Assembly: GCF_001625215.2 (NCBI RefSeq)
Contig: NC_030385.2
Span: forward strand, 43,053,598 to 43,117,597
Direction of reading: 5' to 3'
Source: Daucus carota subsp. sativus
Taxonomy: Eukaryota; Streptophyta; Magnoliopsida; Apiales; Apiaceae
DNA length: 64,000 bases
The translations under genes were made by a program, and so were the position numbers. Of the stretch, positions 1 to 64,000 are shown in pieces (position 1 is the first letter of the stretch; every line of letters starts with the position of its first letter). A model generated the notes under the pieces. That model was not told the DNA's origin. It worked only from the letters and a program-made list of their open reading frames with translations, and did not search any database.

Positions 1-1525
1 GTTACGTCATTTAAATATTTTTATAAATTATAATTTTGTAATTTAGTTTTAAACTTTTATAAAAATTTAAAAATAAATTCGAAAAGTGTACTTTATTTTG
101 AGAATTAAAATGTACGCCGCATTTCCATCTACCAGTATATACAATTTGAGGAGAAGTTAGGAGTAGTACATGATTATGGTGCACGAACTTATATATTTCA
201 TTATTAAATTATTTTCATCTTAAGATGAAAAATGTTTGTTTATTTAATAATAAGAAATTGGTTTAATTAGAAATAAATCACCAGTTAAACTAAAATCACA
301 AGTTAATAGAATGTACTTTTTTGATCAACTTATTTTATTTTATGAATTTTTTAATAAAAATAATTTTAATACCAAAATAAATAATTTTTAAAATTTTATA
401 TTATTATTGTAATAACTCATACGCCATTTATAATATAAAATTAATCAAACATAAAATTCAAATCAATCATTTATCACATTGAGCCATTGTAACTCTGTAA
501 GTTACAAATCATAATTCCATTTCAAATTCTACAAAAATTTTTTTTTATGATTTTGGGCGCGCGGGCACTTGTATTAGAGTATTGATCATGTAATTATGTT
601 ATTTTTCTCTAACATAAAAATGATACTTAATTCATTGTACGTGAAACACACAATTCTTCCTCTTTTTGACATTTTTACAGATTTTAAAATGTTTGAAAAT
701 TTGTATCTTAGTGTTATTACTTCATAATAAAAGTTATGACTAACAAAATTTAAAATCTGAACTTTTACTTATGCAAAAATTATAATTGTATATCAATTAT
801 AGTTATTGATTTTTACATGGGTATTAAATTAATAAAGGATAAATGAAACGCCTGTTCAAAAATTCAAGAGAGATATGTGGTTCAAAAAAAAACCTGGTTC
901 AAAATGAAAGGAATAATGTAAATATAATTGTTGCTGGCTGTTTGAAACTGAAAATAACAAGCTCAACCTGCTTTCCGAAAAAAAACCTCAATTTAACTCA
1001 TGGTAAAGTTTATAATTTCTCAAAAGATGTCCTCTCCAACAATGTTTATGATAGTATCATAGCACAATTTGAAATTTGAGAAGTATAAAGACTCTGAGCG
1101 ACTCTTTAAATCACTAACAGTTTCTTGTTTTTTCTTCACTCCTGAAAGTTAAGAGTTATCACATAATTATTAACTTATTTTTTCATAATTATAGTGTAGT
1201 TCAATATGAATAAAATATAAAATATACAAAAGATTTAATATAAAAGAGATATATAGATTATTTTTAAAATTTACACACTTAACTTTATACTAAATTTGAT
1301 AAGAGACGTATTGTTTTTATTATATTTAGAGTCAGCTAAGGGCTTTTGGATATACTCTCAAAAAGCCCAAGGATAAAACGCAAGGTCTTCGTTTACTCTG
1401 TTCACAGTCCACAGAGGTCAATTATTAATTAATAACAACGTGTTATGAAATAAGATTCGACACATGGTCCTACCATATAAATGGTGGACAATTCACACAT
1501 TTGTGTAAAATGAGTGGGTATGATC
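1..1525. other. Intergenic, AT-rich, no gene recognised
   Basis: Very AT-rich sequence. The only open frame of note (843-1079, 78 codons) has no recognisable domain, no plausible splice partners and low-complexity composition, so I do not call it a gene. No RNA gene was seen. Confidence 0.6.
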
Positions 1526-2497
1526 TAGGGCTGCTCATGGGTTGTCCAACCCGTTCAAACCAACCCAACCCAACCTTGAACTAGGCCGACTAACCCGACC
1601 CATTCCAAACCGTGGGTTAATTGGGTTGATTTTTGGTTGAGCCGTTTATAATGGGTTGGGTTGAAATATGATTTTTAAAAACCCTAAACCAACCCAACCC
1701 GGTCAAAATATATCTTTAACACTCTCATACTCCCTCCGTTTCTTTATTCTTTTCTCGTTTGATATGTCGGGACTGTTCATAACATGAGACTAATTACTAA
1801 TTTACGTCTAATCTATAAGACTAAATATAGTCGTGAGTAATCTTGTTGGATTCGTATTCACGAGTACTTTAATACAATGAAGTTTTTATATTTAATACTA
1901 ATACAAAATTAATGATATTAAGGATCAAAAGTGTGTATTGGCAAACGTGCTAGAGAGAAACAGGAAAAGTAATAAGAGACGGAGGGAGTAGAATATTTTT
2001 GGTTGCTTACGGAACTATATTTACTTATTTGATGATAGAATGTGCAGTGAGTGTAGTGCAGTGTGCAGAAACAATTAGAAATAAAGCTTTATAGTTCAAA
2101 TCAAACGACTCACATTGCTAGTTCTTATGATTATATATCATGGCGGAAACATGATTTCTAATAGTTATTAGTGTATTAAGATTCAGCTGTCCACCTTAGT
2201 ATGAAGAGAATATCTGCACTCTAAAAGCACCTGATATTTTGTATTGGTGCAGTGTCCTATGTTATTGCTAATTGTATACAACAAAATGGTGCAAAACATA
2301 TTTTGGATTATGCTTATCTTGCAAATTTTTCAACCCGATCAACCCTACCCTAACCAACCCAACCCGTCATACAATTAGTAGGGTTGGGTTTCTAATTCTT
2401 TTTATGATTAATGGGTTAAATTTTTCTAACCCGTACTAAATGGGTTGGGTCGCTTGAATGGCCGAAACCGGCCCAACCCAGCCCATGTGCAGCCCTA
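1526..2497. mobile_element. Non-autonomous hAT-like DNA transposon with 8-bp target duplication
   Basis: The ends are imperfect terminal inverted repeats beginning TAGGGCTGC, and the sequence between them is rich in CCCAACC/GGGTTGG near both ends. It is flanked by an exact 8-bp direct repeat GTATGATC (1518-1525 and 2498-2505). An 8-bp duplication and this type of terminus fit the hAT superfamily. No transposase reading frame is present, so it would depend on an enzyme supplied elsewhere. A second, Stowaway-like MITE is nested inside (1730-1988). Confidence 0.82.
1730..1988. mobile_element. Stowaway-like MITE nested in the hAT-like element
   Basis: The ends are inverted repeats starting CTCCCTCCGT with TA on each side (1728-1729 and 1989-1990). 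This matches the TA duplication and CTCCCTCCGT terminus of plant Tc1/mariner-derived Stowaway MITEs. Length is 259 bp with no coding capacity. Lying wholly inside 1526-2497, it is younger than that element's insertion or travelled with it. Confidence 0.8.
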
Positions 2498-2505
2498 GTA
2501 TGATC

Positions 2506-3694
2506 CTCTCCGCCATTCACTCTCTTCCCGATTCTTTATTACTCACCACTTCAGGACAATATCCACCGAAACAACAGAATCAAGATTTCAAAAGAGTTTA
2601 AAACAAAAACAATTTTTCTTAAACATAAGCCGGTCCCTTTTGCCGGTTACTATGTTGTAATAAAACATTTTAGGACTTAATGCTCATCTCTTGATTTCTA
2701 GTATAAGAGTATTTTGGACGTGTTCCATTTTGTTGGTAATTTTCAAAATTTAACGCAATATGATTTAATAATTTCTTTCAAAAATCAAAACATCATATTA
2801 TTATAAACGAGATTCCGGATCATTTTCTTATAATTATTATATTTTAAGTATTACTCGTGATAATCTTTTCTCATCATTCGGAGGGTCGGAGATGTTCGAT
2901 GATAAAAGCCAAACGGTATTATAGTACTAGTCTACTAGATATTTATAGAGACCGGCAAGTACGATTCTTTCCCGACTTATCAAGACTGTTCTTACCTTTT
3001 CCAACTTATATTCAACACAAATTCAGACACAACAATGCTTTTACATATGTTGTCTTTGGAAGCTAATACTTGCACCACTTCTAGTTTCCATCGTTGGATG
3101 AGTTCAGGTCATAACACTTTCCCTACCATCCCTCTCACTCTCATTCTTTATTATAATTTTATTCTTTTTTTAGTATTAATTTACGTCTGGGTTCTTTGTT
3201 TTTACTTCGTTTCAACATCTATCTGTTCTTGAAACAGGTTTCTTCTGCTTTTTTTAGTTGTTATTATGGATAAAACAAACATGTAAGTGTGATTTTGCTG
3301 ATGGAAACTACAATTGTTTAGTACTTTAATGAGTACTTGAGAATTTTGAACTTGATTCTGTTAAGTACATGTTGATTTTAAATTATTTTTATGTTCTTTT
3401 TCTGGTGGTACTTTCTCTAGTTTAATTGTCACATGTTGAATCTAATATCTGTATATTTTAGTTGTGTATTGTACTGTGGTTTTAAAATTTTCTAATTTAG
3501 TTTACCACTTTTGAAGTAAGAGCATCAGGATTGATTTTGTTAATTTTGTTTTTATCTCTGTTAAACTCGGAGTTATGCTGATGCGGGTGTTAACAGTTTC
3601 ATTCATGTCTGCTCATGTAGACAGGTTTTTGATTTCTTAAAGCAATGCTAAACTGAACCGGAGAATCAATAGTTTGGTTGTCAATTTTTGAAAC
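2506..3694 (+). other. Upstream region and probable 5' leader of the GLR gene
   Basis: No coding region is supported. Pyrimidine-rich stretches at about 2500-2560 and 3070-3150, and an AG acceptor-like site near 3618-3620, suggest a leader that may contain an intron. The transcription start cannot be placed from sequence. Two small open frames (2857-3066 and 3035-3232) look like chance frames. Confidence 0.4.
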
Positions 3695-8325
<4,631 letters not shown>

Positions 8326-9310
8326 AAATTAAGAAGTAGATAGTGATGTTCCCCTCTCTTTCTTTAAATGCTCCTGCTTTTTGTGACTGCTTAACACATA
8401 CAGGCCTATAATTAATTTAGACAACTACATACCAAAGTTTGTGTAAATGTAGGTGAAATTACAATATCCACAGTTGTTGCACAAGGATGGTCAGTGGAAT
8501 TTACAAGACTGTTTCATATCCCCATATCTTTTAATCAAAGGGAGTTGGTCTCCCGCAGTCCATTGTTAATAACATACTATGAGTAGTGACATACGTGTCA
8601 GCTTGTCATAAATAATTGTTATGCATGTTTTAACAATCGACTTTAAAAAATTAAAATTTTACTTGAAGAGCAGTAAGCAGAGTCAGTCATGGATAAGGCG
8701 ACCAAGACATACATCTAGGAAACCATCAAAATTTATATGTAATTGCATTTGAGCGTACATATTGCGTATTTGGTAATATTCTTATATATATTGATATGAA
8801 TGTCATGATTAAGAGTATGCATGCGTAAAAAAAAAATCTTTACAATTTTAAATAAGGAACATCAATTTGAAAATTCGGCTAGGGTACCCGAATCTGTAGG
8901 ACCGGTCCTGCCATTAAGGGACGAAAAAAATTACTAAAGATACCAAAATGGTTCCCGAAATGATTGTTAGACGTTTATGTGTCGAATTTTGGTTGCTTCC
9001 ATCACATTCAACATTGCTTCCAAAAAAAACAGAAGCAAAGTTTCACAATATTGATAAGGTATAGGCAGGTGGAAGCATTTGGTAGTCACCAAAAAGCTGG
9101 AGGTCTTTCTTACCATAAGATATTGAATTTTGGCCCCACGATTACCGGTTAACTGTCCCCGTTATGCGGTTGTTAGCTTTCCCTTCTTTTCATTCATTGT
9201 TTCTAAAAACACTCTTTTGATATATCACATTTGCAGATTTCTTTAGTTCTCACTTTCTTCCTCATGTGCATGTAAATAAAATTTACTAGTGTGTTGATAT
9301 TAATCTTGAA
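8326..9310. other. Intergenic spacer between GLR and the GTPase gene
   Basis: It contains the 3' flank of the GLR gene and the upstream region of the GTPase gene. The open frame at 8964-9152 has no recognisable content. No repeat with clear ends was seen. Confidence 0.5.
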
Positions 9311-10947
9311 ATGAGTCGAATTAGCCGAAGAAAAATTCGTCTGAAAACAAAAAGAGCGATTTTGTTGCGGATGATTGCTCTGAAAAAATGTGTGACATCT
9401 AGCTGGAAACGGGTTGTTGGTTGTTTGATGCAATTTTCTGCTCATAAAAATAATGATATTAATAATCATCATCATCGTCAGCTTGAGAATTATTCGTCTC
9501 CGGCTTCTTCTCCTCCCCCTTCGCTGAATGGGGCTGAGTCGCCTAGTGCTGATGATGATGCTTCTGATCTGGTGTCGATTAAAGTGTGCATATTGGGTGA
9601 TCCCAAGATTGGCAAAACCAGCTTCTTGGTATGTTTGGATGATCGCATTGTCGTGTTTTTGTTTTCTTGAGGGTTAACTGATGTTGTTCATTTGTTTTTA
9701 AGACGAAATATGTAGGCAGAGAAAGAGAGGAAGGGAATGGAATGGATCAGATGGATAAAATAATGTACGTTAGTGGAGCTCGGATTGCATTTCACATCTG
9801 CGAGGTACAAGGTAATGTTGCATTTTCTTTTTCATGATCTGGTGCTATGTTGGTTTTGTTATTAGTTATAAAGGTATTGTTTCTGTTTGGCTGGGATGAA
9901 TAATTACAATATTATTGGTAGATTTCCAAATCGCGATAGGGGAGACTGGAGATTGATAAAAATGAAAGAAATCCAAATTCATATGATGAGGTTGATAAAG
10001 AGATGAGCAATGATCTTTTATCTGCCAAATTAGTACTTGTTATCTGTTAACAAACATTATTAGATTATTATACTGAAATTATTGGTCATTTCACCAGCAT
10101 TTAATGCCTGGTTTTTGTTAACAACTTTGCTTAATAGAATGAATGGAATTGTTGATGTACATTCAACCTGAGATTATTCAATGTGCTGTAGGGTTTGATA
10201 ACTCACAGAGTAACCTTCAACTTGCTTGCAAGGAATCTGTAGCAATGTTGTTCATGTTTGATCTTACAAGTCGGTGTACCTTAAATAGGTTTGTTCTACT
10301 TCTACACGCTAATAACAATTTACGATTACAGATCTCTTTTTCATATTTGTACAGTCTAAATACTCTTTTGTTAAGATTTTAATACGAATTCCTACAGGGA
10401 TGAAATTTCATAATCTTGATCTTCGACTTGGCTATTTTCATTTTTTTCAGTGTCATTAACTGGTATAAAGAAGCTCGAAAATGGAACCAGGTATAAGTTA
10501 AATGTATGAATATCCCATCTGTTTTTGCTCCTTCATTTCTGTACTTCTGAACCAGCCATTACAAAAAGTATATAGATTTATGTTAAATTTAAAGTGTATC
10601 TGCAGAGCGCAATGCCAGTACTAGTCGGAACCAAATTTGATGATTTTGTCCAGTTACCACTAGATCTGCAATGGACAATCGCTAATCAGGTAATGACTGC
10701 ACAATCTATTAGCCTATTTGGTTCATCATATGTGTATTTGGAATAATATTATGGTTTACTTGATGCTCTGTAAATCAAATAGGCAAGAGGCTATGCAAAG
10801 GCACTGAATGCAACGCTATTCTTCTCAAGTGCCAACTACAACATTAACGTGAACAAGATTTTCAAGTTCATTGCTGCCAAGCTCTTCAACTTACCCTGGT
10901 CCATAGAGCGTAATTTGACTATTGGAGAGCCGATCATCGATTTTTAG
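9311..10947 (+). CDS. SGP1: Septum-promoting GTP-binding protein 1-like small GTPase (Spg1/Tem1 family)
   Basis: This is a plant homologue of the Spg1/Tem1 Ras-like GTPases that act in the septation-initiation/mitotic-exit network; in plants it is thought to signal to MAP4K-type kinases. Six exons join in frame: 9311-9628, 9703-9811, 10192-10288, 10451-10490, 10606-10689 and 10783-10947, giving 270 residues. Residues 1-85 are a basic and serine/histidine-rich extension typical of the plant proteins. The GTPase domain then has the P-loop GDPKIGKT (96-103), the block SVAMLFMFDLTSRCTLN, and VGTKFDDF in the position of NKxD, a substitution normal in the Spg1 family. The C-terminus NLTIGEPIIDF is the conserved family ending, with no CAAX lipidation box. 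Exons 5 and 6 are duplicated at 22.9-23.2 kb. The start is the first ATG of the long first exon. I am confident of the family; the pathway role is by homology. Confidence 0.92.
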
Positions 10948-12680
10948 TCTACACCCTTCATTCCATAGTTCCATATGTACATCCCCGGAGTTTGTTTTAG
11001 GAAACACAGTGTCAACCAGTTTGTTCGGAGGCTCAACCTCCAAGTCCAAGCTTGAGTTGTTTTATCATTTTTCTTGGTTTTTAGAACTATAATGTAGCAC
11101 AAGGTATGCACTTGGCTTCATCTCTGCATAATAAAATGCCTACGTACGTTTGAATTCATATCCAAAGTTTAGAAAGCCCCCCAGAAAAAAAAGAGTTGGA
11201 CTTCTGGATTTCTTCTTTCTGGTGCAAGTTGAGAGAACACACCTGATTTTTGAAAAAAATAATTGTCGAAATGAAATAAACCAAGAATCGAGTAAAATAT
11301 TATATTGAAAATTACTATATTCAGATTCAAATCCAAAACAGGTGAAGAAACAAGTCTGAATTGAAAAAAAAACTTATAATGTAGTCTAACTCAATTTTGA
11401 TGGAGCTATGAACATTTTGCCTGGATTAATATTTTGAAATTTTTGGGAAGATTTTTGAATTAATTTTAAAACTAAGATTCTGAAAAGGGAGTAAAACATG
11501 AAGATTTATTTTAAAAGATTTATATATCTGGTATAGAAAGGGATAAAGGATTAAGATTTGTTAAGAAGTAAGTTTGGGAAAGGTAATCATAGATTTATAA
11601 AAAATTCTTTGAAGTAAATTTATTATGCTATTTAGAAAAAGGAAAGGATTAGTATATTCAAGTCGGGTTTTAATGGATCGGTAATAATCAATGCACAAAA
11701 TCTCATGGATTATGATGGAATTTCAAATAATATAAAATACACGAACAATCTCATAAAATTCATGCTATGAAGTTTAAAAAAAATCCAGCACCAAATATCA
11801 TGAGATTTTAATGGACTTTAATAATCTCAATTGAATACCATCAGATTTTTTTAAGTATAATTAAAATTTTAATTAAAAATCACTAGATTTTATTGGATAA
11901 TTTATTATTCTAATTGACTACCCCATGATTCTGATGCAATTTTTAAAATTTGAGTTGAATATACTAGGACTATGAATGAATTTCCTTTTTTAAAAAAAAA
12001 TCTCAATTGAATACCCCATATTTAATTCTAAAAGTAAGATTTATAGAAGGGAATAAAAGATTTAGGAAGCATTTTTCAAATAATTTTAAAGATAATGTTT
12101 AGGAGAAAAAATAAAAGATTGAGAGGATGTATTTAAAGGAAATAAAGTTGTTTTTTCTATTAAAACATTTTTCACCAATTTCTAATCTTAGATTAAGTGA
12201 TTTTGTTATTTTTTTACTTAATATATATTCAGTTTATTTCATTTGAGTCCGATCATAAATTTTGATGAGGTCCTATTATGGACCACTTTATACATAGACA
12301 ACTTCTCTCAAAAAAAGAAATGTTTTAAATCAATTTTAAATCGTATATTTAATTGAGATTTTAAATGTATGAAAATAGTGGGTGTATTTAATGAGGATTT
12401 TATATTATGCTACAAAATCTGGTGGTTAAAGATTAATTTTTTTTTTAAAATATATGATAATTAATTGGGATTGTTATAAATCCATCAAAATCTATTGGAG
12501 GGATTATACATTATATTTATACTTTTTGAATAATTTGTGCTTAGATCGTAAAGAATGTAAATCTACTCTTCACCATTTTATCAAAAATCTTTTAAAAATC
12601 AAAATCAAATACAATTTATTACAAAGATTAAAATCAATCTATTAAAAAAATTCTAGTCGAATACATCATTGATACTGCAC
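10948..12680. repeat. Convergent intergenic spacer made largely of decayed MITE-like sequence
   Basis: Only 3' flanks lie here, since the GTPase gene (+) and HD-ZIP gene (-) converge. Much of 11440-12672 consists of short related segments in both orientations that resemble GTATTCAATTGAGATTTT, the sort of terminus seen in PIF/Harbinger-type MITEs, but clean ends and target duplications cannot be set. The same spacer, diverged, is present at 23248-25240. Position 12519/12520 is the empty site matching the Helitron at 25638-31028. Confidence 0.5.
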
Positions 12681-15600
12681 CTAAGATGTTCCTGTGTTAG
12701 GGCCAACTACGCCCAAAGCCACCTTTATTTTTTGACATCTGTCTCTAACCATCTGTGCGAGGTGGAAAGCCCGTGCATCCATGTCCTCGGTCTGAGATTG
12801 ACTTATTACGAATTGATATGACAGTGAGAGAAGAGTTCCGCCGGAGCTTGAACCTTCTGTGCCCGATACAGGTCCAACCGGAAATATGGTGAAACCTGAA
12901 GGAACGAGAGCTATATAATCTGGATCTCCCCCATTTATCATCCAATTCATTGCCTGATTTTCGACAAGGCTAAACACGATATGTGATGCTACTGGATCAC
13001 TCCAACTTTCCTGCACTAGTAGCTTCTCCAGGTTCTGCAATTTTTCAATATTTAGTCGCAGTTTGATAATACTGTAACAAATAACAAAGATTTTTATATA
13101 CAAGTACTTACCGAAATTTTATATACGGTTACACCACTGCTACCTTCTTGGTCAAGAGGAGTGTGGTGTACCAGATCATATTCATTCCCCATTTTAAACA
13201 TGTCCCACTGTTGATCATCAAATATATGGATTCAGAATGAATGTCTTGTTATTAAGTAAATAATCTTCGACACTGAGATTTGAGACTCGACTAATGACAA
13301 ACAAAAAACTATGAAACAATCGTAGTACAAATATGCATACCTCCCATCGTTGTCTACTACTGCTGAAGAAATTGAAAACCATTTTAGGTGGAATTGGTAG
13401 AAAAAAAGAGCTGGAACCACTTAGCAGGGTGCCATGTGGTAGGCCAGGTTCGTCGATGACTCTTCTACTCATCAACTTCATGTTTGCACCAAAATTGCCC
13501 TGCAACTCAGTCCATTTACCAGCCTTTGGACCGGTAATCCCAACAAAGCAGTTGTTCACCATTCTCTCTGAGAGTTTCAGTATCGCGATTCTCCCTTCTC
13601 GATTTGACGACGTAACTGTGAAAAGACAATAATGTCATATCAAGAAAGCTATGAGACGTTATAAACATGCACATCAATTGCTTCAATACTAGCAAGTAAT
13701 ATATGCCTAAATAATTCAATTTTATGTTTACTCACCTAAATTGCTGAAGTCCGTTGATGGAACAATGGGGAAAATCGCAGCTGCAGAACGTCGACAATGT
13801 AAATGTAGAATTGACATCCATCTCTTGGCTCCAAATCCCAGACCCGAACGTAGTATGCCTTCACACATATTGCTCACATTATTACTTTCGGTACATACGT
13901 TCTCGATCCAAGTAACCTGTTAAATCACAACAATAATAGTAATCAGTTTAAGTAATATCTATACATAATATATCAAACTAAGCTGATAAGACTGTTATAA
14001 TACTTAATACAAAACCTTTTGAATTTGCCTACCTTTGAAGTTCCATCTGGCAATTCTTCTATCACGCAACCTGATGGCCTTTTTCGGCAGGTCGTGATTC
14101 CTGGAATGGGGAGTACATCGTCTACGGAAACATCAACCACTATCCACACCCCCGCACGATATTTTGTGCAATATCTTGCGAAATAGCATTCGCGTTTGGG
14201 GATCAATGGTAAGGGAATATGATATTCCGCCGTCATCTGAATTATAAATGCATAAATCATTGATAATTATTATATAGTTGCACATATGTGAGTTAAGAAT
14301 ATAGACTAAACAGATGTGTTATACCAGTTGAAGAGCTCCGTTAAAATCTTCTCCAACACTTAGAATGTCAAGTGTCAGAGCTCTGGCGACGATGGCCGAA
14401 AAGGTGGATGACCATTCATTCTAGTATCAAGAAAATCAAAGACTTAGATGATTATTATTGAATGATAATAATATATGTAAAATAAAAATAATAATATGTA
14501 ATACTCACAACATCCATGAGAACATTAAGCAGTTGTTTCGAGTGGATTGAGACCGTAGCTGTATGGCCCGAAGCTTCAAATATTAGCCTCCCAGTTGCGT
14601 TATCAGCACTGGCCGGACTCCGCCATGATTCCGCAACATTAGCCATAACTTTTAGCTCCTCCGCAGCTGAAAGTACAAGTTGTTCCACTCGTTGCCTTAA
14701 CGGAGCGGCTATATTGATTGAGTCCGCCGGATAATCACCAGCTACTGGTAATTTACGCTTTTTCGACTGTACACGAAAATTATTATAAAAAAAGTGAATA
14801 AATCGAGTGAGAACAATGTTTTAAATTGAAATTAATGTACAAAATTAATTTACCATATCTATATTTTGCACTTGCATGGGGTTGAGGTTACTTCCTTGGG
14901 AGAGTGGTCCTTTACCCCGACCAGCGTATTCCGATGTGTTTCTCTTTTGAGCTTCTTCACGCAGGTGCGCATTTTCAGCACGGAGCTTCGGAATCTGCGC
15001 ATTTTCAGCATGGAGCTTCTGAATCTCTAACCGTTGAGCCTCATAGTCAGGATATCCAGCGCGGAGCTTTTGGTTCTCTAACCGGAGAGCCTCCATTTCA
15101 GCGCGGACCTTCTTGCTCTCTATCTGACCAGCCTCCTTTTTTCCTCGTTCTCTTTGGCTCTACAGAATTTTGCATGATAGGTGATTTCAATGTGAGTAAA
15201 ATTGTTACAAATAACTTGTATACAAAGACTTTCAATTGAGGTGGAGGCATAATTAATGTAATAAAGAGGAAGCAAATACGTACCTTCTTTAGTTGACTGC
15301 GCTTGTTCTGAAACCAGACATTGACTTGTCCAGGGTTCAGCCCTATTCTCCTAGCAAGCTCCTTTCTTTGCTCCTCGTCAGGGTGCTGATTGTTGTTGAA
15401 GTAGCTACATTATAGACAAAAAAAAAAATTTAGAGTACAGTAGAATACAATGAAGGGTTTGTCTAGTGTGTTCCTGCACATTCTAAGCACTAAATTTTAT
15501 AGGTTTAGAACATTTTGATTGGTGTGGTTGTTGCATTTGCAGGGGGTCCACCATTATTAGAAAACAACAACCAATCAAAATGACTCAAACTTGTGAAATT

Positions 15601-16152
15601 TAGTGTTTAGCATGTGCCCATGGGAACCGTACAATGAAAACTAAGTTAAAGAGTGATGAGATGCTCTTACTCGTTCATCGCAACGACTTGCTGTTCAGTG
15701 TGCCTCTTGCTCCCTTTATAAGACTGAGAGGAGGAGCCCGGAGACGCAGCAGCCAAAGCATCAACAGCATCATGACCACCAAAATAACCAGCGGCAGACG
15801 CATCATAAGCAGTACCATAATTGGAAAAGGAACCACCGGCAGACGCAGCAGAAGCAGCTCCATAATTGGAAAAGGAACCACCGGCAGACACAGCAGAAGC
15901 ACCATAATTGGAAAAGGAACCACCGGCAGAAGCAGCTCCATAGCCAGCATAAACACCGCCAGCATACTCAGCATTATAGTCAACAAATGCACCACCAGGA
16001 GCAGCACAATAGCTCGGAAAACCAGCACCAAAAAAAGCAGCCGCTGCAGCGTCCTGATTAACAATTCCAGGCTGGTTCTGGCTGCTACCAACTCCGCTTG
16101 GGCCTGCTCCTTGTCGTCCTGTTTGCACGTTGTTGTTGTTGTTCATCTCCAT
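12681..16152 (-). CDS. HD-ZIP IV homeodomain-START transcription factor, copy A (divergent)
   Basis: This is a class IV homeodomain-leucine zipper protein, a family of nuclear DNA-binding regulators of epidermal and reproductive development. Ten coding exons (5' to 3', minus strand): 15671-16152, 15284-15404, 14854-15159, 14509-14766, 14325-14420, 14033-14236, 13736-13916, 13341-13615, 13112-13207 and 12681-13034, giving 790 residues in frame. An N-terminal Gly/Ser/Ala-rich region has three GGSFSNYG repeats. The homeodomain spans the first intron, with [20 protein letters not shown] and recognition helix [14 protein letters not shown] (WFQNKR instead of the class-typical WFQNRR). A Leu/Glu/Lys-rich coiled coil with repeated KLRAENA units follows, then START ([33 protein letters not shown]) and the SAD region to the C-terminus ([19 protein letters not shown]). 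A longer frame would begin at 16179, but an AG acceptor at 16161-16162 puts that ATG in an intron, so 16152 is preferred. It is more diverged than standard PDF2/HDG proteins, and no specific orthologue is assigned. Confidence 0.9.
15468..15628. mobile_element. Foldback MITE in HD-ZIP intron 1, copy A
   Basis: About 160 bp with imperfect inverted repeats of about 60 bp (GTGTTCCTGCACAT..CACTAAATTT against AAATTTAGTG..CATGTGCCC..GGAAC). The inner arms are TTTTGATTGG and CCAATCAAAA. It lies in the intron between the two homeodomain exons and is present at the same place in copy B, so it predates the copying. A relative is at 39550-39695. The target duplication is unclear. Confidence 0.6.
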
Positions 16153-16570
16153 TTTGATCTCTACATGCCATAATATCAAGTTGATACATTAGTTGCCGCG
16201 TTACTAATTTACTATACATGATATATTTCATTCACACAAGATACAGGGGAAAAGATGTTGTAAAAGCGCCGCAATGTTGAGTTCAAATAGATATGTAATC
16301 TTTACATACATCATAACATCTATATTAAAAAGGTAAAAATGGTACAATTTATTTTGTTGATATTGAAGATATATACTATCTTACATATACAATCAACCAT
16401 TGTTATAAGTATATTATTTACATCTTAATTTTTTGAAATAACTATCTGTATAAAATAGTTTCGAAAAAAATGAAATTATTTACCTTGAGAATTTAGAAAT
16501 AAATCTAGTTTACAAGATAAATTATTGTGTTTATAAAATTTTAACTATCAAATAAAATTGAAATAAACCG

Positions 16571-16781
16571 ATACACAATTATATGAGATTTTGACAGTAA
16601 AAATGATAATCATTTATAACAACACAAAAATTTTGAAAGTAAAAATTTAATCATCTATGATTAACAACACACAATGATACACAATTATATGAGATCTTGA
16701 CAGTAAAAATGATAATCATTTATAACAACACAAAAATTTTGAAAGTAAAAATGATAATCATCTATAATTAACAACACACAA
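16571..16781. repeat. Two-copy 106-bp tandem repeat in the probable leader intron of HD-ZIP copy A
   Basis: ATACACAATTATATGAGAT starts at 16571 and again, with one change, at 16677, each followed by matching sequence to the end of the unit. The same two units are in copy B at about 35079-35289. The repeat falls between the inferred leader exon (17447 to about 17505) and the coding start, so it is probably intronic. Confidence 0.8.
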
Positions 16782-16828
16782 TGAGACAACGTGTCTAAGT
16801 ATGAAACACATAAGGTGATGTCATAAAC

Positions 16829-17140
16829 CATGGATCACAAAACCCTACGCCCACAAACACATATAAAAAGCTCGTTATATGTCTTAAATTATGGATCACA
16901 AAACCCTATGCCTACAAACACATACAAAGGCGCGCCAAATTTATCAATCAAAAAATAATATAATTTCCTTATATTTCACAAAGCCCTACAATCACATATA
17001 CAAAGTACAAAGCCCTACAATCACATATACAAAAGCACGCCAAATTCATCGAAACCAATATGGATTTGTATATGAATCACAAAATTCATCGAAACCAGTA
17101 TGGATTTGTATATGAATCACAAAATCCTTCAAAATTCCGC
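16829..17140. repeat. Cluster of short direct repeats with AACCCTA-like motifs
   Basis: ATGGATCACAAAACCCTA is repeated near 16830 and 16890. AAGCCCTACAATCACATATA is repeated near 16980 and 17010. A 40-bp unit with TATGGATTTGTATATGAATC is repeated near 17050 and 17090. All are also in copy B. The AACCCTA-like cores resemble telo-box motifs, but no function can be inferred from sequence alone. Confidence 0.6.
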
Positions 17141-17446
17141 CTAGAAATCAAAATCACGTAAAAAAAATATAAAAACATGAATAATAAGAAGAAATAAATA
17201 ATTAAAACCGATGATATATACTATATAAATTTAATTAATCACAAAATTTCAGTTTTCTGACATGAAAATCACACAAGAATAACTAAAAACGTCTCTGTCT
17301 TTCATATTTTTGGGCTCCGAATGACAGTGTTTTATAATGTTAACACTGAAATTCATCATGATCCAATGAAATGAGCAAGCCATAAACATGAAAAATGAAA
17401 ATCAAATGCATGTGCAAATTTTGCACCCTGACAACATATAACTTAC

Positions 17447-17550
17447 ATAAAAATGAGAAAGCCGAGAAGAGAGTAAGCAATTTAAGCAACAATTGAGAAT
17501 GTGAGAAAATGCAGCAGGCAGTGATCCTCTATATATACAGGATCCAATGG
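17447..17550 (-). promoter_or_regulatory. Probable core promoter and leader exon of HD-ZIP copy A
   Basis: Read on the minus strand, CCATTGG (a CCAAT-like box) is followed at once by a TATATATAG box (17529-17540). About 30 bases on is a pyrimidine-rich leader that ends at the strong donor TTAT|GTAAGT (exon end 17447). An acceptor GCATGTAG just upstream of the coding ATG (exon resumes at 16160) would complete a leader intron of about 1.3 kb. This is inferred from motifs only; no transcript evidence is available. Confidence 0.55.
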
Positions 17551-19086
17551 TGAGGGGTACAATTTTTTGGACAAAATTATTCAAAAGCATGTATTGAAAA
17601 TCTTATATTCCAATCTAGAGAATTTTTCTGTTGAATATTCCTTTATTTCTATCACATTTATTGATTATTTCTTATATGTGATATTAATGTAATTAATTAA
17701 TTTGTTTAATATAAATAATGACACGTAATCATGTGATTTTTTACTTTTTACTTTTATAATTAAATTATCCACATTGACGTATGTTAGTTATATAATTTTT
17801 GTAACATGTCGTCATTTCTTAGAATATTAAAAATATAAATCCATGATAACAAATCATTATAACACCGTTATAAATTATAATTGATTATTTTATGATGAAA
17901 TTATTTAAAATCATTTGTCCATACCCAATAAATATTTGAAATTGTGTATTAGTCGTTACATTCTCTCGGATTCAAATTTGATTAAATTAAAAACAACAAA
18001 ATTCAGACAACATATATAAATATGATATATGTAAATTAGATCTTAATATTTTACATAAATAAGAGGAAAAAGAATAAAAATCAACAAAATCATGACAATA
18101 TCTTTTTCAAATCAACCAATAATATCGATTATTAAATTTATTCATGGGTCCCATAATAATAATGATTATAAAATTTATTTGTGGGTCCTATAAAAATAAG
18201 ATGTAAATAATTTATAATATTTTAATATAAGTATTACTCTCTCTATCCCATTTAATTTTATACCGTTCTTTTCAACTACTCGACACGCATTTCAGTAGTT
18301 TTATAGTCCGTAACTCAAGATTTTTCTATTCTAAATAAAAATTTAACATCCAAATTTTAATTCATAAAAAAAATTAAAAATAAATAACACAATTTTATTT
18401 TACAGAGTATTAAAGTCGTCCCGTCCCCAATATATATTATCCGGACGGAGGGAGTACTAAATAAATACTAGAATCCAGATGTTTTGATTATTAAACTTAA
18501 TTTGATTTTGTTTTAATATTTTGTTCTTCCAAAGATATATTGAGATTATGTGTATGTATATTTACTCTTGAATTTAATTTGGATTTTCTAATATTTTATT
18601 TTTCTAAATTTTATGTATTTTAGCTAAAGTTGAATCATATTTAATATTTCAAATCCAGCATAAATCCAAATTTATCAACTATTTTAATTATTTAAAATCT
18701 ATTTATATGATTATATTCAAGTCTTAGTATATCTACTACTAAAACTTGAATTATTAATCATATTAATAATATAATTTAAAGTGATTAAAATAATAAATAT
18801 TACGAAAATAATCTTTATACTATATGCTTAGAAAATTATAGTCTCATGGATGTGTATAAAAAATATGTCTTAAGAATATATATAAATTTAAATTTCTTTA
18901 ACATGGTTGATATTTAATTGTGTTATATTTTTTATTTCTTAATTATAGTTTTAACAATTTTTGTAAATAATTTTTTTAATGTTAACTCTATTTCATATTA
19001 ATCGCTTCCAATTGTGGTGCTCTGAACTTTGGTGCAATTTTCATAATCGTCTTATTACAAAGTTAATATCCAGGTGTTAAAATAAA
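17551..19086. other. Diverged upstream flank of HD-ZIP copy A
   Basis: AT-rich, no gene. It aligns with 36060-37716 upstream of copy B. The first 70 bases or so are nearly identical. From about 17625 there are frequent substitutions and indels. It contains the Stowaway-like element 18237-18454, shared by both copies. Confidence 0.7.
18237..18454. mobile_element. Stowaway-like MITE shared by both flanks
   Basis: Inverted termini CTCTCTCTATCCC and CCGGACGGAGGGAG are flanked by TA (18235-18236 and 18455-18456). A diverged version occupies the matching place at 36727-36907, so insertion came before the older duplication. Confidence 0.7.
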
Positions 19087-19250
19087 GAGGAATTATCTTG
19101 TATATTGTTTTTTCAATCTTATTTTCAAAAATACTACCTTCTCCAATCTTATTTTAAAATCTCTAAAATATTTTCAAAAATACTACCTTTTTGAAAATAT
19201 TTTCCAAAAATACGATGGTTGCATATGCAACCATATATGTAACTACAAAT

Positions 19251-19350
19251 CCTGATTTCGAGTTCCAGTCTTCAAATGTCATTTTCGACCTCACATTTGG
19301 AGTCAATATATATCGAAAATGACATTTGAAGACTGGAACTCGAAATCAGG
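19251..19350. repeat. Perfect 38-bp inverted repeat inside the MULE
   Basis: The arms 19251-19288 and 19313-19350 are exact reverse complements over 38 bases and are separated by 24 bases. A related but imperfect inverted arrangement lies near the other end of the element (about 19845-19920). Confidence 0.9.
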
Positions 19351-19411
19351 AATTCAGTTGCATATATAGTTGCATATGGTTGTATTCAGTTGCATATGGT
19401 TGCATTCAATT

Positions 19412-19800
19412 GATTCTATTGCAATCTAATGGCCCCGCCAGGGGCACACCATACATCCGTTGCAATTTACAGTTTTCAGTTGCATTTAGTTGCATATGAG
19501 GCTGCATTTAGTTGCGCATTCAGTTGATTCTATTGCAATCTAATGGCCCCGCCAGGGGCACCCATACTTCAGTTGGAACTTATAGTTTTCTGTTGCATTT
19601 AGTTGCATATGAGGTTGCATTCAGTGTTCTATTGCAATCTAATGGCCCCGCCAGGGGCACCCATACTTCAGTTGGAACTTACAGTTTTCAGTTGCATTTA
19701 GTTGCATATGAGGTTGCAACCTCATATGCAACAGAAAACTGTAAGTTGCAACTGATGTGTGGGTGCCCATGACGGGGCCATTAGATTACAATAGAATCTA
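19412..19800. repeat. Three direct units and one inverted unit of about 100 bp
   Basis: The block GCAATCTAATGGCCCCGCCA recurs with its GGCCCC core at 19431, 19545 and 19644 (spacings 114 and 99). An inverted version has GGGGCCATTAGATTACAAT near 19774. All are inside the MULE-like element. An open frame through the array (19512-19772) encodes repeats only and is not a gene. Confidence 0.85.
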
Positions 19801-20433
19801 ACTGAAAACAACCTCATATGCAACCATATATGCAACTGAATTCCTGATTTCAAGTTCCATATATCGATTCCAACGATGAGGTCGAAAATGACATTTGAAA
19901 ACTGGAACTTGAAATCAGGAATTCAGTTGCATATATGGTTGCATATTTTTGAAAATATTTTAGAGAAAGTAGTATTTTTGAAAATAATATTGGATAAGGT
20001 AGTATTTTTGGAAATAAGATTGAAAACGTGGTTATGAATAAAAAAAGCTCTAAAATAAAATTCTTACTTTGGATCATTTGTTAGATTTGAATGAAATTTT
20101 CTGGACGATTAAAAATATGGATAGTTGATTTTAATAATTTATGGATCGTTGATATTTTTCAGCTATCAATGTTATTTTTCCTACTAAATTTAACTTTTGT
20201 CTGCTAATTTCTTATAACTACTTGTATAAATTTTTTAGCATATGCATCCTAAAAATTTGAAACTTTGAAATGATATATATTAAAATTCATGCTAGTAATA
20301 TGTCACGTAAATATAAGTCATTTAGACTATAAAATTTATGATCCGTTGGACTTCAATACTAATAGGCCATCTATTCATGCATATTTACATCCCAATTCCC
20401 ATCAAGTAGTTTAACGAACAATTTAAATTATTA

Positions 20434-20635
20434 CTACCTCCGTTCCTTTTTAATTTTTTGCACATAATATAAAGTGAATAAAAAACATAATTCTACTTAT
20501 TATTTTTAAAATTTTCATTTTGTGAATAAAAATATAAACTATAAATTTTAATTCAAAAAAAAATTAAAAAATAATAAGTAGAAATATGTTCTTTAATCAC
20601 ATATCAAAATCACAAGTAAAAAGCGACGGAGGTAG
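20434..20635. mobile_element. Stowaway-like MITE
   Basis: Inverted termini CTACCTCCGTTCC and GCGACGGAGGTAG have TA on both sides (20432-20433 and 20636-20637). Length is 202 bp, non-coding. The stretch 20072-20433 before it is AT-rich with nothing recognised. Confidence 0.75.
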
Positions 20636-20662
20636 TATCATTCTCAATATTAGAGCAGGCGA

Positions 20663-20868
20663 TAGGGCTGTCAAAAAAGTCCGAAAAATCTGATATCCGT
20701 CCGAAAAATCCACATTCGTATTCGAGATAAAGCGGATATTATCTGTATCCGAGACAAAGCGGATATTATCCGTATCCGAATCCGATATTCCGGATACAAA
20801 TACGGATATAGGCATATTCCTATCCGATAATATCCGAATCCAAAATTAAATATATATGATATTAAATG

Positions 20869-20914
<46 letters not shown>

Positions 20915-21379
20915 CAATAACTATATAATGTGTGTATTTATATATGTATACATAAAATAATATATTTATATAAATTTTGTATAATTTTAAAATATTATAG
21001 ACATATATCATAATTTTATTTGAGTTTAATATTTTAAAGATAACAAATTTATATTGAAAGATAAATAAGAATTAATTTTTGAATTAATATAAACCTTCTT
21101 TAATGATTTTAATTTTTTTACTCAATTTTAAAAATTAATTTTTAATTTTTTACTATTTTTTATGATTTTTTAGAAATTTTAATAAAGAAATAAAAGTTCT
21201 GATTAAAAATCAGATCCGGATCCGGATATTATCCGAATCCGGATAGTATCCGTCTGATCCGGATTCGGATATCATAATTTAAAAAATTTTGGATTCGGAT
21301 CCGGATACAGATATGGATTTTCGGATTCGGATCCGGATACAGGCAGATCCGTATCCGAACTATCCGTTTGACACCCCTA
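20663..21379. mobile_element. Non-autonomous hAT-like element with subterminal TCCGGAT repeats
   Basis: Inverted termini TAGGGCTGTCAAA and TTTGACACCCCTA lie inside 8-bp near-duplicates GCAGGCGA (20655-20662) and GCAGGGGA (21380-21387), 7 of 8 identical. Both subterminal regions are packed with TATCCGAATCC/GGATTCGGATA motifs, typical of hAT subterminal transposase-binding arrays. The inside is AT-rich and holds the (AT)n tract at about 20870-20911. There is no transposase frame. Confidence 0.78.
20870..20911. repeat. (AT)n microsatellite
   Basis: About 21 uninterrupted AT dinucleotides within the hAT-like element. Confidence 0.95.
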
Positions 21380-21502
21380 GCAGGGGATATGTATAAAGTA
21401 TAATTGTTAGTTAAAATTGTAAAAACAGATGATATGTAAAAATTTGCTGGTTAACTATATCTGAACCAGTCATTACAAAAGGTATATAGATTTATGTTAA
21501 AA

Positions 21503-22878
21503 GTTGAGAAACCTCGCGTTGCGGCGGCTTATAAAAATTATGTTAATGATTCAAAATTAATATTTGTAGTATAAAATAAATTTTATGTTAGAAAAATCTC
21601 GATGCAATACCAATATTAATATATATAATTATAAAATTGGACTATAATTTATGAGTAAAAAAATGAAAATAAATTTCTACATGTAATTAACGATTTAAAG
21701 CAACTTTTCAATAACTTACTAATTTATACCGATTGTTAGATCTTTATTTTTCCACCCGCCGTTGACAGTTTTGATGTCACCCACGTATGTCAAACAACCA
21801 ACAACATCTATATAATAATATAAATAGAGATAAAATAATATTATATACAAATCATGGAGTGAGATAGCGGTCTATAACTACCATTGCCTGCAACAATCTT
21901 TATTTTTTTTATACTGTATAAAAAGCATTCACTTAAAAACTTAAAAGGTGTTTAAACCGAGCAAACATATATTGTGGGAGTATTGCATGAATAATATTTT
22001 CCTATACACAAAATAAACCATATAAAAATCAACAACAACAAATATGTCCGATGAACAAAACAAATATTATAAAATAATAATGAACAAACATATATCACTA
22101 TCATCCATCAATATCATGTCAAGAATATATTGTTCCCCGGTATTTGGATTTGTAGACTCCGACATCCGACAGACTCTTACTCTCATCAGACAATCATCTC
22201 TATCGTCATTCAAAACTTCGTGTATACAAAGTAAATCATATAAAAATTAATAACAACAAACATGTCTGATAAACAAAACAAATATTACAAAAGAATAAAT
22301 AACAAACATATATCACTAACAGTTAATTTATTGATATCATCCATCAATATCATGTCAAGATTATATTCTTTTCCCGTGTTTGGATTTGTCGACTCCCACA
22401 TAGCGGTCTATAACTACCTTAGTTTGCAATAACCTTTATTTTTTTAATACTGTATAAACAGCATTCACTTATCGTTGCAGAAAAACGGCACCACTGAGTT
22501 AGAAATCGAGCAAGAACTATCATCAGAGAGAGGTAGGGTTATGGTATTGAGAGAGAGGAGGTTGTGTTTAGATGATCCAAAACCCTACAACCTACGGGGT
22601 ATTTATAGATGCAGAGAGACTTGTGTGCTCCTCTTTCGCATTATTAAATAATCAGAAACAAAATCAGATTAAAACTTTCAAGTTACTATATTCCATATAT
22701 AATCTGAAACAAAATCAGATTCTGAAACTTGCTTTTAATATATCGAAACTAAAAAAGGTAGTTTTAATTTTTTAATATTTTTCATCCAAAAACTCCAAAA
22801 AATTAGAAAAATAGAACGAAGCGATGTGAGAGGCTCCACATACACGCCCCTCGCTTCTCCTTTATATAAGTATATTGA
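21503..22878 (-). mobile_element. Non-autonomous Helitron-like element in the duplicated GTPase intron
   Basis: It interrupts the copy of GTPase intron 4, which is continuous in copy A. Read on the minus strand it starts TCAATATACTTATATAAAGG, as does the element at 38217-38980. It ends in a GC-rich hairpin (about 21515-21530 on the plus strand) followed by a short tail, as Helitrons do, although the terminal CTRR is not clear. It contains an RPA-like remnant (about 22089-22216) and an internal duplication of about 220 bp (segments near 22030 and 22250). Confidence 0.65.
22089..22216 (-). pseudogene. RPA1-like (DUF223-type) Helitron protein fragment
   Basis: The minus-strand reading contains DDRDDCLMRVRVCRMSEST, then NTGEQYILDMILMDD. 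This corresponds to the N-terminal part of the replication-protein-A-like proteins carried by plant Helitrons (usual pattern RVCRMWES then LDMILMDEKG). The same peptide pattern is at 38600-38740. No complete gene is present, so it is a decayed remnant of the mobile element's own gene. Confidence 0.55.
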
Positions 22879-22903
22879 TGATTTAATTAAAGTGTATCTG
22901 CAG

Positions 22904-23247
22904 AGCGCAATGCCAGTACTAGTCGGAACCAAATTTGATGATTTTGTCCAGTTACCACTAGATCTGCAATGGACAATCGCTAATCAGGTAATGACTGCAA
23001 AATCAATTAGCCTATTTGGTTTCATCTGTATGTGGATTTGAAATAATATTCCGGTTTACTTGATGGCTTGCAAATCGAATAGGCAAGAGGCTATGCAAAG
23101 GTACTGAATGCAACGCTATTCTTCTCAAGTGCCAACTACAACATTAACGTGAACAAGATTTTCAAGTTCATTGCTGCAGAGCTCTTCAACTTACCCTGGT
23201 CCATAGAGCGTAATTTGACTATTGGAGAGCCGATCATTGATTTTTAG
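22904..23247 (+). pseudogene. Truncated SGP1-like GTPase copy, exons 5 and 6 only
   Basis: The exon at 22904-22987 is identical over all 84 bases to exon 5 of the upstream gene. The exon at 23083-23247 matches exon 6 with about four substitutions (two of them amino-acid changing: Ala to Val and Lys to Glu). Splice sites and stop are intact, but exons 1-4 with the P-loop are missing, and the preceding intron is interrupted by a Helitron-like element. It cannot encode a working GTPase by itself. High conservation against a diverged spacer suggests that it was part of an intact gene after the duplication. Confidence 0.88.
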
Positions 23248-23677
23248 TCTACACCCTTCATTCCATAGTTCCATGTGTATATCCCCGGAGTTTGTTTTAG
23301 GAAACACAGTGTCAACCAGTTTGTTCTGAGGCTCAGCCTCCTAGTCCAAGCTTGAGTTGTTTTATCATTTTTCTTGGTTTTTAGAACTATAATGTAGCAC
23401 AAGGCAAAGCACTTGGCTTCATCTCTACAACAGTAATAAAATGCCTACGTTTGAATTTATATTCAAAGTTTAGAGAGCCGCTCCAGACCGAAAGAGTTGG
23501 ACTTCTGGATTTCTACTTTCTGGTGAAAGTTGAAAGGACACACCTGATTTTTGAAAAATATAATTGTCGAAATGAAATAAACGAGTAAAAATATTATGTT
23601 GAAATTTACTATATTCAGATTCAAATCCAAAACAGGTGAAAAAAACAAGTCTTGATTGAAAAAAAACCTTTAATATA

Positions 23678-23906
23678 CTCTCTCTGTCTGTTTTTAGTTG
23701 TCACATTTTTTTTCTTTTGACCAAAGATTATAAATCACTCTTTCACTATTTTAAAAAACGAAAAATTACATCTATCAAGAGTTATTTCCCGTGACATATT
23801 TTTTTTATTTTTTCAATTAATAAAATATTAATTAAATTCAATCAAAATTTGATTAATTTGACTAGTACAAATCCAAAGGTGACTAACCAAAATGAGACGG
23901 AGGGCG
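23678..23906. mobile_element. Stowaway-like MITE in copy C only
   Basis: Termini CTCTCTCTGTCTG and GAGACGGAGGGCG are flanked by TA. The copy A spacer lacks this block, so it inserted after the older duplication. Confidence 0.65.
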
Positions 23907-25246
23907 TAGTACATGGACTATATTATTTTAAAATTTTTGTGAAGATTTTTGAATTAATTTTAAAAATAAGATTAGAAAAGGGAGTAGAACATGAAGATTT
24001 ATTTTAAAAGATTTTATTTCAGGTATAGACAAAGGTATAAAGGGTTAAGATTTATTTGGAAGTAAGATTTAGAAAGGTAATCATAGAGTTATCAAAATTC
24101 TTTGAAATAAATTTATGATAATATTTAGAAATAGGAAAGGATTAAGATCATAACTCGGATTTTAATGGATTGGTAATAGTTTATAGATTTTAATAAATTA
24201 TATCTGATTTTAATTTTATACGGATTCTTGAATATACAAAATCTCATGAATTATGATGGAATTTCAAAAAGTATGACATACACCGAACAATCTCATAAAA
24301 TTCATCATGTTATGAAGTTCAAAAATATTCAGTATTGAATATCACGAGATTTTAATAATCTCAATTGAATATCATCAGATTTTTACATATATAATTAATA
24401 TTTTAATTGAATACCACTATATTTTATTGAATAATTAAAAGTCCTAATTGACTAATCCAAGATTCTGATACAATTTTTAAAATTAGAATTGAATATACCA
24501 CAATTTTTAAAATTAGAGTTGAATATACCAGGATTATGAATGAATTTTTCTTTTAAATCTCAATTGAATACGAAATATCCCTGTTTAATTCTTAAAGTAA
24601 GATTTATAGAAGGGAATAAAAGATTTGGGAAGCATTTTTAAAATAATTTTAAACATAATGTTTAGGAAAAAGAATAAAAGATCAAGGGGTGTATTCGGAG
24701 GAAGTAATTTTTTTTTTATTGAGACATTTTTTTCACCAATTTTCAATTTTAGATTAAGTGATATCGTCATTTTTTTCTTAATATGAATTCGGTTTATTTC
24801 ATTTGAGTCGGATCATAAATTTTGATGTGGACTACTTTATACACAGACAACTTCTCTCGAAAATGGAAAATTTTAAAATTAATATTAGACCGTGTATTTC
24901 GATTGAAATTTTAAATGCATGAAAATATTAGTCGTATTTAATTGAGATTTTATATTATGTTACAAAATCTATTGATATTCATTAAAGATTTTAAATTTTG
25001 CCTAAAAAACTATGATATCTAAGTGGGATTGTTTTCAATCCATCGAAATCATTTGGCGGGATTATAATTTTAAACTTTTTGAAATCTTGTGCTTGAATTC
25101 TAAAGAATTAACAACTCTGTCGTGCTTTATCAAAAATCTATAAAAAATCAAAATCAAATACAATTTATTAAGATACATAGATTAAAAACAATCTATTTTT
25201 TTTTTGAATAAAATCCAACTTGAATACACCTCCTTAATACTGCACC

Positions 25247-25592
25247 CTAAGATGTTCCTGTATTAGCGCCAACTGCACCCAACGCCAGCTTTATTTTTTG
25301 GCATTTTTCTCTCACAAACTGTGCGAGGTGAAAAGCCCGTGCATCCACGTCCTCGGTCGGAGACTGACTTATTACAAATTGATAGGACACTGTAAGAAGA
25401 GTTCCGCCGGAGCTTGAACCTTCTGTGCCCGATACAGGTCCAACCGGAAATATGGTGAAACCTGAAGGAACCAGAAGTATATAATCTGGATCTCCCCCAG
25501 ATATCATCCAATTCATTGCCTGATTTTCGACAAGGCTAAACACGATATGTGATGCTACTGGATCACTCCAACTTTCCTGCACTAGTAGCTTC
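25247..25592 (-). pseudogene. HD-ZIP IV C-terminal exon remnant (copy C)
   Basis: This is the last coding exon of an HD-ZIP IV gene, with an open frame and a stop at the same place as copies A and B. It is cut off at its 5' end about eight bases inside the exon, so the splice acceptor and all upstream exons are gone. About 12 of 114 residues differ from copy A (for example MISGGDPDYILLVPSG against [16 protein letters not shown]), with no frameshift or stop. This fits a paralogue that stayed under selection before it was truncated. The homeodomain and START domain are absent, so it is not functional alone. Confidence 0.88.
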
Positions 25593-25606
25593 AATATCAA
25601 CAATAT
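25593..25606. other. 14-bp filler at a duplication junction
   Basis: AATATCAACAATAT joins the broken copy C exon (ends 25592, matching 13026) to sequence identical to 12489 onward. It matches neither parental segment at that point, which is what a templated or untemplated filler at an end-joining or template-switch junction looks like. Confidence 0.7.
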
Positions 25607-25844
25607 AATCTATTGGAGGGATTATACATTATATTTACTAGGATTTTTTGCCCGCTACGCATGGGTAGAGAGATGATTTTTTTCGTAAAATTAATTGTGA
25701 CCAAATTCTCGAAAATACTATTTGTTTTAAATTTTTTATTTTACTATTTAAACCTTTTTTTTAATATAAAAGGTGTAGAGTTGATTTGAGATGGGAGTCA
25801 ACTTCGTTTCTCTTCCCTTATTGTCTCTAACAAATGTTATTGTA

Positions 25845-26018
25845 CTAAGTGCTATTTGCCCCATCTTGCAAAACTGAATGGGAGAGTTCTTCTACAGCTT
25901 CAGTAAAAATTATCTTTTGATAGTCTTCTTCACGGCCAATGGCTCGGTTCTCTGCTTTCCAAATGAAATTGGCCAAAGTGCTGAGTCGTGTTGATAGTGT
26001 TGTGGACTCGCTTCGCAT
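25845..26018 (-). pseudogene. Unrecognised 57-codon open fragment inside the Helitron
   Basis: An uninterrupted minus-strand frame contains TLANFIWKAENRAIGREEDY and ends EELSHSVLQDGANST. The composition is that of real protein rather than AT-rich noise. It lies near the element's 3' end, where Helitrons often carry captured host exons. I do not recognise the family. It is most likely the C-terminal exon of a captured gene. Confidence 0.35.
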
Positions 26019-27574
26019 GGTTATATGTTTTAATTTTTTATATATTTATTATAATAATTATATTAAATTTTTGTATATTTATATCTAAATTTATTAATGC
26101 ACACCAAAATTTTATTTAGACTTTATACCGTTTTCTTAAAAATTAAGAATAATTTGATTAAAAAGTAAGAATAGAAAATACATAAATAAATTTAAACTGT
26201 GCATGTAGCAGCATCCTAATTTTAATATTTATTCAAAATATATTAGTATGAAAAAATATGCATATAGTAAATTATAATTAATACTTTTATTTAAAATTAT
26301 TTATTAGTGATGATAAAAATAATGATTATTAATATAAGATAATCTCTTAGTTTAAAATATATAATTGATTTAATGTAAATTAAGTTATGATATATTTCTC
26401 ATGTGCCCCTTTCAAAATATATAGGTTATTTAAGTAATAATATTATGAGATTAACAAATCAGTAATTTTTTATAAAGCAAAATTGACTATTCATGCATAA
26501 CTATTATACAGAGGTTCCTCGGCATGGCTGGGCAGCCATACCTCGGTTTTCAAATATATATATTTTAAATATTATTATGATTTTTAATAAACATAATTAT
26601 AAAAAGGTTTCTCGGCCGAGCGGCCATACCTCGATTTTTAAATAGGTATATTTTAAATATTATCATGATTTTAACTTATAAATTTACAAAACTATATAAA
26701 TTAATAAAAATTATATTTAAAATTATATTTTTAAAGAAGATTTCAATTATATAGTATATACTTAATTTTCAAACTATATTTATAAAATTACATAACTACT
26801 TGAAATAGATGTTTAAATTTTAATAAGTGACATGTACAAAATATATTTATCATTATAAGCGTCAAATTCGAGTTAACATACTATTAACAGAGATAATGAT
26901 ATGATAAATATTGTTCTATAAATATATGAACATTATTATGCCAAACGGCCAAAGAAGAAAATTTATTTGTATTAAACCCTTGGCTGTCGGTGAGATTACA
27001 AAATTCTTGTATTTCCGTCCGCATTAACTCTAATAATTCATCAGATAGTTTGCCTGTGTGTAAATCAACCAAGTTACTAATAGTAACATATCAAAACAAC
27101 ACTTGTACATTAACGTAAACCAACATAATAGTAGAGTCTGTTTTAACAATGACATACCGCAACTGCTTGAACAATGACATAACACAACTGTTAAGATATA
27201 TTTATCTTATGTACTTCAATCTTCTATAAGCTTCCTCTCTTCCTACATTAACTGACTAATAAATATTGACTACAGCTAATCACACCCTCAAAGCAACTGG
27301 ATCTTGCTATGAGATCTTTCTCTTTACCGCACGATAGGAACCGTGTCCAACATTTCTACATAGAGATAACTTCAACTCAGATAGCTTGTCTTGCCTTGCC
27401 ATCTCACAATTACCCTGTATTCCTCTTCTTCTACCTGCCAAATTTCAAACAAAAGAATAACAGAATGCAACTATTCCAGTTTGCCACCATGTACAACAAT
27501 ACAATAACTTATTTTGTCATGCAAAATATAACCTGATAACTTACCAATCTCTGGTTCAAGTCAAAAACAGGAGC

Positions 27575-28073
27575 TTAAGTTTGGTCTGTGGGTTGTTTAA
27601 CATCAGTTTCAGTTAAATCAAGAACAGAAGCTGGGGTATGCATAGTCACAGCTACACCATTTGCATTAAATGCTTCTTCCCGCTTGTTCAAATCAATCAT
27701 CTTTATTAGACTTTGATAAGGAGCTACAGCTTTTCCTTGTATAACCCTTCTTTTGGGTTTAAATTTGAGGTTTTCGGATTAAAGCAAGTTCATTCTTTCC
27801 ACTGTGATGTTTTCTTTTATGGTTTGGATCATTGCTTGGAGTTGTATTCTGATGGGAAACATCATTTCTTCCATATACTCGTACTTTGTTCGGTTTAAAA
27901 AATAAGGGCACATACAAACCTCTTAAAGCAGCCTCTTTCTTGTTGGTATTTTTAACTTTCAAAATAATTTTCCTTTTATCTTCTACATTATGTTGTTGAA
28001 CAGGTTCCTTTCCCCGCTCTTGGGTCATAGACTTGCTTTCTATAAGTTGCATGTATCTTCGGCTCTTCGCCAT
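27575..28073 (-). pseudogene. Unrecognised captured-gene fragment with a frame change
   Basis: One minus-strand frame opens at an ATG at 28073 (MAKSRRYMQLIESKS) and runs 104 codons to a stop at about 27759. A second, overlapping frame continues to 27575 (contains APYQSLIKMIDLNKREEAF, ends TDVKQPTDQT). Together they read like one protein of mostly charged, low-hydrophobic composition, broken by a frameshift or by a small intron I cannot place. Family unknown. Confidence 0.35.
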
Positions 28074-28140
28074 AGAAATCTGAACATATATGAAAACTTA
28101 TTGAAAATCACTTACAATTGGATTAGGTACATCGTCTTAC

Positions 28141-28259
28141 TTGCACATCATCCATGGGACACCAGTTTTAAGGCCTACAACCATGCTTGAGAACCATTTT
28201 GTATAAGATTTTCCTGGAGTACCTATTTTCCATTCTATCGGACCATATTCATCCTCAAT
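28141..28259 (-). pseudogene. Exon-like fragment inside the Helitron
   Basis: This 119-nt segment is bounded by TGTGCAG (acceptor side) and GTAAGA (donor side). It is open throughout and encodes [20 protein letters not shown] followed by [18 protein letters not shown]. The residue make-up and flanking splice signals suggest an exon of a captured host gene. The family is not recognised, and the phase to the neighbouring fragment is not resolved. Confidence 0.4.
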
Positions 28260-29808
28260 CTGCACAACATAATCATCAAATCGAAAAAAAGGTCAATCTC
28301 TTTTACTAATTGCAAGTTAACAAAATATTAAACTCGTGATTCAATTTATTAAAAAAAAGTTTTAGGACCTGAGACATGATAATCGGTCCACCCTAGGGTC
28401 CAAATAACATGTTCAAATTCATCATGTTGACAATCATATCAGTAAAATATTGCATTTCCGCTTATGTTTCACATTAGTCAAAATTAGTAAACAATCAGAA
28501 GTGAAGAGAAGTGATAAATTTCATATTCTTGGATATTCGATCTACTGCATCAAAACTGAACATAAAACAAAAAGAACAATCCACATCAGAAGATGAGATC
28601 ATTATATCAGAACATAAACACGAAATATGTCAAGAAAATAATGTAAAATGAAGTATAATCAACTGAAGTTGGAAATTGGAATTCCAATAAACAAATATGC
28701 ACGCCTCTATGTCATACGTGTTGCCGTATATAATATTGTTTTTTTTATTTTTTATTTCAGAAATGCAAGTGGCCAATACAACATTGATAGGCCAGCAGAG
28801 AGCATTTTATAAAACTATAGACAACCAACCAACTCTGATCTAGGAGCTTATTAAATGCAATAACTTCGAAATTATAGTGTTAGGATATCAAGGACTAAAT
28901 ACTTTAACATAATATCACACATTTGGGTCAGAAAAGAAAACTTAAAAATTTTATATTATCTTATCACAGATACGATATCTATAACCTGGAAGTAACACCA
29001 GCCTTTTACTTTGTTGCCAAAAGCACTGTTGAATCTGCAGATCAACATATATACGAAACATTAGTGATCATTATGGAATGTGTACATGCTACAGTTGCAT
29101 TAAACACATACATAACCTTATATGCCGACCGCTGATGTCTAGGAAAGTAAAATCTGTTGCTTTAGTGCATCCTTAAAGTCCAGATCATTTTCCACATTGT
29201 TTTATTTCATAAAAAATATATCAACTCTCCACAGTGCTTTCTCATGATATTTTCCAGCGCCAAAATTTCAATCTAAACATCATTGTTACTTAAATATCAA
29301 ATACAAACACCGCATAATATTAAAAATTAAAATCAGAATGAAAACTAATAACAATAATAAGTCACAGAAGTCTGAATACTTAATTTAGTACATGAAGCCA
29401 TGTACATATAAGAACCTGTAACACTGGTCCAAGTTCAATTTCTACAGAGAACTAATGAACAATATCTCGGTATCATCATGGCTTCCCAAAATTTGAATTT
29501 AAGACATCACATAAAATTAAAAATTAATAAAAGAATCATAACACAATGATGATAAAAATAAAAATATTTCAATGAAGCATTTTATCAAACAGTTGGTGAA
29601 TATAAATAAAACTCACAAACTCTAGACATATTTCAATTAATAATAAATGAAGTTACAAAAAATCACCTAGGCTTGTGGCAGAATGAAATCTTCAGACAAA
29701 CACATCCTCCTTAACTGTAACTACACACCCAACAATATTTCACTTGAAGAGCTTGCATAATCTATTATAAATTAGGTTAAATCAGTGAACAAAAGTTGTT
29801 TATAGTAC

Positions 29809-30054
29809 CATGCTCGTCTTCCTCAAGCATCAAATCTTCAATAGTATATGGAAGCTTGGGTTCTTTGTTCTCCATCATGGATAAATCGTGGCTAACTACA
29901 TAAGCAATGAAATTTGTAAACAGTAAAAAGAGCCAACTCAATCAACCAAGAAGATTATAAGAAAAGTCGAGCGACTTACAAACATTGTACTGGATGGTGG
30001 TTGTTGAATACCTAGATCACCATAGTCTTTTCGAAGCTCCATTGTTCGATTCAT
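29809..30054 (-). pseudogene. Two candidate 5' exons of a captured gene inside the Helitron
   Basis: 29980-30054 starts with ATG and encodes MNRTMELRKDYGDLGIQQPP with five more residues before a GTAAGT donor. 29809 to about 29878 encodes MMENKEPKLPYTIEDLMLEE with three more residues before a GT donor. Both are open, but the phase of the simplest splice between them does not fit, so the exact structure is uncertain. No known domain is recognised. Confidence 0.3.
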
Positions 30055-31189
30055 TCGCGTGCAAGTTTGTGAGAGGCGGCAATTTGAATTTTTAAGCAAA
30101 TTGATTCATCACAGATTTGAAAAGATATTAGGTTTGGTACTATAGATGTAATGGTTTCTTAATCAGGCGACACGTTTACGAAATGAACGGTGGATTACTG
30201 CAGTTGTTGGTAAGATAGCTGGAGACACAGTCACCTGCTTTTTTTATTCTGTAATGTAACACGTGTGTAAGTCTGAAACTGAAAGTAGAGATCGTATTTA
30301 GGCAGTGGCATGTGATCACCGGTAAATCTTATTTTCTTTTTTCTTTTTGTAATAAGACACTAAATCTTATTTCTATATTATCATATTTTTATTCGTAAGT
30401 GTTCTATGAAAAAAAAATATTATAATATATAAATATGTGTCAAAAACATTTATCAAATTAATATATTTATAAAAATGTTTATTATTTATTTGAAATTTTT
30501 ACCTTCTCAACACATTTTTCGAGGTATCTATTTGATATTTTATACGACTTTAGTGATCAAAATGATACCACTAAAAAACCAATGAAAAAAGTGATACATG
30601 TCATTTACATCGGTGACCAACTTGATATTTAACCCTATTTATAAAATATATAACTTTTTACTGAACATAGTTATGTTCCAAAATAATTATATAAAAATTT
30701 AAAATAATTTTATATCAAATTGCATTCATTCTTTTGAGTGAATAAAAATAAATTTTATTTCAAATCATGCTAAAAATATTTATTTTGAAATATTTTTTTT
30801 TCCAAAAAATTATCATAATAAACATCATATTTACATAATAAAAATAAAATGCACGACAAAATAAATAAATTAGCATTTTAATAAATAAATGAATGACGTA
30901 GTATTTAATATTTCATCACCCACCTGAACAAATTTCACAATATAAATATAATTGTAAAATATATTAATTAATTTACGTATATATTGTACTCGGAAAAATC
31001 TGTATCCGAAAAAATGGATATAAATAGATACTTTTTGAATAATTTGTGCTTAGATCGTAAAGAATGTAAATCTACTCTTCACCATTTTATCAAAAATCTT
31101 TTAAAAATCAAAATCAAATACAATTTATTACAAAGATTAAAATCAATCTATTAAAAAAATTCTAGTCGAATACATCATTGATACTGCAC

Positions 31190-34100
31190 CTAAGATGTTC
31201 CTGTGTTAGGGCCAACTACGCCCAAAGCCACCTTTATTTTTTGACATCTGTCTCTAACCATCTGTGCGAGGTGGAAAGCCCGTGCATCCATGTCCTCGGT
31301 CTGAGATTGACTTATTACGAATTGATATGACAGTGAGAGAAGAGTTCCGCCGGAGCTTGAACCTTCTGTGCCCGATACAGGTCCAACCGGAAATATGGTG
31401 AAACCTGAAGGAACCAGAGCTATATAATCTGGATCTCCCCCATTTATCATCCAATTCATTGCCTGATTTTCGACAAGGCTAAACACGATATGTGATGCTA
31501 CTGGATCACTCCAACTTTCCTGCACTAGTAGCTTCTCCAGGTTCTGCAATTTTTCAATATTTAGTCGCAGTTTGATAATACTGTAACAAATAACAAAGAT
31601 TTTTATATACAAGTACTTACCGAAATTTTATATACGGTTACACCACTGCTACCTTCTTGGTCAAGAGGAGTGTGGTGTACCAGATCATATTCATTCCCCA
31701 TTTTAAACATGTCCCACTGTTGATCATCAAATATATGGATTCAGAATGAATGTCTTGTTATTAAGTAAATAATCTTCGACACTGAGATTTGAGACTCGAC
31801 TAATGACAAACAAAAAACTATGAAACAATCGTAGTACAAATATGCATACCTCCCATCGTTGTCTACTACTGCTGAAGAAATTGAAAACCATTTTAGGTGG
31901 AATTGGTAGAAAAAAAGAGCTGGAACCACTTAGCAGGGTGCCATGTGGTAGGCCAGGTTCGTCGATGACTCTTCTACTCATCAACTTCATGTTTGCACCA
32001 AAATTGCCCTGCAACTCAGTCCATTTACCAGCCTTTGGACCGGTAATCCCAACAAAGCAGTTGTTCACCATTCTCTCTGAGAGTTTCAGTATCGCGATTC
32101 TCCCTTCTCGATTTGACGACGTAACTGTGAAAAGACAATAATGTCATATCAAGAAAGCTATGAGACGTTATAAACATGCACATCAATTGCTTCAATACTA
32201 GCAAGTAATATATGCCTAAATAATCCAATTTTATGTTTACTCACCTAAATTGCTGAAGTCCGTTGATGGAACAATGGGGAAAATCGCAGCTGCAGAACGT
32301 CGACAATGTAAATGTAGAATTGACATCCATCTCTTGGCTCCAAATCCCAGACCCGAACGTAGTATGCCTTCACACATATTGCTCACATTATTACTTTCGG
32401 TACATACGTTCTCGATCCAAGTAACCTGTTAAATCACAACAATAATAGTAATCAGTTTAAGTAATATCTATACATAATATATCAAACTAAGCTGATAAGA
32501 CTGTTATAATACTTAATACAAAACCTTTTGAATTTGCCTACCTTTGAAGTTCCATCTGGCAATTCTTCTATCACGCAACCTGATGGCCTTTTTCGGCAGG
32601 TCGTGATTCCTGGAATGGGGAGTACATCGTCTACGGAAACATCAACCACTATCCACACCCCCGCACGATATTTTGTGCAATATCTTGCGAAATAGCATTC
32701 GCGTTTGGGGATCAATGGTAAGGGAATATGATATTCCGCCGTCATCTGAATTATAAATGCATAAATCATTGATAATTATTATATAGTTGCACATATGTGA
32801 GTTAAGAATATAGACTAAACAGATGTGTTATACCAGTTGAAGAGCTCCGTTAAAATCTTCTCCAACACTTAGAATGTCAAGTGTCAGAGCTCTGGCGACG
32901 ATGGCCGAAAAGGTGGATGACCATTCATTCTAGTATCAAGAAAATCAAAGACTTAGATGATTATTATTGAATGATAATAATATATGTAAAATAAAAATAA
33001 TAATATGTAATACTCACAACATCCATGAGAACATTAAGCAGTTGTTTCGAGTGGATTGAGACCGTAGCTGTATGGCCCGAAGCTTCAAATATTAGCCTCC
33101 CAGTTGCGTTATCAGCACTGGCCGGACTCCGCCATGATTCCGCAACATTAGCCATAACTTTTAGCTCCTCCGCAGCTGAAAGTACAAGTTGTTCCACTCG
33201 TTGCCTTAACGGAGCGGCTATATTGATTGAGTCCGCCGGATAATCACCAGCTACTGGTAATTTACGCTTTTTCGACTGTACACGAAAATTATTATAAAAA
33301 AAGTGAATAAATCGAGTGAGAACAATGTTTTAAATTGAAATTAATGTACAAAATTAATTTACCATATCTATATTTTGCACTTGCATGGGGTTGAGGTTAC
33401 TTCCTTGGGAGAGTGGTCCTTTACCCCGACCAGCGTATTCCGATGTGTTTCTCTTTTGAGCTTCTTCACGCAGGTGCGCATTTTCAGCACGGAGCTTCGG
33501 AATCTGCGCATTTTCAGCATGGAGCTTCTGAATCTCTAACCGTTGAGCCTCATAGTCAGGATATCCAGCGCGGAGCTTTTGGTTCTCTAACCGGAGAGCC
33601 TCCATTTCAGCGCGGACCTTCTTGCTCTCTATCTGACCAGCCTCCTTTTTTCCTCGTTCTCTTTGGCTCTACAGAATTTTGCATGATAGGTGATTTCAAT
33701 GTGAGTAAAATTGTTACAAATAACTTGTATACAAAGACTTTCAATTGAGGTGGAGGCATAATTAATGTAATAAAGAGGAAGCAAATACGTACCTTCTTTA
33801 GTTGACTGCGCTTGTTCTGAAACCAGACATTGACTTGTCCAGGGTTCAGCCCTATTCTCCTAGCAAGCTCCTTTCTTTGCTCCTCGTCAGGGTGCTGATT
33901 GTTGTTGAAGTAGCTACATTATAGACAAAAAAAAAATTTAGAGTACAGTAGAATACAATGAAGGGTTTGTCTAGTGTGTTCCTGCACATTCTAAGCACTA
34001 AATTTTATAGGTTTAGAACATTTTGATTGGTGTGGTTGTTGCATTTGCAGGGGGTCCACCATTATTAGAAAACAACAACCAATCAAAATGACTCAAACTT

Positions 34101-34660
34101 GTGAAATTTAGTGTTTAGCATGTGACCATGGGAACCGTACAATGAAAACTAAGTTAAAGAGTGATGAGATGCTCTTACTCGTTCATCGCAGCGACTTGCT
34201 GTTCAGTGTGCCTCTTGCTCCCTTTATAAGACTGAGAGGAGGAGCCCGGAGACGCAGCAGCCAAAGCATCAACAGCATCATGACCACCAAAATAACCAGC
34301 GGCAGACGCATCATAAGCAGTACCATAATTGGAAAAGGAACCACCGGCAGACGCAGCAGAAGCAGCTCCATAATTGGAAAAGGAACCACCGGCAGACACA
34401 GCAGAAGCACCATAATTGGAAAAGGAACCACCGGCAGAAGCAGCTCCATAGCCAGCATAAACACCGCCAGCATACTCAGCATTATAGTCAACAAATGCAC
34501 CACCAGGAGCAGCACAATAGCTCGGAAAACCAGCACCAAAAAAAGCAGCCGCTGCAGCGTCCTGATTAACAATTCCAGGCTGGTTCTGGCTGCTACCAAC
34601 TCCGCTTGGGCCTGCTCCTTGTCGTCCTGTTTGCACGTTGTTGTTGTTGTTCATCTCCAT
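31190..34660 (-). CDS. HD-ZIP IV homeodomain-START transcription factor, copy B
   Basis: This is a nearly exact duplicate of the gene at 12681-16152. Exons (5' to 3', minus strand): 34179-34660, 33793-33913, 33363-33668, 33018-33275, 32834-32929, 32542-32745, 32245-32425, 31850-32124, 31621-31716 and 31190-31543. It encodes 790 residues. All splice sites and the reading frame are intact. The only residue difference I found from copy A is Ala for Val in the homeodomain start (EQQVAAMN against EQQVVAMN, from one base at 34192). A synonymous change lies in the last exon. Homeodomain, coiled coil, START and SAD regions are as in copy A. The core promoter and leader intron were copied too, but the sequence upstream of about 36130 is diverged, so expression could differ. 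The Helitron at 25638-31028 ends about 160 bp past its stop codon. Confidence 0.9.
33976..34136. mobile_element. Foldback MITE in HD-ZIP intron 1, copy B
   Basis: Same element as at 15468-15628, with one substitution seen near the right end (GTGACCATGGG instead of GTGCCCATGGG). Confidence 0.6.
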
Positions 34661-35954
34661 TTTGATCTCTACATGCCATAATATCAAGTTGATACATTAG
34701 TTGCCGCGTTACTAATTTACTATACATGATATATTTCATTCACACAAGATACAGGGGAAAAGATGTTGTAAAAGCGCCGCAATGTTGAGTTCAAATAGAT
34801 ATGTAATCTTTACATACATCATAACATCTATATTAAAAAGGTAAAAATGGTACAATTTATTTTGTTGATATTGAAGATATATACTATCTTACATATACAA
34901 TCAACCATTGTTATAAGTATATTATTTACATCTTAATTTTTTGAAATAACTATCTGTATAAAATAGTTTCGAAAAAAATGAAATTATTTACCTTGAGAAT
35001 TTAGAAATAAATCTAGTTTACAAGATAAATTATTGTGTTTATAAAATTTTAACTATCAAATAAAATTGAAATAAACCGATACACAATTATATGAGATTTT
35101 GACAGTAAAAATGATAATCATTTATAACAACACAAAAATTTTGAAAGTAAAAATTTAATCATCTATAATTAACAACACACAATGATACACAATTATATGA
35201 GATCTTGACAGTAAAAATGATAATCATTTATAACAACACAAAAATTTTGAAAGTAAAAATGATAATCATCTATAATTAACAACACACAATGAGACAACAT
35301 GTCTAAGTATGAAACACATAAGGTGATGTCATAAACCATGGATCACAAAACCCTACGCCCACAAACACATATAAAAAGCTCGTTATATGTCTTAAATTAT
35401 GGATCACAAAACCCTATGCCTACAAACACATACAAAGGCGCGCCAAATTTATCAATCAAAAAATAATATAATTTCCTTATATTTCACAAAGCCCTACAAT
35501 CACATATACAAAGTACAAAGCCCTACAATCACATATACAAAAGCACGCCAAATTCATCGAAACCAATATGGATTTGTATATGAATCACAAAATTCATCGA
35601 AACTAGTATGGATTTGTATATGAATCACAAAATCCTTCAAAATTCTGCCTAGAAATCAAAATCACGTAAAAAAAATATAAAAACATGAATAATAAGAAGA
35701 AATAAATAATTAAAACCGATGATATATACTATATAAATTTAATTAATCACAAAATTTCAGTTTTCTGACATGAAAATCACACAAGAATAACTAAAAACGT
35801 CTCTGTCTTTCATATTTTTGGGCTCCGAATGACAGTGTTTTATAATGTTAACACTGAAATTCATCATGATCCAATGAAATGAGCAAGCCATAAACATGAA
35901 AAATGAAAATCAAATGCATGTGCAAATTTTGCACCCTGACAACATATAACTTAC

Positions 35955-36058
35955 ATAAAAATGAGAAAGCCGAGAAGAGAGTAAGCAATTTAAGCAACAA
36001 TTGAGAATGTGAGAAAATGCAGCAGGCAGTGATCCTCTATATATACAGGATCCAATGG
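35955..36058 (-). promoter_or_regulatory. Probable core promoter and leader exon of HD-ZIP copy B
   Basis: Identical to 17447-17550: CCAAT-like box, TATATATAG box and leader exon ending at a GTAAGT donor. The near-identity with copy A ends about 70 bases upstream of this unit. Confidence 0.55.
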
Positions 36059-36130
36059 TGAGGGGTACAATTTTTTGGACAAAATTATTCAAAAGCATGT
36101 ATTGAAAATCTTATATTCCAATCTAGAGAA

Positions 36131-37729
36131 TTGAATATTCCTTTTTTTTTCTATCACATTTATTGATTATTTCATATATGTGATATTAATGTAATTAATT
36201 AATTTGTTTAATATATATAATGACTCATAATTTTTATTTGTGTGATTTTATACTTTTTAGTTTTATAATTAAATTATCTGTATTGACTTATGTTAGTTAT
36301 ATAATTTATGTAACATGTCGTTATTTCTTAGAATATTAAAAATATAAATCCACGATAACAAATCATTATAACACCGTTATATATTATAATCGATTATTTT
36401 ATGGTGAAATTATTTAAAATTATTTGTCTATACCCAATAAATATTAAAATTTTATGTACATTCTCTCGGATTCAAATTTGATTAAATTTAAAACAAAATT
36501 CAGACAACATATATAAATATAATATATGTAAATTAGAACTTAATATTTTACATAAATAAGAGGAAAAAGAATAAAAATCAACAAAATCATGATAATATCT
36601 TTTTCAAATCAACCAATAATATAAATTATTAAATTTATTCATAGGTCCCACAAGATTATAGATTTTATTCATGGGTCCCATAAAAATAAGAGGCAAATAA
36701 TTTATTATATTTTAATATAAATATTACTCTCTCGTCCTATTTTAATTCTATACCTTTCTTTTTCAACTACTCGACACGCATTTTAGTGGTCCTGTATTCC
36801 GTAACTCATTTTTGAAATTTTACACAATTATATTTTACCGTGTATTAAAATCCATACCGCCTCCCGTTCCCCAATATATACTATCCAGCGAATGGAGGGG
36901 AGAGAGTACTAAATAAATATTTGAATCCGGATCTTTTGATTTTTAAACTTAATTTGATCTTTTTTAATATTTAATTCTTCTAAAGATATTTTGGGATTAT
37001 GTGTATGTATTTTTATTCTTGAATTTAATTTGGATTTTTTAAGATTTTTTTCTCTAAATTTTATGTAATTTTACGGGTTGTGAACATGTTTGCAGGTGCC
37101 ATATTATCTAGATGAGTTAACAGATAAAACAACACAAGGCGACAGATTACAAGTTCTTAAAACCTCGATTGCTTTTTCAAAAAAAAAACAAAGAAAAAGA
37201 AAGCCTCGATTGCTAAGTTGAAGGTAAAACATATTTAATATTTCAAATCCAACATAAATCCAAATTTATCAACTATTTTGAATTAAAATCTATTTATATG
37301 ATTATATTCAAGTCTTACTATTTCTACTACTAAAACTTGAATTATTAATCATATTAATAATATAATTTAAAGTAATTAAAATAATAAATATTAAGAAAAT
37401 AATCTTTATAACATGCTTAGAAAATTATAGTCTCATGGATGTGTATAAAAAATATGTCTGATTGTTATTAAAATAAGATATGTGCAATATCTTGAGATTA
37501 CATATAAATTTAAATTTCCTCAACATGATTGATATTCAATTGTGTTATATTTTTCATTTCTTAGTTATAGTTTTAAAAATTTTTATAAATAAAATTTTTA
37601 ATTTTAACTCTATTCATATTTATCGCTTTTCATTGTGGTGCTATGAACTTTCCACTGTGGTGCAATTTTCATAATCGTTTATTACTACAAGGTTAATATC
37701 TAGCTGTTAAAATAAAATTCTTTACATTG
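36131..37729. repeat. Diverged upstream flank paired with 17625-20071
   Basis: It aligns along its length with the copy A flank but with many substitutions and indels. It contains the empty site of the MULE-like element (37708-37716). It also has an extra segment of about 140 bp at about 37073-37214, absent from copy A and bordered by CCTCGATTGCT repeats. No gene. Confidence 0.8.
36727..36907. mobile_element. Stowaway-like MITE, second copy (diverged)
   Basis: Positional equivalent of 18237-18454, with TA on both sides and degenerate CTCTCTCGTCC / GGAGGGGAGAGAG termini. Confidence 0.6.
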
Positions 37730-38216
37730 GATCATTCGTCTTCAAATTTTAACAAATATATTTTTAAATAATAACTATTTATTATAAATAACCAGTAATG
37801 TTTTCTAAATTCAATCAAATAAAATTTTATATATATTTATATATATGTGTGTGTTATTCTAATTATTTGAAATTTTATAATTTAAAAATCTGAATTTAAA
37901 ATTTTGTTATTTAAAAATCTGTATTTAAAATTTGTTGATCCCGTAAACAAAAGTGTTTTAGTGGTAATAGTCATAATGATTAGCTAATTTAGTTTATTAT
38001 TTTAAACGATATTTTTATCAAACGTTATCATTAGTCGTATGATTGAATAATAGTTAAGAATAAATAAATAACAATATCTTAAATAAACAAATGAAAAGGA
38101 GAGGGCTCAAATTTGAAATCGTTGACTATATTAAGATTTTATAACATATACGTTTAAATATTTAAACGTCACAAAATTCTCTTAATATAATTTTATATTA
38201 TTCAAGGACATTTAAA
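37730..38216. other. AT-rich spacer, nothing recognised
   Basis: Homology to the copy A flank ends near 37729. No gene or bounded repeat was seen before the Helitron at 38217. Confidence 0.5.
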
Positions 38217-38980
38217 TCAATATACTTATATAAAGGAGAAGCGTGGGGCGGTTAGGTAGCGTCTCTCAGAAAGCTCTGTTCTATTTTTCTAATTTTCTAA
38301 AATTTTTGGATGAAAAAATATCAAAAATAAAAATTATCTTTTTTAGTTTCGGATATATTTGGAAAAGGTTTCAAAACTACCTTTTTCAAAATATCAAAAT
38401 CAAATCAAAATTTGAAATTATTATCATATTTTTGGAAAAAGTGCATATCAAAAACCAAAAGAATTTTTGATAAACCGGTCTTTTTCTCAAATCAACCCCT
38501 ATAAATTCAGGTAGACATCATAAAATTTAACACACAAATTTTTTTTTTAGCTTATTTGTCTTCTCCGTCTAATACAATAATGAGTTACACTATGCTACTA
38601 TGTTTGATGTTTTGAATGACGATAGAGATGATTGGCTAACAAAATTAAGAGTTTGTCGGATGTGGGAGTCGACAAATCGAAACACCGGAGAACCATATAG
38701 TGTGTATATGATATTGATGGATGAAAAAGTCAATAAATTAACTGTTATTAATACATGTTTATTGGTTATTTTTTATAATATTTGTTTTTTTTATCGAACA
38801 TGTTTGTTGTTATTAATTTTTATATGGTTCACTTTGTATACATGAAAATATTATTCATGCAACACATGATTAGTATTCGGATTAATCACAGATTAGTCTC
38901 CGATATTTTCTTTTTCATTCTACAAATATTAATTTTAAATTATCAATATAATTTTTATAAACGCGCGGTTTATCAACTAG
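38217..38980 (+). mobile_element. Short Helitron-like element, 764 bp
   Basis: It starts TCAATATACTTATATAAAGG after an A. It ends with hairpin ATAAAC-GCGCG-GTTTAT, then CAACTAG, followed by T, the canonical Helitron 3' structure (hairpin about ten bases before a CTAG end, A/T target). The 5' end matches the inverted Helitron at 21503-22878, so the two belong to one family. It carries the RPA-like remnant at 38600-38740. Confidence 0.8.
38600..38740 (+). pseudogene. RPA1-like (DUF223-type) Helitron protein fragment
   Basis: The frame begins MFDVLNDDRDDWLTKLRVCR, continues MWESTNRNTGEPYSVYMILM and then DEKVNK. It closely follows the pattern of the N-terminus of RPA-like proteins encoded by plant Helitrons. 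The frame then runs into hydrophobic AT-rich sequence with no further domain, so this is the first exon or so of a lost gene. Confidence 0.6.
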
Positions 38981-39549
38981 TTTATTCTAAATCTTAAACT
39001 ATAGATAACGAGTGACTCCTTAAATCTCCTCGTTGAAGAACGAAAATCAAACAAGACACGCAAATCCCCCGTAATCTTCTTAACCATTTTGGAAAAATAA
39101 CCGAGAGCCTTATACTTAAGATTTTGAATATATTACTAAACTTATTCTTTTAGTTTTCTATTAAAAATTCATATTTAAAAGAAAAAGTTTATTATTTCAA
39201 AAAAAACTTTATTATATATTAATACTTTATCAAAATCTAAATTTTAAAGCATATCACAGTCATAAAATTTTTAGGATTGTTTTCAAAATTATCCAAATTA
39301 TAATTATTTTTTTAAAAAAATACGGGACAATCATGTATGCAAAGTCGTTTGCAATCCACTAATCTCAAAATCAACTATTTTCGACTCATGTTATAACTTC
39401 ATTCACAATTTCGACTATATTTTAAAAATAAATTTGAAAACATTATTTATAAATTTCCTATATTTTATCACCATAATTTAGGTTATATTATAAACTACTT
39501 TAAAAACAAAGAGTTATATTCTAAACTATTTTGTAAATAGGGCCTTTGT

Positions 39550-39695
39550 AACACTAAATTTTATAAAAATAGCTTGTTTTGATTGGTGAAGTTGATGTGA
39601 ATGGAGGGGGACCGTTATCATTTATTGTTCATCCACCAATCAAAATGAGTTATTTTTATTGGAGTTAGGGATTATTGTGTGCCCTCGGGCACACC
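39550..39695. mobile_element. MITE related to the HD-ZIP intron element
   Basis: It has the arms ACACTAAATTTTATA and TTTTGATTGG / CCAATCAAAA like 15468-15628, but the middle differs. One end holds the 18-bp hairpin GTGTGCCCTCGGGCACAC (39677-39694). Ends are approximate and the target duplication is not clear. Confidence 0.5.
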
Positions 39696-39974
39696 ATGAA
39701 AAATTCCTTGTAATTAAACTAAACTCAAAGAAACACAAAAACTCTAATCAGCTGTTTGGCAAGTAATGCTTCGTGGCAAGATCATACATATTTTTAATAT
39801 TGTCCCTCCTCGTTTACAGCTCCGCTAATATCGCCGGCCAAACACGGCAGATGAAACACACAACTTAAATGTATTAACAAAAGTAAAACAACTGTTAGTA
39901 GGCTGTAATGAAATTTCAATAATCGAGGACCCCATTAGCTTTTCTTGTTTCCTTTCTTTTCTTCAACACTTTTA

Positions 39975-39999
39975 CTCTCTCTCTCTACTCTCTCTCTCC
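39975..39999 (+). promoter_or_regulatory. CT-rich tract in the syntaxin leader
   Basis: Repeated CTCTCT ending about 20 bases before the ATG. Plant core promoters and leaders often carry such pyrimidine patches. Function is inferred only. Confidence 0.4.
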
Positions 40000-40019
40000 A
40001 CAGGTGATTTTTGATCAAG

Positions 40020-43000
40020 ATGAACGACCTTCTTTCAGTAAGTTTCAATCTTTAGCAACCCCTTTTTGTTATTGCATCTATAGATTGATATTGTCTGTGT
40101 AATTCATGAAAGATGTTGAGTTTGGTGATTTTTAAGTCATAGATTGTGTCTTCATCTTTGGAATTTGATTTATAATGCTGATGATTGTTGTTGGAGTGGT
40201 GGGTGTTATAGGAAATTAGTAGAATATTGATCCTTTTAAGCTAAGCAATTAGTGATCAGTGATGCAAGTTAATATATATGTATGTATGTTGGTTTTGGGG
40301 GGGAGGGGGGGAGTCAGATTGGGGGGAGTCAGATTGATTGCTTGAAGATCTGAAAGAAAGTTAGGCATATTGGAGATATGGGTTTATTCTTGTATACCTT
40401 TTGTGTGTGTAACTTTGATGAAGAAAGTAAAGGGGATTATTTCCCTCCGGTGTTGGTTCAGAGGTTTGGGGGTTTGAATTGTTTTCATGTTTGTGAGCTT
40501 GATTCTGTGCTTTATTATAATTACGTGGAATTTGATAAAAAGTGTAATATATAATGCCAAAGGAATATAATTTTTGATGAAGACCTTTTCTTTGGTTCTG
40601 TTGGTCTGGAGAAAGGGTCATCATGGGTCTTATTCAGGTTGAAATTGAGTATTGACATTATCAGGTATTGTGTTGGTAAAATTGAGTCAAGCTCTGTGCC
40701 CTATTAGATATTTCCGCCCCTAATTTTTATGTTTTGTAACTTATTTTAAATTAGAGATTGTGCAGTTTATGATTTTATGTGTTATGTGTTTTTTTAGGAT
40801 TTCGTCACCGATTCCAGGAGTAAACCTTCCAGAGATGCTGATATTGAGATGGGCACTCGGCTTCCAGAGAGTAACTCAGATATGGGAATGGAAGCATTTA
40901 ACAAACAGGTACTGGGTGGGTAGGTTTTGGGTGGGTGGGGGTAAATTGAGGTGCCTATAAAACATGAAAAATTTGACAAATGCGATCATAGATTTGGAAC
41001 TTAGGTTTGTGTGCAAATTTTTAGTTCCTGAAATCTGAAGAATTCGATTTTATTTGTTGTTTTAATGGGTTGAGGTACCTATGGAACATGACAGGTTGCC
41101 GAGTGCGTTTGTAGATTTAGAACTTGGGACTGTATGCGAATTTTTAGTTACTGTTATTTGAAATCTGAAGAGTTAAATTTTAATTTTTGTTTCAATGAAT
41201 TGAAGAATTGCTGTGCTTCTCCAATGTATATCTACTTTTGACTTTGTTGCAGATACAAGAGGTGGATAGGCTAGTAGATAAGGTTGCTGGATTACTTCAG
41301 AAACTTAAGGTATTTGCATTTCTTAGATTGCGCCCTTTTGTTGTGTGATATAATAGTGAGGCAAGGCTTTGACAAGGGACACAAGATATGAATGATGAAT
41401 TGCATTTACGACGAATTTTATTGTGGGGATTCTTTTTCAGGAAATTAAGAGAATTTCACTATTAATATAGGGTATCCCACCATTTTCTCATGATAAAGTT
41501 AATAGCCTAGCTAGAGAGGCCCATAAATAACTTTTGATTTTGAAAGTTAAAAGAGAAGCTTCTCATAATCCCTATATAGCACACACAGAAAAACACAAGC
41601 ATTACTGAAAACAATCAAATGAATATTGAATTAGCTAAAACAGAGCTCCTTCAGCAGACATCATACCATACTTTTGGGGGCAAAATTTAAAACTCTTGAG
41701 ATAGAGAAGGAACCATGATACCTTTATATGTTATATATACCCAAAACTATATATGCATCCTATATAAGTTATAACTTATAAGGTTTCGTTCTGCTTCTTT
41801 GAGGAAGTTTTTGTGCTGAAGCTTTTCCGAATGTTTTTGAACTCTTCAGAGTGATTTCTTATTTTGTTAAGTGAAATAAGTATAGATTGTATGGTCATCT
41901 CTCCATGTATGCACGTAAGGAGTACATGGCTTCAGTTCCCTTCATGCCTTTATTGGGACTTTATACCAAAGATCTTACATACTTCTTTAGGCTGGGAGCT
42001 TGATCTTCTAATTACACTTTTTGCCGCTCAAATTGCTCAAGTGATGCAAGTACTTCTTTCATTATGTCTGTGCATCCTTTGGGCTTTGACTCCGAAATAA
42101 ATGCTCCACCTGGGGATTTAATTTGATTTTAGCTACTCGAAAAATCATGAGAGCATTGGTGCAAATTCTTCAACATAGTCTTTTAAGCAAACCCTTGTTT
42201 AGAGAGTAAGAGAGGTAGATATCATTGAGGCTGAAACTTTTCATAAGACTATTCTATCAAGTATCACCTTGTGCCCATTACTTTGGTGCTTATATCAGGT
42301 TCTTTTTGTGGTTTTTACATTGAAGCTTCACTACTGAAACTGGCAGTCTCTGACATGACACATATCCGAGTGCTAAACTCAGAATTTTTGAGAACTGGCA
42401 CGACCTAATCTGTATTTGGGGAGCATATAATTTACAACAAATAATTATACTTTGTTCGATATCATATCAAGATTTTAGCATGAATTTTTAGAGGGCTTAG
42501 CATACTACGGTCTTGTCCTTGAACTATACTGGAGTTCTATTATATACACAGTACACTCGTCTTTACATCAATCCTGTGGTGGATTTTTAACATCCTAAAT
42601 TTAGCTCATATGCGGTCTTTCAGTTGGTCAAATTGTCTAAATTTCAGTCAAAGGGTTTAACATGGAATAAGTGTCATATTTGAGTGTCCTAGTCAGGCAT
42701 GCATGATTGCCAAAAGTCAAGAGTTTAAGTAACATAGCATATGTGAGAATGTTCCGGTTCACCTTGTTAGCATCTCCTTCGTTCCAATATAGTTTCTTCA
42801 TCTGTGGAAAAGTGGGATGTGACCAGTTCATAAATGTAAGGGGATGTAGAAAACACTCTTGCAAGTTTAATTGCTGAAAACAATTAGTTAATATATACAT
42901 TAAGCTACAGCAAAGTTGGAGTAGAAAGACAAATCCAGTTCCTTTCTCCATATTCAATCTTCTCATGTGTTTTTTTTTTTTTTTTTTTGATAGGATGCTA

Positions 43001-45362
43001 ATGAGGAGTCAAAGTCTGTCACAAAAGCATCTTCCATGAAAGGTGAAATTCCTTATTCAATCTTTATGTTAAAAGCAGACAAGTTATGTTATAAAATGTT
43101 AATACTGCTATCCGCAAACGATTCTGATCGTGATAATCTGAAGTAGGATTGAGTAGACATGCTTCTTGCCTCATTAATAATTGGAATTGTTTATTCTCTA
43201 TAAATTTTAAATCAATACATTGGCATCACAATTCGATATGCTAAAGCTTTCGTAATCATTACTGGTTCACAGAGCTAAAAAAATTTGCTTTATGACATTC
43301 CATCATCATAACTAATATCAACTGTATTGCGTTGATCACAGGAATCAGGAAGCGGATGGAAAAAGATGTTGATGAGGTCGGGAAACTTGCACGGAATGTA
43401 AAAGCAAAAATAGAAGCATTAAATAAGGAGGTATGGGCTTTTCAGATGTTTCTTGATCATGATTTCGGACAGTGTTGATTTTAGTGCTTTCTCTTCAGAA
43501 CTTGGCCAATCGGCAAAAACCTGGTTGCGGAAAGGGTACAGGAGTTGACCGATCGAGGACAACCATGACAAAGTATGCTACTAACAATTATGAATCTCAT
43601 TTCAGTTTGTTATGCACATGTACTATAGCTTCAATTGCAGCTTTTTTATTTACTTTTCAGTGCTTTGACCAAGAAGTTCAGAGATATAATGATAGAGTTT
43701 CAGGTATGTTCATACTTGCTGTTATGTTGATATTAATTGCATCCCTGTGTTCAATTAATGTTACTGGATCATGTAAGTTACCAATGCTTATTTTATCAGA
43801 CATTGAGACAAAGGATTGATGATGAGTATCGTGAGGTCGTGGAAAGAAGAGTAATAACAGGTTTGATCACTTTGGTTTGCCAGCAATATTCAGATACTAT
43901 ATTTACTATTTGGACTTATCACCGATGTCTTAAGTGTTCCATCAAATTGTCAGTATGATTTCTAATTCGTATTCTCTTTGTGTGCCTTCATAAATTTGAA
44001 GTTACTGGAACCAGACCAGATGAAGAGGTTAGCTTCAAATCCAATGAAATTTGTAAATATTAGGCTCTATAAGTATAAACTAATAAGGAATTATTTATGA
44101 TTTCCCAGACGATTAGCAACCTTATAGAAACTGGCAATAGTGAACAAATATTCCAGAATGCTATGCAAGAAATGGGACGCGGACAGGTACTATATTTATT
44201 CATAATCCTTTGTAGAGTTTGTAATCATCTGTATCATGTACTGTTTAGACTCTAGAGTGGGCAGTTGGGTGTTTGTTTGATTTTTATATGCCCCACATCT
44301 TGGACAATTGTCTTTATTGTGAATCATATAATATTATAAATTAGGAAACACTGATAGACTACAGAAGCTTTTGATAGGCTAAGTGCTGGAATAATATAGA
44401 GTGGCATTAGGATCTCACTTTTTAATGTTGGGACAAAACAGGTCTTAGACATGAATACAATTTACCACTATGTAATGCACAAGGCCACTTGGTAAAAGAC
44501 ATTTAAAGTAACCTGCGTTGTTAAACTAGAAAGATTCAAATTTTTATCAAATCACAGTTTAGGATGTAGAACAATCTTGTGTTTGACAAGGATTCAATTA
44601 TCTCAGAGTATTCATGTATCGTATATCTTTACTGTGACAAAGCCAATTATATAACTTTTAACTTATTATAATCAATTTACAAGTTCAGCTCTTTTGGGAT
44701 TTAAAATTCATACGTTGAGAGATGTATGAAATCCAGCACACTTGTAGAATGGGGACGAATTTCTATCATTTAGTCTATGCATCTTCTATATAATATCTTC
44801 TATGTCTGAAGTTACTTTTTGCATCCTGGGGAGTGTTGTCTCAGGTGCTAAATACATTAGAAGAAATCCAGGAGAGACATGATGCTGTGAGGGAAATCGA
44901 GAAAAAGCTTCTTGACCTGCATCAGGTACTATTTGAATTTAGTTATACATCATACTATATATATTAATACATAAATAGAGATCTTATTGGGGAAATCAAC
45001 TTGATTAAAACTTCTCCTTGGCATATGCCAGATTTATCTTGATATGGCGGTCCTGGTTGAGGCCCAAGGAGATCTGTTAGATAACATTGAAAGCCAGGTT
45101 TGTTTCTCTCAACTTGTTCTACATATACACCTAATTGTAGCAGCGCAACATACCTTTCTACGGGTTGTGCGTTAACCGGAATCTTGTTCAGGTCTCGAAT
45201 GCAGTCGACCATGTCCAATCAGGGACAACTGCACTTCAGAAAGCAAAGAAACTTCAGAGGAACTCTCGAAAATGGATGTGCATTGCCATCATTATTCTTT
45301 TAATAATAATCACAATTATAGTTGTTGGAGTGCTCAAACCTTGGAAGAAAAACGGTGCTTGA
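40020..45362 (+). CDS. SYP132: Syntaxin, SYP13 type (SYP132-like Qa-SNARE)
   Basis: A Qa-SNARE of the plasma membrane that forms the SNARE complex for secretory vesicle fusion. Thirteen exons join in frame: 40020-40037, 40798-40908, 41253-41309, 42994-43042, 43342-43430, 43499-43572, 43661-43703, 43800-43860, 44002-44027, 44109-44186, 44845-44925, 45032-45097 and 45192-45362, giving 307 residues (SYP132 is about this size). Seen: N-terminus MNDLLS; the Habc helical region with [20 protein letters not shown]; linker [24 protein letters not shown] helix from [20 protein letters not shown] to [14 protein letters not shown] with the zero-layer Gln at about 241 (LVEAQGD); a C-terminal membrane anchor (about 279-299); and the short tail KPWKKNGA. 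The first exon encodes six residues only. An extra copy of the last exon lies at 48914-49081. Confidence 0.93.
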
Positions 45363-48300
45363 GTCTTCGGTCCCCCCTCTTTAAGTTTCTCGGTCTACGT
45401 GTGCGCTAGCCTTATAGTGAGTCGGAAAATAGTTTACCATTGGATATATACGCACATCATTAAGTCTTCCCGTCATATTTAACTGCAACTATTTTACGAT
45501 TTCTTTGGTATATGACCGCATTATGATTTTTTATGATTTTATTTTATTTTTTGCGTGTAAAGTTTGATAATTTTCGTGGTCTTTCTGGTGTTGGTGTTGG
45601 TGTTCGAGTCTGAACACAAAAACAAAGAAACCAGTACATTATTGTGGATATTATTGAGTTTTAATACTAGCAATTTTCTGTTTATTAGTGTCTAAGTGTG
45701 TTACAAGACGAGACCGATTAATGTTCTATTTTCTAAATATGATTTTATTTAATATAATATCTCAAATGCATATTTTTTTTGGTTAGACGTGTATAGCAAA
45801 AAGTGAAATTCTTAGGTAGGTGCTAGATAGCCAGGATTTTCCCAAGTTATGCTAGTCTTCCTCAAGTTATGCTACAGCCTTCCTTTAGTTCAATACTAAG
45901 TTTTGATACACTAATATATATGAATCTTGTTTTAGTAATCAAAATTATTTCCTTTCATTTCCTTGTCTTTCACGGATATCTATTTATATTCTCATTTTAT
46001 AATTTTCAGTTTAAAATCTATAATAATAATACTTCTTAATACATCAGACTACTTTTTAAAAATGTAAATTACTCTATTCTGGCAAAAAGGAGAAGCTACA
46101 CAAGAAATTAATAGATCATATATTGAATGTTAATTTTTTAAATATTGCAATGGATTGTTAATTTTGTGAAACACTACTCATGGTTTATTATATAGATTTA
46201 AGTTGCACATAATATAAAAATGTTCTGGTCTCTATTTTATTATTCAGTCATTTTTCATTTTTTTTTCAATTTGTGTATGAGAATCCCGGTGCTTTCTTAA
46301 ATTTATTAACATATATAGACTTTAAATTAATTTACAAATCTTACAATTTATAAATTCTATGCTGTTTTTGAAGGTGTTTAGATGTTTTGAAGATATTAAA
46401 TTAATTTTTGATACTTTTTGGCACACTATGTATTCCCAAAAGAAAATATGACCTGTATTCTTTCTTGATATTAATTTGGTACAATATGAGTATGCACGGT
46501 GTTGGCATATATGTGATATGTATCTAAGAAGATTTAAGATAGGTAAATAAAATATTAAGCTCATCACCTTATAAAATTAGTTAACAAATATTATATACCC
46601 AATTTTTGAAATAGTAGTATGATACTTATATTGACGTTGAATAAAATAGATATTAAAAGATTTTTGCAATTAAATAAATATTTAAAATTTTAAATTGCAT
46701 ATCATAATAGTTAAAAAAAATATTAAGCTCTTGGTTAGATATATTTAAAATTTTAATTCAATTTATAAAGTATCTGGATATTCAACAAAGTTTTATAAAA
46801 TCCCTACTAAATATTACATTTGTTTATAAATTAAATAAATTTTATAAAATATGTAAATTTGGAGACGTGTTATGTATGATGTCTCTTTTTATTTAACTCG
46901 GCATCAGTGTTTTTGATAAAGATATATTTTTATATATTATGTTTATAATCCTCAAAAGGAAAATGAGTGTTCGGTTGTCAAAAAATAAATTAAAAATTAT
47001 TCTTCTGTTTTTAAAGTATTATGACCCCACTACTAAAATCATAATTTGTTATCATTATTTGAGGAAAATGTAGCAAAACTTTACACTCTAATAGACATTT
47101 ATACATATATAATTATTAGAGTAAATCTTTTTAAAATAAATAATATGTGATGTCGTAAACCCTTTATATTATAACATACATAATGTTTATAATAGAACAT
47201 CTCCAAAAATAAATAATCTTCAAAATCATAAATTCTTTTAATTGATAAAATTTGTGTACCGAGATCAATATTAAAATTTAATAACTAATCTATGTTAATA
47301 TTAATTTTAATGTTTTATTTAAAATTTAGTATTAAACCTTCAAATTTCGTGTAAAATATTTATCTAATATATACATGATTCGTTCAAATTTTTTTAAAAT
47401 AGAATTATTATTGATATTATATTTAATTCATCTTAATGATATTTTTATATTATTAATTAAAATTTAATTAATTTAGCTAATGTTATTAATTCATATTTGT
47501 TGCTTAATCCAAAATGTTGATACAAGTAAATATTATTTCCTCTGTCCCTCTTATTTCCTTAAAAGTAAATATCAAATTTTTATTAAGGAGATTTTTTTAA
47601 AAAGAAAATAGGTTACAGAACTATATTTTCTCATTAGAATGCGGGTCAAACTCTCGTCCTAAGATAAACTGAGAGAGTTGTATGTAATTTACAAATGATT
47701 TATATAATGAGTATAATTATATAAAAATAATTATTTTTGTTAGAAACATATAAATCTCTCACAAATTAACTCACTATAGCTATAAATTTATCCTATTCAA
47801 AGAGGTTGTAGAAGAATTTTAAGAATTGCGGTCCTTTTTATTTTAAGAATCTTTTATCTCCTTATTTGCCTGAGTTGTATATTCCTTTCAATTCTCTCCT
47901 ATCACATTTCATTTTAAAAGAAAATTGTGAGTTAATAGACAAATATTTCTAAGAGGTAAAAGGAAGGATGTTGTTTCAATTACATGAGAATGTGTAGAAT
48001 ATTTTAGTAGGGAAAAAAAGTATGTATAGAATAATCTAAATACTAATATGATAATCCATTTCATCATATTTTTCACGTTACTTCTATTTCCATGCATTTG
48101 TGTTGGAAAATTTTTTGAGTTTGCCACAGATAATTAGAAACTATGGGCAAAAGTCAAATAGAATGGCCGGATGAAATTTATGTGCCCAATAGTTTATCTA
48201 TTATTCTTGTTTTAAATAGTAATTATTTTTGTTAAAATTTTCTAGAAATTACATAAATTATATAATTTAATAAGTGGACATAAATTTTTACTGATCGACA

Positions 48301-48913
48301 CGCACTTTAATATTTTATAATATATAGTTTTATGATATTTTTTTAAAATTTTCTTATTCTGAACAGAAATATAATATTCAAACTTTATTCCCAAAAAAAA
48401 TAATCATAAAATTAGGTAATAGAACCCTACTTTACCGTAACATTTAAAATCCGTGTTCGCGTTCCGTCCCATGTTACCATCTATATATAACTCAACGGGG
48501 ACTTCCGTCCCATGTTACCATCTATATATAACTCAACGGGGACGAGTATCGGGGACGAGTATCATATATGCATGTTAACACATCAATGCTACACAAGTTT
48601 AGAATGAAATTTGGATACATAGTTTTAATGAATAAATAATTTCAAACAAAATTACATACCTCGTATCATGATACTTAGAAATAGCAGCAGGAACAGTAAA
48701 TGGGTGTGCCATGCAATTTCAATTGAAACAATAAATCTTCTCTTTTGTGGATAAAAAATAAATGCACAATTACATAATATATTTTCTTTTCTCTGTTGAA
48801 GGTGCGTAAATATATATCCAATTTTTTTTTTATCAAATGTACGCATATCATAGATGCGCAAAGTTGCATCTACCTGATTAAAAAAAAAGAACTCTCTTTT
48901 TTCTAACTTGTAG
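45363..48913. other. AT-rich spacer between two terminal syntaxin exons
   Basis: 3.5 kb with no other syntaxin exon recognisable and no convincing gene. A short tandem repeat lies at 48462-48560. A decayed Stowaway-like segment may lie around 47540-47880, but its ends could not be fixed. Confidence 0.5.
48462..48560. repeat. Short tandem repeats (41 bp x2, then 13 bp x2)
   Basis: TTCCGTCCCATGTTACCATC starts at 48462 and 48503, each unit ending CAACGGGGAC. It is followed by GAGTATCGGGGAC and a partial second copy. Confidence 0.9.
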
Positions 48914-49081
48914 GTGGCAAATGCTGTAGACCATGTGCAATGGGGAACTGATGCTCTCAACACTGCCAAGAGCTTGCAGAAGAAATCCAGAAAATGTATG
49001 ATGATTGCCATCATCCTCCTCCTCGTCATCGCCCTCATCGTCGTACTTTCCATAATGAAACCATGGAAGAAAGGAAAGTAA
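48914..49081 (+). pseudogene. Orphan syntaxin terminal exon (remnant, or alternative last exon)
   Basis: An exon-like frame follows the acceptor AACTTGTAG. It encodes VANAVDHVQWGTDALNTAKS, then a basic patch, a membrane anchor (MMIAIILLLVIALIVVLSI) and MKPWKKGK before a stop. This equals exon 13 of the upstream gene (45192-45362) in position, phase 0 start, length (55 against 56 residues) and design, with many residue changes but no disruption. Its other exons were not found in the 3.5 kb upstream. Either a tandem paralogue lost its first twelve exons, or the exon is used as an alternative 3' exon of the SYP gene, giving a different anchor. Typed as pseudogene only because it cannot act alone. 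Confidence 0.75.
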
Positions 49082-49921
49082 AGCCAATTCTGGACAAATA
49101 TACAAACTCCAACCGGTACTAATCATTTATAGACTCCAACATTATAGAGTTTATGTTCTGAATAAGCAGCCTCATTGTTGCAACTACTGCATTACAGCTT
49201 TCCTGTCGTGTTTTCACAGGAAAAATACTTCTTCTGGTATTTATTTTATTTGTTGTGCATGATGACTGTTATCAGTCGATGTAATACAGGATCTTATACC
49301 ATGTAAATCGCAATACTATCATTGTTATTTGTTAGTTACGGTGTTCGATAATGGCCTTGCTTCTTTTTATACTTCATTTGACAAATTTTTGTGTGAAGGT
49401 TGATGCATTTTGGCTGAGGTGCATGTGCCTTTTGAGGTAAGAATTATTTTCAACTTTTTTACATTGTTTGTGGAGGTCTGAGGACGCAGGGTAGAAATTG
49501 TTTAACAATTCCTCTAACAGCTTAAGGTTTTAGATTGACGGGTTACTTAACATGGTAAGACTTCCGAGGGAAATAGAAAAACATTAAGATTATGAATATG
49601 TGCTAGGGCGCTCCATTGAACTAGTTTAGTTTGGTGTCTTGTTTGATTGTCGTTTATTATGTTTTTCTTAGTTCTGATTCAACTGTCATTATTTTCAAGA
49701 TCAGGGCGTCTACAGAAGTGCTGGATCCTCGATTGCAGCATTTCTCTGGTAAAGTTCTGCATTTTACATTGCAAGCTATGCAAAGAGTTGAGATTGAAAT
49801 ATTTATCAAAGCATCAAATTTAAGGTAATCCCTCTTGAATTTTGTTAATGTACACAAGTGAGGAAAAGAACATATAATAAATGATCCTGGTAAACTACTG
49901 GAACTTACAAGTCTGATCACA
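49082..49921. other. 3' flanks of the syntaxin exon and of the first DUF868 gene
   Basis: No gene seen. The stretch near 49765-49830 (GCAAGCTATGCAAAGAGTTG) recurs at about 51780-51840 downstream of the second DUF868 gene, marking the end of the tandem duplication unit. Confidence 0.6.
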
Positions 49922-50821
49922 CTACTCAACCTTCCAAGCATAAAGAAAAAGGCTAAATTGAGTCTCTTTCGACTGCCCCACTGTAGAGTAATACATGCTT
50001 TCACCGCTGCAGTCACTGCCATTTCCATGGACGCTACTACTGTCGTCCTTGTCACACTCTGATTCGGTCACACAAGGCTTGAATATGAACAATCCATGAT
50101 TAGACCCCGGGTCACAAAATAACCATCCATAGACATCCCAAAAAACCTGAACTGCCTGCTTATTTATTGTGATGGTCTCGTTTCCCCTAAATTTCCACTG
50201 CAAGTTCTTGATGTTGATCTGCACAATCCCATCAACACTAATCCACATTTCAGGATCTTTAGGCCCGGATGTTGAGCTTTCTACAACGATGTCGTGTTCT
50301 TTGGTTCTGTGATCAAAGGATGCCCGCGTTGAAAAACTCTTCTTCCCAAAGACATGTTCTTTTTTGTAAATCAGAAATGCATCAAATAAAGCAGGCCTAG
50401 ATTTCGTCTTCTTATATGCCTTTTTCTTTAAATCCCCTAACAATAATGCCACCTCTCCATCAGAAACTAATGCTACATAATAATCTGACCAAGGCTCAGG
50501 ACTTCCAGAAAATCTAGCAGCCCGAAAATCCCAAAATGCTTCCAACTGGTAACCATCTACCTGGAAAGATTTGTACCCTTTCCGCGACCAAAAGTGCCAA
50601 GGCTTTAAGTCTACTTTAAAAGTATGATGTTGATTACTTTCCATACTATCGACGGACATGATTAAGGAATAGTTCATCATGTTCTTGGTCCATAAAACGG
50701 TTATGCTTCGCCAGCATCCTCCAATATGAGACTGGTAAACGCAAGTTACACTGCTCTGTGCACTTTTATGTGATCCAGCATCAGCTGTTAGCTTTTGTGC
50801 TAGAGGTGGAGAAGACGCCAT
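49922..50821 (-). CDS. DUF868 family protein, copy 1
   Basis: An uninterrupted single-exon frame of 299 residues belonging to the plant-specific DUF868 family (molecular function unknown). Family features seen: SSVTCVYQSHIGGCWRSITV near the start; DLKPWHFWSRKGYKSF; WDFRAARFSGSPEPWSDYYV; the basic stretch DLKKKAYKKTKSRPA; KEHVFGKKSFSTRA; MWISVDGIVQINIKNLQWKF; RGNETI; and QVFWDVYGWLFCDPGSNHGL with a C-terminal SLFLYAWKVE. There is no signal peptide or membrane helix. The start is the first ATG. It is closely similar along its whole length to the gene at 51979-52878, so the two arose by tandem duplication. Single-exon structure is normal for the family. Confidence 0.92.
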   Translation of the reverse strand: MASSPPLAQKLTADAGSHKSAQSSVTCVYQSHIGGCWRSITVLWTKNMMNYSLIMSVDSMESNQHHTFKVDLKPWHFWSRKGYKSFQVDGYQLEAFWDFRAARFSGSPEPWSDYYVALVSDGEVALLLGDLKKKAYKKTKSRPALFDAFLIYKKEHVFGKKSFSTRASFDHRTKEHDIVVESSTSGPKDPEMWISVDGIVQINIKNLQWKFRGNETITINKQAVQVFWDVYGWLFCDPGSNHGLFIFKPCVTESECDKDDSSSVHGNGSDCSGESMYYSTVGQSKETQFSLFLYAWKVE

Positions 50822-51978
50822 TACAAAGATTTGCCTTTTGATCCGTTATATACATGGAAAAGATTTCCCAATTTCACATTTCTATACAACATTCTCATCT
50901 TACATCATGAGAAAATAAACGAGTTGCAAAAAGCAATCACCTTGCACAAACAACTTTTTCGTAAACCTTATTAATCTAAAAGGCCTCTTGCTGTCGAATC
51001 AATAAGCTCTTTATTCGCGCAGAAGCTGGTACACCTGTGAATGATTAAAATCGATGATTCAGGTTTCCAGAAACAAGCTGAGCTAGGATAAAAATAATTT
51101 GACAGAGATTTGGTGTAGAATTTTTTGGACAAAGAAACAGGGAAGTTTAGACATGAGAGTAAGTTTGCGGAGGAAATATCTCAAGCTTGAGGTTGTGGAA
51201 CAAAGAATTCCACATTATGAGGGCCTATATTTAGTCACATTATTATCCAAATTATGGACTTCATTTTATGTTGTGAACACATATCTTTCAATAATAAAAT
51301 TTAGACAGACTCATTTGTAGTATGTAACTGTCATTTTTCGACAAGTTGTGCAGTATTGCTCTGATCTGATGACTGATCAGAGGCAGAACAGTGAAGATAA
51401 CATGGATCTTGTTATCTACAAAGAAGAAAGATTGAAGTTTTCATATAGAATCATAGAACTCGAGGCAAATGACAAGAATGAATGATAATGCAGGCAAGAT
51501 TTTATTCGACAGGGTTTCAAAGAGCTAACAAGATAACCTGCAATTCTGCAACATATTGAGGACCATAAAAATGTCAGAGTTGCACAATCCTGAGAGGCTG
51601 AAAAATAAGTTTCTGAATTCATATTGCACCTAAACATCTAAAAGACGCGATATCTGATTATTCACCATATTGACACGGTAGAATTTATGTTATGGCTGAG
51701 CAGAGTCATCATTCAGATCGGCTTTTCAAGCTACTTCCCAGTTATTTATTGTTTATAGAAATGATATTATATTTTATTTTGCAAGCTATGCAAAGAGTTG
51801 GTATTAAAGCTTTGATCGGAGCATCAGATTTGAGATAACACCGGCTTTTGTTAAGCTCTGATCATGAGAAAGGAAATGCAAAATATGCTAGCAAGCCAAA
51901 CAGAATAACCACAATCAACAATGTGCACAAATCAGAAGCCATTAATACTCAATGCAATTGAATTTATAATTCTTGTCA
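50822..51978. repeat. Spacer between tandem DUF868 genes, partly duplicated
   Basis: The segment around 51170-51320 (CTTGAGGTTGTGG, GAGGGCCTATA, TAGTCACATTATTATCCA) matches 53240-53390 upstream of the second gene, so the duplication unit of about 2 kb includes the upstream flank. No other gene. Confidence 0.75.
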
Positions 51979-52878
51979 CTATTCAACTTTCCAAGCATAA
52001 AGAAAAAGGCAAAATTGTGTTTCTTTTGAATGTCCTACGGTAGAGTAATACATGCTATCCCCGCTGCAATCACTGCCATTACCGTGAGCACTACCATTGG
52101 CATCTTTGTCGCCCTCGTGTTCTGTTACAGAAGGCTTGAATATAAACAATCCGTGATTAGACCCCGGGTCACAAAATAACCATCCATAGACATCCCAATA
52201 AACCTGAACTGCCTGCTTATTTATTGTGATGGTCTCGTTTCCCCTGAACTTCCATTGCAAGTTCTTGATATTGACAAGCACGATCCCATCAACACTGATC
52301 CACATTTCAGGATCTTTAGGCCCCGATGTTGAGCCTTCAACGACAATGTCATGTTCCTTTGCTGTCTGATCAAATGCTGCTCGTGTTGCAAAATTCTTCT
52401 TACCGAACACATGTTCCTTTTTGTAAAACAGAAATGCATCATGTAAAGCAGGCCTTGATTTAGTCTTCTTATAAGCCTTCTTCTTCAAATCCCCTAATAA
52501 TAACACCACCTCTTCCTCTGAAACTATTGCTACATAATAATCTGAGAAAGGCTCAGGACTTCCAGAAAATCTAGCAGACCGAAAATCCCAATATGCATCC
52601 ACCTGGTAACCGTCTACGTTAATAGATTTGTACCCTTTCCTCGACCAAAAATGCCAAGGCTTTAATTCAACTTTGCAGGTTTGATGGTGATCAGTTTCCA
52701 TACTATCCACAGACATGATTAACGAATAGTTCATCATGTTCTTGGTCCATAAAACAGTAATGCTTCGCCAACAACCTCCAATATACGCCTGGTAAACGCA
52801 AGTTACACTGCTCTGTGCATTCTTATTTGTTGCAGGATCAGCTGCTAGTTTTTGCACTAGAGGTGGGGAAGACGTCAT
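51979..52878 (-). CDS. DUF868 family protein, copy 2
   Basis: A single-exon frame of 299 residues, the same length as its neighbour and collinear with it without gaps. The same family blocks are present (GGCWRSITVLWTKNMMNYSL, KPWHFWSRKGYKSINVDGY, YWDFRSARFSGSPEPFSDYY, VQVYWDVYGWLFCDPGSNHG). Differences are scattered and mostly conservative (for example VFWDVY against VYWDVY), with more change in the acidic segment before the last 30 residues. Both copies look intact. Function unknown. Confidence 0.92.
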   Translation of the reverse strand: MTSSPPLVQKLAADPATNKNAQSSVTCVYQAYIGGCWRSITVLWTKNMMNYSLIMSVDSMETDHHQTCKVELKPWHFWSRKGYKSINVDGYQVDAYWDFRSARFSGSPEPFSDYYVAIVSEEEVVLLLGDLKKKAYKKTKSRPALHDAFLFYKKEHVFGKKNFATRAAFDQTAKEHDIVVEGSTSGPKDPEMWISVDGIVLVNIKNLQWKFRGNETITINKQAVQVYWDVYGWLFCDPGSNHGLFIFKPSVTEHEGDKDANGSAHGNGSDCSGDSMYYSTVGHSKETQFCLFLYAWKVE

Positions 52879-53650
52879 TATAAAATTTTTCTTTTCAATC
52901 CGCTATATATATAGAAAAGATCTCCAATATTTACATTTGCCTGCACCATAATCATCTTACATTATGAAAAAATTTCCCTTCTTACAAGACCGATGTCTGA
53001 ACCTGAATTCGGGCAATTACCCTGCAAAAACACCCTTCTCCGGGACTTGATCACTAATCCAAGGCCTACACTTACCGCGGATTGATAACCTTTTTCATTC
53101 ACCCTAAAGATGGTACAGTAAGAGAAAGACTAATAATTGATGATCCAAGATTCAAGATTCAAGAAACAAGCTGGATGAGATCAATAATTCCATTAAAGTT
53201 TGTTGTAGAATTATTAGCACGAGGAACATGGAGACATGTGGAGAAATTATCTCAGGCTTGAGGTTGTGGGGCAAAGAATTCCACTATCTGAGGGCCTATA
53301 ATTAGTCACATTATTATCCATACTGTGGACTTTACTTTGGGTTGTGAACCCTCTTATCAGATAATAGTGAATTTCAGACAGGCTCATAATTATATTTTGA
53401 CATCTGTATGGAAAAGCTGGCTGATTGAAAGCAAAACAGTGAAGATCGTACACATGTTTCATGACCAAATGAAGAACAGGGTTTGAACAAGCTTGAACAA
53501 CCGACATTTTTTTCTTTAAAAAAGAAGCTTTGGTAGCAAAAATTACAAATGACCATAATTTACTTATTGAAACACATGATTACAAATTCAAAGCACATAA
53601 AATAATTTCCCAAGCTGCTTTTCCACCACCCCTGGATTAGACAATGCGTC
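52879..53650. other. Spacer between DUF868 copy 2 and the isocitrate lyase gene
   Basis: It holds the upstream flank of DUF868 copy 2, partly duplicated from the copy 1 flank, and the 3' flank of the isocitrate lyase gene. The small frame at 53247-53507 has no recognisable content. Confidence 0.6.
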
Positions 53651-55552
53651 TCACATTCTTGACTTTGCAATCACCACAGCGCTGCCGCCCATGTTTGTAG
53701 CCCCGGACCTGGTCCATGTTTCTCCGAATTGATCCTCAGTGACTCCTGCAACAACCGCGGTTTTACATCAGTTAAAATTTTATAGTTATTTATGTTAATG
53801 ATCAAATGATAGATGTACCTTTGCCCATGGCAGCGGTGGAAGTGATGCCTCCCTGGACAGTCCTGAGAACCTTGTCGTAGTAATTAGCACCGGACCATTT
53901 CTGATGAGCCAGGGTATCAACACCATGTTTCCTTTCCTCTCTTTGGATCTTCTCAACATAAGCCAGCATTCCCCTCTTTGCATAGTCCTTGGCAAAAGTG
54001 TCCACAATCAAAGCGTCCGCGTGGAAACCAGCAAGTGTTATGAACTGCCAACAATAGCCTAGCTTCGCGATCCTTGGAATGAAATCCATCATTTGCTGGT
54101 CAGTCATGCCTGATGCATCCCAGTTAAATGAAGGGGACAGATTATACGCCAACATGGTTTCAGGTACGACCAATTTCATCCCCTGTGCAAACTCTGAGCA
54201 CTCGTCGTAGTCAGGGCTGGCCGTTTCCATCCAAATAAGGTCACAGATAGGTGCAAAAGCCCAGCCGCGGACAACTGCAGCACTCACAGACCCTTGAAAC
54301 CTGTAGAAACCTTCTCTGGTTCTAGGCAAATCCCAGTCCCAGAACAGATTGACAAGGCCCAATCTCTCAGCAATCTCGCGGCCTTGTACATTTGACAAAC
54401 ACTTGTCAAAACTTGCACAGTTCATCCATTCATTCAATCTCCTCCTCTTCTCAGCCTCCCCAACATTCAGATTCTTGATGGCATCCACAACACAATCCGA
54501 AAAGGTCTTCAATTCAGCCATCGCCAGCCACTTATCCTCAATAGCTTGAAGCTCAGGCGCGCTTTTCCCAGCACCCATTGCAGCTTCCAGGAGTTCAGCC
54601 AGGCCTTTACCCTTAAGATTCGGGTTAGTCACCCCCAAAATAAACTGATGATCCCTGGTGTCAATATTTGACTGGATCAAAGTAGCTCCCACAGCATCAG
54701 TCCTGGCCACCAAAACAGTCTCAGTCCCCATCACATCGAATTGCAACCGTGCTGCAACAAGCCTATTAATATGCTCACTCACAGAAACAAGCACTTTCCC
54801 AGCCATGTGCCCACATTTCTTAGTCACAGAGGACTGATCTTCAATATGCACACCAGCAGCACCACGCTCCACAAAGAGCTTGCACATCTTGACAGTAGCC
54901 GTGGCGCCCCCAAACCCCGTGTCACCATCAGCAATGATAGGCTTCAAGTAATCAATAAAAGGCGTTTTAGCCCTCTCCTCACGGCTCAAACTCATCCGCG
55001 CCTCTCTCTGCTTCCTGTCATGATACAGCTGAGCCATAAAGAGGTGTTCCACCTTATTAGGCACAGTATCATAAGGATAGTCCGCCAGGTCCGGGCCAGG
55101 CTCATTGGTGGAGGTATGAGTCGACGAGCATTGCCATCCAGACACGTAAATTGAGTCCAAATGCTTGGCCATCATAGTCACTTGGACAGGGTCAAGTGCT
55201 CCAAAAGTCCTTGAAGTTGTGCCATTGGCTTGGTGTGCCTTCAGGGTCCTCCACAGCTTCTTGGCTAGCTCATCAGAGGGATAGCTTAGCTTCAGGTCAC
55301 CGCGGAGCGAGACCACGTCCCGGGCTGAATAAGGACGGCGAGTGAGCCTGAATCTGTCAGAGTTCCACCATGCTTGCACCTCAGCTACCTCTGCTTCAAA
55401 CCTCCGCTCTTCCTCCAGAATCTGTAAAAACAAAATGCATGCAACAATATTTAATACCGATCAACAATAAGCATGATCTTGTCACCTATGCAGATACAAT
55501 ATTACTTAAATAAATGTATTACCATTGAAGCATTTGAGAAAGATGCAGACAT
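53651..55552 (-). CDS. ICL: Isocitrate lyase, glyoxysomal
   Basis: Cleaves isocitrate to glyoxylate and succinate in the glyoxylate cycle, letting seedlings turn stored lipid into sugar. Three exons (minus strand), 55523-55552, 53819-55421 and 53651-53745, give 575 residues, the usual plant length. The 10-residue first exon [10 protein letters not shown] joins [19 protein letters not shown]. Seen: substrate and metal-site blocks [16 protein letters not shown] and GVHIEDQSS; the catalytic signature KKCGH (about 211-215), including the active-site Cys; [58 protein letters not shown]; and [13 protein letters not shown]. The C-terminus is SRM, a type 1 peroxisomal targeting signal also found in other plant isocitrate lyases. 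No frameshift or missing key residue was seen. Expression is likely confined to germination and senescence, as in the family. Confidence 0.97.
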
Positions 55553-55628
55553 GGCTAGAACTCTAATAGTATTTTGGTAAATATTGTGAAATATGAGTAT
55601 ATTATGAAAATATTATGAGGAGTGCCCT

Positions 55629-55640
55629 CAATTTATAGGC
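55629..55640 (-). promoter_or_regulatory. Probable TATA box of the isocitrate lyase gene
   Basis: The minus strand reads GCCTATAAATTGAG, about 80 bases upstream of the ATG, a normal spacing for a leader of about 45-50 bases. Confidence 0.6.
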
Positions 55641-61667
<6,027 letters not shown>

Positions 61668-61854
61668 CAGAGGCGGATCTTAGAAGGGGCAAGAGGGGGC
61701 AACTGACCCCCCTTAATTTTTTTGTTTGTTAATATTATACATATTTTTAGGTTGTAAAATTAAAATTGACTCTCCTTAATTTTTTTGTGACCCCTTTTAA
61801 TTTTTTTTACAAAAAAATTGACCCCCCTTAACTTAATAGTCAGATCCGCCACTG
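61668..61854. mobile_element. Short hAT-type MITE with 8-bp target duplication
   Basis: Termini CAGAGGCGGATC and GATCCGCCACTG are inverted repeats with one mismatch. They are flanked by an exact 8-bp duplication TACACGTT (61660-61667 and 61855-61862). Length is 187 bp, with internal GACCCCCCTTAA repeats. Terminus and duplication size fit a widespread plant hAT MITE type. Confidence 0.88.
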
Positions 61855-61862
61855 TACACGTT

Positions 61863-64000
61863 AACACTATAAACTAAAAATTCGAACAATTTCAAATACA
61901 TTCTGCAGTCTAAAATATTGGAAATAAATCACTTTTTAGTAATAGGCAGATACGGTGTCTCTGTCTTGCGAATAGCTGGGTTGAAATGCATAAATTTCTT
62001 AAATTTGTATAAGAAGGATGAAAGTAAATGAAACTGGGAGGCTGCCGCCTGCAACTAACCTTTCAATTTAATAACTAGTGTCAATGTTAGTATTGATACG
62101 ATATTTTTCTAATATGATTCGCGTACATATATAGCACGTTGTACTCTGTATTATATTATGATAAGCCAGTACTGTTATCATATCATATATATTTCAAATC
62201 GCAAATTGATTCATACATGAGACTTTCTAGATCTAATCTGCTCCTCTCTATATGTATGCTTCTATTTGGACGGTAATATGTGGGCATAATTTTTTTTTTT
62301 ATAGATATACTAGAGCAACTAATAGTATCTAATATATATATCCAAATTATTACAAATAAATTAAAATTCAATTGCAAATGGGGCAACTGTCCCATATAAG
62401 CCTTGTAATTAACTGATATTTAACGATTTTCTTATATATTAAAATAACGTATAGATTGATTTAAAAATGTTTTTTCTCTTATTTATAAGTCAATAAAAAA
62501 TAAGATTTAAAATTCTCATATTTTAATATATAATTTAGAATTTAATATATATACGGTTCAAATAAATTAATATTAATAGAATTCAATAATCGGATTCCAA
62601 AACTCCAGGCATCACTAAATTTATATTTAACTGACCTCGGAATTGATATATATCCCATAGTAGAGTTTGAAAATGACATTGATCATGTTTGTCTCTCCTA
62701 TTTTAAAATTCAAAATTTATTTACGCAATATATGTACATAATATATACATACTTATTTTTGAATGTCAATATTTAAAGATTTTAATATACTCATATTTAA
62801 TAAATCATTATTTTTCAAAATAATAATATTGTTACTACACATTTTCCTTCTTAAAATAGAATTTTATTTATGAAAAATATGATAAATTAAGTAAGTTTTA
62901 CTGAAAAGTTAGTTCCATGTGGCAGTATCGATTTAATGTGAATTTTTTTTGTCTGACAGAAAACGATTGCCAATTAGACCCAATTTCAAATCACTTAATA
63001 TTTTATCCTATCATATGTTTTCAATTATTTCTGATTTGCGATCAAACAACCAACCATTTAATGAGATTTATTGATACAGTATTAGTAGTATATTTTAATT
63101 TTCGACCAACTGTCCAAACGACCACTCATTAAAGAGGTCTGTTGATACAAACTGTCTAGATAAATGGTACTCAGGCAAGTAGGACTACATCAATGAAGGG
63201 GGATTATTTCCGTATGTATCAACAACTCCCATCTAAACTTTTACACTTTCTGTTTTGATATCTTACACTGTAATTTCTTGTGTTATCATATTTTATATTT
63301 TTTACAATATATAATATTAAAATTTATTTATAAAAATATTTTATTTTTGAATAAATAACTAAACATCTATATATTTATTCTAAAAAATATTTAGAACTCA
63401 CTATATATCGTTATGCAGATTGCAGAGAGTATATATTTCAGGGTATTTAACTATTTATCATAGTTGAGATAAGTACGGGAAAAATGGTGATAAGGCAGAC
63501 GCCAGGGCTGCGTGTGGAGAAGATAAAGATGGCAGAGCTGGATTTATCTTCAGTGACACAAGTTAGTAGTATTAGTCAGAAGACTCGGAACTAACTTACG
63601 GAAAGAAACAAGATCTTTAGATGAAGAATTTGAGAACGCTACTCAACGTCAAGTATATCTTATATTAGTACTAGTATTTCTAGTATTTTATATTAAAATG
63701 GTTGCATAATGGTTGCATGTAGCATGCATGATTATGATTTGGTTCATCCAATAATGTGGGTGAGTAGCAGGAACTAGGAAGTGCTTTTTGTGGCTTTCAA
63801 GACTTTTTGAGGCTTTCAAGACGAGAAGTTTCCATATTTTAATTGATCAAAATTTTTATCTCCAACATTGTTGACATATATACCTCCTGTCCTCGGTCCT
63901 CAGCGCTGCCTGTTTTAATGGGATTTTTTTTAACACATTCACACCGCTGAATTTTCAAGATACTTATCCGATACTTATCGGATGTTTAGGACATCGCATT
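61863..64000. other. Intergenic, AT-rich, no gene recognised
   Basis: No coding region, RNA gene or bounded repeat could be supported. The frames at 62183-62395 and 62917-63132 look like chance. Confidence 0.5.

Follow-up and report, generated by a model that had tools for sequence, protein, structure and literature searches.

A carrot HD-ZIP class IV gene apparently overwritten from its tandem paralogue, with one homologous and one filler-bearing junction

The HD-ZIP locus and its two units

The window analysed here, a stretch of 64,000 nucleotides from carrot (Daucus carota subsp. sativus), contains two HD-ZIP genes, A and C, in two related units, together with an orphan last exon and a Helitron-like insert (Table 1). 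The predicted product of gene A carries, above the Pfam cut-offs, a Homeodomain (residues 150-201), a START domain (371-531) and a PDF2_C domain (556-780), the last a PDF2-like C-terminal domain; the three stand in the order that characterises HD-ZIP class IV. A zipper-loop-zipper after the homeodomain is a defining feature of this class; between residues 201 and 371 Pfam listed nothing at E 0.01, in a run that had no zipper-loop-zipper model. Gene C differs from gene A at two coding positions, V157A and one silent change.

Table 1. Features of the locus (positions in the window)
Feature	Position	Strand	Basis
Unit 1, old left homology including the HD-ZIP 3' end	10566..13026	+	BLAST to 22868-25592, two stretches, 91% and 79%
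Donor tract in A	12489..17622	+	12520-17622 against 31029-36130, 8/5102; 12489-12519 = 25607-25637
HD-ZIP class IV gene A	12681..16152	-	Model: 10 coding exons, 790 aa, open frame; internal borders GT-AG
Likely filler template, upstream of the gene	16351..16364	-	13/14 bases; 19/20 with CTTC and AA flanks
Unit 1, old right flank	17623..19086	+	BLAST and identity profile
Unit 2, old left homology, running up to the junction	22868..25592	+	BLAST and identity profile
Last exon of the older C gene, orphaned	25247..25592	-	PDF2_C match; Ks 0.148 against exon 10 of A
Filler of the left junction, 14 bp	25593..25606	+	Absent from this place in A and in L036-L038
Leftmost 31 bp of the recent copy, equal to A 12489-12519	25607..25637	+	Identical letters
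Helitron-like insert within the recent copy	25638..31028	-	A-type flanks on both sides; empty site in A at 12519/12520
Recent copy in C, main part	31029..36130	+	Alignment, 8/5102 against A
HD-ZIP gene C	31190..34660	-	Model: 10 coding exons, 790 aa, open frame
Old right flank of unit 2	36131..37716	+	133/1367 sites off unit 1 over 17631-19080; homologous junction 36130/36131

An older, diverged duplication is seen on both sides of the genes, as an earlier note on this DNA had proposed, with the correction that on the left it starts at about 10566 and 22868 and not at 21460; positions 22217-22880 are a high-copy repeat. The left exons had been labelled as a GTPase in that note, a label that we could not confirm: Pfam gave a sub-threshold match to AAA_24 only (E 0.011), and a second Pfam run gave nothing at 0.01. 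Between the old last exon and exon 10 of A the synonymous divergence is 0.148 over 81.7 synonymous sites, and of the older C gene the ends only are visible. These comparisons support an old tandem duplication that would have produced two units with an HD-ZIP gene in each.

A sharp step in identity

Genes A and C and their surroundings were aligned over 12300-20100 against 30850-37760. Between A 12520-17622 and C 31029-36130 the pairwise alignment contains 8 substitutions in 5102 compared sites (K2P 0.0016) and one 1-bp indel, much as estimated in that note (about eight bases over some 5.1 kb); the substitutions lie at A positions 12906, 13716, 15617, 15683, 16659, 16791, 17096 and 17138, and the indel at 15418. 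The identity profile falls at 17623/36131, and over 17631-19080 the right flank differs from unit 2 at 133 of 1367 sites (K2P 0.105). Were the tract to differ at this flank rate, it should hold about 496 differences where 8 are seen (log10 P of 8 or fewer = -209). On the interval 12520-18280, the best single change point is at 17645, with 17614-17714 within 2 lnL units, and its likelihood ratio over a flat profile, the outcome that had been named as contrary to recent overwriting, is 190. On the left flank divergence is clear and uneven. The step in identity is thus confirmed, and ectopic gene conversion produces such a pattern, in which paralogues share a sharply bounded, highly identical tract between diverged flanks. 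Purifying selection was considered as its source and rejected, since the noncoding part of the tract (6 differences in 2730 bp) is nearly as unchanged as the coding part (2 in 2373 bp) while the noncoding flank is about 10% different.

The donor tract comprises all of the HD-ZIP coding sequence, 192 bp past the stop codon and 1.47 kb upstream of the ATG. At its left end the recent copy has the layout described previously: 25607-25637 repeats 12489-12519 letter for letter over 31 bp, the 5391-bp insert follows, and the tract picks up again at 31029. The insert separates an A from a T and shows no target duplication, and its CTAG end is identical to that of a relative at C9:14071008-14072586, whereas the opposite end diverges after GGATAT; such an unduplicated A/T site and a CTRR 3' end are marks of a Helitron, and further ones would be a hairpin near the 3' end and, in autonomous relatives, a Rep-helicase. 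As the insert sits within the A-type copy, it is later than the copying.

Two unlike junctions and a filler

The right junction, at 17622/36130, is homologous, with collinear paralogous sequence on either side. At the left junction, or seam, the old exon runs to 25592 and is followed by the filler and then by A sequence starting 538 bp further left, so that unit 2 now holds these 538 bp (12489-13026) in both a diverged and a fresh version. The old exon has lost its acceptor, the cut lying 8 bp into the exon from the 5' (acceptor) side. Its orphan state disagrees with the proposal that the replacement had spared the last exon of C: the copied tract brought a full last exon of its own (31190-31543) and the older one was left beyond it. 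One homologous junction and one non-homologous junction (25592, filler, 25607) are the pair left by synthesis-dependent repair (SDSA) closed by end joining, or by one-sided invasion. Ectopic gene conversion, by contrast, leaves the recipient collinear with homologous junctions on both sides, and here the left junction is non-homologous and 538 bp are duplicated.

From the sequence, the 14-bp filler is probably templated. It matches A 16351-16364 in inverted orientation, 3.9 kb from the seam, with CTTC and AA microhomology on its flanks, and the copied duplicate of this template in C is at 34859-34872. Allowing up to 3 mismatches, the 20-mer formed by filler and flanks matches the window at this template and otherwise only at the junction from which it comes and at the duplicate in C, and in 100 shuffles the mean number of matches was 0.00 at 1 mismatch and 0.08 at 3. 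In 3000 trials, random and shuffled fillers reached an exact match of at least 15 in 0.8% and 2.9% of cases across the whole window and in 0.07% and 0.23% of cases within the donor tract. The chance across the window is only moderate, and both the filler match and the flanked 20-mer were selected once the junction had been seen. The filler junction has no other exact occurrence in the window. A templated insertion (13 of 14 bases) together with microhomology is the pattern of polymerase-theta end joining.

From 12765 to the seam, 24 informative sites group A and the old exon against L037, a paralogue on chromosome 2, and 11 speak against this grouping; left of 12765 the same tally is 72 to 194 (Fisher p 2.8e-6, for a boundary picked post hoc). 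The last 62 aligned bases ahead of the seam show 0 differences. A conversion of intermediate age in the orphan exon is not claimed, as the Ks of 0.103 in the 87 codons closest to the seam is similar to the divergence of the right flank and L037 may be unconstrained; on the same ground the stretch of 62 bases is judged weak.

Direction of copying

A single BLAST stretch (11427-13026/23921-25592) links gene A collinearly to old unit 2, and the chromosome-2 loci L036, L037 and L038 are collinear with A through 13026. Across 12489 this holds for L037, which aligns to A in one BLAST stretch (12010-13679) spanning both 12489 and 13026. By contrast, C is collinear across neither left breakpoint with old unit 2 or with the chromosome-2 paralogues. 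Because A and not C shares the layout of old unit 2 and of the chromosome-2 loci, the arrangement of C is to be read as derived, and this collinearity shows copying from A to C; the opposite direction is rejected, given that A matches the layout of the older copies on both chromosomes. Two of the eight substitutions can be polarised, 12906 through the orphan exon and 13716 through L036, with the derived base in A at both, a thin polarisation in which, at 12906, L036 has the base A and L037 a gap (neither base is present in the chromosome-2 copies) and, at 13716, L037 is unaligned.

How the copy may have arisen

The reading that we consider probable is a one-sided homologous copying from A, of SDSA type, closed by polymerase-theta-like end joining, as reconstructed from one assembly. 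Long ago, a tandem duplication would have given two units with an HD-ZIP gene in each. Far later, a break or gap would have opened in the unit 2 HD-ZIP gene; the right end at that break would have paired with the homologous unit 1 site near 17622, and repair synthesis would have proceeded leftward over 5.1 kb through gene A, beyond its last exon to 192 bp past the stop. The new strand would then have been released without annealing at the matching site of the left end, lengthened by 14 bp copied inverted from the same tract (16351-16364), giving a GAAG/CTTC match, and joined to old C at a point 8 bp into the last exon. The outcome would be a C gene wholly of A type, with the last exon of the older C left as an orphan behind it, and the Helitron would have inserted last, 31 bp from the seam. 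The sequence itself shows the step, the direction of copying, the two kinds of junction, the match of the filler and the later arrival of the Helitron; the break, the direction of synthesis, the single-event nature and the role of polymerase theta are what we infer from them.

The filler itself might be a footprint of the new strand: after 5.1 kb of leftward synthesis the strand may have switched, 3.9 kb back, to a complementary strand, either its own or that of the donor, made a 14-bp inverted copy that created the GAAG match, and then been joined to the old end. We hold this view tentatively, as a possibility somewhat less probable than its opposite. The distance of the template from the seam counts against our explanation, as fillers often come from the immediate flank in Arabidopsis (PMC10923293). 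So do the post hoc choice of the filler match and 20-mer, with its moderate window-wide chance, and the thin polarisation.

Other histories were weighed against one-sided copying. The same junctions and the same 538-bp duplication would result from two steps, in which misaligned chromatids were end-joined into a tandem duplication of 13.1 kb, with its junction at 25592/12489, after which the new A copy recombined homologously with old C near 17622/36131 and what lay between was deleted, with paralogous flanks about 90% alike available for the second step. That this route yields an identical final structure counts against the explanation that we prefer. It requires two events, however, and no remnant second copy of the A flank or of the left part of unit 2 was found among window self-matches of at least 80 columns and E up to 1e-10, although the model predicts that none need remain; we regard it as unlikely. 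There is a very slight chance that the body of the older C gene was deleted beforehand and the gap filled later from A by the same type of repair, as suggested by the visible ends of that gene; a direct trace is absent either way.

Classical two-sided conversion of C by A would account for the homologous right junction and the near-identical tract. It is contradicted by the left junction as assembled, which is non-homologous, with its filler and 538-bp duplication, and by the inclusion of A's last exon, and is highly improbable. The earlier scheme of an old duplication followed by recent copying from A into C stands in its outline, on the Ks of the old exon, the K2P of flank and tract and the collinearity, and loses its two-sided conversion. 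Near identity makes it conceivable that A reads were misplaced into unit 2 or that the contig is chimeric, but the copies differ at 8 sites, the Helitron is in C and not in A, the filler junction has no second exact occurrence in the window, and flanks diverged by about 10% or more show that this is not simply a duplicated haplotype; an artefact is very unlikely. The Helitron, lying 31 bp from the seam, might be thought to have carried the gene to C, and was rejected as the cause of the copying with near certainty: A-type sequence lies on both sides of the insert, its site is intact in A and the right junction of the tract is homologous.

Relation to known repair and significance

In the experimental system of Puchta (1998), one-sided invasion repair in plants reportedly gave one homologous and one non-homologous junction. 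The carrot locus resembles it in this pair of junctions, with the difference that the carrot case is inferred from genome sequence.

In a Drosophila assay, P-element gaps undergo incomplete SDSA that end joining then completes, and the same work describes alternative end joining with templated insertions (PMC2895639). In contrast to that assay, the carrot case is natural and evolutionary, concerns a plant gene, has an ectopic tandem paralogue as template, and its filler template is inverted and 3.9 kb distant. Theta-mediated end joining in Arabidopsis is described as using microhomology and short templated fillers taken from the flanks or other nearby DNA; microhomology and a short copied filler are shared with the carrot seam (PMC10923293). 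Gene conversion in the rice genome shares non-reciprocal copying between duplicated plant genes, and differs from carrot, where the left end is non-homologous and a duplication was produced (PMC2277409). In repair after transposon excision in rice, fillers average 13 bp and SDSA is named as a source of copied foreign segments; the carrot filler is of similar size, but an excision trace is not part of the carrot case (PMC4423477).

A search of one literature library for HD-ZIP IV tandem duplication with gene conversion, and for HD-ZIP START tandems in Daucus carota, returned no match, and the locus may still have been published. The repair process is already known, and the carrot locus is a well preserved and legible natural case of it. 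It offers a base-level view of a plant tandem duplicate reset to near identity while its surroundings retain the older divergence; as the gene was reset with a flank K2P of 0.105 against 0.0016 in the tract, a duplication date taken from the gene alone would be about 67-fold wrong. It is also a testable case, found in nature, of repair that mixes homologous copying with end joining, and its nested Helitron is dated as younger than the copying. If the footprint reading of the filler is true, this one locus would record the pairing, the length of synthesis, the template switch and the joining of a single repair event, one by which an entire regulatory gene and the region just upstream of it would have been made anew.

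Identity step between two HD-ZIP class IV genes

Gene A, in unit 1 of an old tandem duplication, and its near-identical paralogue C, in unit 2, give Homeodomain, START and PDF2_C matches that all exceed the Pfam cut-offs. Their coding sequences differ by V157A, which falls within the Pfam homeodomain match, and by one silent change. For 1.47 kb upstream of its ATG, C carries A-type sequence, and its own sequence is found only from 36131 on. A 113-bp tandem duplication is present upstream of the gene in both A (16570-16788) and C (35078-35296).

Genes A and C, and a chromosome 9 (C9) relative of the Helitron inserted in the copy
Feature	Position	Structure	Basis
Gene A	16152-12681	ten exons, GT-AG internal borders, open 790-aa frame	exon model by inspection
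Gene C	34660-31190	ten exons, GT-AG internal borders, open 790-aa frame	exon model by inspection
Helitron relative, close to but shorter than the window's element (L010, L013)	C9:14071008-14072586	CTAG end common to the base	

In a global alignment analysed by 100-column windows, only 8 substitutions and a 1-bp indel separate A and C from 12520/31029 to 17622/36130 (8/5102 sites, a divergence of 0.0016), whereas 133 of 1367 sites differ in the right flank (17631-19080, K2P 0.105), taken from the same alignment. The step, also visible by self-BLAST of the window, is real, as the earlier note had claimed: a single change point at 17645 (17614-17714 inside 2 lnL units) is favoured over a flat identity profile with a likelihood ratio of 190. 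Coding status alone was ruled out as the cause of this likeness, since two differences lie in the 2373 coding bp of the tract and six in its 2730 noncoding bp. If the assembly is the doubled-haploid reference, duplicated haplotypes are unexpected.

Left junction, filler and direction of copying

The recent copy starts at 25607, equivalent to A 12489; its first 31 bases are followed by a 5391-bp insert (25638-31028) and it continues from 31029. Directly to its left lies a 14-bp filler (25593-25606), preceded by the end of the older unit 2 at 25592, equivalent to A 13026, so that the 538 bp corresponding to 12489-13026 are present twice in unit 2, in one diverged and one fresh version. The orphan exon (25247-25592), the last exon of the older C gene, lacks its acceptor and 8 bp.

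One BLAST stretch, running across 12489, aligns A 11427-13026 collinearly with 23921-25592; three chromosome 2 (C2) loci, L036, L037 and L038, keep collinearity with A through 13026 and into the preceding exons, and L037 does so through 12489 as well (12010-13679, one stretch). Since A agrees with both the old unit 2 and these loci, its layout is, on sequence comparison, the ancestral one and the seam in C the derived one. Two of the eight A-C differences could be polarised, 12906 via the orphan exon and 13716 via L036, and A carries the derived base at both, with thin support (L036 shows a third base and L037 is gapped at 12906, and L037 is unaligned at 13716).

The junction reads CTTC-[AATATCAACAATAT]-AATCTATTGG. 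A search for exact matches in the window covering at least 8 filler bases recovered an inverted 15-base match in A (16354) and in the copy (34862). A match of this length is reached by 0.8% (Markov) or 2.9% (shuffled) of 3000 control fillers for the whole window and by 0.07% or 0.23%, respectively, for the donor tract, which makes the donor tract the probable template of the filler. The 20-mer comprising the filler and its CTTC and AA flanks, picked after the match had been seen, matches 16349-16368 (minus strand) at all but one base; when up to three mismatches are allowed, the only places recovered from the window are this one, its copy and the junction sequence, and shuffles yield a mean of 0.00 matches with one mismatch allowed and 0.08 with three.

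The insert lies at an A|T site, has produced no target duplication and, on the minus strand, bears a Helitron CTAG end. Three main pieces of its C9 relative are 97.6, 99.5 and 97.1% identical to it, and the other end of this relative departs from the insert after GGATAT. Because A-type sequence lies on both its flanks, the insertion is later than the copying.

Related sequences in the window and the genome

The window occupies C5:43053598-43117597 in the assembly searched, which comprises 441,086,747 bases in 11 contigs. The HD-ZIP 3' part is found at at least 39 C2 places (best 40 candidates scored; 81-89%, all on the plus strand), in 18.389-18.415 and 20.390-21.081 Mb, some just 1.5 kb apart. 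Unit-1 sequence from 11090-11227 is also contained in 11 of the 18 C2 loci fetched (L036-L053, 1.5-kb flanks examined), and none of the 113 homeodomain matches in the assembly falls in these two C2 intervals, so a homeodomain-less fragment of the HD-ZIP/unit-1 module was amplified there. These 11 loci begin at unit-1 11090-11098, as against about 10566 for unit 2, and so do not resemble straightforward duplicates of unit 2.

A high-copy repeat (22217-22880; present at dozens of C1-C9 sites, mostly with 88-91% identity) adjoins the left edge of the old unit 2, and an inverted relative lies just past its right edge (38216-38865). The window also contains a direct duplication of about 1.4 kb (49920-51314 and 51977-53387, 79% identity). 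C1:42878309-42914476 is another homeobox tandem array, in which 36 kb contain 12 homeodomain matches, a number of them equal-scoring and about 7.6 kb apart.

Age and mechanism

Taking 7e-9 to 1.5e-8 substitutions per site per year, we roughly date the copying to about 52,000-112,000 years ago (Poisson limits 23,000-221,000) and the right flank, representing the old duplication, to about 3.5-7.5 million years. The orphan exon has a Ks of 0.148 (0.103 in the 87 codons nearest the seam, 0.314 in the remainder; few sites). The left side is uneven, with 0 to 0.38 K2P per 100-column window, excluding the non-aligning windows at 10500 and 11376, so one age for the whole unit is an approximation.

Two-sided conversion was rejected, as it would not duplicate the 538 bp in unit 2. 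PMC2895639 describes Drosophila gap repair by one-sided homologous copying followed by end joining, and templated insertions in alternative end joining; PMC10923293 describes Arabidopsis theta-mediated end joining as marked by templated fillers. Given these precedents, we prefer a single repair event, with homologous copying from one side and then end joining, to a two-step route of tandem duplication and homologous deletion, which would yield the identical final sequence and which we consider unlikely. In the single repair event, the right end would pair near 17622 in A, a 5.1-kb stretch would be synthesised from A, and the new strand would detach, switch template and be end-joined at 25592. 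In minus-strand orientation, the new strand would finish in ...AATAGATT and then be lengthened to ...TTGTTGATATTGAAG, the GAAG of which would pair with CTTC at the old end.

Recent overwriting of the old paralogue by A, as the earlier note had proposed, holds; the last exon, which it considered spared, was instead duplicated, and one-sided copying with end joining is the preferred route. This type of process is already known, and the interest of this example lies in its legibility.
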